A program made the position numbers and the translations under genes. Shown piece after piece: positions 1-64,000 of a stretch of 64,000 bases of DNA (its first letter is position 1; every line of letters begins with the position of its first letter). Location of the stretch: contig NZ_JYNX01000034.1 in NCBI RefSeq assembly GCF_001044255.1, forward strand, positions 119,104 to 183,103. The letters are read 5' to 3'. The notes under the pieces are model-generated. The model was given only the letters and a program-made list of their open reading frames with translations. It did not search any database and was not told where the DNA came from. This DNA is from Mycolicibacterium chubuense. Lineage in GTDB: Bacteria > Actinomycetota > Actinomycetes > Mycobacteriales > Mycobacteriaceae.

Positions 1-68
1 TCGCAGACCTCGTGCAGCATCGCGATCTGCGACCGGATCGCCTCCACCGCGCTCGCGACTTCACCCAT
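1..68 (-). CDS. N-terminus of a DNA-damage-regulated protein (partial, cut by window edge)
   Basis: Only the first 22 codons are inside the window, starting at ATG 68 and reading MGEVASAVEAIRSQIA and onward without a stop. The protein cannot be identified from this fragment. The gene sits immediately behind a perfect mycobacterial LexA box and a PafBC-type promoter whose -10 hexamer ends 7 nt before the ATG, so the mRNA is probably leaderless and induced by DNA damage. LexA-controlled 13E12/DUF222 HNH-endonuclease genes of mycobacteria begin with comparable short helical segments, so that family is my weak guess. Another damage-response protein is equally possible. Confidence 0.55.
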   Translation of the reverse strand, partial: MGEVASAVEAIRSQIAMLHEVC

Positions 69-71
69 ACA

Positions 72-87
72 TCGAACACTAGTTCGA
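72..87. promoter_or_regulatory. LexA (SOS) box
   Basis: TCGAAC-ACTA-GTTCGA is a perfect match to the mycobacterial LexA operator TCGAAC-N4-GTTCGA. It overlaps the -10 and spacer of the promoter for the minus-strand gene starting at 68, which is a position suited to repression. Confidence 0.9.
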
Positions 88-97
88 ACCACCGACA
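76..97 (-). promoter_or_regulatory. PafBC / RecA-independent damage promoter
   Basis: Read on the minus strand, TGTCGGTG (97-90), eight bases, then TAGTGT (81-76) matches the RecA-NDp consensus tTGTCRGtg-N8-TAnnnT used by the PafBC activator. The -10 hexamer ends 7 nt before ATG 68. The LexA box lies inside the same element, so both damage pathways would act on one promoter. Confidence 0.75.
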
Positions 98-178
98 GAT
101 CAGTCACCGATTGTGACAGCTGAAACGCAAGTGGCCAAAGATTTTCGAGAGGTTGGCGGCGCCAATACAGCCCGGCGC

Positions 179-1306
179 CTACTCTCCGTCCGCTCCCGCG
201 TGCCGGGCCCGGAACAGCTTGATGTCGGACTTGAAGCCCTTCAGGTGTCGGGCGCCGGCGAACGACCACGTGAACCGCTCGTCGTCGCCGATCGCCTCGC
301 GCGCGGACTCGGACACCAGAACCGATCCGGGGCGTGCAGCCCCGGTCACGCGGGCGGCGAGGTTCACCGGGCTGCCGAACCAGTCCCCCTCCCGGCTCAC
401 CGCCATTCCGGTCGCCACGCCCACCCGCAGCCGCGGGAAATCACCGTCGTCGTCGGTCGCGTCGACCAGGCGCAGCACCGCCTCCAGCAGCGGCGCCGGC
501 TCCGGACTAACCAGCATCACCTCGTCGCCGATGGTCTTGATGAAGCGCACCGGCGCGACGGCGACCTCGCGCGTCATGTCCGCCAGCCGCTGCGCGAGCC
601 GCTCGAGATCCTCAGGCGGCAACGCCTCCCCGAGCCGGGTGAACCCGACGAGGTCGGCGAATGCGATGGTCACCAGCCGTGCGCCCGGCAGGTGCTGCCC
701 CTCGGCGCGTTCGGTGGCGTTGACGGCCTCGGTCTCGATCGCATGCCGAAGCTGCAACAGCAGAACGTCCTGGATCAGCGGCCCGAGCAGAGGCGCCAGC
801 CCAGAGACGAGCGACTCCGACGCCTTCGCGATCTCCAATTCCGTTGCCGCCGGGTGCAGCACGGCCGCCAGAGCCGCATAGCGCATCGCCTCCGCGGCGC
901 GCGAGAGACCATCGCCGAGCAGCCGGGTGATCTGCACCAGCTCGTCGGGATCGATACCGGCCGCCAAGAAGTCGCGGGTGAACTTGGCCGCCTCGGCATC
1001 GGCACGCAACAACACGGCCGCGTCGGGATCCTCGATCCGCGGCAGCCCCATCGCCCGCTGGATCCGCTCGAAGAGCTCCAACTCGACGCCGTGCTTCTCG
1101 GCCGCCTCCCGCGCCGACACGTACACGCCGTCGTCGCCGATGACACGGCGCGACGCCAGCAGCATCGGCGAAGTGCTCGCCTTGATCTGCTCGATCGTCA
1201 CCCCCCGTTCGAGCAGCCAGGGGATCAGCTCGGCACGCTCGGCGCGCGCGCTCCCCTCGAGCCCGTCGAGCAGCCCGGTCGCCTCGAGATCGACGTCGTC
1301 GGTCAC
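179..1306 (-). CDS. Class III adenylate cyclase, Rv1264-like
   Basis: Makes cAMP from ATP in the cytosol. The 375-residue protein closely follows M. tuberculosis Rv1264 as I recall it, an enzyme inhibited by its own N-terminal domain and activated at acid pH. The N-terminal helical regulatory half spans about 1-205 and the cyclase homology domain about 210-370. Catalytic residues are visible: metal-binding D218 (AFADLVGF) and D261 (TIGDEV), purine-selecting K257 and D308, and transition-state N315 and R319. A homodimer would therefore have two complete sites. No membrane segment is present. The C-terminus is about 20 residues shorter than Rv1264. It is divergent from the DNA glycosylase at 1339. 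Confidence 0.93.
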
Positions 1307-1338
1307 CGGCTCAACCTACCGTGCGCTACACAGGAGTC

Positions 1339-1830
1339 ATGACCTCACCGACGGTGCGCAGCTTTCCGCCGCTCGCGACGGCCGACGCCCGGATCCTGAT
1401 CCTGGGCAACATGCCCGGAGTCGTGTCGCTGCAGGCCGACCAGTACTACGCGCATCCGCGCAACGCGTTCTGGCGGATCACCGCACAGCTTTTCGGGTTC
1501 GACGCCGAGGCACCGTACGACGACCGCGTCCGCCGGCTCACCGGGGCCGGGGTCGCCGTCTGGGACGTCCTGCAGTCGTGCCGCCGCATCGGCAGCCTCG
1601 ACGCCGCCGTCGAACCGGACAGCATGGTGGCCAACGACTTCGCGGCCTTCTACGCCGCGCACCCGGGAATCAGCCACGTCTACTTCAACGGAGCGGCGGC
1701 CGAACGCAACTACCGTCGGCTGGTGGAGGTGACGGGGCCGCGGCAGTACACGCGGCTGCCATCGACCAGCCCGGCCCACACCTGGACCGTCGAGACGAAA
1801 CTCGCCGCGTGGCGCGCGATCACGGCGTGA
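1339..1830 (+). CDS. Hypoxanthine/uracil-DNA glycosylase, UDG family 6
   Basis: Base-excision repair enzyme expected to remove deaminated bases, chiefly hypoxanthine, from DNA. The 163-residue protein carries the family 6 signature: an ILGNMPG motif (about 21-27), the YYAHPRNAFW block (about 36-45) and a C-terminal STSPAHTW motif. ATG 1339 is preferred because AGGAG precedes it, though only 2 nt away; GTG 1321 in the same frame would add six residues. A TACCGT -10 at 1317-1322 would give a very short leader. The gene is separate from UdgB (5155-5985), so two UDG-superfamily repair enzymes lie within 5 kb. Confidence 0.85.
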   Translation: MTSPTVRSFPPLATADARILILGNMPGVVSLQADQYYAHPRNAFWRITAQLFGFDAEAPYDDRVRRLTGAGVAVWDVLQSCRRIGSLDAAVEPDSMVANDFAAFYAAHPGISHVYFNGAAAERNYRRLVEVTGPRQYTRLPSTSPAHTWTVETKLAAWRAITA

Positions 1831-2659
1831 GGCGAGTGTGCGCGACGGCGTACTCCCCCGGCGTGCACCCCAGCATCGCGCGGAAGTCGTTGATGAAGTG
1901 AGCCTGGTCGTACCACCCCAGCCGGACCGCCAGGTCCGCGAAATCGACGTCGGTGCCGCTCTCGATCTCCAGCGCGGCGTTCTGCAGCCGGTAGCGGCAC
2001 AGCACCCACTTGGCCGGCACCCCGACGTAGCGCCGGAACACACGCTGCGTCGTGCGCGCGCTCCACGGCGACAGCGCCATCACCTGCTCAACCCGATGGA
2101 TGCCGGTGTCGTCGCGCATCCGGTCGACCAGGCCGGTCACCGCCCGGTAGGTCGCGTCCGGCTCAGGCGCCGCACCGATGAGCCGATCCCATTGTCCCGC
2201 AGCATCGTTCACGTCATCAGCGATCTGGACAGGGCCGCCGAACAGATCGTCGTCGACGGCCCGGATCCGGCCCGTCATCGCCGAGGCGTCCCCGCCGAAC
2301 CTCGCGGTGAATCCACCGGGCCGGAACCGCGCACCGACGACGGCACCCCGCTGGCTGAGGGTGGTTCGGAACACGTGCGCCACGACGCCGTGCACCAGCG
2401 TGGCCGGTAGCGAAAACCCGTGTCGCACGCCGTCGGAACCCCATTCGTGCGTCAGATGCAGCGAAGGAAACGTGATCACCGTGTTCTCGACCGGCGACCG
2501 GCCGCGCAGGTCCCACGTGACCGACCAGAAGTGCTCGACGAACCGCGCGGTGTCGCTACTGGGTGCCCAGCGCTGCAGGTCGAAAAGCGACGAACTCGCG
2601 GACCGGCCGACCACACCGCGCATCGGCGGCTCGACTGTCGCCTTTTTCCAAGCCCCCAT
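1820..2659 (-). CDS. AraC-family transcriptional regulator
   Basis: The 279-residue protein ends in an AraC-type double helix-turn-helix (about 190-275), seen in the segments RTTQRVFRRYVGV and DLAVRLGWYDQAHFINDFR followed by GCTPGEYA. The N-terminal part (about 20-170) resembles the ligand-sensing domain of AraC proteins of the DUF6597 type; I cannot tell the ligand. ATG 2659 is chosen; ATG 2623 in frame is an alternative. The gene is divergent, by only 27 bp, from the VOC protein at 2687, which makes that gene its probable target. Its last codons overlap the 3' end of the DNA glycosylase gene. Confidence 0.85.
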   Translation of the reverse strand: MGAWKKATVEPPMRGVVGRSASSSLFDLQRWAPSSDTARFVEHFWSVTWDLRGRSPVENTVITFPSLHLTHEWGSDGVRHGFSLPATLVHGVVAHVFRTTLSQRGAVVGARFRPGGFTARFGGDASAMTGRIRAVDDDLFGGPVQIADDVNDAAGQWDRLIGAAPEPDATYRAVTGLVDRMRDDTGIHRVEQVMALSPWSARTTQRVFRRYVGVPAKWVLCRYRLQNAALEIESGTDVDFADLAVRLGWYDQAHFINDFRAMLGCTPGEYAVAHTRLTP

Positions 2660-2686
2660 GGCATCGAGGCTACGAAACTCGGGGGC

Positions 2687-3160
2687 ATGTCTGCACACCC
2701 GATCCCTTCCGGATACACCAGCCTGACCCCGTTCCTCTGTGTCGACGGAGCCACTGCGGCCATCGACTTCTACACCGCGGCGTTCGGCGCCGCGCTCGTC
2801 GAGAAGATGGACGGCCCCGACGGCACCGTCGCCCACGCCGAACTCGACTTCGGCTCCGGCCGTCTGCAACTCGGCGATCCGGCCGAGGCCTACAAGACCG
2901 CCGCGCCCGACCCCTCTGCCGATGTCGCGACATTCTCGATCGCGCTGTACTGCAGCGATGTCGACGACGTCGTGGACCGGGCGCGCCGGGCAGGCGCGAC
3001 GGTGCGGGAGGAACCGCAGGACTTCGCCACCGGCGACAGGTTCGCCTCCCTGCGCGACCCGTTCGGGGTCCGCTGGACCGTGATGACACGCATCGAGGAC
3101 GTCTCGGCCGAGGAGCGGGACCGGCGGCTGGGCGAATGGGCCGAGCAGAACGTCCACTAG
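2687..3160 (+). CDS. VOC (glyoxalase/bleomycin-resistance fold) protein
   Basis: The 157-residue protein has paired beta-alpha-beta-beta-beta modules of the vicinal-oxygen-chelate fold and resembles PhnB-like members. Visible features are TPFLCVDGATAAIDFYTAAF (about 11-30), HAELDFGSGRLQLGDP (about 48-63) and a C-terminal DPFGVRW strand. The substrate is unknown. Divergence from the AraC regulator suggests control by it. Its stop codon TAG (3158-3160) forms part of the -10 hexamer of the next gene. Confidence 0.85.
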   Translation: MSAHPIPSGYTSLTPFLCVDGATAAIDFYTAAFGAALVEKMDGPDGTVAHAELDFGSGRLQLGDPAEAYKTAAPDPSADVATFSIALYCSDVDDVVDRARRAGATVREEPQDFATGDRFASLRDPFGVRWTVMTRIEDVSAEERDRRLGEWAEQNVH

Positions 3161-3163
3161 CGT
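3158..3163 (+). promoter_or_regulatory. -10 hexamer of a leaderless promoter (HIT gene)
   Basis: TAGCGT ends 6 nt before ATG 3170, so transcription should begin at the start codon. The first three bases are also the stop codon of the VOC gene. Confidence 0.6.
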
Positions 3164-3169
3164 GGCGGG

Positions 3170-3607
3170 ATGTCCTGCGTCTTCTGCGCCATCGTCGAGG
3201 GTGCCGCTCCCGCCATCAGGATCCACGAGGACGACGACTACCTCGCGATCCTCGACATCCGGCCCTTCACCCGCGGCCACACGCTGGTCATCCCGAAGCG
3301 CCACACCGTCGACCTGACCGACACCCCGCCGGAGACCGTGGCCGCGATGACCGTGCTCGGCCAGCGCATCGCCAAGGCGGCACGTGCCTCGGGTCTGCAC
3401 GCCGACGGCAACAACATCGCGATCAACGACGGCAAAGCGGCCTTCCAGACGGTGTTCCACATCCACCTGCACGTCGTACCGCGCCGCGACGGCGACAAGC
3501 TGTCCTTCGCCAAGGGCATGCTGGTGCGCCGCGACAGCGACCGCGAGGAGACCGGGCGACTGCTGCGCGAGGCACTGGCGCAGATCGACACCGCCGAGTT
3601 GGATTGA
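3170..3607 (+). CDS. HIT-family nucleotide hydrolase/transferase (Rv1262c-like)
   Basis: The 145-residue histidine-triad protein acts on the alpha-phosphate of nucleotides, typically as an AMP-lysine or adenosine-phosphoramidase type hydrolase. The active-site triad HIHLH lies at residues 97-101 within FHIHLHVVP, with a CVFC pair at 3-6 that may bind zinc as in bacterial HIT proteins. Length is normal. It precedes the deazaflavin-dependent protein by 4 nt, as in the Rv1262c-Rv1261c pair, and the two are likely co-transcribed. Confidence 0.92.
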   Translation: MSCVFCAIVEGAAPAIRIHEDDDYLAILDIRPFTRGHTLVIPKRHTVDLTDTPPETVAAMTVLGQRIAKAARASGLHADGNNIAINDGKAAFQTVFHIHLHVVPRRDGDKLSFAKGMLVRRDSDREETGRLLREALAQIDTAELD

Positions 3608-3611
3608 GCAG

Positions 3612-4070
3612 ATGAACATCGCTCTGTGGATCGAGCAGAACATCGGGACCCGGCTGCTGATGGTGCACGACAGCCTGTACAAACGCACCAACGGCCGAAT
3701 CGGTCACCGCATCCCACTGCCCGGCGTGCCGCCGAGCGTGCTGCTGCACACCGTCGGCGCGAAGACCGGCAAGCAGCGGACCAACACGCTGTCGTACTTC
3801 CCCGACGGCGGCCACTACTACGTCGTCGCCTCCAAGGGCGGCGACCCCAGGGCGCCCGGCTGGTATCACAACCTCAAGGCGAATCCCGACATCGAGATCA
3901 ACATCGGGCCACGGAGATTGGCGGTCAAGGCCACGCCGGTGCTGGCCGACGATCCCGCCTATCCGCGGCTGTGGGAGTTGGTCAACCGGGACAACAGCAA
4001 CCGGTACAACGGCTACCAGAGCCGGACCAGCCGCAAGATCCCGCTGGTGCGGCTGACGCCGAAGAGCTAG
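3612..4070 (+). CDS. Deazaflavin (F420)-dependent nitroreductase-family protein (Rv1261c-like)
   Basis: The 152-residue protein belongs to the Ddn/split-barrel family that uses coenzyme F420, a cofactor typical of mycobacteria. Seen: the HTVGAKTGKQRTNTL segment (about 47-61) that contacts the F420 phosphate, and PGWYHNLKANPDIEI (about 80-94), a hallmark of the family. The N-terminal amphipathic helix (1-25) could touch the membrane. The substrate is unknown; relatives reduce quinones or nitroimidazoles. Its stop codon shares a CTAG tetranucleotide (4067-4070) with the stop of the convergent gene. Confidence 0.9.
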   Translation: MNIALWIEQNIGTRLLMVHDSLYKRTNGRIGHRIPLPGVPPSVLLHTVGAKTGKQRTNTLSYFPDGGHYYVVASKGGDPRAPGWYHNLKANPDIEINIGPRRLAVKATPVLADDPAYPRLWELVNRDNSNRYNGYQSRTSRKIPLVRLTPKS

Positions 4071-5116
4071 AACAACTCCTTGGCGAGCAGCTCCAGGGTG
4101 GCCTCGCGGGCCGGCGCGGTCGCCGGATCGGTGCCGCGGTGCGCCGAGGCGACCGGATGGATCATCACCTCGTCGACGTCGAACGCGGCAGCCAGCGCAC
4201 GTACCTGCTCGGCGGCCTCGGCCGGGCTGCCCACCACGGCCTGCCGCAGGCCCGCATCGATGACCTGTTGTGCACGGGGACCGAGGTCGGTCCTCTCGGC
4301 GTCCTCCACCAGATCCACCGCACCCAGCGGGGCCCCGGTCCGCAGCCGGGCCATCATCTGCAGGTTCGGCAGCACCAGACGCATTGCCTCGTCGTGTGTT
4401 TCGGCGACGACGGCGTTGACGGTCAGGAACGTGACAGGCTCGGGGGTCAGCTCGCTGGGCCGGAACTCGTCCCGGTAGGTCTGCAGCGCCTCCGCGGTGC
4501 CCTGACCCGAGAAGTGGTGGGCGAACACGTACGGCAGACCCTTGGCCGCGGCCAGGTGCGCCGAGTACATCGACGACCCGAGCAACCACAGCGTCGGCTC
4601 CGACGCGGCGGCCGGCGTGGCCTTGAGGATGTAGTTGTCGCGCATCAGGTCACGCGGCAACGCCACCCGTACTCCCCGGGCGCTCATCAGGGCGACGACG
4701 TCGTCGAGGTACTCGGGGAACGCCTCGATGTCCCGATCGTCCCGGCCGGCAGCACCGCGCAGCGCCATCGACGTCACCGGGTCCGAGCCGGGGGCGCGGC
4801 CGATCCCCAGGTCGATCCGCCCCGGATGGGCCGCCTCGAGCAGTGCGAACTGCTCGGCGACCGCCAGGGGCGCGTGGTTGGGCAGCATCACCCCGCCGGA
4901 ACCGAGACGCAGGGCCGACGTGTGCGCGGCGAGATGGGCCAGCAGCACCGGCGGGCTGGTCGCCGCCACCGAAGCCATGTTGTGGTGCTCGGCCACCCAG
5001 TAGCGGGTGTATCCGAGCCGGTCGGCGGTCTGGGCCAGGCGCGTCGTCGCGGCCAGCGCATCGGAGGTGTTCTGGTCGGAGCGCACGGGCACGAGGTCGA
5101 GGACGGAAAGGCGCAT
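4067..5116 (-). CDS. LLM-class (luciferase-like) flavin-dependent oxidoreductase
   Basis: The 349-residue TIM-barrel protein carries the bacterial-luciferase family landmarks: an N-terminal LSVLDLVPVR strand, YWVAEHHNM (about 39-47), LRLGSGGVMLPNHAPL (about 72-87) and GRIDLGIGRAPGSDP (about 100-114). It is the single-component 'MsnO8-like' type and may use FMN or F420; the sequence does not decide. ATG 5116 opens it, 38 nt after the UdgB stop, so co-transcription with udgB is likely. Its stop overlaps that of the convergent deazaflavin gene. Confidence 0.9.
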   Translation of the reverse strand: MRLSVLDLVPVRSDQNTSDALAATTRLAQTADRLGYTRYWVAEHHNMASVAATSPPVLLAHLAAHTSALRLGSGGVMLPNHAPLAVAEQFALLEAAHPGRIDLGIGRAPGSDPVTSMALRGAAGRDDRDIEAFPEYLDDVVALMSARGVRVALPRDLMRDNYILKATPAAASEPTLWLLGSSMYSAHLAAAKGLPYVFAHHFSGQGTAEALQTYRDEFRPSELTPEPVTFLTVNAVVAETHDEAMRLVLPNLQMMARLRTGAPLGAVDLVEDAERTDLGPRAQQVIDAGLRQAVVGSPAEAAEQVRALAAAFDVDEVMIHPVASAHRGTDPATAPAREATLELLAKELF

Positions 5117-5154
5117 TGACTTTGCAACGCGCCGAGGTGTCGCGACGTTCCCGA

Positions 5155-5985
5155 TCACGCCGAAATCGCACGGGCCTGGGCGAAGATGTCGTCCATCATC
5201 GCGGGTGTCAGGCGCCCGGTGAACGTGTTCTGCTGGCTGGGGTGATAGCAGCCCAGCAGCACCAGGTCCCCCTGCGGTGTGGACAGCGGTGCCGTCACAC
5301 CGTGACCGAACTTGGGCGCCGGCGTGCCCACCGCCCCGCCGGCCCGGCGGATCAGCGCCAGCGCTGCCTGCCACGCGATTCCGCCGAGGGCGACGATCAC
5401 CCGCACGTGCGGGCCGATCAGCCTCCACTCGGCGTCCAGCCACGGCGCGCAGGTGCTGCGTTCGGCCGGCGTCGGAGCGTTGCCCGGCGGTGCACAGCGC
5501 ACGGCTGCGGCCACCCGAATGTCGTTGAGCACCAAACCGTCTGCGCTGTCGGTGGCTGTCGGCTGATTGGCCAGGCCCGTGCGGTGCAGCGACCCGAACA
5601 GGAAGTCGCCCGACCGGTCGCCGGTGAACACCCGCCCGGTGCGGTTGGCGCCGTTGGCCGCAGGCGCGAGCCCGACGACAAGGATCCGCGGCTGTTCGGC
5701 GCCGAAGCCCGGGGCCGGCCGGCCCCAGTACGGCTGGTCGGCGAAGGACTTGCGCTTCACCGTCGCCACCTCCTCACGCCAGGCGACCAGCCGCGGGCAG
5801 GCCCGGCACACCGACACCTCGGCGTCGAGCTGGGCGACGGCGGTGGCGGCCTGCGCCAGCGCGGCCACCTCGGCGGGCGTCCCGGCGACCACGGTGCGTG
5901 CGTTCGCCGGGTCGCCCGGCCACCCGGAACCGGGGCGCACCGGGGAGTCGAACAGCGCACCCGTGCGCGGATGGGGCAAACTCAC
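5155..5985 (-). CDS. udgB: Family 5 uracil-DNA glycosylase UdgB (Fe-S)
   Basis: Removes uracil, and in this family also hypoxanthine and ethenocytosine, from double-stranded DNA. The 276-residue protein corresponds to Rv1259. Four cysteines that would ligate a 4Fe-4S cluster are present at C60, C63, C164 and C179. Motif A is [13 protein letters not shown] (105-117), and the leucine-loop motif is HPSQQNT (248-254). GTG 5985 is preceded by AGGTGG. It heads a two-gene minus-strand unit with the luciferase-like gene. A uracil-DNA glycosylase suits a GC-rich genome with a high cytosine-deamination load. Confidence 0.94.
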
Positions 5986-6124
5986 CGGTCCACCTGTTCG
6001 TTACCAGATCGCACGGTTCATCGTTACCACGAAACACCCTTCGCCTCAGCCGAGCGTCGCCGCACGTCCCGCACCATGGATCGCCTGAGAGTCATTGGCC
6101 ACGGGGTGAGGTGGGGAGAAGTTC

Positions 6125-6802
6125 ATGCGACGAGCGAGCGCTGCGGTGGTGGGAATCTGCGTCCTGGTGACCGGGTGCGGCGACACGATCAGCAACGCCG
6201 AGTCGCCGACACCGACCAGGACGATGATCCCGCGCCCGCTGATGGAGCGTGAGCTCGCCGGTCTGCTGCTGCGCCCCGAGCAGATCTCCGCCACGATGGG
6301 CGCGCCGATGGCGGTCACCGAGTCACAGTCCGCGATGTCGGACAACAGCGCGATCATGGCCCCGCCGGAGTGCCTGGCGATCGACGGCGCCGCCGAAGCC
6401 CAGGTGTACGCCAACAGCGGCTTCGGCGCCGAGCGCGACCAGAGTTTCAATGACGGCGACGCGTTCAAGCACTACTCCAAGCAGGCCGTCGTGATGTTCC
6501 CCTACCTGGAGAAGGCCGCCGAGTTCTTCGACGCGTCGGCCAACCAGTGGCCGGCCTGCCACGAATACACCCACACCCAGAGCGAGTCGCAGTGGACGGT
6601 CGGCGAGATCCGCAACGCCGACCACGTGCTGAGCACCGTTGCGATGCAGCGCGACGCCGCCGCCCCGGGGTGGGGCTGCGGACGGGCGCTGATGCAGCGC
6701 AACAACATCATCATCGACGTCAACACCTGCAGCGCGAACCCCGCCGACACGGCGGTCAAGATCGCCGACCAGATCGCCGCGAACGTCGCGGCGACGTGGT
6801 AG
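6125..6802 (+). CDS. Lipoprotein with PknH-like sensor domain
   Basis: The 225-residue precursor has a signal peptide with a lipobox (LVTGC, lipidated C18) and should be anchored outside the plasma membrane. Residues about 35-225 resemble the extracellular sensor domain of the Ser/Thr kinase PknH (PF14032): paired cysteines (for example ECL near 82, WPACHEY near 143, GWGCG near 182 and NTCS near 197) and the WTVGEIRNAD segment. Free-standing lipoproteins of this type (LppH family) have no known ligand. Start ATG 6125 follows GGGGAGA. It ends 28 nt before the Tap pump gene. Confidence 0.85.
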   Translation: MRRASAAVVGICVLVTGCGDTISNAESPTPTRTMIPRPLMERELAGLLLRPEQISATMGAPMAVTESQSAMSDNSAIMAPPECLAIDGAAEAQVYANSGFGAERDQSFNDGDAFKHYSKQAVVMFPYLEKAAEFFDASANQWPACHEYTHTQSESQWTVGEIRNADHVLSTVAMQRDAAAPGWGCGRALMQRNNIIIDVNTCSANPADTAVKIADQIAANVAATW

Positions 6803-6818
6803 CCGCCCCGGGACTTGC

Positions 6819-6824
6819 TACCGT
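6819..6824 (+). promoter_or_regulatory. -10 hexamer of a leaderless promoter (tap)
   Basis: TACCGT ends 6 nt before ATG 6831. No AT-rich WhiB7-type element lies upstream; the preceding bases are GC-rich and belong to the end of the lipoprotein gene. Confidence 0.5.
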
Positions 6825-6830
6825 GCGGCC

Positions 6831-8057
6831 ATGAATCGGCGCGGCCCGCTGCTGCTGATCCTGTTCGCCGCGCTCATGGCGGGCGCGGGTAACGGCATCT
6901 CGATCGTCGCGTTCCCGTGGCTGGTGCTGCAGCGCACCGGATCCGCGCTGGACGCGTCGATCGTCGCGATGGCCGGCACGCTGCCACTGCTCGCCGCGAC
7001 ACTGATCGCCGGCGCCGCGGTCGACTTGCTGGGCCGGCGCCGGGTGTCGATGATCTCCGACGCGCTGTCGGCGCTGTCGGTGGCCACCGTCCCGGTGCTG
7101 GCCCTGCTGTTCGGCGCACAGGCCGTCAACGTCGCGGTGCTCGCCGGATTGGCCGCCCTCGGAGCGCTTTTCGACCCGGCCGGCATGACGGCCCGGGAGA
7201 CGATGCTGCCCGAGGCGGCAGGCCGGGCCGGCTGGACCCTCGACCACGCCAACAGCGTCTACGAGGCCGTGTTCAACCTGGCCTACATCGTGGGGCCCGG
7301 CATCGGCGGTCTGCTCATCGCGACGCTCGGCGGCATCAACACGATGTGGGTGACCGCCGCGGCGTTCGTGCTGTCGATCGCGGCGATCGCGGTGCTGCGC
7401 CTCGAAGGCGCGGGCCGGCCCGACCCGACGGCCATGAGCGACGGGGTGTGGGCGGGCATCGTCGAAGGGTTGCGTTTCGTGTGGCGGAACAAGGTGCTGC
7501 GCACCCTGGCGTTCGTCGACCTAGCCGCGACCGGGCTCTACATGCCGATGGAGAGCGTGCTGTTTCCCAAGTACTTCACCGACCGCAACGAACCCGCCCA
7601 GCTGGGCTGGGTGCTGATGGCGCTGAGCGTCGGCGGGTTGATCGGGGCGCTGGGCTATGCGGTGATGTCGAAGTACGCGCGCCGGCGCACGGTGATGCTG
7701 ACCGCGGTGCTGACCCTGGGGGTGGCGATGACGATCATCGCGTTCCTGCCGCCGCTGCCGGTGATCCTGGTGCTGTGCGCGGTCGTCGGATTCGTCTACG
7801 GCCCGATCGCGCCGATCTACAACTACGTGATGCAGACCCGGGCGCCGCAGCACCTGCGCGGCCGCGTGGTCGGGGTGATGGGATCGCTGGCTTATGCGGC
7901 CGGGCCGCTCGGTCTGATCCTGGCCGGACCGCTCGCTGACGCCGCGGGGCTGCACGCGACGTTCCTGGCGCTGTCGCTGCCGATGCTGGCGCTCGGGGTG
8001 GCCGCGGTGTTCCTGCCGGCGCTGCGCGAACTCGACCGGCCAATCGAGCACCGGTAG
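6831..8057 (+). CDS. tap: Tap multidrug efflux pump (MFS)
   Basis: Proton-driven exporter homologous to Rv1258c/Tap, which pumps tetracycline and aminoglycosides. The 408-residue protein shows 12 predicted transmembrane segments and long near-identical stretches to Tap as I remember it: SIVAFPWLVLQR (24-35), MESVLFPKYFTDR (about 239-251), LPPLPVILVLCAVVGFVYGP (about 303-322) and HLRGRVVGVMGSLAYAAGPL (about 341-360). The GRRR loop after TM2 is the MFS motif A position. It is convergent, with a 2-nt gap, to the methyltransferase at 8060. Confidence 0.93.
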   Translation: MNRRGPLLLILFAALMAGAGNGISIVAFPWLVLQRTGSALDASIVAMAGTLPLLAATLIAGAAVDLLGRRRVSMISDALSALSVATVPVLALLFGAQAVNVAVLAGLAALGALFDPAGMTARETMLPEAAGRAGWTLDHANSVYEAVFNLAYIVGPGIGGLLIATLGGINTMWVTAAAFVLSIAAIAVLRLEGAGRPDPTAMSDGVWAGIVEGLRFVWRNKVLRTLAFVDLAATGLYMPMESVLFPKYFTDRNEPAQLGWVLMALSVGGLIGALGYAVMSKYARRRTVMLTAVLTLGVAMTIIAFLPPLPVILVLCAVVGFVYGPIAPIYNYVMQTRAPQHLRGRVVGVMGSLAYAAGPLGLILAGPLADAAGLHATFLALSLPMLALGVAAVFLPALRELDRPIEHR

Positions 8058-8059
8058 CG

Positions 8060-9103
8060 TCACGCCGCGCGAAGCGCAGCCGCGAACAGGTTGATGCCCG
8101 TGGCCTCGCGCCGCACCTCGACGGGCGTATCGCCGAAGGCCGATTGCGCGAACAGGCCTTCGAGGTCGGCCGGCGACCGATGGATGAGCCGCCAATCCAG
8201 CAGATGGTCCATGAACGCCCTGTCCGGGTTGCCCACGTCGAAGTTGCCCACGACAGCGGTTCCACCGGGGCGCAGAACCCCGTGAATCCAGTCGAGCAGC
8301 CGGACGACGAGACCGTCGGACAGGTAGTCGATGAGGCCGATCGAATACACGAGATCCTGATCGGCCAACCCGAGAGTGTTGTGCCCGAGGGCCAGTTTGA
8401 CGACATTGGCCTGGACGAACGAAACCCGTTCCGTCACATCGAGGCTGCGCGCGATGGCCCCGGCGTAGGCCAACGCCTGATCGTCGATGTCCAGGCAGGT
8501 GGCGACGACATCCGGAGGATCCGGTTCGCCGAAGACATCGAAGATCTCCCGGGCCGGCCCGCAGGCCAGGCTCATGATCGCGGTCGGCGCGCCCGGCCGG
8601 GCTCGCGCGGTGTCGACGATGATGTCGCGCAACAACCCTCGTCGGTTCTTGACCGCACACGAGGCCGGGATCCCGAGAAACCACCGATCGACGTACGGGC
8701 CGAGCCTGCGCACGCCCTGCGGTTGGTCGTCGTAGACCATCTGCAACGTCAGGAAGTCTCCGGCGTACCCGCGGGGCTTGGTGTAGGAGCGGTCGACCAG
8801 GGCGCTGAGGCTGAGGTACGGGTAAGCCTCACCGTGCACGAAAGCGCCGATGACCTCGACGCCCGGCTCGTCGGCCCTCAGGTGCGTGCGGACCTGCTCC
8901 GACAGGGCATCGCAGGCGGCGCTGACGCGGACCTGCACCTCGTCCTCGGTTGTCCGGCCGGAGACGATCAGCTTGTCCGCGGTCAGCATCGCCGCCTTGA
9001 AGTCCGCGGTGGCCACCGCCACAGGATGAGGGATTCCCCTGTCGGAGAGGGGAAATGACGGGACGGTACGACCGTTGCGGGGGGCGTCGTCGATCAGGGT
9101 CAT
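8060..9103 (-). CDS. Class I SAM-dependent methyltransferase, EF/3-OH-PAME-type family
   Basis: The 347-residue protein has an N-terminal helical part (1-150) and a Rossmann methyltransferase domain (about 160-347) with motif I IMSLACGPARE (176-186), the acidic end of beta-2 in CLDIDD (203-208), and LRPGGTAVVGNF (about 275-286). The KPRGYAGDF segment (109-117) followed by DRWFLGIPASCAVKNRR (139-155) recalls proteins annotated as 3-hydroxypalmitate methyl-ester biosynthesis methyltransferases. I infer an acyl or small-molecule carboxyl substrate, but that is not shown. Start ATG 9103 follows GAGGAGA. It is divergent from the lactate permease. Confidence 0.8.
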   Translation of the reverse strand: MTLIDDAPRNGRTVPSFPLSDRGIPHPVAVATADFKAAMLTADKLIVSGRTTEDEVQVRVSAACDALSEQVRTHLRADEPGVEVIGAFVHGEAYPYLSLSALVDRSYTKPRGYAGDFLTLQMVYDDQPQGVRRLGPYVDRWFLGIPASCAVKNRRGLLRDIIVDTARARPGAPTAIMSLACGPAREIFDVFGEPDPPDVVATCLDIDDQALAYAGAIARSLDVTERVSFVQANVVKLALGHNTLGLADQDLVYSIGLIDYLSDGLVVRLLDWIHGVLRPGGTAVVGNFDVGNPDRAFMDHLLDWRLIHRSPADLEGLFAQSAFGDTPVEVRREATGINLFAAALRAA

Positions 9104-9274
9104 CGCGTCTCCTCGAAAGGCGGATCAGAAGTGCGGATCGAGCTCGCGGGATGTACCGCGGTCAGAGAAATCCTCGGGCCCCGTCGCGGCCCCGCCCTCA
9201 GTAATGCACTACGTAACTTCCGGCACCCGCGCGGCAGGTTAGACAATCGACCTGTTGGGTAGCCCTCGATGACA

Positions 9275-9290
9275 TGTGATCAGCGCCACA
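9275..9290. promoter_or_regulatory. CRP-family binding site upstream of lactate permease
   Basis: TGTGA-TCAGCG-CCACA differs at one half-site base from the CRP consensus TGTGA-N6-TCACA. It lies 14 nt before the permease GTG, closer than a classical activating site, so repression or an uncertain promoter position is possible. Confidence 0.5.
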
Positions 9291-9303
9291 ATCGAGGTCA
9301 GCC

Positions 9304-10959
9304 GTGTATCAGCAAGTTCTCGATCCGGTCGGGGGATCCCTCGCACTGAGCGCCGCGGTGGCGGCGATACCCCTGCTCCTGTTGTTCGTACTGCTCGGGG
9401 CGGTGAAGATGACGGCCTGGGTGGCGTCGCTGATCTCGCTGGCCGTCAGCATCGTGATCGCCGTTGCCGTGTACGGCATGCCCGTCGGCCAGACCCTGCT
9501 GGCCGGCACGGAAGGCGCCGCCTTCGGCTTCTTCCCGATCCTGTGGATCGTCATCAACGCCATCTGGGTGTATCAGATGACCGTCGAGACGGGACATTTC
9601 GACGTCCTGCGGCGGTCGTTCAGTTCCGTCAGCGACGACCAGCGCATCCAGGCCGTCATCATCGCGTTCTCGTTCGGCGCACTGCTCGAGGCCCTCGCCG
9701 GCTTCGGCACTCCGGTGGCGGTGACGTCGGTGATGTTGATGGCGCTCGGATTCCGGCCGCTCAAGGCGGCGGTGCTGGCCCTGGTCGCCAACACGGCTCC
9801 GGTGGCGTTCGGAGCGATGGCCACCCCGATCATCACGCTGGGCCGGGTCACCGAGTTGCCCGCCGACACCCTCGGCGCAATGGTCGGCAGGCAGACCCCG
9901 ATCCTCGCGCTGTTCGTACCGCTGGTCCTGGTGCTGATCGTCGACGGCCGCCGCGGCGTGCGCGACACCTGGCCCGCAGCACTGATCTGCGGCGTGGTCT
10001 TCGCGGTCGCGCAGTATGCGACGTCGAACTTCCTGTCCGTACCGCTGGCCGACGTGGTGGCGTCGCTGCTCTCCGCGGCTGCGGTGGTCGCGCTGGTCCG
10101 GGTCTGGCAGCCGCGGCGCTCGCCGGAAACGCACCCCGCGGTCGTCGCCGGCGGCGCGGCCGACGAACCGACACCGGAATTCGCCGCGCGCGCCGGCCGC
10201 GTGGCACACGAGGAGCCCGATGCGCGGGCCGATGTGGTCCGCGCCTACGCGCCCTACGGCATCATCATCGCGGTCTTCGTAGTGTGTCAGATCCCCGCGG
10301 TCAAGCACCTGCTCGACGGTGCGACGTTCGCGTTCACCTGGCCGGGCCTGAACGTCGTCGACGCCGACGGCGACCCGTCCTCGCTGACCAAGTTCACGCT
10401 CAACCTGCTCACCACCCCGGGCACCCAGATGCTCGTGGCCGGCGTCCTCACCATGGTGGCGCTGCGGCTCTCGGTGCCGCGCGCACTCAAGGCCTACGGC
10501 GCCACGCTGCACCAGCTCCGCTGGGCCATCGTCACCGTGATGGCCGTCCTCGCACTGGCCTTCGTGATGAACCTGTCGGGGCAGACGATCACCCTGGGTA
10601 CCTGGATGGCGGGTGCGGGCGGTGCGTTCGCCCTGCTGTCCCCCATCCTGGGGTGGCTCGGCGTCGCGGTCACCGGTTCCGACACATCGGCGAACTCACT
10701 GTTCGGCGCGCTGCAGGTGACCGCGGCCAACCAGGCGGGGCTCTCCGAGGTGCTGATGGCCGCGTCGAACAGCTCCGGCGGGGTGCTGGGCAAGATGATC
10801 TCCCCGCAGAACCTCGCGATCGCCGCCGCCGCGGTCGGACTGAACGGCAAGGAAGGCGACATCTTCCGGCGGGTTGTGCTGTGGAGCCTGGGCTTCCTGG
10901 CCCTGATGTGCATCCTGTCCGGACTGCAGGCCTCCGTGCTGTCGTGGATGGTCCCGTGA
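9304..10959 (+). CDS. lctP: L-lactate permease (LctP/LldP family)
   Basis: Proton-coupled uptake of lactate, possibly also glycolate, across the plasma membrane. The 551-residue protein has about 12-14 hydrophobic segments with family landmarks GALLEALAGFGTPVAVTSVM (about 121-140), NTAPVAFGAMATPI (about 163-176), VTGSDTSANSLFG (about 459-471) and SPQNLAIAAAAVGL (about 501-514). GTG 9304 is the start. It is followed 18 nt later by a GlcD-like FAD oxidase that has its own -10, so uptake and oxidation of a 2-hydroxyacid are probably linked. A CRP-type site lies just upstream. Confidence 0.93.
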   Translation: MYQQVLDPVGGSLALSAAVAAIPLLLLFVLLGAVKMTAWVASLISLAVSIVIAVAVYGMPVGQTLLAGTEGAAFGFFPILWIVINAIWVYQMTVETGHFDVLRRSFSSVSDDQRIQAVIIAFSFGALLEALAGFGTPVAVTSVMLMALGFRPLKAAVLALVANTAPVAFGAMATPIITLGRVTELPADTLGAMVGRQTPILALFVPLVLVLIVDGRRGVRDTWPAALICGVVFAVAQYATSNFLSVPLADVVASLLSAAAVVALVRVWQPRRSPETHPAVVAGGAADEPTPEFAARAGRVAHEEPDARADVVRAYAPYGIIIAVFVVCQIPAVKHLLDGATFAFTWPGLNVVDADGDPSSLTKFTLNLLTTPGTQMLVAGVLTMVALRLSVPRALKAYGATLHQLRWAIVTVMAVLALAFVMNLSGQTITLGTWMAGAGGAFALLSPILGWLGVAVTGSDTSANSLFGALQVTAANQAGLSEVLMAASNSSGGVLGKMISPQNLAIAAAAVGLNGKEGDIFRRVVLWSLGFLALMCILSGLQASVLSWMVP

Positions 10960-10965
10960 CTCTTC

Positions 10966-10971
10966 TAGCAT
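10966..10971 (+). promoter_or_regulatory. -10 hexamer of a leaderless promoter (GlcD-like gene)
   Basis: TAGCAT ends 6 nt before GTG 10978. The oxidase can therefore be transcribed independently of the lactate permease in front of it. Confidence 0.6.
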
Positions 10972-10977
10972 CGACAG

Positions 10978-12345
10978 GTGGTCTCCGACGTGCTCGCTGA
11001 ACTGATCTCCGCGCTTCCCGACGGCACCGTCGTCACCGATCCCGACATCCTCGAGTCCTACCGGTACGACCGCGCGGCCGATCCCGGCGCCGGCACCCCG
11101 ATGGCCGTCGTCCGTCCGCGCCGCACCGAGGAGGTCCAGGCGGTGCTGCGGTGGGCCAGCGCGCACCGCGTCGCCGTCGTCCCGCGCGGCATGGGCACCG
11201 GACTGTCCGGCGGCGCCACCGCACTCAACGGCGGAATCGTGCTGTCCACCGAGAAGATGCGCGACATCTCCGTCGACCCCGTCACCCGCACCGCCGTCGC
11301 GCAACCGGGGCTGCTGAACGCCGAGGTGAAGAAGGCGGTCGCCGAGTACGGGCTCTGGTATCCGCCGGACCCGTCGTCCTACGAGATCTGCAGCATCGGC
11401 GGCAACGTCGCCACCAACGCGGGCGGGCTGTGCTGCGTCAAGTACGGCGTCACCACCGACTACGTGCTGGGCATGCAGGTGGTGCTGGCCGACGGCACCG
11501 CGGTGCGCCTGGGCGGCCCCCGCCTGAAAGACGTTGCGGGACTGTCGTTGACGAAGCTGTTCGTCGGCAGTGAGGGGACGCTCGGCGTGGTCACCGAGGT
11601 CACCTTGAAGCTGTTGCCCGCCCAGCACGGCGCGTGCACGGTGGTCGCCACTTTCGACTCCGTCGAGGCCGCCGCGAACGCCGTGGTCACGATCACCGGC
11701 AAGATCCGGCCCTCCATGCTCGAGTTCATGGACGCCGCGGCCATCAACGCGGTGGAGGACAAACTGCGCATGGGTCTGGACCGCGACGCCGCGGCGATGA
11801 TGGTCGCCGCCAGCGACGACCGAGGCCCGGCGGGGGCGCGGGACGCCGAGTACATGGCCGAGGTGTTCACCGAGCACGGCGCCAAGGAGGTGTTCTCGAC
11901 CTCGGATCCCGAGGAGGGCGAGGCCTTCGTCGCAGCGCGGCGCTTCGCGATCCCCGCGGTCGAGGCGCGGGGATCGCTGCTGCTCGAGGACGTCGGTGTG
12001 CCGCTGCCCGCGCTGGCCGAACTGGTGGCCGGCGTCGAGAAGATCGCCGCCAACCACAACCTGCTGATCTCGGTGATCGCGCACGCCGGCGACGGGAACA
12101 CCCACCCGCTGATCGTGTTCGACCCCGCCGACGCGGAGATGGAGAAGCGCGCCCAGCAGGCGTTCGGGGAGATCATGGATCTCGCCGTCGGACTGGGCGG
12201 CACGATCACCGGCGAGCACGGTGTCGGCCGGCTCAAGCGGCCCTGGCTCGCCGGTCAGCTCGGGCCGGAGGTCATGGAGCTCAACCGGCGGATCAAGGCC
12301 GCGCTGGACCCCGACGGCATCCTGAACCCGGGTGCGGCCATCTGA
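10978..12345 (+). CDS. FAD-linked 2-hydroxyacid oxidase/dehydrogenase, GlcD type (Rv1257c-like)
   Basis: Oxidises D-lactate or glycolate to the 2-oxoacid. The 455-residue protein has the PCMH-type FAD-binding domain (about 38-215) with PRGMGTGLSGGA (66-77), CSIGGNVATNAGGL (138-151) and KLFVGSEGTLG (about 194-204). The FAD-oxidase C-terminal domain follows, ending in AHAGDGNTHP (about 362-371) and GEHGVGRLKRPWL (about 412-424), whose histidines belong to the active site. It equals Rv1257c in length. Adjacency to the lactate permease favours lactate as substrate. A second, different paralogue lies at 22361. Confidence 0.93.
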   Translation: MVSDVLAELISALPDGTVVTDPDILESYRYDRAADPGAGTPMAVVRPRRTEEVQAVLRWASAHRVAVVPRGMGTGLSGGATALNGGIVLSTEKMRDISVDPVTRTAVAQPGLLNAEVKKAVAEYGLWYPPDPSSYEICSIGGNVATNAGGLCCVKYGVTTDYVLGMQVVLADGTAVRLGGPRLKDVAGLSLTKLFVGSEGTLGVVTEVTLKLLPAQHGACTVVATFDSVEAAANAVVTITGKIRPSMLEFMDAAAINAVEDKLRMGLDRDAAAMMVAASDDRGPAGARDAEYMAEVFTEHGAKEVFSTSDPEEGEAFVAARRFAIPAVEARGSLLLEDVGVPLPALAELVAGVEKIAANHNLLISVIAHAGDGNTHPLIVFDPADAEMEKRAQQAFGEIMDLAVGLGGTITGEHGVGRLKRPWLAGQLGPEVMELNRRIKAALDPDGILNPGAAI

Positions 12346-12365
12346 CCCCTCCGGGTTCGTCGCCG

Positions 12366-12632
12366 TCAGCCGATCCGTCCCCGCGGATCGTCGAGATGCA
12401 TTCGAGCCACGTCGTACCTCATCCCTTGACGATCGAGGATGCGGACGGTCCTCACCACGCTCGACAAGGCTGACAGGAAAGTCTCGGCGTAAAAGACGCA
12501 GCCCGGCATCTGTTGCGCCGCGGCCATTTCCGGCGTGACCGCGTCGATGAACGCCTGGCGGTAGTCCGGATGCACTCGGTAGTAAGCGCTGACGACGATG
12601 TCGGTTGCCACCGTCTTGTCGTGGTCTGCCAT
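12366..12632 (-). CDS. Small ABM-like (antibiotic biosynthesis monooxygenase fold) protein, apparently shortened
   Basis: The 88-residue protein starts at ATG 12632 behind a strong GGAGG. Residues about 7-47 (VATDIVVSAYYRVHPDYRQ, then MPGCVFYAE) match the first beta-alpha-beta half of the ABM dimeric barrel. After about residue 47 the expected second strand and helix (usually a W/E-rich segment) are replaced by an unrelated Arg-rich tail. I read the other frames and found no continuation of the ABM fold, so this is not one simple frameshift. It is divergent from cyp130 across a 145-bp region with inverted repeats. Function unknown. Confidence 0.65.
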   Translation of the reverse strand: MADHDKTVATDIVVSAYYRVHPDYRQAFIDAVTPEMAAAQQMPGCVFYAETFLSALSSVVRTVRILDRQGMRYDVARMHLDDPRGRIG

Positions 12633-12674
12633 GGCAAAGCCTCCTGCGACGTCATCGGCGGCCGGCGCCGATAA

Positions 12675-12686
12675 GTGACATATCAC
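12675..12686. promoter_or_regulatory. Inverted repeat, candidate operator near the ABM promoter
   Basis: GTGA-CATA-TCAC. Part of it, TGACATATC (12676-12684), recurs in reverse complement as GATATGTCA at 12775-12783 over the cyp130 start, so one regulator could bind both ends of the divergent region. Confidence 0.4.
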
Positions 12687-12757
12687 GCATAGTACGCACG
12701 CCTACATCACCAAGAAGTCCCCCTCGGCGATGACTCGGGTATTGACAAAGCAGCCCC

Positions 12758-12770
12758 GTATGTCGCATAC
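12758..12770. promoter_or_regulatory. Inverted repeat, candidate TetR operator at the cyp130 promoter
   Basis: GTATG-TCG-CATAC is a perfect 5-bp inverted repeat located 8 nt before ATG 12778 and downstream of a TTGACA -35 at 12742-12747, that is, over the expected -10. The obvious candidate ligand is the TetR encoded directly after cyp130. Confidence 0.5.
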
Positions 12771-12777
12771 ATGAGAT

Positions 12778-14031
12778 ATGTCAGCGCATCTGTCTCATCT
12801 GGCCCCGCCGTCGACGCCCGCACGCTTTCAGCTGGCTTCCGCGGCCACGTGGCCGGCGCCGTGGGACATGTACCGCGCGCTGCGCGACCACGATCCGGTG
12901 CATCACGTCGTGCCCGAGGACAGGCCTGACCACGATTACTACGTGCTGTCCCGGCACGCCGACATCTGGGCCGGCGCGCGCGACCACCAGACGTTCTCGT
13001 CGGCGCAGGGCCTGACCGTCAACTACGGCGAACTCGAGATGATCGGTCTGGCCGACAACCCGCCCATGGTCATGCAGGACCCGCCTGTGCACACCGAGTT
13101 CCGCAAGCTGGTCTCGAGGGGTTTCACGCCCCGCCAGGTCGAGGCGGTGGAACCGACAGTTCGCGAATTCGTCGTCGAGCGCATCGAGAGGTTGCGCGCC
13201 CACGGCGGCGGGGACATCGTCACCGAGTTGTTCAAGCCGCTGCCCTCGATGGTCGTCGCGCACTACCTCGGCGTGCCCGAGGCCGACCGCGGCAAGTTCG
13301 ACGGCTGGACCGAGGCGATCGTCGCCGCAGGCACCACCGAGGGCGGGATCGCCGGCGCGCTGGGAGGCCTGGGCGATGCACTCGGCGAGATGATGGCCTA
13401 CTTCACCGCGCTGATCGAACGGCGGCGCACCGATCCGGCCGACGACACCGTCTCCCACCTGGTGGCCGCGGGCGTCGGCGCCGACGGCGACATCGCCGGT
13501 GTACTGTCGATCCTCGCGTTCACGTTCACCATGGTCACGGGCGGCAACGACACCACCACCGGCATGCTCGGCGGCTCGGTGCACCTGCTGCACCAACGCC
13601 CCGATCAGCGCCGGTTGCTCACCGACGATCCGGGCCTGATCCCCGATGCCGTCGACGAGTTCCTGCGGCTCACCTCGCCGGTACAGGGCCTCGCGCGCAC
13701 AGCCGCCCGCGACGTCACGATCGGCGATCGCACCATCCCCGAGGGCCGCAAGGTGCTCTTCCTCTACGGCTCGGCCAATCGCGACGAACGCGAATACGGG
13801 CCGGACGCAGACGAACTCGACGTCACCCGGCACCCCCGCAACATCCTCACGTTCAGCCACGGCGCGCACTTCTGCCTCGGCTCGGCGGCCGCGCGGATGC
13901 AGTCACGGGTGGCTTTGCACGAACTGCTCACCCGCATCCCGGATTTCGAGGTCGACGAGGCCGGAATCGTCTGGGCCGGCGGCAGTTACGTGCGCCGCCC
14001 GCTGTCGGTGCCGTTCACGGTGACGAGCTGA
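12778..14031 (+). CDS. cyp130: Cytochrome P450 CYP130
   Basis: Haem-thiolate monooxygenase, soluble, needing ferredoxin and reductase partners not encoded nearby. The 417-residue protein follows M. tuberculosis CYP130 (Rv1256c) almost residue for residue over long stretches such as QTFSSAQGLTVNYGELEMIG and ILAFTFTMVTGGNDT. The haem ligand is C366 in FSHGAHFCLG; the I-helix oxygen-activation motif is GGNDTT (255-260); the K-helix ExxR is E294-R297. The native substrate is unknown; M. tuberculosis CYP130 binds azoles. The tetR start overlaps its stop by one base (TGATG), so the two form an operon. Confidence 0.95.
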   Translation: MSAHLSHLAPPSTPARFQLASAATWPAPWDMYRALRDHDPVHHVVPEDRPDHDYYVLSRHADIWAGARDHQTFSSAQGLTVNYGELEMIGLADNPPMVMQDPPVHTEFRKLVSRGFTPRQVEAVEPTVREFVVERIERLRAHGGGDIVTELFKPLPSMVVAHYLGVPEADRGKFDGWTEAIVAAGTTEGGIAGALGGLGDALGEMMAYFTALIERRRTDPADDTVSHLVAAGVGADGDIAGVLSILAFTFTMVTGGNDTTTGMLGGSVHLLHQRPDQRRLLTDDPGLIPDAVDEFLRLTSPVQGLARTAARDVTIGDRTIPEGRKVLFLYGSANRDEREYGPDADELDVTRHPRNILTFSHGAHFCLGSAAARMQSRVALHELLTRIPDFEVDEAGIVWAGGSYVRRPLSVPFTVTS

Positions 14032-14621
14032 TGGCCGGGGACTGGCTGGCCTCGCGCCGCACCGAGGTCGCGGCCGACCGCATTCTCGACGCCGCCGGCG
14101 AGTTGTTCGTCCACAAGGAGGCCGCCACCGTCGGCATGAACGAGATCGCCTCGGCCGCAGGGTGTTCCCGCGCAACGCTGTACCGCTACTTCGAGAACCG
14201 GGATGCGCTCTACACCGCCTACGTGCACCGCGAGAGCTACCGCCTCTACCGCGAGATGACCGAGCAGATCACGTCGATCGTCGACCCGCGCGAACGGCTC
14301 ATCGAGGGCATGCTCTCCTCGCTGCGCAACGTCCGCAGCAGCCCCGCGCTGGCCTCGTGGTTCGCAACCACGCAGCGGCCCATCGGCGGCGAGATGGCCG
14401 AGCAGTCGGAGGTGATCAAGGCCCTCACCGAGGCTTTCGTCATCTCGCTGGGACCCGACGAACCGCACACCATCGAGCACCGGGCCCGCTGGCTGGTCCG
14501 CGTCATGACGTCCCTGCTCGTCTTCCCCGGACACGACGAGGCCGACGAGCGCAGCATGCTCGAAGAGTTCGTCGTGCCGATCGTGCTCCCGACCCGCGAA
14601 GCCGGTCAGGCCACCCAGTAG
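14031..14621 (+). CDS. TetR-family regulator (Rv1255c-like)
   Basis: The 196-residue repressor has an N-terminal TetR helix-turn-helix (about 13-60; MNEIASAAGCSRATLYRYFENRD is typical) and a variable all-helical ligand domain. It is translationally coupled to cyp130 and probably controls it through the inverted repeats at 12758-12770 and 12675-12686. Its last 16 nt overlap the 3' end of the convergent siderophore-interacting protein gene. Confidence 0.92.
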   Translation: MAGDWLASRRTEVAADRILDAAGELFVHKEAATVGMNEIASAAGCSRATLYRYFENRDALYTAYVHRESYRLYREMTEQITSIVDPRERLIEGMLSSLRNVRSSPALASWFATTQRPIGGEMAEQSEVIKALTEAFVISLGPDEPHTIEHRARWLVRVMTSLLVFPGHDEADERSMLEEFVVPIVLPTREAGQATQ

Positions 14622-15310
14622 GCCTGTGCCTTGACCGATCTGCGCGCGATCCCGTAGTCCTCGCGCAGCACCCGGGCCACCGCGCGGGTGGTGCGGTTGT
14701 CACAGGCGACCCAGCCGAAGTGATGGGGAGCCTCGAAGGCCGCGGCGGCGACGGCATCGACGAGCGCGTCCCCGTCACGGTCGACCCACGTCGCGGGGCG
14801 CCGCACCGGCAGCAACCGGTCCTCGGCACGGGCGGCCTCGAGGAAGATGTGGGCGGGCGCGTCCCCGATGGCGTCGAGCAGGGAATTGATCGCCGGCAGC
14901 GAGGCGGTGTCGCCGACGACGACGTACCCGGCCGGCGCCGGGGTGGGCAGTGCGAAGATGCTGCCGAGGACAGTCGCCTCGATGGTGTCCCCCGGCTCGG
15001 CCTGCTGCGCCCAGCGCGCGGCGACCCCGTCGTGCAGGGCGAACTCGATATCGACGGTGTCGGCGGCCGGATCGGGATCGACCAGGGTGTAGCCACGCTG
15101 GTGCAGCCGCTCGCCGTCGGGGAACCACAGTCGGATCCACATCGTCGGATGCACCGCCCGGTCGGCCAGCAGGCCGCCCGCGGCGAAGCTCAGCCGCAGG
15201 TAGTGCGGCCCGATCTGGTGGCGACCCGTCACTGTCAGTTCGTAGTCGCCCGCACGCATCAGCTTGAGCACCGCCCCCGCGAAACCGCGGGACTGTCTCA
15301 CCGTCGCCAT
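14606..15310 (-). CDS. Siderophore-interacting protein (ViuB/SIP family ferric reductase)
   Basis: NAD(P)H-flavin enzyme expected to release iron from ferric siderophore in the cytosol. The 234-residue protein has an N-terminal FAD-binding barrel (about 20-115; HYLRLSFAAGG and the RGYTLVDPD flavin motif) and a C-terminal SIP domain (about 125-234; VVGDTASLPAINSLLD and a final AYWVA). ATG 15310 is immediately preceded by an IdeR-type iron box, so expression should rise under iron starvation. It starts 14 nt after the acyltransferase stop. I do not recall a SIP gene at this position in M. tuberculosis. Confidence 0.9.
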   Translation of the reverse strand: MATVRQSRGFAGAVLKLMRAGDYELTVTGRHQIGPHYLRLSFAAGGLLADRAVHPTMWIRLWFPDGERLHQRGYTLVDPDPAADTVDIEFALHDGVAARWAQQAEPGDTIEATVLGSIFALPTPAPAGYVVVGDTASLPAINSLLDAIGDAPAHIFLEAARAEDRLLPVRRPATWVDRDGDALVDAVAAAAFEAPHHFGWVACDNRTTRAVARVLREDYGIARRSVKAQAYWVA

Positions 15311-15328
15311 TAGGCGAGGGTAACCTAA
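15310..15328 (-). promoter_or_regulatory. IdeR iron box overlapping the SIP start
   Basis: On the minus strand TTAGGTTACCCTCGCCTAA matches the mycobacterial IdeR consensus TTAGGTTAGGCTAACCTAA at 15 of 19 positions, with both outer half-sites intact. It runs from the stop codon of the upstream acyltransferase gene to the first base of the SIP ATG. The TAGGTT inside it could be the -10. Confidence 0.85.
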
Positions 15329-16482
15329 CTCGAACGGACGGTGGGTCGCACGCGGGTGACGCGGTGCAGCAGCCATGCCAGCGGAACGGTGACCACGAGC
15401 GTGCCGAGAAACAGCAGCCACACCGAGCCGTTGTAGATCGGGTAGTGCAGGATCTCGACCATCACCAGCTCCATCGTCACCAGATGGATCAGGAAGATCT
15501 CGTAGGAGATCTCGCCGAGGAACACCATCGGCCTGCTGGCCATCAGCCGGGCGTACAGACCGTGCTGGGTTCCCAGCGCCAGCGGCGCCACCACCAGCGT
15601 CGCGATCACCGCGTAGAACACCGTCTTGGCCAACGCCTCCCACAGCATTGCCGGAGACGTCGTCGGCTCACCCCCGATCGGCGTCGACACGATGAAATAG
15701 CTGACGACCACGACCGGTAGACACACCAGCGCGTAGGCGCGCATCCGCATCGGCGCCAGCACCGCGAGCACCATGCCGCCGACGAACCACGCCAGGTATC
15801 CGGGCAACCACAGCCGGGCGCCGTCGGGCAGGAAGTCGGTCTTGTGGACGAGCGTCAGCCAGGCCGGAGAGATCAGGGCCAGGGCAGCCAGCCCGGCCAG
15901 CAGCAGGCGCGGCCGCCATTGCCGACGGCACAGCACGACGAGCAGCAGGTAGGCCATCACCGGCAGCGCCACGTAGAACGCTGCCTCGACGGCGAGGCTC
16001 CACATCTGCGTAAGACCTTGATGCAGAAACGAATACAGATAGTTGTCGGTGTAGATCTGAGTCAGGGTCAGGTTGCGCACCAGCCCCTCCCAGGTGTGTC
16101 CGGGGTTCGGCCCGGCCGTGCGGAAGTGATAGACGAGATAGGCCGCGAGGACGGTGACCGCATAGGCCGGCATGATGCGGCGCACCCGGTGCCACGCGTA
16201 GCGGCGCACCGACGGCGCAGGCGCGCCGGCGGCGCAGGCGTTCACCCACGGACCGAACAGCAGGAATCCCGAGAGCACGAAGAAGATCGGCACACCGATC
16301 TCCATCCGGGAGAACACCAGCCCGAGGTAGCCCTGCCCGTACTTGCCGGTCGTGTAGGCGGCGTGGGTGAGCACGACGAGCAACGCCGCAACGGCGCGGA
16401 TTCCGGTCAGGGAGTCGACCCGGCCGGTGGCCGTGACCGATTCCAGGCCGCCCTGGGCGTCGGCGTCGCGGGAGAGCGTCAT
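15325..16482 (-). CDS. Membrane acyltransferase, acyltransferase-3 family (Rv1254-like)
   Basis: Multi-pass inner-membrane O-acyltransferase that moves acyl groups onto surface polymers or lipids. The 385-residue protein has about 10 transmembrane segments and family motifs: SLTGIRAVAALLVVLTHA (about 24-41, with the catalytic-type H40), PIFFVLSGFLLF (about 65-76) with an RR-rich loop WHRVRRIMPAYA (about 98-109), and SYEIFLIHL near residue 328. The acceptor is unknown. It sits 6 nt downstream of deaD on the same strand. Confidence 0.9.
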   Translation of the reverse strand: MTLSRDADAQGGLESVTATGRVDSLTGIRAVAALLVVLTHAAYTTGKYGQGYLGLVFSRMEIGVPIFFVLSGFLLFGPWVNACAAGAPAPSVRRYAWHRVRRIMPAYAVTVLAAYLVYHFRTAGPNPGHTWEGLVRNLTLTQIYTDNYLYSFLHQGLTQMWSLAVEAAFYVALPVMAYLLLVVLCRRQWRPRLLLAGLAALALISPAWLTLVHKTDFLPDGARLWLPGYLAWFVGGMVLAVLAPMRMRAYALVCLPVVVVSYFIVSTPIGGEPTTSPAMLWEALAKTVFYAVIATLVVAPLALGTQHGLYARLMASRPMVFLGEISYEIFLIHLVTMELVMVEILHYPIYNGSVWLLFLGTLVVTVPLAWLLHRVTRVRPTVRSS

Positions 16483-16488
16483 GGGGCG

Positions 16489-18189
<1,701 letters not shown>

Positions 18190-18264
18190 CGTGGTGGCAG
18201 TCTAGTGCCCTTCGGGCGCCTTACCGCACCGCGCGCCTGTTGGCCAGCCCCAGGGTGGGGACGG

Positions 18265-18270
18265 TACGGT
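18265..18270 (+). promoter_or_regulatory. -10 hexamer of a leaderless promoter (lprE)
   Basis: TACGGT ends 8 nt before GTG 18279, the start that also gives a normal-length lipoprotein signal peptide. Confidence 0.55.
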
Positions 18271-18278
18271 CGCCACTT

Positions 18279-18830
18279 GTGAAATGGGCAGCGGTCGTCG
18301 GCGCCGCCGCGCTCGTTCTGGCGGGGTGCGGCTCCGGGGACTCGACGGCGTCGAAAACCCCCGGGCCGACGGCGGCGTCACCGCCCGCGGCTTCCCCGCC
18401 GTCAGCGCCGGCGCCCCTGGGTCCGCCGCCGGGGCCGACGGCGTCGGAGGACCCGTGCGCCACCGACCTGGCCGCGCCCGAGATCGCCAAGGCGGTCTCC
18501 GAACTGCCCCGCGACCCGCGCAGCAACCAGGCGTGGAGCCCCGAACCGGTGGCCGGCAACTACAACGAGTGCGCCCAACTGTCGGCGGTGATCGTCAAGG
18601 CGAACACGAACTCGCAGAACCCCAACACCCGCGCGGTGATGTTCCACCGCGGCAAGTTCATCCCCACCGGCGTGCCCGACACCTACGGCTTCAACGGCCT
18701 CGACAGCGTCGGCACCACCGGCGACACCGTGGCGCTGAAGTACTCCAACGGCGTGCCCGGCCTCGACAGCATCGTGAAGTTCCGCTGGAACGGCAGCGGT
18801 GTCGAGCTGATCGGCAACACGCCGCGCTGA
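18279..18830 (+). CDS. lprE: Lipoprotein LprE
   Basis: The 183-residue precursor carries a signal peptide with lipobox LAGC (lipidated C17), a proline-, serine- and alanine-rich linker (about 22-55) and a globular domain of the LppP/LprE family (PF14041; about 56-183) containing a C..C pair, NYNECAQLS and the SVGTTGDTVALKY segment. It should face the periplasm. Its order beside deaD and the nuclease-helicase matches Rv1252c. GTG 18279 is chosen over an upstream TTG because it gives a compact n-region and a -10 at leaderless distance. Confidence 0.87.
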   Translation: MKWAAVVGAAALVLAGCGSGDSTASKTPGPTAASPPAASPPSAPAPLGPPPGPTASEDPCATDLAAPEIAKAVSELPRDPRSNQAWSPEPVAGNYNECAQLSAVIVKANTNSQNPNTRAVMFHRGKFIPTGVPDTYGFNGLDSVGTTGDTVALKYSNGVPGLDSIVKFRWNGSGVELIGNTPR

Positions 18831-18846
18831 CCCGCGGCTGACCCCG

Positions 18847-18909
18847 CCGCGGAATAGCATTCCGGGCTGCGATTTCCGCCGGGCAGCGACCAGGAATGCG
18901 CTTCCGCGG
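18847..18909. repeat. 63-bp imperfect palindromic repeat, copy 1
   Basis: An intergenic element bounded by CCGCGG at both ends. The arms CCGCGGAATAGCATTCC and GGAATGCGCTTCCGCGG pair with a few mismatches. Its reverse complement matches 49662-49724 at 52 of 63 positions, with the outer 26 bases at one end identical and the centre diverged. It lies between lprE and the nuclease-helicase and could act as a terminator or as a mobile palindromic unit. Confidence 0.85.
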
Positions 18910-18935
18910 AGGACGAGGGCGTCGGACCCCTGCCT

Positions 18936-18941
18936 TACAGT
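18936..18941 (+). promoter_or_regulatory. -10 hexamer of a leaderless promoter (nuclease-helicase)
   Basis: TACAGT ends 6 nt before GTG 18948. Confidence 0.6.
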
Positions 18942-18947
18942 GGCGAC

Positions 18948-21900
18948 GTGTTCGTCATCGAGGGCCGCGTGGTCTACAGCGCCTCGGATCTCGCCGCGGC
19001 CGCGCGCTGCGAGTACGCGCTGCTACGGGCCTTCGACGTCAAGCTCGGCCGCGGGCCCGCGGTGTCCGGTGACGACGAATTGCTGGCTCGCACTTCGCAA
19101 CTCGGCGACCAGCACGAGCAGCGGCACCTCGACGCGCTGCGCCGCGACAGCGAGGTCACCGTCATCGGCCGTCCCGACTACACCCTCGCCGGCCTGACCG
19201 CGGCCGCCGACCACACGCTGCGCGCGATCGAGCGCAGGGCGCCGGTGATCTTCCAGGCCGCGATGTTCGACGGCCGGTTCGTCGGTTTCGCGGACTTCCT
19301 GCTGCTCGAGGATTCCGAGCAGGGGCCGCGCTACCGGCTCCGGGACACCAAGCTGGCCCGCTCGGTCAAGGTCGAGGCGCTGCTGCAGTTGGCGGCCTAC
19401 GTCGACACCCTCACCGCGGCCGGGGTGCCGGTCGCACCGGAGGTGGACCTGGTGCTCGGCGACGGCGCGACCGTCAGCTACCCCGTCGACGAGCTGCTGC
19501 CGGTGTACCGCCCCCGCCGCGCCGCGTTGCAACGCCTGCTCGACGACCACCTGGCCGGCGACGCGCCGGTGGCCTGGGAGGACGAGTCGGTGCGCGCCTG
19601 CTTCCGCTGCGCCGAATGCGAGCAGGAGGTCCGCGCCCGCGACGATCTGCTGCTTGTCGCCGGCATGCGGGTCAGTCAACGGGCCCGGCTGTTCGACGCG
19701 GGCATCACCACCGTGCGCGACCTCGCCGCCCACGAGGGCCCGGTCGCCGAACTCCCGGCCCGCACCGTCGGCGCCCTGACGGCGCAGGCCCGGCTGCAGA
19801 TCGCCGAGCGGCCCGACGGCAAACCGCCCTATCGGCTTGTCGATCCGCAACCGCTGATGGTGCTGCCCGACGCCGACAAGGGCGACCTGTTCTTCGACTT
19901 CGAGGGCGATCCGCTGTGGACCGCCGACGGCCACGAGTGGGGGCTGGAATACCTCTGGGGTGTGCTGACCGTCGCCGACGAGTTCTCCCCGCTGTGGGCG
20001 CACACCCGCGCCGAGGAACGCGCGGCGCTGGGCGCGTTCCTCGACCTGGTGCGCAAGCGGCGGCGGCGCTACCCCGGCATGCACATCTACCACTACGCGG
20101 CCTACGAGAAGAGCACGCTGCTGCGGTTGGCCGGCCGCTACGGCGTCGGGGAGCGCGACGTCGACGAGCTGCTGCGCGAGGGCGTTTTAGTCGACCTGTA
20201 TCCGTTGGTGCGCAAGAGCATTCGCGTCGGTACCGAGAACTACAGCATCAAGTCGCTCGAGCCGCTCTACATGGGCAACGAGCTGCGCGACGGCGAGGTC
20301 ACCACGGCCACCGCGTCGATCACCGAGTACGCCCGCTACTGCGAGCTGCGCGACGCGGGCCGCGCCGACGACGCCGCGACGGTGCTCAAGGAGATCGAGG
20401 AGTACAACCGCTACGACTGCCGGTCGACCCGCCGGCTGCGGGACTGGCTGGTGGCGCGCGCCATCGAGTGCGGGGTGCCACCGCGCGGACCGGTGCCGGT
20501 CGACGGCGCCAAGCCCGACGCGGTCCAGGTGGACGCCGTCGAGCGCCGGCTACTGAAGTTCGCCGGGGACGGCGTCCAGGCGCGCACGCCCGAGCAGACG
20601 GCGGTCGCGTTGATCGCCGCCGCGAAGGGCTTCCACAAACGTGAGGACAAACCGTTCTGGTGGGGGCACTTCGACCGGGTCAACAACCCGGTGGAGGAGT
20701 GGTCCGACAGCAGCGGCGTGTTCCTCGTCGACAGCCACGAGATCGCCGAGGACTGGCACCAGCCGCCGAAAGCCCGGAAACCGCAGCGCCGCCTGATCCT
20801 TCGCGGCGAGATCGCCAACGGCGACCTGGACCGCGACATGTACGCGCTCTACGACCCACCCGCCCCGGCGGGACTGGCCGACGACCCCGACCGCCGCGGC
20901 TACGGCACCGTGACGGTCGTCGACTGCGACAACGTCGAGGCGCCCACCGAGGTGACCGTCGTCGAGCGGCAACCCAAAGGCGGCGACGTCTTCACCCAGG
21001 TGCCGTTCGCGCTGACCCCGGGACCGCCGATCAGCACCAAGCCGCTGGCCGAGTCGATCGCCGCCGCCGCGCAGGAGGTCGCCGACGCGCTCCCCCGGCT
21101 CCGTCCGGGCGCGATGACCGACCTGCTGCTGCGGCGTGCGCCGCGCACTCTCAGCGGCGCCGCCCTGCCCGGCACCGGCGCCGTCGTCGCCGACATCACC
21201 GCGGCGCTGCTCGATCTCGACGCGTCGTACCTCGCGGTGCACGGCCCGCCGGGCACCGGCAAGACGTTCACCGCCGCGCAGGTCATCGCATCGCTGGTCG
21301 TGGAACACGGCTGGCGGGTCGGGGTGGTCGCGCAGGCGCACGCCGTCGTGGAGAACCTGTTCGCCGGCATCCTGCGGGCGGGTGTCGACGCCGATCGGGT
21401 GGGCAAGAAGAAGTCCGCGGGCGCACCATGGCGGGACATCGACGAGAAGGAATATCCGGCGTTCATCGCCGACTGCGAGGGCTGCGTGATCGGCGGTACC
21501 GCATGGGACTTCGCCAACGACCGTCGTGTTCCGGCCGCATCGCTGGACCTGCTCGTCGTCGAGGAGGCGGGCCAGTTCAGCCTCGCCAACACGATCGCGG
21601 TGGCGCGCGCGGCGCGCAACCTGCTGCTGCTCGGCGATCCGCAGCAGCTGCCGCAGGTCAGCCAGGGCACCCATCCCGAGCCGGTCGACGGGTCGGCGTT
21701 GGCCTGGCTGGTCGACGGTCACCACACATTGCCGGCCGAACGCGGCTACTTCCTGGACCGCTCCTACCGGATGCACCCCGACGTGTGCCGTGGAGTGTCC
21801 CGGCTGTCCTACGACAACCGGCTGCACTCCCATGTGGACGTCACCGCGGCCCGCCGGCTCGACGGCGTCGCGCCCGGGGTCCGCACCCTGGCCGTCGACC

Positions 21901-22364
21901 ATCAGGGCAACGCCACCGACAGCCCCGAGGAGGCCGCGGCCATCGTCGCCACGCTGCGGGAACTGCTCGGCACCCCGTGGACCGACGAGGACGGCACCCG
22001 ACCGCTCGGCCAGGGCGACGTGCTCGTCGTGACCCCCTACAACGCGCAGGTGGTGCTGATGCGCAGCCACCTCGACGCGGCGGGGTTCACCGACGTGGCG
22101 GTCGGCACGGTCGACAAGTTCCAGGGTCAGCAGGCGCCGGTGGTGTTCCTGTCGATGACCGCGTCCTCGATCGACGACGTGCCCCGCGGAATCGCGTTCC
22201 TGCTCAACAGGAACCGGTTGAACGTCGCGGTGAGCCGGGCGAAGTACCTGGCGGTGATCGTGCGGTCGGCCCAGCTGACGGACTACCTGCCCGGCACGCC
22301 CGACCGCCTGGTCGAGCTGGGCGCGTTCCTGTCGCTGAGCTCATGTGATACACCGGGCCGATGA
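18948..22364 (+). CDS. TM0106-family RecB-like nuclease / DEDD exonuclease / Dna2-like helicase fusion (Rv1251c-like)
   Basis: A 1138-residue three-part protein probably acting on DNA ends or flaps. Residues 1-230 form a Cas4/RecB-like PD-(D/E)xK nuclease with H56, D116 (GFAD), D133-x-K135 (RDTK) and Q147. Four cysteines (C21 plus C218, C221, C224 as CxxCxxC) have the Fe-S arrangement of Cas4, AddB and Dna2. Residues about 312-505 resemble RNase_H_2/DEDDy exonucleases (DFEGDP 317-322, Y486NRYD490). Residues about 745-1120 are an SF1 helicase of the UPF1/Dna2 group: GPPGTGKT (765-772), VVEEAGQF, GDPQQLP, DRSYRMHP, VDKFQGQQ, NVAVSRAK. Cellular role unproven. It overlaps the next gene by ATGA. 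Confidence 0.9.
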   Translation: MFVIEGRVVYSASDLAAAARCEYALLRAFDVKLGRGPAVSGDDELLARTSQLGDQHEQRHLDALRRDSEVTVIGRPDYTLAGLTAAADHTLRAIERRAPVIFQAAMFDGRFVGFADFLLLEDSEQGPRYRLRDTKLARSVKVEALLQLAAYVDTLTAAGVPVAPEVDLVLGDGATVSYPVDELLPVYRPRRAALQRLLDDHLAGDAPVAWEDESVRACFRCAECEQEVRARDDLLLVAGMRVSQRARLFDAGITTVRDLAAHEGPVAELPARTVGALTAQARLQIAERPDGKPPYRLVDPQPLMVLPDADKGDLFFDFEGDPLWTADGHEWGLEYLWGVLTVADEFSPLWAHTRAEERAALGAFLDLVRKRRRRYPGMHIYHYAAYEKSTLLRLAGRYGVGERDVDELLREGVLVDLYPLVRKSIRVGTENYSIKSLEPLYMGNELRDGEVTTATASITEYARYCELRDAGRADDAATVLKEIEEYNRYDCRSTRRLRDWLVARAIECGVPPRGPVPVDGAKPDAVQVDAVERRLLKFAGDGVQARTPEQTAVALIAAAKGFHKREDKPFWWGHFDRVNNPVEEWSDSSGVFLVDSHEIAEDWHQPPKARKPQRRLILRGEIANGDLDRDMYALYDPPAPAGLADDPDRRGYGTVTVVDCDNVEAPTEVTVVERQPKGGDVFTQVPFALTPGPPISTKPLAESIAAAAQEVADALPRLRPGAMTDLLLRRAPRTLSGAALPGTGAVVADITAALLDLDASYLAVHGPPGTGKTFTAAQVIASLVVEHGWRVGVVAQAHAVVENLFAGILRAGVDADRVGKKKSAGAPWRDIDEKEYPAFIADCEGCVIGGTAWDFANDRRVPAASLDLLVVEEAGQFSLANTIAVARAARNLLLLGDPQQLPQVSQGTHPEPVDGSALAWLVDGHHTLPAERGYFLDRSYRMHPDVCRGVSRLSYDNRLHSHVDVTAARRLDGVAPGVRTLAVDHQGNATDSPEEAAAIVATLRELLGTPWTDEDGTRPLGQGDVLVVTPYNAQVVLMRSHLDAAGFTDVAVGTVDKFQGQQAPVVFLSMTASSIDDVPRGIAFLLNRNRLNVAVSRAKYLAVIVRSAQLTDYLPGTPDRLVELGAFLSLSSCDTPGR

Positions 22365-23719
22365 CCGAAGCGCTGACCGGACGGCTCGCCGCGATCGTGG
22401 GCGCCTCGCAGGTGAGCACCGATCCCGACGTGCTCGGCGGCCGCAGCGTCGACTACACCGGCCGGTACCGGGGCCGCGCGGCCGTGCTGGTGCGGCCGGG
22501 GTCGGCCGAGGAGGTCGCGGCGGTGCTGACCGCGTGCCGCGACGCCGGGGTGAGCGTGACCGTGCAGGGCGGCCGGACGTCGCTGGTGGCGGGCACCGTG
22601 CCCGAGCACGACGACGTGCTGCTGTCGACCGAGCGGCTGCGCGGGATCGATGAGGTCGACACGGTGGAGCGCCGGGTGCACGTCGGCGCCGGGGTGACGC
22701 TGGCCGAGGTGCAGCGGGCCGCGACGGCGGCGGGACTGGTGTTCGGGGTGGACTTGGCGGCGCGCGACTCGGCCACGGTCGGCGGCATGGCGTCGACCAA
22801 CGCCGGCGGATTGCGCACCGTCTGCTACGGCAACATGGGCGAGCAGGTGCTCGGCCTCGACGTGGTGCTGCCCGACGGGTCGGTGGTGCACCGGCACAGC
22901 CAGGTGCGCAGCGACAACACCGGCTACGACCTGGCATCGCTGTTCGTCGGCGCCGAGGGCACGCTCGGGGTGATCACCGGGCTCGATCTGCGCCTGCACC
23001 CCACCCCGCGGCAGCGGGTGACCGCGATCTGCGGCTACGCCGATCTCGAAGCGCTGATCGCGACCGCCCGCGTGTTCCGCGACATGGACGGCATCGCGGC
23101 TCTGGAGCTCATCGACGCCCGGGCCAGCGCGCTGACCGCCGAGCACGCCGGCGTCGCCGCCCCGGTCGAGGGCGCCTGGCAGCTGCTGATCGAGCTGGCC
23201 GGGGAGACCGACCTGACCGACCGGCTCGCCGAGGCGCTGTCGGAGGCCGATCTGTGCGGAGAGCCCGCCGTGGGAATCGACGGTGCCGCCCAGCAGCGGC
23301 TGTGGCAGGTGCGCGAGGCGGTGGCCGACGTGCTGGGCGTCTACGGGCCCCCGCTGAAATTCGATGTGTCGCTGCCTCTTTCATCGATCAACGGGTTCGC
23401 GGCCGAGTCCGCCGGGCTGATCGCCGACCACGCCCCTGACGCCATCCCCGTGCTGTTCGGGCACGTCGGGGAGGGCAACCTGCACCTGAACATCGTGCGG
23501 TGCACACTGAGCGGCGACCGCGAGCACGCTCTCTACACCGCGATGATGGCGCTGATCGCCCGTCACGACGGCAACGTCAGCTCCGAACACGGGGTGGGCA
23601 CCCGCAAGCGGGACTACGTGTCGATGTCGCGCACCGACGCCGACATCGCGGCGATGCGGGCGGTCAAGGCGGCGTTCGACCCCACCGGCTACCTGAACCC
23701 CGCGGTGCTGTTCGGCTGA
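22361..23719 (+). CDS. FAD-linked oxidase, D-2-hydroxyacid (2-hydroxyglutarate/D-lactate) dehydrogenase type
   Basis: The 452-residue flavoprotein has the PCMH FAD domain (about 35-215) with TVQGGRTSLVAG (about 67-78), ATVGGMASTNAGGL (about 138-151) and SLFVGAEGTLG (about 190-200), and the FAD-oxidase C domain with FGHVGEGNLHLN (about 367-378) and SSEHGVGTRKRDY (about 407-419). It differs clearly from the GlcD-like gene at 10978 and is nearer to D-2-hydroxyglutarate dehydrogenases. ATG 22361 overlaps the nuclease-helicase stop (ATGA), so the pair is translationally coupled, a curious partnership of a DNA enzyme and a metabolic one. Confidence 0.88.
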   Translation: MTEALTGRLAAIVGASQVSTDPDVLGGRSVDYTGRYRGRAAVLVRPGSAEEVAAVLTACRDAGVSVTVQGGRTSLVAGTVPEHDDVLLSTERLRGIDEVDTVERRVHVGAGVTLAEVQRAATAAGLVFGVDLAARDSATVGGMASTNAGGLRTVCYGNMGEQVLGLDVVLPDGSVVHRHSQVRSDNTGYDLASLFVGAEGTLGVITGLDLRLHPTPRQRVTAICGYADLEALIATARVFRDMDGIAALELIDARASALTAEHAGVAAPVEGAWQLLIELAGETDLTDRLAEALSEADLCGEPAVGIDGAAQQRLWQVREAVADVLGVYGPPLKFDVSLPLSSINGFAAESAGLIADHAPDAIPVLFGHVGEGNLHLNIVRCTLSGDREHALYTAMMALIARHDGNVSSEHGVGTRKRDYVSMSRTDADIAAMRAVKAAFDPTGYLNPAVLFG

Positions 23720-23734
23720 CGCGGCGACGTGACG

Positions 23735-23740
23735 TAGCGT
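23735..23740 (+). promoter_or_regulatory. -10 hexamer of a leaderless promoter (flavoprotein gene)
   Basis: TAGCGT ends 7 nt before ATG 23748, which fixes that ATG over the upstream in-frame GTG 23739. Confidence 0.65.
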
Positions 23741-23747
23741 GGCGGCG

Positions 23748-25139
23748 ATGACCAGCATCGAGGCTGACTATCTCGTCATCGGCGCGGGCGCGATGGGTAT
23801 GGCGTTCGTCGACACGATGCTCACCGAGACCGGCTCGACGATCGTGCTCGTCGACGACAATCACCAGCCCGGGGGCCACTGGAACTGGGTGTATCCGTTC
23901 GTGCGGCTGCATCAGCCGTCCGCGTACTACGGCGTGAACTCGCGGGCGCTGGGCAACGAGGACTGGATCGACGAGGCCGGGCCGAACGCGGGCTTCTTCG
24001 AGCTGGCCACCGGACACGAGGTGTGTGCCTACTACGACCAGGTGATGCGCCACCAGCTGCTGCCCACCGGCCGACTGTCGTACTTTCCCTCGTCACACTA
24101 TCTGGGCGACAACAGGTTTCGGACCCTCGACGGCGCCGAACACACGGTGGCGGTGCGGCGCCGGGTGGTCGATGCGACGTACCTGCTGACGGTCGTGCAG
24201 TCGATGCGTTCGGCGCCGTTCTCGGTCGACGACGGCGTGGACGTCGTCACCCCCAACGACCTGCCGCGCCGGGCGGCGGGCCGTGAGCACTACACGATCG
24301 TCGGCGGCGGCAAGACCGGCATGGACTGCTGCCTGTGGCTGATGCGCTCCGGAGTCGGGCCCGAGAGACTGCGGTGGATCATGCCGCGTGACTCGTGGCT
24401 GCTCAACCGTGCCAACATCCAGCCCGGCGAACGGTTCGTCAAGACGTTGCGGGAGTCGATCGCCTCCCGGATGGCCGCGATCGCCGAGGCGACGTCGATC
24501 GACGACCTGTTCCTGCGACTCGAGGCCGACGGCACCGTCTTCCGGCTGGACCCGGACAGGACGCCGACGATGTACCACTGCGCCATCGTCTCCGCCGGGG
24601 AACTCGAGCAACTGCGTCTCATCCAGGACGTGGTGCGGCAGGGCCACCTCGAACGCGCCGAGCACGACCGCATCGTGCTGCGCGGCGGCGAACTGGAGGT
24701 GCCGGCGCCGTCGCTGTACGTGGACTGCACGACCCAGGGGCTGCCGCGACCCCCGTCGGTGCCGGTGTTCGACGGTGACCGGATCACGCTGCAGAGCGTG
24801 CGCGGATGCCAGCAGGTGTTCAGCTCGGCGTTCATCGCCCATGTCGAAGCCGGCTACGCCGACGACGCCACTCGCAACGACCTGTGCGCGCCGATCCCCC
24901 ACCCCGACGCGCCGGTCGACTGGCTGCGAATCCTGCTCTCCGACAACGAAGCCCAGGTGCGCTGGCTCAAGGACCCCGAGCTGATGGACTGGCTGAAGGC
25001 GTGCCGGCTCAATGTGCTGCGTGACCTGTTCCCCGACTTCACCGACAAGCCGCGGGTGCGTGACCGGGCGTTCGGGGCACTGACCTCGGCGCTGACGAAG
25101 ACCAACGCGCAGCTCGAAGCCCTGATGGAGCGCGGCTAA
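23748..25139 (+). CDS. FAD/NAD(P)-binding flavoprotein oxidoreductase
   Basis: The 463-residue protein has two dinucleotide-binding motifs: GAGAMGM near residue 11 at the N-terminus, with an acidic VDDN at the end of beta-2 and PGGHWNW after it, and [12 protein letters not shown] in the middle (about 183-194). The layout resembles flavin-containing monooxygenases and lysine/ornithine N-monooxygenases but lacks a clear FMO fingerprint. Substrate unknown. It stands alone with its own leaderless promoter. Its stop overlaps that of the convergent DHA2 pump (CTAA, 25136-25139). Confidence 0.8.
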
Positions 25140-26926
25140 GCGGATTCCGGGCCGCGCGAGTGCCGGCCGTAGGAGTTCGCCTCGCCGTCGGCGCCGGATC
25201 CGTTGCGCCCGTTGCGGGGCGCCGACTCGGCCAGCAGCTGGTCGAGGATGGTGCGCCACTCGTGGGTCGTCGTCTCGGCGTCCGGGCCGGCCGGCGGCTC
25301 GGGAGTGGCCCGGTTCAGGACGTCGGTGTCGGCCTCGGCGCTGGAATCAGTGCCGGAATCGGTGCCGCCCCAGTCGACGACGTACTCGACGTACTCGTCG
25401 TCGTCGGCGGCGAAGTCACCGTCATCGTCGACGCGAGCGTCCGGCTCGGCCTGCGGCGCGGCCGGGGTGACACGGCTGCCGACCATGCCGATCAGGAACA
25501 GCGCGGCCACCACACCGAACAACGCGATGAAGGCGGGCAGCAGCATCGCCTGCGACATCGCGGCCGCGAACGGGGCGTGCAGGAAGCCGGGCAGCTGCGC
25601 GACGGAGCCCTCGGACTGCGGAGCCGCGTCGGCCGCGCCGGGCATCTCCGCCGAGAGCCGGGACGCCATGAACGCGGCCATGCCGGCGCTGCCCAGCACC
25701 GAGCCGACCTGCCGCGTCGTGTTGTACACCCCGGATCCGGCGCCGGCGAGCTGCGGCGGCAGGTTGCGGGTGGCCGTGGCGGCCAACGGCGACCAGATGA
25801 ACGCCATCCCCACACCCATGGCGGTCAGCGGAAGTACCAACCGCCAGATCGGGGTCGTCGGCGTCATCTCCACCGACAGCCAGGTGAGCCCGATCGCCAT
25901 GACCGAGAACCCGAAGCCGATGACCGGGCGCGGGTGCGCGCGGTCGACGATCTTGCCGACCGCCGGGGCGAGCACCCCGGTCGCGACCGCCATCGGCGCG
26001 GTCAGCAGCGCCGCCCGCGTCGGGGTGAGCCCGCACACCGCCTGGGCGTAGAACATCAGCGGCAGGATCATCGACGTCGCGACGAACCCGATCGTCGCGA
26101 CACCGATGTTGGACATCGAGAAGTCGCGATCACCGAAGATCACCAGCGGGATGAGCGGCTCCCCGCGGTTGACCGACTGCCACACCACGAACGCCGCCAT
26201 CACCGCGACACCGATCGCCATCGTCGCCCAGATCCAGGGCGCCCAGTCGTGGGACTGGCCCTCCTGCAGCGCGAACACGATCAGGAACATGCCGACCCCG
26301 GAGAGCACGACACCCGGCAGGTCGAAGTGATGGCTCTGGGTCGGCAGCGAGGGCACCAGCCGCACGGCCAGCGCCAGCCCGATCAGGCCGACCGGCACGT
26401 TGACGAAGAAGATCCACTGCCACCCCAGGTGGTCGACCAGCACGCCGCCGGCCAGCGGCCCCACCAGCGTGGCCACCCCGGCCGTCGCCCCCCACACACT
26501 CATCGCGACACCGCGCCGCTCCGCCGGGAACGTCCTGGTGATCACCGAGAGGGTCTGCGGGGTGAGCAGCGCCGCGCCCACCCCCTGCAGCACGCGGGCC
26601 GCGACCAGCACGCCGATCGTGTCGGCCAGCCCGCACCACAGCGAGGCCAGCGTGAACACCGTGAGCCCGAGCAGGTAGACGTTCTTGGGCCCGTACCGGT
26701 CGCCGAGGCGCCCGGCGATCAGCAGCGGCACCGCATACGCCAGCAGGTAGGCGCTGGTCACCCAGATCACCGCGTCGTAGCCGACCCCGAGGTTGGTCAT
26801 GATCGCCGGGTTCGCGACCGCGACGATGGTCGCGTCGACCAGGATCATGAAGAAGCCGACGAGAAGCGCCCACAGGGCGTGCCAGGGGTTGACCCCCGGC
26901 GCGCGCGGCGTCACGGATTCGAGCAT
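25136..26926 (-). CDS. DHA2-family MFS drug efflux pump (Rv1250-like, EmrB type)
   Basis: Proton-antiport exporter with 14 predicted transmembrane segments over residues about 20-490. Visible motifs are [16 protein letters not shown] in TM1, [17 protein letters not shown] (MFS motif A) after TM2, and [20 protein letters not shown] (motif C-like) in TM5. Unusually there is a 100-residue cytosolic tail (about 497-596) rich in Asp, Glu, Gly and Ser. ATG 26926 is chosen over the upstream in-frame TTG 26938. Substrates are unknown; relatives export quinolones, dyes and lipids. The Bcr/CflA pump gene precedes it on the same strand. Confidence 0.9.
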
Positions 26927-26995
26927 GGTGGAAGACAACTGGGCATCAATCGACGAATGGCTACGGTTTCGGCCGACGCTACGGACCGGCGAGAT

Positions 26996-28270
26996 TCACG
27001 ACAAGTCGGCGCCCGCCGCGACGGCGTCCGGGTCGGCGGCGGGGGCACGGTGCTCGCCGGTCAGCAGGAGTGCGCCCAGCGCGACGATGACGCCGGTGGC
27101 CATCACGGCCGCCATCGCCAGTTCGTCGTTGCCGAGCACGCCGACGACCGGCGCGACGGCGGCGCCCATCCCGAACTGGAACGCGCCCAGCAGCGCCGCG
27201 GCGGTGCCCGCGGCGTCGGGGTGGCGCGTCAGCGCGACCGCGGGGGCGTTCGGGATGACCAGACCCATCGCGGCGAGGATGGCCCACACCGGCAGGACGA
27301 AGCCGAACAGTCCGCCGACGTGCGCCGCGGACACCGCGACGAACACCACACCGGCCAGCGCGGCGGCGGCCAGCGCCCACACCATGATCTGCTGCGGCGA
27401 GAAGCGCCGCAGCAGCACGACGTTGCACTGGGTGGACCCGATCAGCGCGATCGCGCCCGCGCCGAACACCAGCGCGAACGCCGTCTGCCCGAGGCCGTAG
27501 CGGCCCTGCAGCACGAACGAGGCGCCCGCGATGTAGGCGAACAGCCCGGACATGCCCAGCGCGCCGACCAGCACCAGCATCACGAACCGGGTGTCGCGCA
27601 GCAGCTCGACGTAGGTCCGGGCGATGCCGGTCACCTTCAGCGGCCGCCGATGCCGCACCGGGAGAGTCTCGGGCAGCGCCAGCACCGCCATCACCAGGAG
27701 TGCACCCGCGGCGACGACGAGGGCGGCGAACACCCAGTGCCACGAGGCGTGCAGCAGCACCGCGGCGCCCAGCGACGGAGCCAGCACGGGTGCGACGCCG
27801 AGCACCAGCATCAGCCGCGACATCACCGTCGCCGCGACGTTGTCCTTGTACAGATCGCCGACCACCGCGATCGCCACCACCATGCCCGCCGCGGCGCCGA
27901 CGCCCTGCAGCCCGCGGGCGATGCCCAGCACCGCGATGTTCGGGGCGAACAGGCACAGCAGCGACGCCAGCATGTGCAGCACGATGCCGCCGATCAGCGG
28001 TTTGCGGCGGCCCAGCGAGTCCGACAGCGGACCGATGATCAGCTGCCCGAGCGCCAGGCCGGCCAGCGTGCCGGTCAACGTCAACTGCGCCACCGACGAC
28101 GACACCGACAGGTCGTCGGCGATCTTGGGCAGCGCGGGCAGGTACATGTCGATGGTCAGCGGGCCCAGTGCCACGAGCAGGCCCAGCACCACGATCATCC
28201 GGATTCGGCCGGGCTGGGCCGCGGGTGCGGTGTCCAGCGGCGTCACGTCCACGTCTGGGGATACTGCCAT
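26996..28270 (-). CDS. Bcr/CflA-family MFS drug exporter
   Basis: The 424-residue protein has 12 transmembrane segments and the Bcr/CflA landmarks: MYLPALPKIADDLSVS in the first loop, GQLIIGPLSDSLGRRKPL (motif A) and RGLQGVGAAAGMVVAIAVVGDL in TM4. It likely exports amphenicol- or sulfonamide-like compounds; the true substrate cannot be read from sequence. It lies 69 nt upstream of the DHA2 pump on the same strand, so the two efflux systems may be co-transcribed. I do not recall it at this locus in M. tuberculosis. Confidence 0.9.
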   Translation of the reverse strand: MAVSPDVDVTPLDTAPAAQPGRIRMIVVLGLLVALGPLTIDMYLPALPKIADDLSVSSSVAQLTLTGTLAGLALGQLIIGPLSDSLGRRKPLIGGIVLHMLASLLCLFAPNIAVLGIARGLQGVGAAAGMVVAIAVVGDLYKDNVAATVMSRLMLVLGVAPVLAPSLGAAVLLHASWHWVFAALVVAAGALLVMAVLALPETLPVRHRRPLKVTGIARTYVELLRDTRFVMLVLVGALGMSGLFAYIAGASFVLQGRYGLGQTAFALVFGAGAIALIGSTQCNVVLLRRFSPQQIMVWALAAAALAGVVFVAVSAAHVGGLFGFVLPVWAILAAMGLVIPNAPAVALTRHPDAAGTAAALLGAFQFGMGAAVAPVVGVLGNDELAMAAVMATGVIVALGALLLTGEHRAPAADPDAVAAGADLS

Positions 28271-28419
28271 GCAATTGGTTAGCGCGGCTTCCCGATAAAT
28301 CCTTCCCCTCGCGGCGAACAGTGACCGCCGTCACGGTGCGGCACCCCGCGCGGACCGCCGTTCGTTGTCTGCATGTTTCCAGGGACTAGCCTGGAGGTTC
28401 GCACGACGAGAGGTCGCCG

Positions 28420-29163
28420 ATGAGTGCATGGTCACGGGCCAAGAGCCAGGAGCTCGCAGTCAACGACGAGGACCCCGGCGCCGCGGCCAAGGCGCTGAGC
28501 CAGATCATCGAGCGTGGAGCGCGGGTGCAGGGGCCCGCCGTCCGGTCGTATGTCGCACGGTTGCGGGCCGCCAACCCCGAAGCCGGCCCGGCCGAGATCG
28601 TCGGCAAGCTCGAGAAGCACTACATGGCGGCGGTGATGGCCAGCGGAGCGGCCGTCGGCTCGGCGGCCGCCTTCCCCGGCATCGGCACGCTGGTGGCGAT
28701 GTCCGCGGTGGCCGGCGAGACCGTCGTGTTCCTGGAGGCGACGGCCGTCTACGTGCTGGCCGTCGCCGAGGTGTACGGCATTCCCGCCGACCACCGGGAA
28801 CGGCGCCGCGCGCTCGTGCTGGCGGTGCTCGTCGGCGAGGACAGCAAGGGTGCGGTGGCCGACCTGCTCGGCCGCGGCCGCACCAGCGGCGGCTGGCTGT
28901 CCGAGGGCGCGGCGTCGCTGCCGCTGCCCGCGGTGTCCCAGCTCAACAACCGGTTGCTCAGATACTTCGTCAAGCGCTACACGCTCAAGCGCGGCGTGAT
29001 GATGTTCGGCAAGATGCTGCCGGTCGGCATCGGGGCGGTCGTCGGCGGCGTCGGCAACCGGATGATGGGCAAGAAGATCGTCGCGAACGCCCGCAATGCG
29101 TTCGGCGCCCCGCCGCCGCGGTGGCCTGCGCCGCTGCATCTGCTGCCCGCACCGCGCGCCTGA
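28420..29163 (+). CDS. Conserved membrane-associated protein (Rv1249c-like)
   Basis: Function unknown. The 247-residue protein begins with a hydrophilic helical region (1-65) and has a small-residue-rich hydrophobic stretch (about 70-125, AVMASGAAVGSAAAFPGIGTL and onward) that could form two membrane segments, then a basic segment (about 170-190) and a glycine-rich hydrophobic segment GIGAVVGGVGNRMMG (about 202-216). It precedes kgd as Rv1249c does. ATG 28420 follows GAGAGG. A hairpin terminator candidate follows at 29183-29205. Confidence 0.75.
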   Translation: MSAWSRAKSQELAVNDEDPGAAAKALSQIIERGARVQGPAVRSYVARLRAANPEAGPAEIVGKLEKHYMAAVMASGAAVGSAAAFPGIGTLVAMSAVAGETVVFLEATAVYVLAVAEVYGIPADHRERRRALVLAVLVGEDSKGAVADLLGRGRTSGGWLSEGAASLPLPAVSQLNNRLLRYFVKRYTLKRGVMMFGKMLPVGIGAVVGGVGNRMMGKKIVANARNAFGAPPPRWPAPLHLLPAPRA

Positions 29164-29182
29164 GCGCGCTCCGCAGACCGTT

Positions 29183-29205
29183 GAGCGGCACCCCGTGCGC
29201 CGCTC
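29183..29205 (+). terminator. Hairpin, candidate terminator of the Rv1249c-like gene
   Basis: GAGCGGC and GCCGCTC form a 7-bp stem with a 9-nt loop, 20 nt after the stop codon. There is no T-tract, as is usual in mycobacteria. Confidence 0.45.
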
Positions 29206-29370
29206 GCCGTGTCCGCAATGACCATAAGGACGTTGCGTGGTCCCGCCGGTCGCCGAAGCGCTAGCCTTTATACGGCGGAAACGCGGGTAACCGCACACCG
29301 GGTTCAACAAGGGGTGGCCGGCTGCAGCGGAGCACTGGCCGGGAACGAAGAATTGAGGCGAACAGCAGCC

Positions 29371-32300
29371 GTGAATTCACCTTCACCATTCGGTCAGAAC
29401 GAGTGGTTGGTCGAAGAGATGTACCGCAAGTTCCGCGAGGATCCCTCGTCGGTGGACCCGAGTTGGCACGAGTTCCTCGTCGACTACTCCCCCGAACCCA
29501 CCACCGACGCCACCTCCGGCGGCAACGGCGCCTCCGCCCCACGCCGGTCGACCCCGGTGAGTCCGCCCGAACCCGCGCCGGCACCGCCGCCGAAGGCCGC
29601 GAGCAGCAACGGCACACCGAAAACCGCTGAGGCGGCGCCGAAGGACAAGGCGCCCGAGAAGCCCGTGGAGAAATCCGCCGAGAAGCCCAAGGCGTCCGAG
29701 AAGACGTCGGAGAAGGCTCCGGAGAAGAAGGAACCGGCCCCGGCCGCCAAGGCCCCGGAGAAGGCCCCCGAGAAGAAGGCCGCGCCGGCGAGCGACGGCG
29801 AAGAGACCCAGGTGCTGCGCGGCGCCGCGGCGGCCGTCGTCAAGAACATGTCCGCGTCGCTGGAGGTGCCGACTGCCACCAGCGTGCGGGCCATCCCGGC
29901 CAAGGCGATGATCGACAACCGCATCGTCATCAACAACCACCTCAAGCGCACGCGCGGCGGCAAGATCTCGTTCACCCACCTGCTGGGTTACGCGATCGTG
30001 CAGGCGGTCAAGAAGTTCCCGAACATGAACCGGCACTTCGCCGAGGTCGACGGCAAGCCCACCGCGGTCACGCCGGCCCACACGAACCTGGGTCTGGCGA
30101 TCGACCTGGTGGGTAAGAACGGCCGCCAGCTCGTCGTGGCGTCGATCAAGAACTGCGAGGCCATGCGGTTCGGCCAGTTCATCGCGGCCTACGAGGACAT
30201 CGTGCGCCGGGCCCGCGACGGCAAGCTGACCGCCGAAGACTTTGCGGGCGTGACGATTTCGCTGACCAACCCGGGCACCATCGGCACCGTGCACTCGGTG
30301 CCGCGACTGATGCAGGGCCAGGGCGCGATCATCGGCGCCGGCGCGATGGAGTACCCGGCGGAGTTCCAGGGCGCCAGCGAGGAGCGCATCAACGAGGTCG
30401 GCATCGGCAAGCTGATGACGCTGACGTCGACCTACGACCACCGCATCATCCAGGGCGCGGAGTCGGGCGACTTCCTGCGCACCATCCACCAGTTGCTGCT
30501 CGACGACGAGTTCTACGACGAGATCTTCCGCGAGCTCGGCATCCCCTACGAGCCGGTGCGCTGGCGCATCGACAACCCGGACTCGATCGAGGACAAGAAC
30601 GCCCGCGTCATCGAGCTGATCGCGGCCTACCGCAACCGCGGCCATCTGATGGCCGACATCGACCCGCTGCGGCTGGACAACACCCGCTTCCGCAGCCACC
30701 CCGACCTGGACGTCAACACCCACGGGCTGACGCTGTGGGATCTCGACCGCGAGTTCAAGGTCAACGGTTTCGCCGGCCAGACGCACAAGAAGCTGCGTGA
30801 CATCCTGGGCCTGCTGCGCGACGCGTACTGCCGCCACGTCGGCGTCGAGTACACCCACATCCTCGAGCCCGAGCAGCAGCAGTGGCTGCAGGACCGCATC
30901 GAGATCAAGCACGAGAAGCCGACGGTCGCCGAGCAGAAGTACATCCTGAGCAAGCTGAACGCCGCCGAGGCGTTCGAGACCTTCCTGCAGACCAAATACG
31001 TTGGGCAGAAACGGTTCTCGCTGGAGGGCGCCGAGACCGTCATCCCGATGATGGACGCGGCGATCGACCAGGCCGCCGAACACGGGCTGCACGAGGTCGT
31101 CATCGGCATGCCGCACCGCGGCCGACTCAACGTGCTGGCCAACATCGTCGGCAAGCCCTACAGCCAGATCTTCACCGAGTTCGAGGGCAACCTGAACCCG
31201 TCGCAGGCGCACGGCTCCGGCGACGTCAAGTACCACCTCGGCGCGACCGGCACCTACATCCAGATGTTCGGCGACAACGACATCGCGGTGTCCCTGGTCG
31301 CCAATCCCAGCCACCTCGAGGCCGTCGACCCGGTGCTCGAGGGCATCGTGCGCGCCAAGCAGGACATGCTCGACACCGGCGAGGAGACCAACGGGTCCAA
31401 CGACTTCACCGTCGTGCCGATGATGCTGCACGGCGACGCGGCGTTCGCCGGGCAGGGCGTGGTGGCGGAGACGCTCAACCTGGCGCTGCTGCGCGGCTAC
31501 CGCACCGGCGGCACGATCCACATCATCGTCAACAACCAGATCGGCTTCACCACCTCGCCGTTCGACTCGCGCTCCTCGGAGTACTGCACGGACGTCGCGA
31601 AGATGATCGGCGCCCCGATCTTCCACGTCAACGGCGACGACCCCGAAGCCGCGGTGTGGGTGGCCAAGCTCGCGATGGACTTCCGGCAGAAGTTCAAGAA
31701 GGACGTCGTCATCGACATGCTGTGCTACCGCCGGCGCGGGCACAACGAGGGCGACGACCCGTCTATGACGCAGCCCAACATGTACGACGTCATCGACACC
31801 AAGCGCGGCGTCCGCAAGAGCTACACCGAAGCGTTGATCGGCCGCGGCGACATCTCGATGAAGGAAGCCGAAGACGCCCTGCGCGATTACCAGGGGCAGC
31901 TGGAGCGGGTCTTCAACGAGGTCCGGGACCTCGAGAAGCACGCCATCGAACCCAGCCACTCGGTCGAGGCTGACCAGATGGTCCCCGCCGGCACCAACAC
32001 GGCGGTGGAGAAGTCGCTGCTGCAGCGCATCGGCGACGCCCACCTGGCGGCCGGCGAGGACTTCAACGTCCACCCACGCGTCAAGCCGGTGCTCGAGAAG
32101 CGCCGCGAGATGGCCTACGAGGGCAAGGTCGACTGGGCCTTCGCGGAACTGCTGGCGCTCGGGTCGTTCCTGTCCGAGGGCCGCACCATCCGGCTGACCG
32201 GGCAGGACACCCGTCGCGGCACGTTCACCCAACGGCACTCGGTGATCATCGACCGCAAGACCGGCAAAGAGTTCACGCCGCTGGATCTGCTGACCGTCGA

Positions 32301-33186
32301 CTCCGACGGCAACCCGACCGGCGGCCGGTTCATGGTGTACGACTCGGCGCTCTCGGAGTACGCCGCGGTCGGCTTCGAGTACGGCTACTCGGTGGGCAAC
32401 CCCGACGCGCTGGTGCTGTGGGAGGCGCAGTTCGGCGACTTCGTCAACGGGGCGCAGTCGATCATCGACGAGTTCATCAGCTCCGGTGAGGCCAAGTGGG
32501 GTCAGCTCTCCGACGTCGTGCTGCTGCTGCCGCACGGTCACGAGGGGCAGGGCCCCGACCACACGTCGGGCCGCATCGAGCGGTTCCTGCTGCTGTGGGC
32601 CGAGGGGTCGATGACGATCGCGATGCCCTCGACCCCCGCGAACTACTTCCACCTGCTGCGCCGTCACGGCCTCGACGGGATCCACCGGCCGCTGATCGTG
32701 TTCACGCCGAAGTCGATGCTGCGCAACAAGGCCGCGGTCAGCGACCTCAAGGAGTTCACCGAGCAGAAGTTCCGCTCGGTGCTCGAGGAGCCCACCTACG
32801 ACGAGGGTGACGGCGACCGGTCCAAGGTCACCCGCATCCTGCTGACCAGCGGCAAGCTGTACTACGAGCTGGCGGCGCGCAAGAGCAAGGACAAGCGCGA
32901 GGACGTGGCGATTCTGCGCGTCGAGCAGCTGGCGCCGCTGCCGAAGCGGCGGCTCGCCGAGACGCTGGACCGCTACCCGAACGCCACGGAGAAGTTCTGG
33001 GTGCAGGAGGAGCCGGCCAACCAGGGTGCGTGGCCGACGATGGGGCTGACGCTGCCCGAGCTGCTGCCCGACCACCTCGCCGGGATCAAGCGGATCTCCC
33101 GGCGGGCGATGTCGGCGCCGTCGTCAGGATCGTCGAAGGTGCACGCCGTCGAGCAGCAGGAGATCATCGACGAGGCGTTCGCCTGA
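29371..33186 (+). CDS. kgd: Multifunctional 2-oxoglutarate metabolism enzyme (2-oxoglutarate decarboxylase / E1o-E2o composite)
   Basis: TCA-cycle enzyme that decarboxylates 2-oxoglutarate with ThDP and forms succinyl-dihydrolipoamide, succinic semialdehyde or 2-hydroxy-3-oxoadipate. The 1271-residue chain has the N-terminal [15 protein letters not shown] segment (7-21), a disordered linker (about 41-145), an E2o-like transacylase domain (about 147-395; TYDHRIIQG with catalytic-type H357) and the E1o domain (about 400-1271; [37 protein letters not shown]). The linker is about 40 residues longer than I recall in M. tuberculosis or M. smegmatis, mostly KAPEK/EKPxEK repeats. GTG 29371 fits the homologues' N-terminus. 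GarA binding is expected from the family. Confidence 0.96.
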
Positions 33187-33189
33187 CCC

Positions 33190-34017
33190 CTACTGCTTGG
33201 GGGTCAACCGGGCGACGACCCGCGGGAACAGGCCCTGGTAGCCGGCGCCGACGAAGCGGATGACGTACTCGAACATCCGCGCGTCGTTGCCGACCAGGAT
33301 CCGGGCCTTGTTCTTGCGGACGCCGTCGAGGATGATCCGGGCGGCCTTCTCCGGCGTGGTGCTGGCGAGTTTCTTGTCGAACGTCTTGGCCAGCTCGTCG
33401 GCGTCGAGCCCTTCGGCGGCGGTGGCGTTGCGGGCGATGGCGGTCTTGATGCCGCCGGGATGCACGCAGCTGACCTTGACCGGATGTCCGGCCAGCGCCA
33501 TCTCCTGGCGCAGCGCCTCGGTGAACCCGCGCACCGCGAACTTCGCGGAGTTGTAGGCGGCCTGCCCCGGCACGGCGAACAGCCCGAACACGCTGGAGAC
33601 GTTGACGACGTGACCGTCGCCAGAGGCGATCAGGTGCGGCAGGAACGCCTTCGTCCCGTTGACGACACCCCAGTAGTCGACGTCCATCACCCGTTCCATG
33701 TCCTTGAACTGGGAGATCTCGACGTCGCCGGTGAACGCGATGCCGGCGTTGTTGTAGATCTGGTTGACCTTGCCGAAGTGCTCGGCCACGCCGTCGGCGT
33801 AGAGGTGGAACTCCTCACGCTCGACGACGTTGAGGCGGTCGGCCTTGACCTGCGCCCCGATCGCCTTGAGCCGCTCCTCGGTGGCGGCCAGCCCCTCGGT
33901 GTCGACGTCGCTGATCGCGACGTGGGCGCCCGAGCGGCCCAGTTCGATCGCCAGCGCCTGACCGATGCCCGAGCCGGCGCCGGTCACGACGGCCACCTTT
34001 CCGGCGAAGCCCTGCAT
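33190..34017 (-). CDS. Short-chain dehydrogenase/reductase (Rv1245c-like)
   Basis: NAD(P)-dependent oxidoreductase of the classical SDR fold, 275 residues. Seen: the cofactor motif TGAGSGIG (12-19), NNAG (89-92), catalytic S141/S142, Y155 and K159 (YNSAK), and the PGG turn near 194. D37 at the end of beta-2 (SDVD) suggests NAD preference. Substrate unknown. ATG 34017 follows AGGAG. It is convergent with kgd, only 3 nt between stops, whereas I recall a relBE pair between the two in M. tuberculosis. Confidence 0.92.
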   Translation of the reverse strand: MQGFAGKVAVVTGAGSGIGQALAIELGRSGAHVAISDVDTEGLAATEERLKAIGAQVKADRLNVVEREEFHLYADGVAEHFGKVNQIYNNAGIAFTGDVEISQFKDMERVMDVDYWGVVNGTKAFLPHLIASGDGHVVNVSSVFGLFAVPGQAAYNSAKFAVRGFTEALRQEMALAGHPVKVSCVHPGGIKTAIARNATAAEGLDADELAKTFDKKLASTTPEKAARIILDGVRKNKARILVGNDARMFEYVIRFVGAGYQGLFPRVVARLTPKQ

Positions 34018-34141
34018 ATCCGCTCCTGTTGTTCGACGTGTGTCCAGTTCGGCCCACCATAGCGGTACCGCGGGTACCGGTATCCGCAGGGGGCGGGCCG
34101 GGACGCGTAATGCCGCGCGTCCCATCGACGACAATAAAGGC

Positions 34142-34513
34142 ATGACGTTGAAGTTCCCGGCCGTGGCGACCTTGGTGGCGGCCACCGTGACGATCGCGGC
34201 GGCGGCCACCGTGACCGTCGCGGCGGCGGCCCCCGCCCGGGCCGACTCCACCACCGATGTCTTCCTCTCGGCGCTCGACCACTACCGCCTCGGTGACATC
34301 GATGCCGGCACCGCCACCCGCGTCGGCGAACAGGTGTGCCCGATGCTGGCCGAACCGGGACAGAACGCCGCGAACGTCGCCGCGAAGGTGGCCGACGAAC
34401 TGGGCCGCCCCCTCGGGCCGGCGACGATGTTCACCGGACTGGCGATCCAGATCTTCTGCCCGCGGGCGGTCACCGCGCTGACCGACGGGGTGCCGTTCTC
34501 CTTCTTCGGCTGA
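34142..34513 (+). CDS. Secreted DUF732-family protein
   Basis: The 123-residue precursor has a Sec signal peptide (about 1-34, cleavage probably after ARA) made of repeated Ala-Thr-Val segments, leaving a roughly 90-residue helical domain of the DUF732 type with two cysteines (VCPML and IFCPRAV) that likely form a disulphide. Such proteins are small exported proteins common in mycobacteria, with no assigned function. It is convergent with lpqZ, with a 12-nt gap. Confidence 0.75.
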   Translation: MTLKFPAVATLVAATVTIAAAATVTVAAAAPARADSTTDVFLSALDHYRLGDIDAGTATRVGEQVCPMLAEPGQNAANVAAKVADELGRPLGPATMFTGLAIQIFCPRAVTALTDGVPFSFFG

Positions 34514-34524
34514 TCGCTGCCGGG

Positions 34525-35370
34525 CTAGTTGCTGGTGCCGAGCGGATGGGCGTCGAGCCACTGCCCGGCGACCAGGCCCGGGTCGGCGCCCTCGGCGATC
34601 TTGCGCCGCATGTCGGCCAGCGACCCGGTGTCGAGCACGCCCGCGATCTCGTTGAGCGCGAGCACCTGTGACTCGCTGAGCACGTTGCGCCGGTACAGCG
34701 GGACCAGGTTCTCGGCGCGGATCAGCGACGTCTTGTCCGAGAGCACCACCACGTCCGACGGCACATCGGCGGCGGCCGTCGACGTCCACGCCGCGTCCAC
34801 CTCCCCGGCCCGCAGTGACGCGAAAAGCGTTGTCGGATCGGCGAACTCACGGGCGCGGGGCAGTGTGCACGTGCCGAGCGACGATGGCCGCGGCGCGCCG
34901 GTCACCGCGCCGACCGAGATGTCCGGGCAGCGGCGCGCGAACGCCGACACGTCCCGGCCCCACTCCCCGGCCGCGGCGTCGGTGACCGCCACGGCGGGTT
35001 TGTCCTCGGCCGAGACCGTGTAATCGCCGGCGGCGACGCCTTCGGGCAGCGCGGAGAGCAGCGAGCGGTACACCTGGACGTCGGAGCGGGCAGGCGCGTC
35101 CGGGTCGAACCGCTCGAGCAGTCGCCCGGTGAATCCCGGCACGACGGTGGCCTCGGCCGAGTCGAGCTCCGCCAGCGGATCCTCCGAGGCGCGGACATAG
35201 GCGGGGCTGCCGTAGAACCCCAGCGCCGCCGCGTAGAGGTGCGCGACGAGTTGCGACTCGGGCTCAGCGCTCGCCGCCACCGGGACCGGGGGCGGTCCCG
35301 GCCGTGCGCCGCAGGCGCCGACGAGCACCGCCACGGCCAGTGCGGCCGCCAGCCGCCATGTCCTGCGCAG
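34525..35370 (-). CDS. lpqZ: Lipoprotein LpqZ (OpuAC-type substrate-binding protein), probable CTG start
   Basis: Periplasmic-face lipoprotein resembling the glycine-betaine-type binding proteins of ABC importers, matching Rv1244. The body (about 30-281) is of the OpuAC fold. The first ATG/GTG/TTG in frame (GTG 35334) gives a lipobox only 8 residues from the start, too short to be a signal peptide. Reading on to CTG 35370 adds RRTWRLAAALAVAVLVGAC, a textbook n-region, h-region and lipobox, with GAGGA 9 nt before the CTG. CTG 35379, overlapping the malic-enzyme stop, is the other option. It likely shares the malic-enzyme transcript. No ABC permease lies nearby. Confidence 0.75.
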   Translation of the reverse strand: MRRTWRLAAALAVAVLVGACGARPGPPPVPVAASAEPESQLVAHLYAAALGFYGSPAYVRASEDPLAELDSAEATVVPGFTGRLLERFDPDAPARSDVQVYRSLLSALPEGVAAGDYTVSAEDKPAVAVTDAAAGEWGRDVSAFARRCPDISVGAVTGAPRPSSLGTCTLPRAREFADPTTLFASLRAGEVDAAWTSTAAADVPSDVVVLSDKTSLIRAENLVPLYRRNVLSESQVLALNEIAGVLDTGSLADMRRKIAEGADPGLVAGQWLDAHPLGTSN

Positions 35371-35375
35371 CCGAC

Positions 35376-36575
35376 TCAGTCCTCGGACGCGGCGGCCACC
35401 GCCGCCGCCACCGCCGGGCCCACGCGCGGATCCAGTGCGCTGGGCACGATGTGGTCGACGGCCAGCTCGTCGCCGACGACCGAGAAGATCGCCTCGGCCG
35501 CCGCGACCTTCATCTTCTCGGTGATGCGCCGGGCGCCGGCGTCGAGCGCCCCGCGGAACACGCCCGGGAACGCCAGCACGTTGTTGATCTGGTTCGGGAA
35601 GTCGCTGCGTCCGGTCGCGACCACCGCGGCGTACTTGCGCGCCACGTCCGGGTGGATCTCGGGATCGGGGTTGGACATCGCGAACACGATGCCGCCCGGG
35701 GCCATCGTGGCGATCAGCTCCTCGGGCACCAGCCCCGCCGACACCCCCATGAACACGTCGGCGCCGTCGAGCGCCTCGGCCAGCCCGCCGTGCAGGCCGC
35801 GCGGGTTCGACCGGGTGGCCAGCTCGGCCTTGTACGGGTTGAGGTCAGTGCGGGCCGACGACAGGATGCCCTTGCTGTCGAGCACCGTGATGTCGTTGAT
35901 GCCCTTGGCCAGAAGGATGTTCGCGCAGGCGATCCCGGCGGCACCGGCGCCGGAGATCACGATCTTGAGCGTGTGCATGTCCCGCTGCAGCACCGTGGCC
36001 GCGCCGTGCAGCGCCGCGAGCACGACGATCGCCGTGCCGTGCTGGTCGTCGTGCATCACCGGGCAGTCGAGCGCCTCGATCACCCGCTGCTCGATCTCGA
36101 AACAGCGTGGCGCCGAGATGTCTTCGAGGTTCACCGCCCCGAAGGTCGGACGCAGCCGGATCAGCGTCTCGACGATCTCGTCGGGATCGTTGGTGTCGAG
36201 CACGATCGGGATTGAGTCCAGCCCGCCGAAGGCCTTGAACAGCGCGCTCTTGCCTTCCATCACCGGAAGCGACGCAGCGGCGCCGATGTCGCCGAGTCCG
36301 AGCACCGCGCTGCCGTCGCTGACCACCGCGACCAGCCGGTGCGCCCACGTGTAGCGGGCCGCCAGCGTCTTGTCGGTGGCGATCGCCCGGCTGACCTTCG
36401 CCACCCCGGGGGTGTAGGCGATCGACAGCGCCCGCTGGGTGTCCAGCGGCGAGCTCATCCCGACCGAGAGCTTGCCGCCCTCGTGCGCTTCGAAGATCTC
36501 GTGGTCCTCGACGACCACCTGGGGGGTCCGCGCCGCCGAAGGCTCACGCGAAGGGGAAACCACACTGTCCGCCAC
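35376..36575 (-). CDS. mez: NAD(P)-dependent malic enzyme
   Basis: Oxidative decarboxylation of malate to pyruvate, an anaplerotic link between the TCA cycle and pyruvate. The 399-residue protein is the short MaeB type without the phosphotransacetylase-like domain. Seen: catalytic Y54 in the AYTPGVAKV motif, a conserved lysine in VMEGKSALFKAFGG, the metal-binding CPVMHDDQHGTA block, Rossmann motif SGAGAAGIA and AMSNPDPEI. It starts at GTG 36575. The M. tuberculosis locus has mdh near this position as I recall, so the malate-metabolising gene differs. Confidence 0.92.
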   Translation of the reverse strand: MADSVVSPSREPSAARTPQVVVEDHEIFEAHEGGKLSVGMSSPLDTQRALSIAYTPGVAKVSRAIATDKTLAARYTWAHRLVAVVSDGSAVLGLGDIGAAASLPVMEGKSALFKAFGGLDSIPIVLDTNDPDEIVETLIRLRPTFGAVNLEDISAPRCFEIEQRVIEALDCPVMHDDQHGTAIVVLAALHGAATVLQRDMHTLKIVISGAGAAGIACANILLAKGINDITVLDSKGILSSARTDLNPYKAELATRSNPRGLHGGLAEALDGADVFMGVSAGLVPEELIATMAPGGIVFAMSNPDPEIHPDVARKYAAVVATGRSDFPNQINNVLAFPGVFRGALDAGARRITEKMKVAAAEAIFSVVGDELAVDHIVPSALDPRVGPAVAAAVAAASED

Positions 36576-36673
36576 GGGCGTCAGGGTAACCGACCACCCG
36601 TTCTCTCAGGACCGGGTTGGCCGTCGCTGAGAGGTTTCGATCAGGCTCCCCGCGTACGATCCGACTAGCTGGA

Positions 36674-36688
36674 GGGCACGGCGTGCCC
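36674..36688 (+). other. Small hairpin before the corA ribosome-binding site
   Basis: GGGCAC-GGC-GTGCCC, directly followed by the GGAGGGAGG ribosome-binding site (36689-36697) of corA. It could modulate translation; no known magnesium riboswitch is recognisable. Confidence 0.35.
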
Positions 36689-36704
36689 GGAGGGAGGTCT
36701 GCGC

Positions 36705-37811
36705 ATGCCGTCGTTTCGCGCGTTGCCGCCGTCGCTCATGCGTCAGGGCGGCCGGCCCCGCCCCGACGATCCGGACGCCCGCCGCATCCACGTGCCGGTC
36801 GCGCGCGCGATGGTCGACTGCGGCGTCTACTGCGACGGCAACCGGCTGCCCGGCAAGTACACCCACGCCGCGGCGCTGGACAAGGTGCACCAGATCGAGG
36901 CCGAGGGCCGGCCGGCGTTCGTCTGGATCGGCCTGCACGAACCCGACGAGCACCAGATGCAGGCCGTGGCCGATGTGTTCGGTCTCCACGAGCTCGCCGT
37001 CGAGGACGCCGTGCACGCCCACCAGCGACCCAAACTCGAGCGCTACGACACCATGCTGTTCCTCGTGCTCAAGACGGTGAAGTACGTCGACCACGAGTCG
37101 ATCGCCAACGTGCGCGAGATCGTCGAGACCGGGGAGATCATGATCTTCGTCGGCCCCGACTTCGTGGTGACCGTGCGCCACGGCGAACACGGCGGACTGG
37201 CCGGGGTACGCAAGCGGCTGGAGGCCACGCCCGCCTCGCTCAGGTTGGGGCCCTACTCGGTGATGCACGCGATCGCCGACAGCGTGGTCGACACCTACCT
37301 CGACGTCACCGATCTGATCGAGACCGACATCGACGCGATGGAGGAGGACATCTTCTCGCCGCGGCCGCTGACCGAGATCGAGACCATCTATCTGCTCAAG
37401 CGTGAGGTCGTCGAGCTGCGCCGTGCGGTGAGCCCGCTGGCCACCGACCTGGAACGGATCGGCACCCACCACGACGACCTGGTCGATGTCGAGATCCGCC
37501 GCTACATGCGCGACGTGCTCGACCACACGATCAAGGCGGCCGACCGCATCGCCAGCTTCGACGAACTGCTCAGCTCCCTGGTGCAGGCCGCGCTCGGCAA
37601 GGTCGCCATGCAGCAGAACGTCGACATGCGCAAGATCTCGGCCTGGGTGGCGATCGCGGCGGTGCCGACCGCGATGGCGGGCATCTACGGCATGAACTTC
37701 GACAACATGCCCGAACTGCACTGGACGTGGGGGTATCCGGCCGTGCTGCTGGTGATGGTCACCGTGTGCCTGCTGCTGCACCGCACGTTCCGGCACAACC
37801 ACTGGCTGTAG
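36705..37811 (+). CDS. corA: CorA-type magnesium/cobalt transporter (Rv1239c-like)
   Basis: Pentameric Mg2+ channel of the inner membrane. The 368-residue protein has a large N-terminal cytosolic alpha/beta domain (about 25-240), the long stalk helix, and two C-terminal transmembrane helices (about 308-328 and 343-362) joined by the YGMNF selectivity loop (GMN 329-331). The final residues are basic. It stands alone on the plus strand between malic enzyme and the convergent SUFU gene; lpqY-sugABC, next to corA in M. tuberculosis, is missing here. Confidence 0.94.
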   Translation: MPSFRALPPSLMRQGGRPRPDDPDARRIHVPVARAMVDCGVYCDGNRLPGKYTHAAALDKVHQIEAEGRPAFVWIGLHEPDEHQMQAVADVFGLHELAVEDAVHAHQRPKLERYDTMLFLVLKTVKYVDHESIANVREIVETGEIMIFVGPDFVVTVRHGEHGGLAGVRKRLEATPASLRLGPYSVMHAIADSVVDTYLDVTDLIETDIDAMEEDIFSPRPLTEIETIYLLKREVVELRRAVSPLATDLERIGTHHDDLVDVEIRRYMRDVLDHTIKAADRIASFDELLSSLVQAALGKVAMQQNVDMRKISAWVAIAAVPTAMAGIYGMNFDNMPELHWTWGYPAVLLVMVTVCLLLHRTFRHNHWL

Positions 37812-37818
37812 CGGCCCG

Positions 37819-38397
37819 TCAGGCCGGGCTGGCCGCCCGTCGGCGTGGGTCGGTCACGTCGACGCCGTCCTGTTCCCAGGCCTCCCGCATCGCCGGCGCG
37901 CCCTTGAGCCGGACCCAGGCGGCCTCGGTCGCGGTGATCGGCACCGCCGACAGCACGCTCACCGGCGACAACGGCCCCGGCAGCGCGACGTCGTCGATGT
38001 CGCTGCGGCCCAACAGGAACGCGGTGAACGGCGCGCCCTGCCACAGCGGCGTCTCCAGGTCGATCAGCGCGTCGGGTTCGAGCACCAGGCCCTCGACGGC
38101 CGGCGCAGCCGCGACCACCGCCACCGACCGGGCCAGCCCGACCGGCGACGGGCCGCGCAGGGACACGATCACCTCGGCCCGGGGACCCCGCACCGGATCG
38201 GCCATCAGGTCGGCGGGATCCCCCATCGGGTGCGCCGAACATCCGAGCGAAACATAGTGCGCTGCACCGTCATCGGGGCTGCCGAAGCGCAGGATGACCA
38301 TCCGGTCGGCACCCAGGAAGGTCACGCTGGCCTCGTCGGGCTCCGTCGCGAAGTGGTCGAGCAAGCTCGCCCGCACCGTCGCCAGGACATCGGCCAC
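37819..38397 (-). CDS. SUFU (suppressor-of-fused) domain protein
   Basis: The 192-residue soluble protein matches the bacterial SUFU fold: an N-terminal helix, SVTFLGADRMVILRFGSP, a YVSLGCSAHP strand (about 47-56), RAEVIVSLRG (about 73-82) and a C-terminal PITATEAAWVRLKGAPAM segment. The role in bacteria is unknown; some members act as immunity or partner proteins, but no toxin is visible here. GTG 38397 lies 1 nt after the stop of the Rv1234-like gene, so the two are coupled. Confidence 0.75.
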   Translation of the reverse strand: MADVLATVRASLLDHFATEPDEASVTFLGADRMVILRFGSPDDGAAHYVSLGCSAHPMGDPADLMADPVRGPRAEVIVSLRGPSPVGLARSVAVVAAAPAVEGLVLEPDALIDLETPLWQGAPFTAFLLGRSDIDDVALPGPLSPVSVLSAVPITATEAAWVRLKGAPAMREAWEQDGVDVTDPRRRAASPA

Positions 38398-38398
38398 G

Positions 38399-38914
38399 TC
38401 AGATCTTCAAACGGGCCAACAGATCCCGGCCCCGCTCCGCGCTCTGCGGGTCACACAGCACGTCGTAGCGCCCGGCCACCAGTTGCAGCGTGGAGCTGAA
38501 ATCCCTTGTGCCGCGGGCCATTGCGTACGGCACAGCGGAGGTGATCAGGCCGAAGAACACACCGGCGATCAGACCGGTGATCAGCGACCCCCAGGGGCTG
38601 GGGCTGAAGAATCCCAGGATCAGGCCGATGAACAGGCCCAACCAGGCGCCGGTGAGCACGCCGCCGCCGAGCACCTTGGGCCAGGTCAGTCGGCCGGTGA
38701 CCCGTTCGACCTGCATCAGATCGACGCCCACGATGGTGACCTGTTCGACCGGAAACTGCTGGTCGGACAGGTAATCCACCGCGCGCTGGGCTTCGGCGTA
38801 CGTCGGGTAGGACCCGATGGGCCACCCCTTCGGCGGGGTGGGCAGACCCACCGGACGGCCACGGCCCGACGCGGCAGCACCCGGTGTCTGGCCTGGCTGG
38901 AACGGGCTGGTCAT
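38399..38914 (-). CDS. Membrane protein with general-stress-protein-17M-like domain (Rv1234-like)
   Basis: The 171-residue protein has a Pro/Gly-rich N-terminus (1-30), an alpha/beta domain (about 31-75; IGSYPTYAEAQRAVDYLSD, then VTIVGVDLMQVERVTG) and two glycine-rich transmembrane helices (about 86-110 and 112-135). Function unknown. ATG 38914 follows AAGGAG. It leads a two-gene unit with the SUFU protein and is divergent from the DUF4190 gene at 39034. Confidence 0.82.
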   Translation of the reverse strand: MTSPFQPGQTPGAAASGRGRPVGLPTPPKGWPIGSYPTYAEAQRAVDYLSDQQFPVEQVTIVGVDLMQVERVTGRLTWPKVLGGGVLTGAWLGLFIGLILGFFSPSPWGSLITGLIAGVFFGLITSAVPYAMARGTRDFSSTLQLVAGRYDVLCDPQSAERGRDLLARLKI

Positions 38915-39020
38915 GGTCGTGCACTCCTTCGATCCGCAAGAACCTCGTTGCTCTGTCAACGCCCGGGACGGGCCAAAGGTGCCCCGCTGCGCGTTCCTCT
39001 CGACTCACCTGTACGTACGC

Positions 39021-39026
39021 TAGGTT
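39021..39026 (+). promoter_or_regulatory. -10 hexamer of a leaderless promoter (DUF4190 gene)
   Basis: TAGGTT ends 7 nt before ATG 39034. Confidence 0.6.
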
Positions 39027-39033
39027 GATCAGC

Positions 39034-39633
39034 ATGACAAGTTCGGACGACGACGCAGGCCGAAACGACCGTTCCGACTCCCCTGCCGGCGGGTCCGAGC
39101 AGTCGTCCGCGGGCTACGAAGCCCCCCCGATCGAGCAGTCCTCCACTCCCCCCGATTACACGCCGCCGCCGGCATACAACCCGGCGCCGCCGCAGTACTC
39201 GTCGCCGACGGACTATCCCCCGCCCCCGTCCGGCTACGCACCGCCGTACCCGGATCAGAACACCGGCCCGTCGCCCTACCCGGGCGCCGGCTACGGGGGT
39301 CCGTCCTACCCGCCGCCCCCGCCCTACGGGACCGCGCCTGGCGGGTACCCGCCGCCGCCGATGGGCGGTTACCCGAACGCCGACTACGGCTACGGAGCGC
39401 CGCAGGCTCCCCCGGGCACCAACACGATGGCGATCGCATCGCTGGTCGCGTCGATCGTCGGGGTGTGTTGCGGTATCGGCTCGATCATCGGGATCGTGCT
39501 CGGCATCCTGGCGCTCAACCAGATCAAGCAGACCCGTCAGGCCGGTCACGGGCTGGCGGTCGCCGGTATCGCGGTCGGCGCGGTATCGCTGGTGATCAGC
39601 CTGGTGTGGAACATCTACGTCTTCAGTTCATGA
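39034..39633 (+). CDS. Proline/tyrosine-rich DUF4190 membrane protein (Rv1233c-like)
   Basis: The 199-residue protein has a disordered cytosolic N-terminal half (1-128) full of Pro, Tyr and Gly (repeats such as YPPPP and GYGGPSYPP) and a C-terminal DUF4190 module (about 129-199) with two transmembrane helices flanking the INQIKQTRQ-type basic loop. Such proteins may cluster through their Tyr/Pro tails. Function unknown. It is followed by a shorter paralogue at 39670, probably from tandem duplication. Confidence 0.83.
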   Translation: MTSSDDDAGRNDRSDSPAGGSEQSSAGYEAPPIEQSSTPPDYTPPPAYNPAPPQYSSPTDYPPPPSGYAPPYPDQNTGPSPYPGAGYGGPSYPPPPPYGTAPGGYPPPPMGGYPNADYGYGAPQAPPGTNTMAIASLVASIVGVCCGIGSIIGIVLGILALNQIKQTRQAGHGLAVAGIAVGAVSLVISLVWNIYVFSS

Positions 39634-39652
39634 CAGTCTTCAGTTCCTGACC
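39619..39652 (+). repeat. 17-bp tandem duplication spanning the stop codon
   Basis: Two adjacent copies (39619-39635 and 39636-39652) of a unit starting GTCTTCAGTTC match at 15 of 17 positions. The first copy holds the gene's stop codon and the second repeats it. Confidence 0.7.
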
Positions 39653-39669
39653 TTCCCGAAGTTGCACCG

Positions 39670-40092
39670 ATGACCACGAGCGGCCCCGAGCAACCCTACG
39701 ACGACGCCGGGTTGCCGCCGCCGGTGTATCCGGGTGCACCGCCCGGCTACGGCGCCGTGCCGTACCCGGCCTATCCGTCGTACTCGGACTATTCGTCGTA
39801 CCCGGCCTATCCGTCGTATCCGGGGTATCCGGCGCGGCCGCCGGGCACCAACGGCAAGGCGATCGCCGCGCTGGCGACGGCGCTGGGCGGTCTGATCTGC
39901 TGCGGGCTGCCCTCGATCGTGGGATTGGTGCTCGGCGTGATCGCGATGCGCGAGACCCGGCGCACCGGCCAGAAGGGCTTCGGGCTGGCCGTGGCCGCCG
40001 TGGTGATCAGCACGCTGCTGATCATCGTCGGCGTCCTCTATGTCGCGCTCACGACGGTGCTGTACGCCGGCAACTGGCAGTGGGCGCCCTAG
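39670..40092 (+). CDS. DUF4190 membrane protein, paralogue of the preceding gene
   Basis: The 140-residue protein has a short Pro/Tyr-rich N-terminus (about 1-56, with repeated AYPSY and YSSYPAY units) and a two-helix DUF4190 module (about 57-130; KAIAALATALGGLICCGLPS, then RETRRTGQKGFGLAVAA). It aligns with the C-terminal module of the 39034 gene, which argues for a tandem duplication followed by shortening of the disordered tail. Its stop shares CTAG (40089-40092) with the convergent CitE-like gene. Function unknown. Confidence 0.8.
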   Translation: MTTSGPEQPYDDAGLPPPVYPGAPPGYGAVPYPAYPSYSDYSSYPAYPSYPGYPARPPGTNGKAIAALATALGGLICCGLPSIVGLVLGVIAMRETRRTGQKGFGLAVAAVVISTLLIIVGVLYVALTTVLYAGNWQWAP

Positions 40093-41054
40093 CCACTCGG
40101 GGGGACGAACCGCTCGCCCAGGCGGCGCATACCGGCCGCTCGGCCCTTGCCGGCGATGACGAGCGCCATCTTGCGGCTGGCCTCGTCGATCATCTCGTCG
40201 CCCAGCATCACCGCACCCCGGGCCCCGCCCGCCCGGGAGGTGTGCCACTCGTAGGCCTCGAGGATCAGCTCGGCGTGGTCGTAGGCTTCCTGGCGGGGGC
40301 TGAAGATCTCGTTGCCCGCCGCGATCTGGTCGGGGTGCAGCACCCACTTGCCGTCGAAACCCAGCGCCGCGGCCCGACCGGCCACCCGGCGGAAGGCCTC
40401 GACGTCGCGCACCTTCAGATACGGCCCGTCGATCGCGTTGATCCCGTTGGCGCGCGCCGCGATCAGGATCCGCATCAGCACATGGTGGTAGGCGTCGCCG
40501 ACGTCGTACCCCTCGGGTTGCTCCCCCACCTCCAGCGTGCGCATGTTCAGGCTGGCCATCAGGTCGGCGGGACCGAGCACCAGCGCCTGCACGCGCGGGG
40601 CGGCGGCGATCGCGTCGACGTTCGTCAGCCCGCGGGCGTCCTCGATCTGGGCTTCGATGCCGATGCGTCCGACCGGCAGACCGTGCGCGGCCTCCACCTG
40701 ACCGAGCAGCAGATCCAGCGCATGCACATGTGAGACGTCGGTCACCTTCGGCAGCACGACGATGTCGACCGACGCTCCCGCCCGGCCGATCACGTCGATC
40801 ACATCGGTATGGGTCCACGGCGTGGTCCAGTCGTTGACGCGCACACCGCGCAGCTGTCCCGCCCATCCCGGTGCCGCCAGCGCGGCCGCGACCTGCTCGC
40901 GCGCTTGGGCTTTGGCGTCGGCGGCCACCGCGTCCTCGAGGTCGAGGAACACCTCGTCGGCGGGCAGCGTCTTGGCCTTCTCGATCATCTTCGCGCTGCT
41001 GCCCGGCACTGACAGGCACGTTCGACGGGGTCGATACCGGTTTTCCACAACCAC
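40089..41054 (-). CDS. HpcH/HpaI aldolase, CitE-like (malyl-CoA / citramalyl-CoA lyase family)
   Basis: Cleaves or forms 3-hydroxyacyl-CoA C-C bonds such as malyl-CoA or citramalyl-CoA. The roughly 320-residue TIM-barrel protein has PRRTCLSVPGSS (N-terminal CoA/phosphate site), FLDLEDAVA with metal-binding acids, a RVND substrate arginine, VLPKV, GIEAQIEDARGL and a GFDGKWVLHPDQI loop. The citrate-lyase complex partners are absent, so it acts alone. The start is uncertain: GTG 41054 or GTG 41048, both a few bases from the -10 of the divergent gene at 41074. Three TCA-cycle-related genes (kgd, mez and this) lie within 12 kb. Confidence 0.85.
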   Translation of the reverse strand: MVVENRYRPRRTCLSVPGSSAKMIEKAKTLPADEVFLDLEDAVAADAKAQAREQVAAALAAPGWAGQLRGVRVNDWTTPWTHTDVIDVIGRAGASVDIVVLPKVTDVSHVHALDLLLGQVEAAHGLPVGRIGIEAQIEDARGLTNVDAIAAAPRVQALVLGPADLMASLNMRTLEVGEQPEGYDVGDAYHHVLMRILIAARANGINAIDGPYLKVRDVEAFRRVAGRAAALGFDGKWVLHPDQIAAGNEIFSPRQEAYDHAELILEAYEWHTSRAGGARGAVMLGDEMIDEASRKMALVIAGKGRAAGMRRLGERFVPPSG

Positions 41055-41060
41055 ACTCTC

Positions 41061-41066
41061 TACTCT
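41061..41066 (+). promoter_or_regulatory. -10 hexamer of a leaderless promoter (PRC/MgtE-N/CBS gene)
   Basis: TACTCT ends 7 nt before ATG 41074 and sits within a few bases of the opposing CitE-like start. Confidence 0.65.
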
Positions 41067-41073
41067 GACAACC

Positions 41074-42369
41074 ATGGCGTCGGTCAACAGGGTCTATGCG
41101 GCCCGGCTCGCGGGAATGGTGGTGCTGGGTCCCGACGGCGAATCGATCGGCCGCGTGCGTGACGTGGTGATCAGTATCAGCCTGGTCCGGCAACAACCTC
41201 GTGTTCTCGGCCTGGTCATCGAATTGCTCACGCGCAAGCGAATTTTCGTGCCGATCCTGCGCGTGACGGCGATCGAGCCGGGGGCGGTCACACTGTCCAC
41301 CGGAAGTGTGTCGCTGCGCCGCTTCTCCCAGCGCCCCGGCGAGGTGCTGGTGCTGGGCCAGGTACTCGAAACCCGGGTGCGCGTCGACGATCCCGACCTG
41401 ACCGAGCTGGCCGGGATCGACGTCGTGGTGGTGGATCTGGGCATCGAGCAGACCCGCACGCGCGACTGGGTGGTCACCAGGGTCGCCGTCCGTCCACAGC
41501 GGCGGCTGGGCCGGCGCAGCAACGTCCACACCGTGGACTGGCAGCACGTCCAAGGCCTGACGCCCTCGGGGCTGGCGATGCCCGACCAGGGCGTGGCTCA
41601 GCTGCTCGAGCAGTTCGAGGGTCAGCGCCCCATCGAGGTGGCCGACGCGATCCGCGAACTGCCCGCCAAGCGGCGCAACGAAGTGGTCAACGCGCTCGAC
41701 GACGAACGACTCGCCGACGTGCTGCAGGAGCTCCCCGAAGACGAACAGGTCGCGCTGCTGCGGCAGCTCAAGACCGAGCGCGCCGCCGACGTGCTCGAGG
41801 CGATGGACCCCGACGACGCCGCCGACCTGCTGGGAACGATGACCCCGGCCGACGCCGAGCAGCTTCTGCGCCGGATGGACCCGGAGGACTCCGAGGACGT
41901 CCGGCGCCTGCTCAGCCACTCACCGAACACCGCCGGCGGTCTGATGACCTCGGAGCCGGTGGTGCTCGCACCCGACACCACGGTTGCCGAAGCCCTTGCG
42001 CGCGTGCGTGATCCGGATCTGACGCCGGCGCTGGCGTCGCTGGTGTTCGTGGTCCGGCCGCCGACGGCGACACCGACGGGACGCTATCTGGGCTGCGTGC
42101 ACCTGCAGCGGCTGCTGCGCGAACCCCCGGCCGCGCTCGTCAGCGGCATGGTCGACAAGGACCTGCCCAGCCTGCGGCCGGAGGATTCGCTGGGCGCGCT
42201 GAGCCGATACTTCGCCGCCTACAACCTGGTGTGCGGCCCGGTCGTCGACGAGGAGAGCCACCTGCTCGGCGCGGTCTCCGTCGACGACGTCCTCGACCAC
42301 CTGCTGCCCGACGACTGGCGGGAACGCGAAGCCGAACCCGAGATCGTGACCGCCGAGAGGACGACATGA
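41074..42369 (+). CDS. PRC-barrel / MgtE-N / CBS protein lacking the transport domain (Rv1232c-like)
   Basis: The 431-residue soluble protein has two N-terminal PRC-barrel-like repeats (about 5-145; GPDGESIGRVRDVVI), then an MgtE N-terminal superhelix (about 165-280; RRNEVVNALDDERLADVLQELPEDEQ) and a CBS pair (about 283-405; NTAGGLMTSEPVVLAPD). The MgtE magnesium-channel membrane domain is absent. In MgtE these parts sense cytosolic Mg2+ and gate the pore. The stop overlaps the start of the DUF1003 membrane protein (ATGA), which may be its membrane partner. Confidence 0.88.
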   Translation: MASVNRVYAARLAGMVVLGPDGESIGRVRDVVISISLVRQQPRVLGLVIELLTRKRIFVPILRVTAIEPGAVTLSTGSVSLRRFSQRPGEVLVLGQVLETRVRVDDPDLTELAGIDVVVVDLGIEQTRTRDWVVTRVAVRPQRRLGRRSNVHTVDWQHVQGLTPSGLAMPDQGVAQLLEQFEGQRPIEVADAIRELPAKRRNEVVNALDDERLADVLQELPEDEQVALLRQLKTERAADVLEAMDPDDAADLLGTMTPADAEQLLRRMDPEDSEDVRRLLSHSPNTAGGLMTSEPVVLAPDTTVAEALARVRDPDLTPALASLVFVVRPPTATPTGRYLGCVHLQRLLREPPAALVSGMVDKDLPSLRPEDSLGALSRYFAAYNLVCGPVVDEESHLLGAVSVDDVLDHLLPDDWREREAEPEIVTAERTT

Positions 42370-42908
42370 GCGACCTGTCAGCTCGGCAGCGCCTCGACAC
42401 GCCCAAGAGCTCCCGCTCGTTCGCGCCGCGGCTGGACGTCGAGGCGGTCGGCCGGGTCAGCGAGCGGATCGCGCGCTTCCTCGGCACCGGGCGCTACCTG
42501 GCCATCCAGACGATCTTCGTCATCGTCTGGGTGTTCCTGAACATCGGCGCCTTCGCCTGGCAGTGGGACCCCTATCCGTTCATCCTGCTGAACCTGGCGT
42601 TCTCCACCCAGGCGGCCTACGCCGCACCGCTGATCCTGTTGGCGCAGAACCGGCAGGAGAACCGGGACCGGGTGTCGCTCGAAGAGGACCGCCGGCGCGC
42701 CGAGCAGACCAAGGCCGACACCGAGTACCTGGCCCGCGAACTCGCGGCGCTGCGGCTCGCGGTCGGCGAGGTGGCCACCCGTGACTACCTGCGCCGCGAG
42801 CTCGAGGAGATCCGCGAGATGATCTTTGAGCTCCGTCCCGACGATGCCGCGGGCGACGGCGAATCGAGCAAACCCGACGCTGAGCGGCGGTCCCGGAAAT
42901 CCGGATGA
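42366..42908 (+). CDS. DUF1003 membrane protein (Rv1231c-like)
   Basis: The 180-residue protein has an N-terminal cytosolic part (1-42), two transmembrane helices (about 46-67 and 71-92; LAIQTIFVIVWVFLNIGAFA, then ILLNLAFSTQAAYAAPLILLAQN) typical of DUF1003, then a long charged coiled coil (about 93-155, RENRDRVSLEEDRRRAEQ). Function unknown. ATGA coupling to the MgtE-N/CBS protein suggests a stoichiometric complex at the membrane, possibly related to Mg2+ homeostasis. Confidence 0.85.
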   Translation: MSDLSARQRLDTPKSSRSFAPRLDVEAVGRVSERIARFLGTGRYLAIQTIFVIVWVFLNIGAFAWQWDPYPFILLNLAFSTQAAYAAPLILLAQNRQENRDRVSLEEDRRRAEQTKADTEYLARELAALRLAVGEVATRDYLRRELEEIREMIFELRPDDAAGDGESSKPDAERRSRKSG

Positions 42909-42965
42909 GACAGCTGTGGCCAATGCTGTTACACGGTCGTAGCCGAATAGGTATGGTGACGGGGT

Positions 42966-42983
42966 TCACAGGCGATCTCACAG
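42966..42983 (+). promoter_or_regulatory. Direct repeat TCACAG-N6-TCACAG, possible MtrA site
   Basis: Two TCACAG hexamers (42966-42971 and 42978-42983) lie just upstream of the cell-wall hydrolase gene. Mycobacterial MtrA is reported to bind loose direct repeats resembling GTCACAGCG near cell-wall genes. The match is partial. Confidence 0.3.
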
Positions 42984-42996
42984 CTAGGACGGTTGA

Positions 42997-44313
42997 GTGC
43001 ACATAGGGGGAGGAGCGGCCCTCGGAGCAGCGAGGAGTCGTGCCGGACGCATCGTCCGGATGCCGGCTTTCGGCGTTGCCGCAGTGTTGACCCCCCTGGT
43101 GCTCGCCGGCGCCGTCGGCGCCTCCGCGCCGTCGACCAACGCCCCGACCCGCGATGCGGCGGTGATGCCGCTGGCGGCCGTTGCGCCATCGCCCGGCGAA
43201 TCCGGCGTGTCGGTGGTGGCGGTGGCCAAGACCCCGACCCCGATGCGCATCGCCGCGGCCACGGTGTCTGCTCCCCCACCCGCGGTCGTCGTGAATTCGC
43301 CTGGCACGCTGCGTATCCCGTCGATGGCACTGGCGGCCTACCGGAACGCCGAAACAAAGATGGCCTCGGCCGCGCCCGGCTGCGGCGTGAGCTGGAATCT
43401 GCTGGCCGGCATCGGCCGCATCGAGTCGATGCACGCCAACGGCGGCGCCACCGATGCGCGGGGCACCGCGGTGCGGCCGATCTACGGCCCCAGCCTCGAC
43501 GGCACCCTGCCCGGTAACGAGGTCATCGTGCAGAGCCGCAACGCCGATCGCGTCGTGTACGCCAGGGCGCTGGGACCCATGCAGTTCCTGCCCGGCACCT
43601 GGTCGCGGTACGCCGCCGACGGGGACGGCGACGGCAAAGCCGACGTGCAGAACGTCTTCGACGCGTCGCTGGCCGCCGCCCGATACCTGTGCAGCGGCGG
43701 CCTGAACCTGCGCAGCCAGACCGATGTCCTGAGCGCGATTCTGCGCTACAACAACTCGATGGCCTACGCCCGCAACGTGCTGGCCTGGGCCGCGTCGTAC
43801 GCCACCGGCGTGGTGCCCGTCGACCTGCCGCCGATCACCGGTGAGGTGCCCGCCCTCGGGGACAGCCACCTCGACCGACCCGAAGGGCTCGGGCCCGGCC
43901 TGCCGCTCAACGCCGCCGGCCTGCCCGCCAACGATCCGCTGGCCCTGCTCCAACTCGGGCAGCGCACCGACGTCGCCAGCCTGATCAGCACCAACGTGCC
44001 CGGCTTCGCGCCCGGGCAGTCACTCGGCCCGCTGCCCGGTCCCGCGCCGGCCCCGCAGGCCGCGCCGCAACCCGTGGCGCCCCCGCCGCCGGCCTGGGTG
44101 CCGCCGTGGGTGACGCCCCCGCCGGCCCAGCAGCAGCCCGAGTGCGCGGTGTTCTGCATCACCAACACCCCTGCTCCCGCCGCGGCGCCCGTTCTCCCGG
44201 CTCCCGCCGCCCCACCGGTCGCGCCGTGGGCGCCGCCCATGCCGGCCGACCCGGTGGCCCCCGGCCCCGTACTGCCTCCCGCGCTGGGTCCGGCGCCCGG
44301 CCCGGCCGCCTGA
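42997..44313 (+). CDS. Secreted lytic transglycosylase-like protein (Rv1230c-like)
   Basis: Peptidoglycan-acting exported protein of 438 residues. The N-terminus has a hydrophobic signal/anchor (about 22-44) and an Ala/Pro-rich linker. The SLT/MltB-like catalytic domain spans about 108-270: CGVSWNLLAGIGRIES with the catalytic glutamate E143, ALGPMQFLPGTWSRYAADGDGDGKADVQN, and LRYNNSMAYARNVLAWA. The C-terminal 150 residues are Pro/Ala-rich with a CAVFC pair and probably span the wall. GTG 42997 is the start. Confidence 0.88.
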   Translation: MHIGGGAALGAARSRAGRIVRMPAFGVAAVLTPLVLAGAVGASAPSTNAPTRDAAVMPLAAVAPSPGESGVSVVAVAKTPTPMRIAAATVSAPPPAVVVNSPGTLRIPSMALAAYRNAETKMASAAPGCGVSWNLLAGIGRIESMHANGGATDARGTAVRPIYGPSLDGTLPGNEVIVQSRNADRVVYARALGPMQFLPGTWSRYAADGDGDGKADVQNVFDASLAAARYLCSGGLNLRSQTDVLSAILRYNNSMAYARNVLAWAASYATGVVPVDLPPITGEVPALGDSHLDRPEGLGPGLPLNAAGLPANDPLALLQLGQRTDVASLISTNVPGFAPGQSLGPLPGPAPAPQAAPQPVAPPPPAWVPPWVTPPPAQQQPECAVFCITNTPAPAAAPVLPAPAAPPVAPWAPPMPADPVAPGPVLPPALGPAPGPAA

Positions 44314-44364
44314 GCTCTCGGCCGCCGCCGGAGGACCGTCGACTGCGGCCTACACTCGCGGGTG

Positions 44365-45507
44365 ATGCCTGCGAATACTGCTGACCTGACCGCGGCTGTG
44401 CGCGCGTCGCTGACCAAGGTGATCGACCCCGAACTGCGGCGCCCCATCACCGAGGTCGGCATGGTCAAGAACGTCACCGTCGACGACGACGGATCCGTGC
44501 ACGTCGAGATCTACCTGACCACCTCGGCGTGCCCGAAGAAGACCGAGATCTCCGAGCGCGTCACCCGGGCCGCCAGCGACGTGCCCGGCACCGGCGCGGT
44601 GCGGGTCACGCTCGACGTGATGAACGACGAACAGCGCGCCGAACTTCGCACGCTGCTACGCGGCGACTCGCGCGAACCGGTGATCCCGTTCGCCCAGCCC
44701 GGCTCGCTGACCCGCGTGTACGCGGTGGCCTCCGGCAAGGGCGGGGTCGGCAAGTCCAGCGTCACGGTGAACCTGGCCGCCGCGATGGCCGCCCGCGGCC
44801 TCTCGGTGGGCCTGCTCGACGCCGACATCTACGGCCACTCGGTGCCCCGCATGATGGGCACCACCGACCGGCCCACCCAGGTCGATTCGATGATCCTGCC
44901 GCCGGTCGCCCACGACGTGCGGGTGATCTCGATCGCGATGTTCACCCAGGGCAACACCCCGGTGGTGTGGCGCGGCCCGATGCTGCACCGCGCGCTGCAA
45001 CAGTTCCTCGCCGACGTGTACTGGGGCGACCTCGACGTGCTGTTGCTGGACCTGCCGCCGGGCACCGGCGACATCGCGATCTCGGTGGCGCAGCTGATCC
45101 CCGGCGCGGAGATCCTGGTGGTCACCACTCCCCAGCTCGCGGCGGCCGAGGTCGCCGAGCGGGCGGGTGCAATCGCGCTGCAGACCCGTCAGCGCATCGC
45201 CGGCGTCGTCGAGAACATGTCCGGGCTGCTGATGCCGGACGGGTCGGTGATGCAGCTGTTCGGCGAGGGCGGTGGCCGCCAGGTCGCCGAGAGCCTGTCG
45301 CGCTCCGTCGGCGCCGACGTTCCTCTGCTGGGCCAGGTGCCGCTGGATCCGGCGCTGGTGGCCGCCGGGGACACCGGGGTGCCGCTGGTGCTCAGCGCCC
45401 CCGACTCGCCGGCAGGTGTCGAACTGCGCAAGGTCGCGGACTCGCTGTCCAGCCGCAAACGCGGGCTGGCCGGCATGTCGCTGGGCCTGGACCCCGCCGG
45501 CCGCTAG
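44365..45507 (+). CDS. mrp: Mrp/NBP35-family Fe-S cluster carrier ATPase (Rv1229c)
   Basis: Cytosolic P-loop ATPase that carries and delivers Fe-S clusters. From ATG 44365 the protein has 380 residues: an N-terminal MIP18/DUF59 domain (about 5-95) and the ParA/MinD-like domain with GKGGVGKS (124-131), a switch DADIYGHSVPRM and LLLDLPPGTGD. The CxxC normally found near the C-terminus of Mrp proteins is not visible: the region reads VENMSGLLMPDG where CxxC would be, as in actinobacterial members. TACACT at 44351-44356 is at leaderless distance from ATG 44365 or GTG 44362. Confidence 0.92.
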   Translation: MPANTADLTAAVRASLTKVIDPELRRPITEVGMVKNVTVDDDGSVHVEIYLTTSACPKKTEISERVTRAASDVPGTGAVRVTLDVMNDEQRAELRTLLRGDSREPVIPFAQPGSLTRVYAVASGKGGVGKSSVTVNLAAAMAARGLSVGLLDADIYGHSVPRMMGTTDRPTQVDSMILPPVAHDVRVISIAMFTQGNTPVVWRGPMLHRALQQFLADVYWGDLDVLLLDLPPGTGDIAISVAQLIPGAEILVVTTPQLAAAEVAERAGAIALQTRQRIAGVVENMSGLLMPDGSVMQLFGEGGGRQVAESLSRSVGADVPLLGQVPLDPALVAAGDTGVPLVLSAPDSPAGVELRKVADSLSSRKRGLAGMSLGLDPAGR

Positions 45508-45509
45508 CG

Positions 45510-45911
45510 CTAGGTGGCGTCCGGGTCGAATCGCGTCGGCCCCGAGTTGTCGACCGGACCGGGCCCCGACTGCGGTTTCTCCGGTGGCGTCTGCGGCTTC
45601 TCCGGCGTGCTCGGCGTGTCGAAGCGGCCGGTGAATATCGAGTCGTCCCCGTCGAGCAGATGCTTGGTCAGCGCCGCGCGCGGCGTCATGCCCCGCAGCT
45701 TCTGCAGCTCCGACAGTGGTTCGCGTAGATCGTCGAATTCCGGGCCCAGATCCTGGCGCAGCTGGCTGGTGGCACCGGAGATGTAGTCGCGCGCCTGGCG
45801 CACCGCACCGGAGGTCCAGCGGATCGCGCCGGGCAGCCGCTCAGGTCCGAGGATCACCAGCCCGGCGATCACCAGGACCAGCATCTCGCCCCAGCCGACG
45901 TTGGCGAACAT
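45510..45911 (-). CDS. tatB: Sec-independent protein translocase TatB
   Basis: Part of the twin-arginine export receptor TatBC. The 133-residue protein has the short N-terminal membrane anchor (about 5-22, with the conserved G and LGPERLP hinge at 21-27), an amphipathic helix (about 28-60) and a Pro-rich tail (about 100-133). It lies 3 nt downstream of htrA, the usual mycobacterial order htrA-tatB, so envelope-stress regulation through SigE is likely. It is convergent with mrp. Confidence 0.95.
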
Positions 45912-45914
45912 GGC

Positions 45915-47510
<1,596 letters not shown>

Positions 47511-47909
47511 CTACCGACGCTTGCGACGGGCGCGCGGCGCGCCGTCGGCCCACTGCGCCGAGTCGGCCGGTTCCGGGTGCTCGATCGGTGCGTGCTGCGG
47601 GATCTGGGACAACAGCCCCAGAAGTGAACTCGGCATCGCCACCGGACAGGCGTCACGCAGCACCTCGCGCGCTTGACGCTGGGCGTCGACCTCGGTGGCG
47701 CACTGCGGACACATCGACATGTGGTGCGCGGCGCGCAGGTGCGCGCTCATCCGCAACTCACCGTCGACGAACGCGGCGACGGCCTCGGTGGACAGATGCT
47801 CGGTGGAACCGAACTGCCGCGGCCCGACAGGGGCGTCACTCTGCGAGGCGAACTGGGTGGGGAGCCAGGAGAAAGCGCGACGGAACGCGTGTCCGGGATC
47901 GAACACCAC
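47511..47909 (-). CDS. rseA: Anti-sigma-E factor RseA
   Basis: Cytosolic zinc-associated anti-sigma factor that sequesters SigE. The 132-residue protein matches RseA/Rv1222 (FRRAFSWLPTQFASQSDAPVG), with the ZAS motif in HLRAAHHMSMCPQC (about 56-69; H61/H62, C66, C69) and a basic C-terminus. In M. tuberculosis it is phosphorylated by PknB and degraded by ClpCP under stress; the sequence alone shows the domain. The C-terminal tail is shorter than in M. tuberculosis. It starts at GTG 47909 behind AGGAG, 79 nt after the sigE stop. Confidence 0.95.
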   Translation of the reverse strand: MVFDPGHAFRRAFSWLPTQFASQSDAPVGPRQFGSTEHLSTEAVAAFVDGELRMSAHLRAAHHMSMCPQCATEVDAQRQAREVLRDACPVAMPSSLLGLLSQIPQHAPIEHPEPADSAQWADGAPRARRKRR

Positions 47910-47988
47910 CTGACTCCTCTCCGGTCATGTCGTATCGACGGGTCTTCCTCGAATGTAGCGCGGCATGCTGTGAACCCGCCGACGAACG

Positions 47989-48783
47989 TCAGGCCGATCT
48001 GGCCGCGTCGCGCACGTCGGTGTCGGAGTGCCGGGCCAGGTAGTCGCGCAGCGCTTGGCGGCCACGGTGGATGCGGCTGCGCACGGTGCCCAGCTTGACG
48101 CCCAGCGTCGCGCCGATCTCCTCGTAGGAGAGCCCCTCGATGTCGCACAGCACCACGGCGGCGCGGAACTCCGGGGGAAGGGAGTCGAGCGCGGCCTGCA
48201 GGTCGGGGCCCAGCCGGGAGTCGTGGTAGATCTGCTCCGGATTGGGCTCGTCGGCGGGCACCCGCTCGTAGTCCTCGGGCAGCGCTTCCATCCGGATGCG
48301 GCCGCGGCGGCGGACCATGTCGAGGAACAGGTTGGTGGTGATGCGGTGCAGCCAGCCCTCGAACGTGCCGGGCTGGTAGTTCTGCACGGAGCGGAACACC
48401 CGGATGAAGGTCTCCTGCGTCAGGTCCTCGGCGTCGTGCTGATTACCCGAGAGGCGGTAGGCCAGCCGGTACACCCGGTCGGCGTGCTGACGCACCAACT
48501 CGTCCCAGCTGGGCATCGCGGCCTGATCACCGGTGGCGTCGAAGACCGCGGTGCCGGTGAGCTCGTCGGTCGTCTCCACCCATTCGGCATCGGTGAACTG
48601 CTCGAGGTGTGCCATCGAAACAGGAGCGGCGGTAGGGCCGGTCACAGTGGTGGTCGTCGGATCCTCCATGTCGTGCGAGTCGCGGTCGTCGAGAGACCGC
48701 TCGATGGAGTCAACACGGCGCAGTGACGCTTTCTTCCCGCCGTCGGGCAGTCCGATCTGGTCGCGGTGCGCGCCGTCTGTCAT
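47989..48783 (-). CDS. sigE: ECF RNA polymerase sigma factor SigE
   Basis: Envelope- and heat-stress sigma factor, equal to Rv1221. The 264-residue protein has a variable N-terminus (1-65) and near-identical sigma regions: region 2 from about 93 ([33 protein letters not shown]) and region 4 from about 195 ([42 protein letters not shown]). ATG 48783 is taken, with GGGAGA upstream; mycobacterial sigE genes are known to use alternative starts, so shorter forms are possible. It is divergent from the O-methyltransferase, with 180 bp of shared regulatory DNA, as at the M. tuberculosis locus. Confidence 0.96.
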
Positions 48784-48950
48784 GCGATCACGTTCTCCCG
48801 TGCTGGTGTGCCAGGCATATGAGCAAACTGAACATTTCCTGAGAATGAGTGCTACCCAATTTCGACCTGCGGAAACGGTGCGGGTCGGGGCCGCGGCGGG
48901 CGAATTCCGGGGACGGGCGTGTCGACGTCCCGGCGTCGCCGCCGACGCTC

Positions 48951-48956
48951 TACGCT
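48951..48956 (+). promoter_or_regulatory. -10 hexamer of a leaderless promoter (O-methyltransferase)
   Basis: TACGCT ends 7 nt before ATG 48964. Confidence 0.65.
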
Positions 48957-48963
48957 CGCGGGC

Positions 48964-49644
48964 ATGGCGAGCACCGACGAGCCCGCAGGCGGCGCCGGCG
49001 ATTCTGGATCCCGGCCCAGCCCGGCCGAGGCGATCGTCCGTCACGCCGAGCACTCGATCTCCGAGGACGCGATCGTCGCCGCCGCGCGGGAACGCGCCGT
49101 CGACATCGGCGCGGGCGCGGTGACCCCGGCCGTCGGCGCCCTCCTGTGCGTTCTCGCGAAGCTGACCAGCGCCAAGGCGGTGGTCGAGGTCGGCACCGGG
49201 GCGGGTGTCAGCGGTTTGTGGCTGCTCTCGGGGATGCGCGAAGACGGCGTGCTCACCACGATCGACGTCGAGCCCGAACACCAGCGCATCGCCAAGCAGG
49301 CGTTCACCGAAGCCGGCGTCGGGCCGGGGCGGACCCGGCTGATCGGCGGGCGTGCGCAGGAGGTGCTCACCCGGCTCGCCGACGAGTCCTACGACCTGGT
49401 GTTCATCGACGCCGATCCGGCCGACCAGCCGCAGTTCGTCGTCGAGGGCGTGCGCCTGCTGCGGCCGGGCGGTGTCATCGTCGTGCACCGCGCCGCGCTG
49501 GGCGGCCGGGCCGGCGACGCCACGGCCAACGACGCCGAAGTCGCTGCCGTGCGGGAGGCCGCGCGGCTGATCGCCGAGGACGAGCGGCTGACCCCGGTGC
49601 TGATCCCCCTGGGCGACGGCCTGCTCGCCGCCGCCCGCGACTGA
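48964..49644 (+). CDS. SAM-dependent O-methyltransferase (Rv1220c-like)
   Basis: The 226-residue class I methyltransferase is of the CCoAOMT/type 3 group. Visible: [31 protein letters not shown] (motif I VEVGTGAG, about 75-82), TTIDVEPEH (acidic E at the end of beta-2), [11 protein letters not shown] (metal and SAM site) and [12 protein letters not shown]. The acceptor is unknown. It is divergent from sigE. ATG 48964 is fixed by the leaderless promoter. A 63-bp palindromic repeat follows the stop by 17 nt. Confidence 0.92.
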
Positions 49645-49661
49645 CCCCCTCTTCCCCTTTA

Positions 49662-49724
49662 CCGCGGAAGCGCATTCCTGGTCGCTGATCCGGCCTTTTC
49701 GCAACCCGGAACGCTATTCCGCGG
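49662..49724. repeat. 63-bp imperfect palindromic repeat, copy 2
   Basis: Bounded by CCGCGG at both ends, like copy 1 (18847-18909), to which it is related in reverse complement at 52 of 63 positions. The first 26 bases are identical; differences cluster in the centre (positions 27-37) with single changes at 43 and 51. The arms CCGCGGAAGCGCATTCC and GGAACGCTATTCCGCGG can pair. It lies between the O-methyltransferase gene and the promoter of the TetR-ABC operon. Confidence 0.85.
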
Positions 49725-49731
49725 TGAACTC

Positions 49732-49761
49732 TTGACCGCGGACTAAACGCGTGTTTAGCAT
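49732..49761 (+). promoter_or_regulatory. Promoter of the TetR-ABC exporter operon
   Basis: TTGACC (-35, 49732-49737) and TAGCAT (-10, 49756-49761) are separated by 18 bp. ATG 49769 follows 7 nt later, so the transcript should be leaderless. Confidence 0.75.
49743..49758. promoter_or_regulatory. Operator IR1 for the TetR repressor
   Basis: CTAAAC-GCGT-GTTTAG, a perfect 6-bp inverted repeat between the -35 and -10, ending inside the -10. Confidence 0.75.
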
Positions 49762-49772
49762 GTTGAACATGC
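49758..49772. promoter_or_regulatory. Operator IR2 for the TetR repressor
   Basis: GCATGTT-G-AACATGC, a perfect 7-bp inverted repeat from the -10 through the ATG at 49769. Together with IR1 it would block both polymerase binding and initiation. Confidence 0.7.
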
Positions 49773-50431
49773 GTTCAGCGGACGATCTCACCGCGGTGGC
49801 ACGGATCCGTGACGCCGCGATCGACCTGTTCGGCCGCGAAGGCTTCGGGGTGAGCGTGCGGGCCATCGCGACGGCCGCCGGGGTGAGCCCCGGCCTGGTC
49901 ATCCACCACTTCGGATCCAAGGAGAAGCTGCACCGCGCCTGCGACGACTACGTCGCCGAAACCGTGCGGACGAGCAAGACGGAGACGATCCGCAGCTCCG
50001 ATCCGGCGACCTGGCTGGCGCAGATGGCCGAGATCGAGGACTACGCCCCGATGATGGCGTACCTGGTGCGCAGCATGAGCAGCGGCGGTGAGCTCGCGAA
50101 GATGTTGTGGCGCAGCATGATCGACAACGCCGAGCAGTACATCGAGGAGGGCGTGCGGGCCGGCACCATCAAGCCCAGCGTCGACCCCAAGGCGCGCGCC
50201 CGCTTCGTCGCGATGGCCAACGGCGGCGGATTCCTGCTCTACCTGCAGTTGCACGAGAACCCGACGGACCTGCGTGCGGTGCTGCGCGATTACGCCGAGG
50301 ACATGGTGCTGCCCGCCCTGGAGCTCTACACCCACGGCCTGATGGCCGACTCGACGATGTACGACGCCTTTCTGGCCCAGCGCGAGAAGGGCATTCCGTT
50401 CACCCCCACCCAAGGAGATCACCGTGACTGA
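49769..50431 (+). CDS. TetR-family repressor of the ABC exporter (Rv1219c-like)
   Basis: The 220-residue protein opens [17 protein letters not shown] like Rv1219c. Its helix-turn-helix (about 8-52) reads [27 protein letters not shown], and the ligand domain matches Rv1219c ([23 protein letters not shown]). It probably represses itself and the two exporter genes through the inverted repeats at 49743-49772. Two further in-frame starts upstream (GTG 49751, ATG 49760) lie inside the operators and are rejected. Its last codons overlap the ABC ATPase start by 8 nt. Confidence 0.95.
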
Positions 50432-51347
50432 TCACCACACCTCCCCCGCCGTCGAGATCCGCGGACTGATCAAGAACTTCGGCGCCGTGCGCGCCCTCGA
50501 CGGCCTCGATCTGACCGTCGCCGAGGGCGAGGTGCACGGCTTCCTCGGACCCAACGGCGCCGGCAAGTCGACGACGATCCGCATCCTGCTCGGGCTGGCG
50601 CGCGCCGACGCGGGCACCGTCCGTCTGCTCGGCGGCGACCCGTGGACCGACGCCGTCACGCTGCATCGCCGACTCGCCTACGTGCCCGGCGATGTGACGC
50701 TGTGGCCCACGCTCACCGGCGGCGAGACCATCGACCTGCTGGCCCGCATGCGGGGCGGCATCGACGAGACGCGGCGCGCGGAACTCATCGAGCGGTTCGA
50801 CCTCGACCCCACCAAGAAGGCGCGCACCTACTCGAAGGGAAACCGGCAGAAGGTGTCGCTGGTCTCGGCGTTCTCGTCGAACGCCGGCCTCCTGCTGCTC
50901 GACGAACCGAGCAGCGGGCTGGATCCGTTGATGGAGAACGTTTTCCAGCAGTGCGTCGGGGAGGCCCGCGATCGCGGCGTCACCGTCCTGCTGTCCAGCC
51001 ACATCCTCGCCGAGACCGAGGCCCTCTGTGACCGGGTCACCATCATCCGGGCCGGCCGCACCGTGGAGAGCGGCACGCTGGATTCGATGCGGCATCTGTC
51101 CCGCACCTCCATCAAGGCCGAGATGATCGGCGACGCGGTCGATCTCGGCCGCATCCCCGGCGTCGAGGACGTCAGCGTCGACGGGCGCACCGTGCGCGCG
51201 CAGGTCGACAGCGGCAGCCTGGCCGAGGTGATCCGGGTCCTCGGCGACGCGGGGGTGCGCAGCCTGATCAGTCAGCCGCCCACGCTGGAGGAACTCTTCC
51301 TGCGGCACTACCACACGTCGGACACCCCCGAGCAGGTGACCGCATGA
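50424..51347 (+). CDS. ABC exporter ATP-binding subunit (Rv1218c-like)
   Basis: Drives a multidrug ABC exporter; in M. tuberculosis Rv1218c is linked to efflux of several synthetic inhibitors. The 307-residue protein has Walker [10 protein letters not shown] (42-50), a divergent signature YSKGNRQKV (where LSGGQ is usual, as common in DrrA-like subunits), Walker [13 protein letters not shown], an H-loop SSHILAE, and a C-terminal regulatory domain (about 215-300). GTG 50424 overlaps tetR, and the stop overlaps the permease start (ATGA), so the three genes form one coupled operon. Confidence 0.94.
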
Positions 51348-52990
51348 CCACGCTGCTCGAGCGCCCGCACCGGCCCGCGCACGAAGCGCCCCGGCCCGGC
51401 ACCGCTCTGACGGGAACCCTTGGGCTGCTTCGGCTCTACGCCCGGCGCGATCGGGTGGTGCTGCCGCTGTGGGTGCTGCTGCTGTCGGTGCCGCTGTCGA
51501 CGGTGTACGTCGGCAGCATCCAGGCCGTCTATCCGACGGCGGCTGATCGCGCGACGTTCGCCGCGTCGATCATGGCCAGCCCCGCGCAGCGCGCACTCTA
51601 CGGTCAGGTCTTCAACGACAGCCTCGGCGCGGTGGGGATCTGGAAGGCCGGCATGTTCCACGTGCTGATCGCCGTCGCGGTCATCCTCACCGTGATCCGC
51701 CACACGCGCGCCGACGAGGAGAACGGCCGCGGCGAGCTCCTCGACTCGACCGCGGTCGGCCGGTACGCCGGCCTGACGGCGGCGCTGCTGCTCGCCGGCG
51801 GCGCCTCGGTGCTGACGGGCGTCATCGGCGCCGCGGGCCTGCTGACGCAGGACGTCCCGGCGGCCGGGTCGCTGGCGTTCGGCGCCGCGCTGGCCTGTTC
51901 GGGGCTGGTGTTCGCCGCGGTGGCTGCGGTCAGCGCACAGGTGTCCTCGAGCGCGCGGTTCTCACGCGGTGTCGCGTTCGCCGCGCTCGGGGTGGCGTTC
52001 ACGCTGCGGGCGGTCGGTGACGCGGGCGCCGGGGCGCAGGTGCTGACGTGGTTGTCGCCGCTGGGCTGGTCGCTGCAGGTGCGCCCCTACGCGGGCGACC
52101 GGTTCTGGGTGCTCGGCCTGCACGTGACGCTCACCGCCGTCCTTCTCGTGCTCGCCTACGTCCTGTTGTCCCGACGCGATGTCGGCGCGGGACTGCTCGC
52201 CGAGCGCCTGGGTCCGCCGCGCGGCGGGCGCCGCCTGCACGGGGTGCTGGGCCTGGCCTGGCGGCTGGACCGCGGGTCGCTGATCGTGTGGACCGTCGGT
52301 CTGGGCCTCTACGGCGCGATCATCGGCAGCATCGTGCACGGTATCGGCGACGAGATCGGCGGCAGCCAGATCGCCCGCGACGTGGTCGCACGCCTGGGCG
52401 GCACCGATGCGATGGAGCAGGCGTTCATCGCGGTCGCGTTCAGCATGCTCGGCATGATCACCGCGGCGTTCGCGATCTCGCTGACCCTGCGGCTGCACCA
52501 GGAGGAGTCCAGCGGACACGCCGAGACGGTGCTGGCCGGCGCGGTCAGCCGAACCCGTTGGTTGACAAGCCATTTGGCATTCGCGCTGGGCGGCCCCGCC
52601 GCGGCCCTGCTGGTCGCAGGTCTCGTCACCGGGCTCACCTACGGGGCCAGTGCGGGCGACATCGGCGGCACGCTGCCGAGGGTGCTCGGCACGGCGGCCG
52701 TCCAACTGCCCGCGGTGTGGCTGCTCGCCGCCGTCACGGTGGCACTGTTCGGTGCACTGCCGCGCTTCACACCGGTGGGCTGGGGTGTACTCGTCGCGTT
52801 CATCGCGGTGTTCATGCTCGGCTCCCTGTCCGGCTCACCGCAGTGGCTGCTCGACCTCGAACCCTTCACCCACATCCCGCATGTCGGCATCGGCGCTTTC
52901 ACCCCCGCCCCGCTGCTGTGGCTGCTGGCCCTCGACGCGGCTCTGATCCTGCTGGGCGCCATCGCCTTTCGCCGCCGCGACCTACGCTGA
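51344..52990 (+). CDS. ABC exporter permease subunit (Rv1217c-like)
   Basis: Membrane partner of the preceding ATPase. The 548-residue protein has about 12 hydrophobic segments in two homologous halves (ABC2-type repeats), for example [11 protein letters not shown] and [23 protein letters not shown]; both halves carry the [27 protein letters not shown] coupling-type segment after the second helix. The fused permease means one protein spans the whole transporter. Likely substrates are hydrophobic drugs or lipids; unproven. Confidence 0.93.
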
Positions 52991-52999
52991 GGAGGACGC

Positions 53000-53674
53000 G
53001 TGAAACTGGCCGTGCAGACCGCGACCTCGATCGTGCTGGGGCTGGGTTTCTTCGGGCTGGTCCTGTTCCTACCGGCGGGCACGTTCCACTACTGGCAGGC
53101 CTGGGTGTTCGTCGCGGTGTTCGCGGTGTCGACGTTCGTGCCCAGCGTCTATCTGGCGGTCCGCCACCCCGACGCGCTGGCCCGCCGGATGAAGGCCGGA
53201 CCGAAGGCCGAAACCCGCCCCGTGCAACGCGTCATCATCACCGCGACCTTCCTGGCGGGCATCGCGGTGATGGTGATCAGCGCGCTGGACTGGCGCTTCG
53301 GCTGGTCGTCGGTGCCGCTGTGGCTGGTGATCTCCGGCGACGTGATGGTGGGCGTCGGACTGCTCGGCGCTCAGCTGGTGGTGGTCCAGAACAACTACGC
53401 CGGCGCGAGCATCACCGTCGAAGAGGGCCAGCCGCTGGTGTCGACCGGTCTGTACGGGATCGTGCGGCACCCGATGTACGCCGCTTCCCTGATCATGATG
53501 CTCGGCACTCCCCCGGCGCTGGGCTCGCTGTGGGGTCTGACGGCCGTGCTCGCGGCAGTGCCGGTGCTGATGGCCCGCCTCCTCGACGAGGAGAAGGCGC
53601 TGACCGACGACCTTGCCGGGTACGCCGAGTACACCCGTCAGGTGCGATATCGGCTGATCCCCGGCGTGTGGTGA
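53000..53674 (+). CDS. Isoprenylcysteine carboxyl methyltransferase-like (PEMT/ICMT) membrane protein (Rv1216c-like)
   Basis: Integral-membrane SAM methyltransferase fold of 224 residues with about five transmembrane helices. The C-terminal signature is clear: VSTGLYGIVRHPMYAASLIM (about 150-169) and RLLDEEKALTDDLAGYAEYTRQVRYRLIPGVW, the SAM site of the ICMT/phospholipid methyltransferase group. The substrate is unknown in bacteria. GTG 53000 follows GAGGAGG and lies 9 nt after the permease stop, so it is probably the last gene of the exporter operon. Confidence 0.88.
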   Translation: MKLAVQTATSIVLGLGFFGLVLFLPAGTFHYWQAWVFVAVFAVSTFVPSVYLAVRHPDALARRMKAGPKAETRPVQRVIITATFLAGIAVMVISALDWRFGWSSVPLWLVISGDVMVGVGLLGAQLVVVQNNYAGASITVEEGQPLVSTGLYGIVRHPMYAASLIMMLGTPPALGSLWGLTAVLAAVPVLMARLLDEEKALTDDLAGYAEYTRQVRYRLIPGVW

Positions 53675-53695
53675 CGCGGCGCCCATACTGATGCC

Positions 53696-54292
53696 ATGGA
53701 GCTGCTGACCGGGTTCGGGCTGGCGACCGCCGCGGGGCTCAACGCCTACATCCCGCTGCTGGCGCTGGGGCTGCTCGCCCGGTTCACCGACCTCGTCTCG
53801 CTGCCCGCCGGGTGGGCCTGGCTGGAGAACGGGTGGGTGATGGCGATCGTGGCCGTGCTGCTCGCGGTCGAGGTCGTGGCCGACAAGGTGCCCGCGCTCG
53901 ACACGGTCAACGACACGGTCCAGACCTTCGTCCGGCCGACCGCGGGCGGCATCGTGTTCGGCTCGGGCACCGCAGCGCAGACCGCCGCCGTCACCGACCC
54001 CGGCGCCTTCGCCCAGTCCGGACAGTGGATTCCCGTCGCCCTCGGCGTCGTCGTGGCGCTGGTCGTGTCGCTGACCAAATCGACGGTGCGGCCCGCCGCG
54101 AACGTCGCCACGGCCGGCATGGCGGCGCCGGTGCTCAGTACGGTCGAGGACATCGTCAGCGTCGTGCTCGTGGTGCTCGCGATCCTGCTGCCGGTCCTGG
54201 TGCTGGTCGCGATCGTCGCGCTCGGCTGGGCCGCGTTCCGGCTGATCCGGCGCCGCAGGCGCAGACCCGCGGCGGGGCACGGCACTCGCTGA
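53696..54292 (+). CDS. DUF4126 membrane protein
   Basis: Function unknown. The 198-residue protein has about five transmembrane helices: GLATAAGLNAYIPLLALGLLARF at the N-terminus, MAIVAVLLAVEVVADKVPALDTVNDTVQTFVRP with charged DKVPxxD, GTAAQTAAVTDPG, and a C-terminal helix ending in a polybasic RLIRRRRRRP tail on the cytosolic side. The DKVP..D..ND..QTFVRP block is characteristic of DUF4126. It is convergent with the GGDEF gene, 22 nt apart. Confidence 0.82.
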   Translation: MELLTGFGLATAAGLNAYIPLLALGLLARFTDLVSLPAGWAWLENGWVMAIVAVLLAVEVVADKVPALDTVNDTVQTFVRPTAGGIVFGSGTAAQTAAVTDPGAFAQSGQWIPVALGVVVALVVSLTKSTVRPAANVATAGMAAPVLSTVEDIVSVVLVVLAILLPVLVLVAIVALGWAAFRLIRRRRRRPAAGHGTR

Positions 54293-54314
54293 CGGACGCG
54301 GTCACCGGGCCGGA

Positions 54315-55634
54315 CTACGTGTCGCCGACAGGCCGGCGGCGCCCATCGGGCACCTCACCGGTCCCGGCGGTGCGGTACCCGTTGCGGCCCGCGGCCTTCA
54401 CCGAATACATGGCTTCGTCGGCGGCGCGCAGCACGGCCTCCCCGTCACGCGACGACCCCGACACGACCGCGATCCCGATGCTCAGGCCGATGGTTCCCGA
54501 CCATCCCGCGATCGCCAGAGGCGATGCGACCGCGTCGATCAGGCGTTGCGCCAGCGCCTCGGCCGAGGCGGACACCGCACGGTCGGGAACGTGGATGATC
54601 ACGAACTCGTCGCCGCCGCGGCGGGCCACCATGTCGGGCCGATCGACGCACGACAGCAGCCGCTCCCCCACCGAGACCAGCACGGAGTCGCCGACCGCGT
54701 GGCCGAGTTCGTCGTTGACCGCTTTGAACCCGTCGAGGTCCAGACACAGGACCGCGAATTCGCCACCCCCGTCGATCTCCTGCGCGAGCCGCTCGTACAG
54801 CAGCGCACGATTGGGCAGACCGGTCAGCACATCATGAAAAGCGTTGTGCACCAACTGCGTTTCGAACTCCTTGCGGCGTGACGTGTCGCGCACCGACACC
54901 ACGTAACCGTCTCGTTCGCCGGTCGCCTCATCGCAGGTGACCTGCACGAACGCCTCCAGCCAGACCCAGTAGCCGTCCTTGTGGCGCTGGCGGTGCTCGG
55001 TGGTGAAGGTGTCGATGCGGCCGTCTCCCAGTGCGGCCATCTGCGCGGCGAACTCGTCGAGGTCGTCGGGATGGACGTTGTCTCGCGCGCGAAGGCCCAC
55101 CAGTTCGTGGGCCTCGTAACCGAGCAGGGTCCGGATCGAGGGCGACACATAGCGACGAACGCCGTCGAGGCTGCCCCGGATCAGGGTGTCCGCCGAGTTC
55201 TCCGCCACCACGCGGAAAAGGTCCGCGTCGGCGCCGCGCTGCAGATGCAGCGAGGCCACGTGCCCGAAGCGGGTCAGCAGACCCACCAATTCTGGGTCGT
55301 GCGGCCGTGGGGCCGCATCGGTCACGCAGAGCATGCCGGCGACCGTGCGGTCGCGCGTGATCGGGACGGCGGCGACGAATTCGGCGTCGGGGAACGCCGC
55401 GGCCAGTGGTTGATCCGACGCCCCGGTGTCCGGAATCACCACCACCGTCCCCGGCGCCGGCCAGTGTTCGGGGGCGACACCCTCGTCGGGGGTGCCGCCA
55501 TGGACGGATCCGTCCTCGAAGCAGATGAGAGCTCGCCGGCATCTCAGCGAATCACGCACGAGGTGGGACAGGGCGTCGTAAAACGACGGTGCGGTGTGAC
55601 GGTGGCCCGGCTCCTCTGTCGGGCGCGATGTCAG
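54315..55634 (-). CDS. GAF-like / PAS / GGDEF diguanylate cyclase, probable CTG start overlapping glgC stop
   Basis: Predicted c-di-GMP synthase, soluble, about 439 residues. An N-terminal GAF-like region (about 17-150) is followed by a PAS domain (about 155-275; [34 protein letters not shown]) and GGDEF domain (about 280-430) with [13 protein letters not shown] and the active loop RRGGDEFV. The inhibitory I-site arginine (RxxD before GGDEF) is absent: the segment reads DRPDMVAR. No ATG/GTG/TTG precedes the GAF part. CTG 55634 overlaps the glgC stop (CTGA) and has AAGGGAG 7 nt upstream. GTG 55559 is the first conventional start but would cut the first GAF helix. Confidence 0.82.
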
Positions 55635-56845
55635 ACCCAGACTCCCTTGCCGACCGCCACCACGCCGCCCGCGCTGACCGAGAACCGTTCGCGGTCCTTC
55701 TCGAGATCCACCCCGACCATCTCGCCGGGCCCGACGACCACGTTCTTGTCCAGGATGGCGTGCCGCACCACCGCACCGCGGCCGATCCGGGCGCCGGGCA
55801 TGATCACGCTGCCCTCGACGATGGCGCCGTCGTCGACGACGACGTTCGACGAGAGCACCGAGTTGCGTACCGACGCAGCCGAAATGATGCTGCCGGCACC
55901 GACGACGGACTCCTGCGCCGATCCGCCGTTGACGAACTTCGCGGGCGCGAGGTTCTCCGAGCTGCCGCGGATGGGCCACCGCTTGTTGTAGAGGTTGAAG
56001 ATCGGGTGCACGGACACCAGGTCCATGTGCGCGTCGTAGAAGGCGTCGAGGGTGCCGACGTCGCGCCAGTAGCCGTGGTCACGCTCGGTGGCGCCGGGCA
56101 CCTCGTTGTTGTTGAAGTCGTACACCGAGGCCATGCCGTCGGACACCAGCCGCGGGATGATGTCCCCACCCATGTCGTGGTCGGAGTCGTCGTCCTCGGC
56201 GTCGGCGCGGATCGCGTCGATCAGCACCTTGGTGGTGAAGATGTAGTTGCCCATCGACACGAACGTCTGCTCGGGGTCGTCGGGTGTCCCCGGCGGGTCG
56301 GCCGGCTTCTCGATGAACCCGCGGATGCGGCCCGAGTCGTCGGCATCGATGCACCCGAACGCGCTCGCCTCGGCGCGCGGAACCCGGATTCCGGCGACCG
56401 TGGCACCCGCGCCGCTCTCGATGTGCTGCTGGACCATCTGCTCCGGATCCATCCGGTACACGTGATCGGCACCGAAGATCACGATGTAGTCGGGGTCCTC
56501 GTCGTAGATGAGGTTCATCGACTGATAGATCGCGTCGGCCGATCCGGTGTACCACCGCGGCCCGAGCCGCTGCTGGGCCGGCACCGGCGTGATGTACTCC
56601 CCGGCAAGCCCCGACAACCGCCAGTTCTGCGAGATGTGGCGATCCAGCGAATGCGACTTGTATTGGGTCAGAACGCAGATCCGCAGGAATCGGGCATTCA
56701 CGAGATTCGAGAGCACGAAGTCGATCAACCGGTAGGCGCCTCCGAACGGAACCGCGGGCTTGGCCCGGTCGGCCGTCAACGGGTACAGCCGCTTGCCTTC
56801 CCCGCCGGCGAGGACGATGCCCAGCACGTGTGGCGCTTCCCTCAT
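55631..56845 (-). CDS. glgC: Glucose-1-phosphate adenylyltransferase
   Basis: Makes ADP-glucose for glycogen and maltose-1-phosphate synthesis (Rv1213). The 404-residue protein has the nucleotidyltransferase signature [23 protein letters not shown] (about 13-35), a YTGSADAI block, [14 protein letters not shown] with a metal-binding aspartate, [10 protein letters not shown] and the C-terminal left-handed beta-helix (about 290-400; hexapeptides such as [10 protein letters not shown]). It is divergent from glgM across 128 bp, so both ADP-glucose-linked genes share a control region, and it is coupled downstream to the GGDEF gene. Confidence 0.96.
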
Positions 56846-56961
56846 GAACCCAACCTAACGGCCGGTTGGGACAGGGGCCAGCTATTGCCGGTCTTTGGCG
56901 GGTTCTCGGGCTGTCCATCAAGACAATTGGTGATGCCACGCGAGCCGCCCGGGATTCTGGG

Positions 56962-56967
56962 TACGGT
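56962..56967 (+). promoter_or_regulatory. -10 hexamer of a leaderless promoter (glgM)
   Basis: TACGGT ends 6 nt before ATG 56974. Confidence 0.6.
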
Positions 56968-56973
56968 CACACC

Positions 56974-58137
56974 ATGCGGGTGGCGATGATGACTCGGGAG
57001 TATCCCCCCGAGGTGTACGGCGGTGCGGGCGTTCATGTCACGGAACTGGTTGCGCAGTTGAGGCACCTGTGCGAGGTCGACGTGCACTGTATGGGCGCGC
57101 CACGGCCGGGAGTGACCGTCGCCGCGCCCGATCCGGCGCTCGCGGGCGCCAACGCCGCGCTCGCGACATTGTCGGCCGATCTCAACATGGTCAACACCAG
57201 CTCGCAGGCCACGGTGGTGCATTCGCACACCTGGTACACCGGCATGGCCGGGCATCTGGCGGCTCTGCTCTACGGCGTGCCGCACGTGCTGACCGCGCAC
57301 TCGCTGGAGCCGATGCGGCCGTGGAAGGCCGAGCAGCTCGGCGGCGGCTACCGCATCTCGTCGTGGGTGGAGAAGACGGCCGTCGAGGCCGCGGACGCGG
57401 TGATCGCGGTCAGCTCCGGGATGCGCGACGACGTGCTCCGGACCTACCCGGGTCTGGACCCCGACCGGGTGCACGTCGTACGCAACGGCATCGACACCGA
57501 CGTCTGGTATCCGGCCGAGCCCGACCCGGGGCAGTCGGTGCTCGCCGAGCTCGGCGTCGACCCCGGCCGCCCCATCGTCGCGTTCGTCGGCCGCATCACC
57601 CGGCAGAAGGGGGTCGCCCACCTGGTGAAGGCGGCCCACCACTTCGCCCCGGAGGTCCAGCTCGTGCTGTGCGCGGGCGCCCCGGACACCCCCGAGATCG
57701 CCGAGGAGGTGGCCTCGGCGGTGCACGAGTTGTCCCGCGCGCGCACCGGCGTGTTCTGGGTGCGCGAGATGCTGCCGACCGCCAAGATCCGCGAAATCCT
57801 CACCGCAGCAACGACATTCGTGTGCCCATCGGTGTACGAGCCGCTGGGCATCGTCAACCTCGAGGCGATGGCGTGCGGGACCGCCGTGGTGGCCTCGGAT
57901 GTCGGCGGCATCCCGGAGGTGGTCGCCGACGGCCGGACCGGCCTGCTGGTGCACTACGACGCGGACGACACCGCGTCCTTCGAACGCGACCTCGCCGAAG
58001 GCGTCAACGCGCTGGTGGCCGATCCGGACAGGGCCGGCGACTTCGGCGCCGCGGGCCGGCAGCGCTGCATCGACGAGTTCTCGTGGGCACAGATCGCCGA
58101 ACAGACCCTGGAGATCTACCGCAAGGTCTCGTCGTAG
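56974..58137 (+). CDS. glgM: GT4 glycosyltransferase GlgM/GlgA (maltose-1-phosphate / glycogen synthase)
   Basis: Uses ADP-glucose to make maltose-1-phosphate, the GlgE precursor for glycogen and capsular alpha-glucan (Rv1212c role in M. tuberculosis). The 387-residue protein, the same length as Rv1212c, has MTREYPPEVYGGAGVHV at the N-terminus, VRNGIDTDVWYP, FVGRITRQKGV (about 199-209), and the nucleotide-sugar site PSVYEPLGIVNLEAMACGTAVVASDVGGIPE. It is divergent from glgC, its substrate supplier. Its stop lies 12 nt from that of the convergent DUF3117 gene. Confidence 0.94.
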   Translation: MRVAMMTREYPPEVYGGAGVHVTELVAQLRHLCEVDVHCMGAPRPGVTVAAPDPALAGANAALATLSADLNMVNTSSQATVVHSHTWYTGMAGHLAALLYGVPHVLTAHSLEPMRPWKAEQLGGGYRISSWVEKTAVEAADAVIAVSSGMRDDVLRTYPGLDPDRVHVVRNGIDTDVWYPAEPDPGQSVLAELGVDPGRPIVAFVGRITRQKGVAHLVKAAHHFAPEVQLVLCAGAPDTPEIAEEVASAVHELSRARTGVFWVREMLPTAKIREILTAATTFVCPSVYEPLGIVNLEAMACGTAVVASDVGGIPEVVADGRTGLLVHYDADDTASFERDLAEGVNALVADPDRAGDFGAAGRQRCIDEFSWAQIAEQTLEIYRKVSS

Positions 58138-58149
58138 GGCGGTGCAGCG

Positions 58150-58317
58150 CTAGCTGGTGACGCCCTTGAGTTCGTCGCCCAGGGCGGCTGCCTCATCCGG
58201 GGTCAGCTCGACGACAAGTCGGCCCCCGCCTTCCAGTGGTACCCGCATCACGATGCCGCGCCCCTCCTTGGTTGCTTCCAGTGGACCGTCGCCGGTCCGG
58301 GGCTTCATCGCCGCCAT
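58150..58317 (-). CDS. DUF3117 small protein (Rv1211-like)
   Basis: The 55-residue protein (MAAMKPRTGDGPLEATKEG then RGIVMRVPLEGGGRLVVELTP) is one of the most conserved small actinobacterial proteins and has no known function. It forms a short beta-hairpin and helix by appearance. ATG 58317 is preceded by GGAGG at good spacing; an upstream in-frame start at 58335 is less likely. It lies 143 nt downstream of the methyltransferase gene and convergent with glgM. Confidence 0.9.
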   Translation of the reverse strand: MAAMKPRTGDGPLEATKEGRGIVMRVPLEGGGRLVVELTPDEAAALGDELKGVTS

Positions 58318-58460
58318 CGAGTGCCTCCTCCACAATGGGCGTGCCCGTCAGGGCCCGATTCGTCGTACGAGCCATGACGTCGAATGCTGACAGCATCGGC
58401 TCTGAACTGCTCTAGACGTCCATTGTTCCCTATCCGGGCCAGCTCGTGTGCCAAGACCCG

Positions 58461-59273
58461 CTATCGCTGCGCGTCCGGCCCCTTGTGCGCCTCGACGAAG
58501 AAGCCGCCGCCGGTGGCCGCATCGGGCCATCGACCGAACGCCGCGCCGGGCTCGGCCACGTCGGTCACGGTGGCCCGCCAGCCCAGCGATTCGGCCAGCT
58601 CCCCCGGCGCGTCACTGCCGAACAGCCACGGCGATCCCTGCGCGGCCATCGCGGCGAGCAGACCCGCCATCGCGGGTGCGGTCAACAGCGTCGCGCTGAC
58701 GATGTCGTACAGCAGCACCGAGCCGGGCGCCGACAGCGCGTCCACCCGGTCGAACAACCGCTGCACGGCGTCGCCGTCGAGGTACTGCAGCAGGCCCTCG
58801 ATCAGCCAGGCGGTGGGCTGCGAGGGATCCAGGCCGGCGGCGGTCACCGCGGCAGTCCAGTCGCCGGCCAGATCGGCACCGAGGGTCACCCGCGCGCAGC
58901 GCGGCTGCTCATCGGCGAGCACACCGTCTTTGGCGGCGATGACGGCGGGCAGGTCCACCTCGAAGACGGTGGTGCCCGGCGGCCACGCGAGCCGGAACGC
59001 GCGGGCGTCGAGCCCGGCGGCCAGGATGACCACCTGCCGTGCGGTCTGCGCGGCGCGCAGCAGCGCCTCGTCCCAGAACCGGGTCCGCACCACGATCTGG
59101 GCGGTCGACTGCTCCCCCGCCTCGGCGACCATGCGCGCGAGCATCTCCCGGCCCGCGTCGCCGGCCAGGCGCGCGGCGAACGGGTCCTCGAACAGCGGAT
59201 CGTCCCGCCGCGACTCGTCGGCCCGGATGGCGGCGACGAGGACCGCGGTGCGCGCGACCGCCTCCGCGGTCAC
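58461..59273 (-). CDS. SAM-dependent methyltransferase, TIGR00027/leucine carboxyl methyltransferase family
   Basis: The 270-residue protein belongs to the mycobacterial family of putative methyltransferases. Seen: VTAEAVARTAVLVAAIRADE at the N-terminus, DPFAARLAG (about 35-43), IVVRTRFWDEAL (about 62-73), the SAM loop VVILAAGLDARAFRL (about 83-97), FEVDLP (about 105-110) and IEGLLQYL (about 156-163). The substrate is unknown. GTG 59273 overlaps the tag stop codon (GTGA), so it is the last cistron of the fadD6-folP2-gpgS-tag operon. Confidence 0.9.
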   Translation of the reverse strand: MTAEAVARTAVLVAAIRADESRRDDPLFEDPFAARLAGDAGREMLARMVAEAGEQSTAQIVVRTRFWDEALLRAAQTARQVVILAAGLDARAFRLAWPPGTTVFEVDLPAVIAAKDGVLADEQPRCARVTLGADLAGDWTAAVTAAGLDPSQPTAWLIEGLLQYLDGDAVQRLFDRVDALSAPGSVLLYDIVSATLLTAPAMAGLLAAMAAQGSPWLFGSDAPGELAESLGWRATVTDVAEPGAAFGRWPDAATGGGFFVEAHKGPDAQR

Positions 59274-59872
59274 GAGCGGGGCACCCAGCAGTCGGCGACA
59301 TGGTCGTCGACCATGCCCGTGGCCTGCATCAGCGCGTACGCCGTGGTCGGGCCGACGAAGCGGAAGCCCCGCCGCTTGAGCTCCTTGGCCATCGCCGTGG
59401 ACTCCGCGGTGACGGCGGCGACCGCCGACAGATCGCCCGGCCGCGGCCGGGTGGCGCGGTCGGCGGGGGCGAACGACCACAGCAGCTCGGCCAGGTCGTC
59501 GCCCGCGTCGGCGAGATCGGCCACCGCGCGGGCGTTGGAGATGGTGGCCTCGATCTTCGACCGGTTGCGCACGATGCCCGGGTCGGCCATCAACCGGTCG
59601 ACGTCGCGGTCGGTGTAGCGGGCGACGCGGTCGACGTCGAAGCCGTCGAACGCCGCCCGGAAGTTGTCCCGCTTACGCAGGATGATCAGCCAGGACAACC
59701 CGCTCTGGAATGCCTCGAGGCTGATCCGTTCGAACAGCGCGGCGGAGTCACGTAACGGGCGTCCCCACTCGGTGTCGTGGTAATCGCGATAGAGCACGAA
59801 ATCGTCGGCCGACAGGCGTGACCGGTCGATCCAGCCGCACCGGATCCGGTCGTCCGGTGGCGCCTCGGTCAC
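59270..59872 (-). CDS. tag: DNA-3-methyladenine glycosylase I
   Basis: Excises 3-methyladenine from alkylated DNA (Rv1210, TagA). The 200-residue protein has RCGWIDR (C12 for the zinc snap), YHDTEWGRPL (about 30-39, substrate-binding E), FERISLEAFQSGLSWLIILRKRDNFR, and the C-terminal zinc/HhH part KELKRRGFRFVGPTTAYALMQATGMVDDHVADC. It overlaps genes on both sides by a few bases, so its expression is tied to that of gpgS and folP2. Confidence 0.95.
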   Translation of the reverse strand: MTEAPPDDRIRCGWIDRSRLSADDFVLYRDYHDTEWGRPLRDSAALFERISLEAFQSGLSWLIILRKRDNFRAAFDGFDVDRVARYTDRDVDRLMADPGIVRNRSKIEATISNARAVADLADAGDDLAELLWSFAPADRATRPRPGDLSAVAAVTAESTAMAKELKRRGFRFVGPTTAYALMQATGMVDDHVADCWVPRS

Positions 59873-60177
59873 CCCTCGCCGCCCGCCGTCTCGGACGCCC
59901 GGATGGCCGCCAGCTCACCGCGGAGATCGTCGATCTCGCGGGCCAACCGCTCCAGCACCCAGTCGACCTCGGCGGCCTTGTAGCCGCGCAGCGTCTGGGT
60001 GAACTTCAGCGCGTCGACGTCGGCGCCGGTGACACCCGCCGCGGGCAGCACGGTGGCCGTCGTCGCCTTCGGCAGCGGGGGCAGCACCTCGCCGCGGCCG
60101 AACAGCACACTGCCGGTCGCGAACAGCACGATCCCGACCAGCACGAGCACCACGAGGTAGAGCAGTACGAGCGTCAC
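59869..60177 (-). CDS. Small membrane protein with DivIVA-like segment (Rv1209-like)
   Basis: The 102-residue protein has one N-terminal transmembrane helix (about 3-24), a Pro/Ala linker (about 32-50) and a DivIVA-type helical segment (about 56-90; KFTQTLRGYKAAEVDWVLERL, a coiled-coil start). The YKxAEVD motif is the DivIVA hallmark. It might locate to poles or septa through the coil, but no function is known. GTG 60177 opens it; its end overlaps tag by 4 nt. It lies 45 nt after gpgS. Confidence 0.85.
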   Translation of the reverse strand: MTLVLLYLVVLVLVGIVLFATGSVLFGRGEVLPPLPKATTATVLPAAGVTGADVDALKFTQTLRGYKAAEVDWVLERLAREIDDLRGELAAIRASETAGGEG

Positions 60178-60222
60178 ACGTCGATACTGCCGGATGCTTC
60201 CGACAAACCGGGAGCCGAACCG

Positions 60223-61182
60223 TCAGCGCGGGCGCAGCGTGATCATCGGCGGACGGTCGTCCAGCGACACCGCCGACGTCCGCGGCGTGTAGTCCTCGCC
60301 GTCGGCGAAGAACTGGGTGAGCCCGACCCCGGAGTCCGGGACACCGCAGCGCTGCAGCAGCGTGCCGATGACCTGACGGCTCATCGCGGCCAGCTCGGTC
60401 AGCGGGCGGTTGCGGTGGGTGCGCACCCCGAGGTTGACCTGCGCGATCGCGTCGAGTCCGAGCCGGTCGTAGGTGTCGACCAGCAGACCGATCTCCACGC
60501 CGTAGCCCGGCGCGAACGGCACCGCCGTCAGCAGCTCCCGGGTGCCGGCGTACTCCCCGCCCAGCGGCTGGTACAGGCAGGACAGCTCGGGCCGCAGCGC
60601 GGCCAGCAGCGGGCGGGCCACCAGCTCGGTGACGCGGCCGCCGCCGTTGGCGTCCTCGCGGCCGCTGACCTTGAGCGGGCGCCGGTAGAACCCCTTGACC
60701 AGGTGCACGCCCTCAGCGGTCAGCAGCGGGCCGAGCAGCTTGGGCACGAACATCGGATCGGGGTCCAGCAGGTCGGAATCGACGAACGCGATCAGGTCGC
60801 CGGTGGTCGCGGCGAGCGAGCGCCACAGCACCTCGCCCTTGCCGGGTTGCGGGGCCACCTCGGGCAGCGCGACCTCGCGGCTGACCACCCGTGCGCCGGC
60901 GGCCACCGCGCGGATCTCGGTGTCGTCGGTGGAGCCGGAGTCGAGCACGATGAGTTCGTCGACCAGCCCGCCGAGCAGCGGCGTGATCGTCTCGACCACC
61001 CCGGCGACCGTCTCCTCCTCGTTGAGCGCGGGCAGCACGACCGAGACGGTGCGGCCCTTCTTGGCGGCTTCCAGCTCTGCGACCGTCCAGGACGGCCGGC
61101 TCCAGCTGTGGTCGGTCAGCCACCGGTGCTCGGCCATCCCATCGGCGACCGTGTCCGTGACGCGATCAGACAACACCGTCAT
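60223..61182 (-). CDS. gpgS: Glucosyl-3-phosphoglycerate synthase
   Basis: First step of methylglucose lipopolysaccharide synthesis: transfers glucose from UDP/ADP-glucose to 3-phosphoglycerate (Rv1208). The 319-residue GT81/GT-A protein has VVLPALNEEETVAGVV (about 50-65), VLDSGSTDDTE (about 80-90), the metal-binding DSD in IAFVDSDL (about 131-138), a VKGFYRRPL loop and GYGVEIGLLVD (about 233-243). ATG 61182 overlaps the folP2 stop by 4 nt (ATGA), so it is coupled. Polymethylated polysaccharides are typical of mycobacteria, supporting the taxonomic call. Confidence 0.95.
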   Translation of the reverse strand: MTVLSDRVTDTVADGMAEHRWLTDHSWSRPSWTVAELEAAKKGRTVSVVLPALNEEETVAGVVETITPLLGGLVDELIVLDSGSTDDTEIRAVAAGARVVSREVALPEVAPQPGKGEVLWRSLAATTGDLIAFVDSDLLDPDPMFVPKLLGPLLTAEGVHLVKGFYRRPLKVSGREDANGGGRVTELVARPLLAALRPELSCLYQPLGGEYAGTRELLTAVPFAPGYGVEIGLLVDTYDRLGLDAIAQVNLGVRTHRNRPLTELAAMSRQVIGTLLQRCGVPDSGVGLTQFFADGEDYTPRTSAVSLDDRPPMITLRPR

Positions 61183-62054
61183 GCCAGTCCTCTCACCGTG
61201 CGTTGCGGTGGACGGACGCCGTGGATCGACGCCACCATCTCCAGTACCCGACGTGTGGGGCCCACCTCGTGCACCCGGAACATCGCGGCACCGTCAGCGG
61301 CGGCGAGCGCGGTCGCAGCCAGGGTGCCCTCGAGGCGGTCGGTGAGTCCCACCCCCAGAGTCTCCCCGACGAAATCCTTGTTGCTCAGCGCCATCAGGAC
61401 CGGCCATCCAGTGTTTACAAGCTCTTTTACGTGGCGCAACAAACTAAGACCGTGGTAAGTGTTCTTGCCGAAATCGTGGGTCGGATCGATGACGATGCCG
61501 TCCCGGCGCACCCCGAGCGCCACCGCGCGCTCGGCGGCCGTGGTGACCTCCGTGATCACGTCGTCGACCACGCCGCGCTCGGCGATGCCGTAGTTCACCC
61601 GGAACGGCCGCGTCCGGGGAACCGCGCCGCCGGTGTGCGAGCACACCAGGCCCGCGCCGAACTCGGCGGCGACAGCCGGCAGGTCCGGATCGGCGCCCGC
61701 CCACGTGTCGTTGATCAGGTCCGCACCGGCCGCGCACGCCTGCTTGGCGACCTCGGCTCGCCAGGTGTCGACGCTGATCAGCTGGTCGGGGAAGGTGCCG
61801 CGGAGCCATTCGATGAACGGCACGACGCGGGCGATCTCCTCGTCGACACCGACCGTCTGCCCCGGGCCGGCCTTCACCCCACCGACGTCCACGATGTCGG
61901 CGCCGTCGGCGACCACCCGGTGGGCCGCCTGCTTGGCGGCCTCGTCGGTGAACGTGGCGCCACGGTCGTAGAACGAGTCCGGCGTCCGGTTCACGATCGC
62001 CATGATCAGCGCCCGATCACCGGCCACCGGCCGCCCGAGAAACGTCGACTGCAC
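61179..62054 (-). CDS. folP2: Dihydropteroate synthase-like protein FolP2
   Basis: TIM-barrel protein of the dihydropteroate synthase family (Rv1207), 291 residues, with AIVNRTPDSFYDRG (about 20-33), VDVGGVKAGPG (the DVGG where classical FolP has DIGGES), LISVDTWRAEV (about 92-102) and LINDTWAG (about 115-122). In M. tuberculosis the second homologue lacks normal DHPS activity; the altered GGVKAGPG phosphate region here fits that. Its conserved place ahead of gpgS suggests a link to that pathway, unproven. Preceded by a hairpin element after fadD6. Confidence 0.93.
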   Translation of the reverse strand: MQSTFLGRPVAGDRALIMAIVNRTPDSFYDRGATFTDEAAKQAAHRVVADGADIVDVGGVKAGPGQTVGVDEEIARVVPFIEWLRGTFPDQLISVDTWRAEVAKQACAAGADLINDTWAGADPDLPAVAAEFGAGLVCSHTGGAVPRTRPFRVNYGIAERGVVDDVITEVTTAAERAVALGVRRDGIVIDPTHDFGKNTYHGLSLLRHVKELVNTGWPVLMALSNKDFVGETLGVGLTDRLEGTLAATALAAADGAAMFRVHEVGPTRRVLEMVASIHGVRPPQRTVRGLA

Positions 62055-62076
62055 GCCTACCAGGCTACGGACTCGC

Positions 62077-62125
62077 GATTTCGGTGTAGATCGTCACGCT
62101 GAGGGTGACCAACTACACCGAGATC
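62077..62125. terminator. Long hairpin between fadD6 and folP2
   Basis: Two arms of about 23 nt (left around TTTCGGTGTAGATCGTCAC, right around GTGACCAACTACACCGAGA) pair with about four mismatches and a tiny loop. It starts 6 nt after the fadD6 stop on the minus strand and ends 23 nt before folP2, so it is a probable terminator or processing site; there is no T-tract. Confidence 0.6.
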
Positions 62126-62130
62126 ACTCG

Positions 62131-63939
62131 TTACTTGGGCTTCTTGCCCGCCGCGACCTCTTCGGGGTACTCGTCGTAGAACGGCACGTACCCCTCGTCC
62201 TTGCCGGACAGCACGTAGATCGGATCGTCGATCTCGACGTCCTCGGAATCGTCGTCGTCGCCGGACGCCTTGCCGTAGCCCTCCTTGCGCAGATCACCCT
62301 TCTGCGACTTGAACGTCGACGTGTGCGCCAACTCCTCGACCACCCGGACGAACAGCGGCACCGCGTACCCGGGCAGCTTGTCGAACGCCGCCTTGGCCAG
62401 CGACTTGCCGTCGAACTCCTGGCCCTCCTTGAGCTGCACCGCCGCCATCCCGGCGCGGCCGCCCGCGCCGGGCACCTCGACGCCGAAGACCGTGGCCTCC
62501 TCGACCTGGGGATCGGTCGAGATCGCCGCCTCGACCTCGGTGGTGGCGACGTTCTCGCCCTTCCACCGGAACGTGTCGCCGAGCCGGTCGGTGAACGCGG
62601 CGTGCCCGAAGCCCTGGGCGCGCATCAGGTCGCCGGTGTTGAACCAGACGTCGCCCTCCTTGAAGGCGTCGCGCACCAGTTTCTTCTCGGTGGCCTCCTT
62701 GTCGGTGTAGCCGTCGAAGGGCTGGAAGTTGCTCACCTTGGACAGCAGCAGACCGGGCTGGCCGTTCTTGACTTTGCGCAGCCGGCCGTTGTCGTCGCGC
62801 TTGGGCTCGCCGGTGTCCTGGTCGTATTCGACGAACGCGACCGGGGTCGGGCAGATCCCGGTGGTCTTGTCGATGTTGAGGACGTTGACGAACGCGGTGT
62901 TGCCCTCGCTGGCGGCGTAGAACTCGCAGACCCGCTTGATGCCGAACCGCTCGGTGAAGTCGTCCCAGATGGCCGGGCGCAGACCGTTGCCCGCGATGAC
63001 CCGCACCTTGTGCTGGCGGTCGGTCGGCTTCTCTTCCTTGCCCAGCAGGTAGGTGCAGATCTCGCCGATGTAGACGAACGCGGTGGCCTCGTAGCGGATG
63101 ACGTCGTCCCAGAACTTCGACGCCGAGAACGACTTGCCCAGCGCGAGGGTCGCCCCCGAGTTCAGCACCGACGACAGCGCGACCGTCAGCGCGTTGTTGT
63201 GGTAGAGCGGCAGGCAGCAGTACAACGTGTCGCTGCTGTTCAGGCGCATGCCCAGGCCGCCGAAGCCGGCCAGTGCGCGCAGCCAGCGGTAGTGCGTCAT
63301 CACGCTGGCCTTCGGCATCCCGGTGGTGCCCGAGGTGAAGATGTAGAACGCCTTGTCCTTGGCGAGCACCGCCGAGGTGGCGGCCGGGTTGGTGGTCGGT
63401 GCGGTGGCGGCGAGCTGCTTCATCTCGTCGACGGTGACCAGGCCGGAGGTGTCGGCGCCGCTCTCGTTGATCGGCTCGACCAGGTCGACCTCGGCGACGA
63501 CGACCTTCGCCTCCAGCAGCCCCAGGCTGTGGGAGAGCACGTCGCCACGCTGGTGGTAATTGATCATCCCGGCGATCGCGCCGCACTTGACCGCGGCGAG
63601 CATCAGCAGCACCGAGTCCGGCGAGTTGCGCAGCATGACGCCGACGACGTCGCCGTGCCCGACGCCGCGCGCGGCCAGCACCGCGGCGTAGCGGTTGACG
63701 GTCTCGTTGGCCTCGCCGTACGTCAGCTCGGTGTCCTCGAACTTGATGAAGACCTTGTCCGCATAGCGGGACGCGCGATCCTGGAACACCTTGCCGATGG
63801 ACGTCTTGGCCGTCGGCCGGGCGAGGAATCCGGTGACGACCCCCTGCAGGATCGTGGGCGTGTCCATCAGTAGTCCCGGTACCTGGCCCGCGATGTCGAG
63901 TACCCCGACACTGCTCCGTTTGCCGGACTTCCCGCTCAT
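62131..63939 (-). CDS. fadD6: Very-long-chain fatty acid acyl-CoA synthetase FadD6
   Basis: AMP-forming acyl-CoA ligase/transporter of the FATP/VLACS group (Rv1206). The 602-residue protein has the P-loop YIFTSGTTGMPKASVMTH (about 204-221), a GEICTYLL and YAASEGNTAFVN block (about 342-353), WFNTGDLMRAQGFGHAAFTDRLGDTFRWKGENVATTEVE (about 432-470, adenylation hinge at DRLGDTFRWKG) and a catalytic lysine region near LYVRVV/TFKSQKGDLRKEGYG (about 556-570). The C-terminus is acidic then lysine-rich (AAGKKPK). ATG 63939 follows GAGGAG. First gene of the folP2-gpgS cluster, though a hairpin separates it from folP2. Confidence 0.94.
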   Translation of the reverse strand: MSGKSGKRSSVGVLDIAGQVPGLLMDTPTILQGVVTGFLARPTAKTSIGKVFQDRASRYADKVFIKFEDTELTYGEANETVNRYAAVLAARGVGHGDVVGVMLRNSPDSVLLMLAAVKCGAIAGMINYHQRGDVLSHSLGLLEAKVVVAEVDLVEPINESGADTSGLVTVDEMKQLAATAPTTNPAATSAVLAKDKAFYIFTSGTTGMPKASVMTHYRWLRALAGFGGLGMRLNSSDTLYCCLPLYHNNALTVALSSVLNSGATLALGKSFSASKFWDDVIRYEATAFVYIGEICTYLLGKEEKPTDRQHKVRVIAGNGLRPAIWDDFTERFGIKRVCEFYAASEGNTAFVNVLNIDKTTGICPTPVAFVEYDQDTGEPKRDDNGRLRKVKNGQPGLLLSKVSNFQPFDGYTDKEATEKKLVRDAFKEGDVWFNTGDLMRAQGFGHAAFTDRLGDTFRWKGENVATTEVEAAISTDPQVEEATVFGVEVPGAGGRAGMAAVQLKEGQEFDGKSLAKAAFDKLPGYAVPLFVRVVEELAHTSTFKSQKGDLRKEGYGKASGDDDDSEDVEIDDPIYVLSGKDEGYVPFYDEYPEEVAAGKKPK

Positions 63940-64000
63940 TCCCCGCTCCTCATGTCGTTGTGTCGGTCATCCCGACCGGGCGCGCACGCGGCCAGAGCGG

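Follow-up and report, generated by a model that had tools for sequence, protein, structure and literature searches.

The window, i.e., the whole 64,000-nucleotide stretch of Mycolicibacterium chubuense DNA that was analysed, contains two palindromes lying in opposite orientation (Table 1). Recomputation upheld the original prediction that the two copies have equal length, match as reverse complements at 52 of 63 positions, carry CCGCGG at both termini, share 26 consecutive identical bp at one end and diverge in the centre; the best of 200,000 random 63-bp pairs drawn from the window reached 40/63. The predicted hairpins were likewise borne out, as all four strands fold with z between −3.1 and −4.6 and at most 1 of 200 shuffles does as well. 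The stem of copy 1 contains a two-base mismatch, in which TA at 18855-18856 stands opposite GC at 18900-18901, and in copy 2 GC at 49670-49671 stands opposite TA at 49715-49716. As had been claimed, both copies are intergenic with genes of the same direction (+ strand) on either side. Copy 1 starts 16 nt past the stop at 18830, with the following gene from 18948, and copy 2 starts 17 nt past the stop at 49644, with the following gene from 49751. We take the ORFs upstream and downstream of copy 1 to be lipoprotein-like and nuclease/helicase-like, respectively, and those around copy 2 to be methyltransferase-like and TetR-like. A third palindrome near the end of the window belongs, by eye, to the family of repeats around another nuclease gene, the paralogue L096 (G000:C60).

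Table 1. Coordinates of the palindromes, their neighbouring genes and the nuclease-bearing unit
Feature	Coordinates	Strand	Description
Gene upstream of copy 1	18240..18830	+	196-aa ORF
Palindrome copy 1	18847..18909	+	63 bp; arms 18847-18863 and 18893-18909
Gene downstream of copy 1	18948..22364	+	1138-aa ORF; outside the repeat
Gene upstream of copy 2	48919..49644	+	241-aa ORF
Palindrome copy 2	49662..49724	-	63 bp; inverted relative to copy 1
Gene downstream of copy 2	49751..50431	+	226-aa ORF
Third palindrome, other family	62077..62125	unassigned (.)	5 nt from the end of the - strand gene beginning at 62131
Cognate nuclease gene	G000:C16:26845-27711		289-aa protein; AbiEi-like N-terminal part and Vsr/DUF559-type PD-(D/E)XK part
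Arm-bracketed unit	G000:C16:26751-27737		about 987 bp; single gene between inverted arms about 970 bp apart

Far from being confined to these two sites or to the same gene families, the 63-bp family occupies 26 places in its own genome (18 full-length and 8 partial copies, from 40 of 55 candidates scored), in various contexts and mostly intergenic, in agreement with the structure-conserved dispersed element of REP or MITE type that had been proposed. Arm sites numbered 41 in the genome vs. none for the reversed control; one of the 41 (at 22184) lies inside a window gene. Among the full copies, 14 of 18 are no more than 30 nt away from a stop codon, 7 lie between convergent genes, and one is read in frame within a coding linker. 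No common flanking sequence or flank tag was seen by eye among the printed copies, the GTAG/CTAC tag is absent within both window copies, and the palindrome was not found in plasmids. Covariation was considered as a sign of a conserved RNA and set aside, since within the 18 own copies it does not rise above shuffles.

The architecture and distribution of these copies resemble those of REPs, and an IS30-like element adjoins some of them, so that an ordinary REP/RAYT system, or a MITE derived from an IS with a known transposase still unspotted, has to be weighed. However, the REP-type transposase for which the original prediction had suggested a search did not turn up: the Y1/HuH profile PF01797 gave no match in the 96-contig assembly, whereas it matched in 5 of 14 control genomes, and the Y1 version of this explanation is largely refuted. 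As to the IS30-like element, four of five IS ends adjoin half-palindromes and the fifth lies at a contig end. Its own ends differ from those of the palindrome, which it interrupts, indicating that the palindrome is its target. Judged from the Y1 profile and this IS30-like element, an ordinary system of either kind is barely credible.

A single gene in the genome is bracketed by the arms of this family (Table 1), and the next homologue of its product is 48% identical. In Pfam, the cognate protein scores below the curated cut-offs, its AbiEi-like match (E=3e-4) included; PADLOC gives an AbiEi-like match at E=8e-12. Within the family, the MTES_1575 profile is matched by 22 of 25 members and DUF559 by 14 of 25 (E up to 0.01), and the residues E181, D214, E225, D227, H231 and D241 are at least 95% conserved in 91 homologues. 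By both profile match and catalytic residues, the partner of the palindromes is thus a predicted nuclease of the Vsr/DUF559-type PD-(D/E)XK group, which the original prediction had not anticipated. A PDB search with the single sequence gave no credible match, and the family profile weakly matched two solved structures, the 'Mobile intron protein' 3r3p (E=0.012) and the endonuclease-like 3hrl (E=0.0014). The gene is inherited beside manB, at the same locus, in 15 genomes. Arms of the form CGGAAC(T/G)GCATTCC bracket the same gene in G213, G353, G087 and G272, the last of which carries an internal stop in it. A nuclease homologue at E up to 1e-60 occurs in 380 of 392 genomes sampled. Homologues among phages (2 of 50,697 records) and plasmids (7 of 72,556 records) all have less than 60% identity, viral contigs yielded no confirmed relative, and no nuclease homologue lies within the 8 kb of the palindrome-carrying loci L075-L078 of M. 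chlorophenolicum.

AbiEi antitoxins bind inverted repeats. Together with the AbiEi-like match, this would suit a protein whose AbiEi-like part binds the palindromes for autoregulation, or palindromes that shield DNA from the nuclease in a restriction- or addiction-like manner, the dispersed copies acting as decoys. However, repeats are found downstream as well as upstream of the gene and also at other places, for the most part at 3′ ends of genes and not at promoters, and we regard such an operator or self-marking role as very improbable.

The bracketing is not peculiar to this gene. The genome contains 12 nuclease genes of this type, 9 of which have matching repeats on both sides, with a sequence that differs from gene to gene; for 9 of the 12, an ungapped hairpin on one or both sides outscored each of 12 shuffles. 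The inverted-repeat score by itself reached 16 or more for 6 of the 12 paralogues and missed direct pairs, and inverted and direct scores were therefore both used. With a flank score cut-off of 18, which was chosen after the control had been seen, repeats flank 24 of 28 best homologues in the genus and, in a further sample, 31 of 35. Among the controls, the score was reached by 1 of 249 sliding pseudo-genes and by none of 48 genes predicted in the window; the sole control match (26900) presumably reflects two transporter paralogues. Outside the genus, 6 of 17 homologues reached the same score. Of the 31 flanked further homologues, 18 have a repeat self-complementarity score of at least 14, and the rest are arm-like pairs. 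In the genus, most of the other nuclease homologues sampled carry matching repeats on their flanks, with a sequence unlike that of the 63-bp family. Of 9 paralogue repeats queried, 6 have dispersed copies away from the gene flanks, and those of L089, L092 and L093 had no copy beyond the flanks among the matches listed.

A comparison of orthologous sites, 21 of 27 of which were resolved, shows that copies are present at some and absent at others. No full palindrome was found at 6 of the 21, and at 5 a palindrome classed by eye as of a different family occupies the same spot. No clean empty site flanked by a target duplication was found; the relatives are about 10-20% diverged, their intergenic DNA differs, and none of the 21 comparisons is close enough for a duplication to be read.

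These observations bear on whether the palindromes are bidirectional terminators, or stabilisers of mRNA 3′ ends, under selection, with a secondary link to the nuclease. The replacement by other families looks as if any hairpin sufficed, the RNA hairpins are strong, and the proximity to stop codons and the copies between convergent genes fit as well. However, neither window copy is followed by a T-run on its 3′ side (by eye, the sequence 3′ of copy 1 is AGGACGAG), and no terminator-like site was found at 49600-49800. Rfam covariance models gave no match in the window at gathering score, nor at three loci at E up to 0.5. The lack of a full palindrome at the 6 sites also speaks against such selection, and gene-specific repeats around nuclease genes are not predicted by it. 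The shared terminator of the original prediction may be a secondary role, in view of the copies near stops, but it is at odds with the missing T-run and leaves the bracketed nuclease gene unexplained; as the primary explanation, we consider it quite improbable.

The location at gene ends, along with the 3r3p and 3hrl matches, also recalls homing. A nuclease would then cut unoccupied gene-end sites, and double-strand-break repair would copy in the palindrome, or the gene with its palindromes, with the palindrome as a mark on, or a disruption of, the cut site and not as the substrate. However, the sites share no common flanking sequence by eye, and here the palindromes are dispersed with the gene at one locus, whereas homing genes copy themselves, which leaves this route rather unlikely.

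Across 392 genomes, arm counts are raised where a close cognate gene is present: at least 5 arm sites occur in 13 of the 15 genomes that have a homologue scoring 420 bits or more, vs. 21 of 377 others (p=1.3e-13, which overstates the evidence, as do the p-values below, since the genomes are related). Every raw arm count includes the gene's own flanks, and the 13/15 is unchanged after these are subtracted. Arms of the CGCGAAATATCATTCC type occur on 4 of the 15 same-locus genes, and all four genomes have 3-17 CGCGAAATATCATTCC sites beyond their own flanks, as do 5 of 388 others (p=1e-7). Within the 15 genomes, this co-variation amounts to 4/4 vs. 3/11 (p=0.026 with own arms subtracted, weaker than before), and the apparent sequence match between gene arms and dispersed copies is only suggestive there. 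Exceptions occur in both directions. G345 and G385, with 121 and 24 arm sites, respectively, lack a homologue of at least 420 bits among the six scored per genome, and G028, G037, G054 and G246 have 9-16 arm sites without such a homologue. In G374 and G140 the gene is present, yet only 3 and 1 arm sites were counted, with 5 variant-arm sites in G140. In G179 the same-locus gene has the other arm, yet 26 variant-arm sites were counted, showing that the matching of arm to copy is not one to one.

The palindromes and the nuclease are associated; from this association we infer spread by the enzyme, and lean modestly towards the palindromes being non-autonomous mobile repeats that belong to the C16 nuclease and are spread by it in trans. 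The nuclease would recognise its own palindrome, either in duplex form or as a hairpin (extruded or lagging-strand), and cutting there would spread copies in trans, with DNA just 3′ of stop codons as the main target. The nuclease gene itself would keep its locus while the palindromes spread, and inserted hairpins may persist as harmless or useful structures at mRNA 3′ ends. A broader proposal, whose truth we rate hardly above even, is that Actinobacteria harbour an extensive class of palindrome-spreading systems that has gone unrecognised, in which a dozen or more domesticated AbiEi-Vsr-type paralogues per mycobacterial genome each recognise and seed their own 50-65-bp palindrome behind genes, rival families replace one another at gene ends, and the REP/RAYT lifestyle was invented a second time, independently, with a restriction-type nuclease in place of a HuH transposase.

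No description of nuclease-linked dispersed palindromes was found in the literature searched (subscription papers and preprints lie outside it). The DUF559 papers covered mention no repeats in their titles or abstract openings, and the part of PMC3733652 consulted mentions none of Mycobacter, DUF559 and Vsr. A nuclease bracketed by its own repeats across mycobacteria suggests a type of small mobile repeat system that has so far gone unrecognised, in which an unrelated enzyme family shares the genomic signature of RAYTs and one cell contains many apparent enzyme-repeat pairs. Recognition, cutting and spread thereby become directly testable on a natural set of specificity pairs, and a function would be given to a very common mycobacterial gene family (the 380 of 392 genomes above).

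Several known systems share parts of this picture. Vsr/DUF559/MTES_1575 nucleases, including 3r3p, have in common the profile matches and the conserved E..D..E.DG..H..D residues. However, in the parts of the literature searched they have no tie to dispersed palindromes, and for Caulobacter VsrA the part of PMC12907096 consulted describes a tie to cytosine methylation. MITEs and ISs likewise have short inverted-repeat ends, and the 63-bp palindrome resembles the arms of the ~987-bp unit joined together. In contrast, the gene unit here occurs once in this genome, at a locus conserved in 15 genomes, and contains no classical transposase; no target duplication was seen in the comparison with relatives about 10-20% diverged, none of them close enough to read one. 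REPs are known as IS targets, which parallels the interruption of the palindrome by the IS30-like element, although IS30 is absent from the five families (IS3, IS110, IS4, IS256 and IS5) named in the consulted part of PMC1525189.

The closest likeness is to REPtrons (TnpA-REP/RAYT), which, in the sections of PMC8266576 consulted, also combine dispersed extragenic palindromes, stem mismatches in part of the copies, and a single-locus gene bracketed by its palindromes whose presence is tracked by repeat number. The C16 gene likewise has one locus, cognate flanks and a correlation with repeat abundance, with G345, G385, G374 and G140 as exceptions. In contrast to REPtrons, the enzyme here is a PD-(D/E)XK protein with an AbiEi-like N-terminus instead of an HuH/Y1 transposase, the window copies have no GTAG tag, the palindromes have a greater length (63 bp here), and the host belongs to the Actinobacteria. 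According to the same sections of PMC8266576, the way in which REP-type repeats spread is unsolved even for RAYTs. The spread proposed for TnpA-REP (RAYT) would follow the same logic as here with an unrelated enzyme, and we conclude that the palindromes and the nuclease form a REPtron-like partnership built on that enzyme.

The two 63-bp sequences in the window were verified to have the 26-bp identical end and the diverged centre described for them and to be reverse complements at 52 of 63 positions, while the maximum for 63-bp pairs in 200,000 random draws from the window was 40. The predicted hairpins also held, as all four strands fold, with at most 1 of 200 shuffles folding equally well. 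A third palindrome, 5 nt from a gene end, was assigned by eye to the family surrounding a nuclease paralogue of this genome (L096, contig C60).

A search of the own genome (5.95 Mb, 96 contigs) with the 63-base sequence showed a dispersed family, with 34 matches and, after merging of both strands and two nested matches, 26 places, comprising 18 full-length and 8 partial copies (40 of 55 candidates scored). A covariance model from the 18 full copies recovered the same 18 and one further site on contig C28 at E < 1e-5 (150 of 5005 candidates scored). The pattern CCGCGGAANNGCRTTCC of the arms, i.e., the inverted palindrome ends, occurs at 41 sites versus 0 for the reversed control, although one site, inside a window gene, may be due to chance. 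By simple coding-frame criteria, a stop codon is no more than 30 nt away from 14 of the 18 copies, and 7 are located between convergent genes; the stop-codon distance at L004, where the script chose an antisense frame, was taken from separate gene inspection. One stem position carries TA in one arm and GC in the other in 13 of the 18 copies, giving a two-base hairpin mismatch, the remaining stems being TA/TA (four) or GC/GC (one). One copy, in L018, forms an in-frame 21-codon stretch within the linker between the two domains of a protein read as CaiB-like. A second dispersed form consists of solo single-end copies, GAGAAGCCATGG...CCGCGG, which match one end of the gene-bearing unit.

Turnover was followed by joining the flanks of 12 copies and searching the first nine in three relatives, which resolved 21 of 27 comparisons (18 and three more, two of these by the right flank alone). 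Six resolved sites have no full palindrome (gap at most 22 nt), one of which retains ATTCCGCGG, a possible remnant; for L008 in G019, the flank is partly missing too. Ten sites are occupied by a member of the family itself, by a variant of its arm or by a single-end form, and five hold, at the same place, a palindrome classed by eye as a different family (L002 in G342 and G019, L004 in G019 and G160, L006 in G342). The hairpin is strong in four of the five, where no more than 1 of 200 shuffles equals it, and weak for L002 in G019, where 23 of 200 do. This mixture shows that copies are gained and lost among relatives and that gene ends are common ground of several families. Insertion sequences (IS) interrupt palindrome copies at L026-L030 (contigs C62, C33, C14 and C19). 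Five IS ends were found in the own genome, four of which adjoin half-palindromes of the 63-bp family; the fifth lies at a contig end, and the apparent opposite end of that IS copy adjoins a variant arm. The 398-aa IS frame reads as IS30-like; the available part of PMC1525189 names five IS families as targeting REPs, and IS30 is not one of them.

Two facing arms on contig C16, about 970 bp apart, enclose a single gene for a 289-aa protein, and the extended ends of this unit are inverted repeats of each other (score 40 versus at most 13.5 for shuffles). Pfam matches to MTES_1575 REase (E = 2.5e-6), AbiEi_1 (3e-4) and DUF559 (1e-3) were all below curated cut-offs, and PADLOC gave a match to AbiEi (8e-12). 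E181, D214, E225, D227, H231 and D241, which we take to be the residues expected of a Vsr-like PD-(D/E)XK centre, are at least 95% conserved in 91 homologues, and a 25-member family profile matched the PDB entries 3hrl (E = 0.0014) and 3r3p (E = 0.012).

Coordinates of the palindromes, arms and partner gene in the own genome
Feature	Sequence	Position	Strand
Palindrome copy 1	window	18847-18909	+
Palindrome copy 2	window	49662-49724	-
Third palindrome	window	62077-62125	
Arm-pattern site inside gene	window	22184	
Further covariance-model site	C28	15615	
Palindrome copy in coding frame	C33 (L018)	89245 (L018:1501-1563)	
First facing arm	C16	26751	
Partner nuclease gene	C16	26845-27711	
Second facing arm	C16	27721	
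Solo single-end copy	L080	1460-1513	
Solo single-end copy	L081	1498-1551	

Flanking repeats were scored as the higher of the inverted and direct local alignments of 410-base flanks, with a threshold of 18 chosen after the control had been seen; among the controls, this threshold was reached by 1 of 249 sliding pseudo-genes and by none of the 48 genes predicted in the window. Among 12 nuclease homologues in the own genome, nine carry matching repeats on both sides, with a sequence differing per gene; L086, L091 and L094 fall below the threshold, and L091 has, by eye, two palindromes on one side. In nine of the 12 genes, at least one flank has an ungapped hairpin score above that of every one of 12 shuffles; both flanks do in L087, L090, L092 (whose second hairpin is a different one) and L096, and neither does in L085, L086 and L095. 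When nine flank palindromes were concatenated as one own-genome query (40 of 106 candidates scored), each recovered its own flanks, and extra dispersed copies appeared for six (L087, L088, L090, L091, L095 and L096); for L089, L092 and L093, none beyond the gene flanks was among the matches listed.

Flanking extends through the genus, with 24 of 28 best homologues flanked (29 loci, one contig being too short) and 31 of 35 further ones, taken as about every third row of the homologue list before flanks were looked at. A repeat with a self-complementarity score of at least 14, a score without shuffle control, occurs in 18 of these 31 flanked genes; the others look like arm pairs. Three of five loci from arm-rich genomes were flanked. 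In a class-wide search, 6 of 9 same-genus loci and 6 of 17 loci outside the genus (20 loci, three too short) were flanked, the latter a rate that may be too low because in several loci the match spans part of the gene and flanks were measured from within it. Outside the genus, the nuclease gene of L182 has a 56-bp palindrome on each side, and in L167 and L184 short repeats arrayed in tandem, in inverted orientation, take the place of single palindromes. The nuclease homologue of L163 lies inside a long composite inverted repeat with a score of 285.5.

Over 396 genomes, CGGAANNGCRTTCC sites number 0-4 in 362, as in the control, and reach 121, 108, 100, 86, 55 (own) and 31 in some. The protein search covers 392 of these genomes, and 15 have a homologue of at least 420 bits. 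By hand-read counts, at least five arm sites occur in 13 of these 15 versus 21 of the 377 others (p = 1.3e-13, all p-values being guides only, as the genomes are related); without arms at the gene itself, the count is still 13 of 15, and at least eight sites occur in 11 of 15 versus 10 of 377. Two arm-rich genomes, G345 (121 sites) and G385 (24), have no close cognate nuclease in the set of six proteins that were scored for each genome; a lost partner, an unscored partner or another driver are possible alternatives. Since manB adjoins the gene in all 15 genomes (with a NUDIX-like neighbour also detected in 13), the gene is inherited vertically there. Only in G179 (L131) does manB lie on the opposite side, so that the unit appears inverted relative to manB, as if flipped between its own inverted ends.

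The gene arms of the 15 read CGGAATAGC(A/G)TTCC on both sides in 10 and on one side in one (L135), and CGCGAAATATCATTCC instead in four. This 16-mer is present in 10 of 392 genomes (G179, 26 sites; G185, 19; G142, 17; G099, 13; G027, 11; G082, 8; G160, 6; G140, 5; G229, 3; G218, 2). The four genomes whose nuclease gene has these arms contain it by construction; with the two flank sites deducted, they retain 17 (G185), 15 (G142), 9 (G027) and 3 (G140). Three or more such extra sites are present in 4 of 4 of these genomes, compared with 5 of the other 388 (p = 1e-7). Within the 15, the contrast is only 4 of 4 versus 3 of 11 (p = 0.026), showing that lineage accounts for part of the co-variation.

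The nuclease would recognise and cut its own palindrome, perhaps in hairpin form, and repair or strand transfer would then spread copies into the DNA behind genes. Vsr acts at mismatches, which makes the two-base mismatch in 13 of 18 stems intriguing; it is not needed for the model, since arms are paired in other genomes (CT with CT in G087, for example). In the available open-access literature, no link of DUF559, MTES_1575 or AbiEi-type nucleases to palindromic repeats was found. REPtrons, i.e., REP palindromes with a TnpA-REP (RAYT) gene, have, according to the available part of PMC8266576, an enzyme gene that stays at its locus and is surrounded by its cognate palindromes, together with dispersed copies whose number correlates with the gene. 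The palindrome-nuclease system has the same genome anatomy. No Y1 enzyme was found in the own genome and no GTAG in the two window copies, and the system is not classed as a REPtron; it resembles one in anatomy but has an enzyme of another kind, a nuclease, and a nuclease-driven, REPtron-like mode of spread is most likely.
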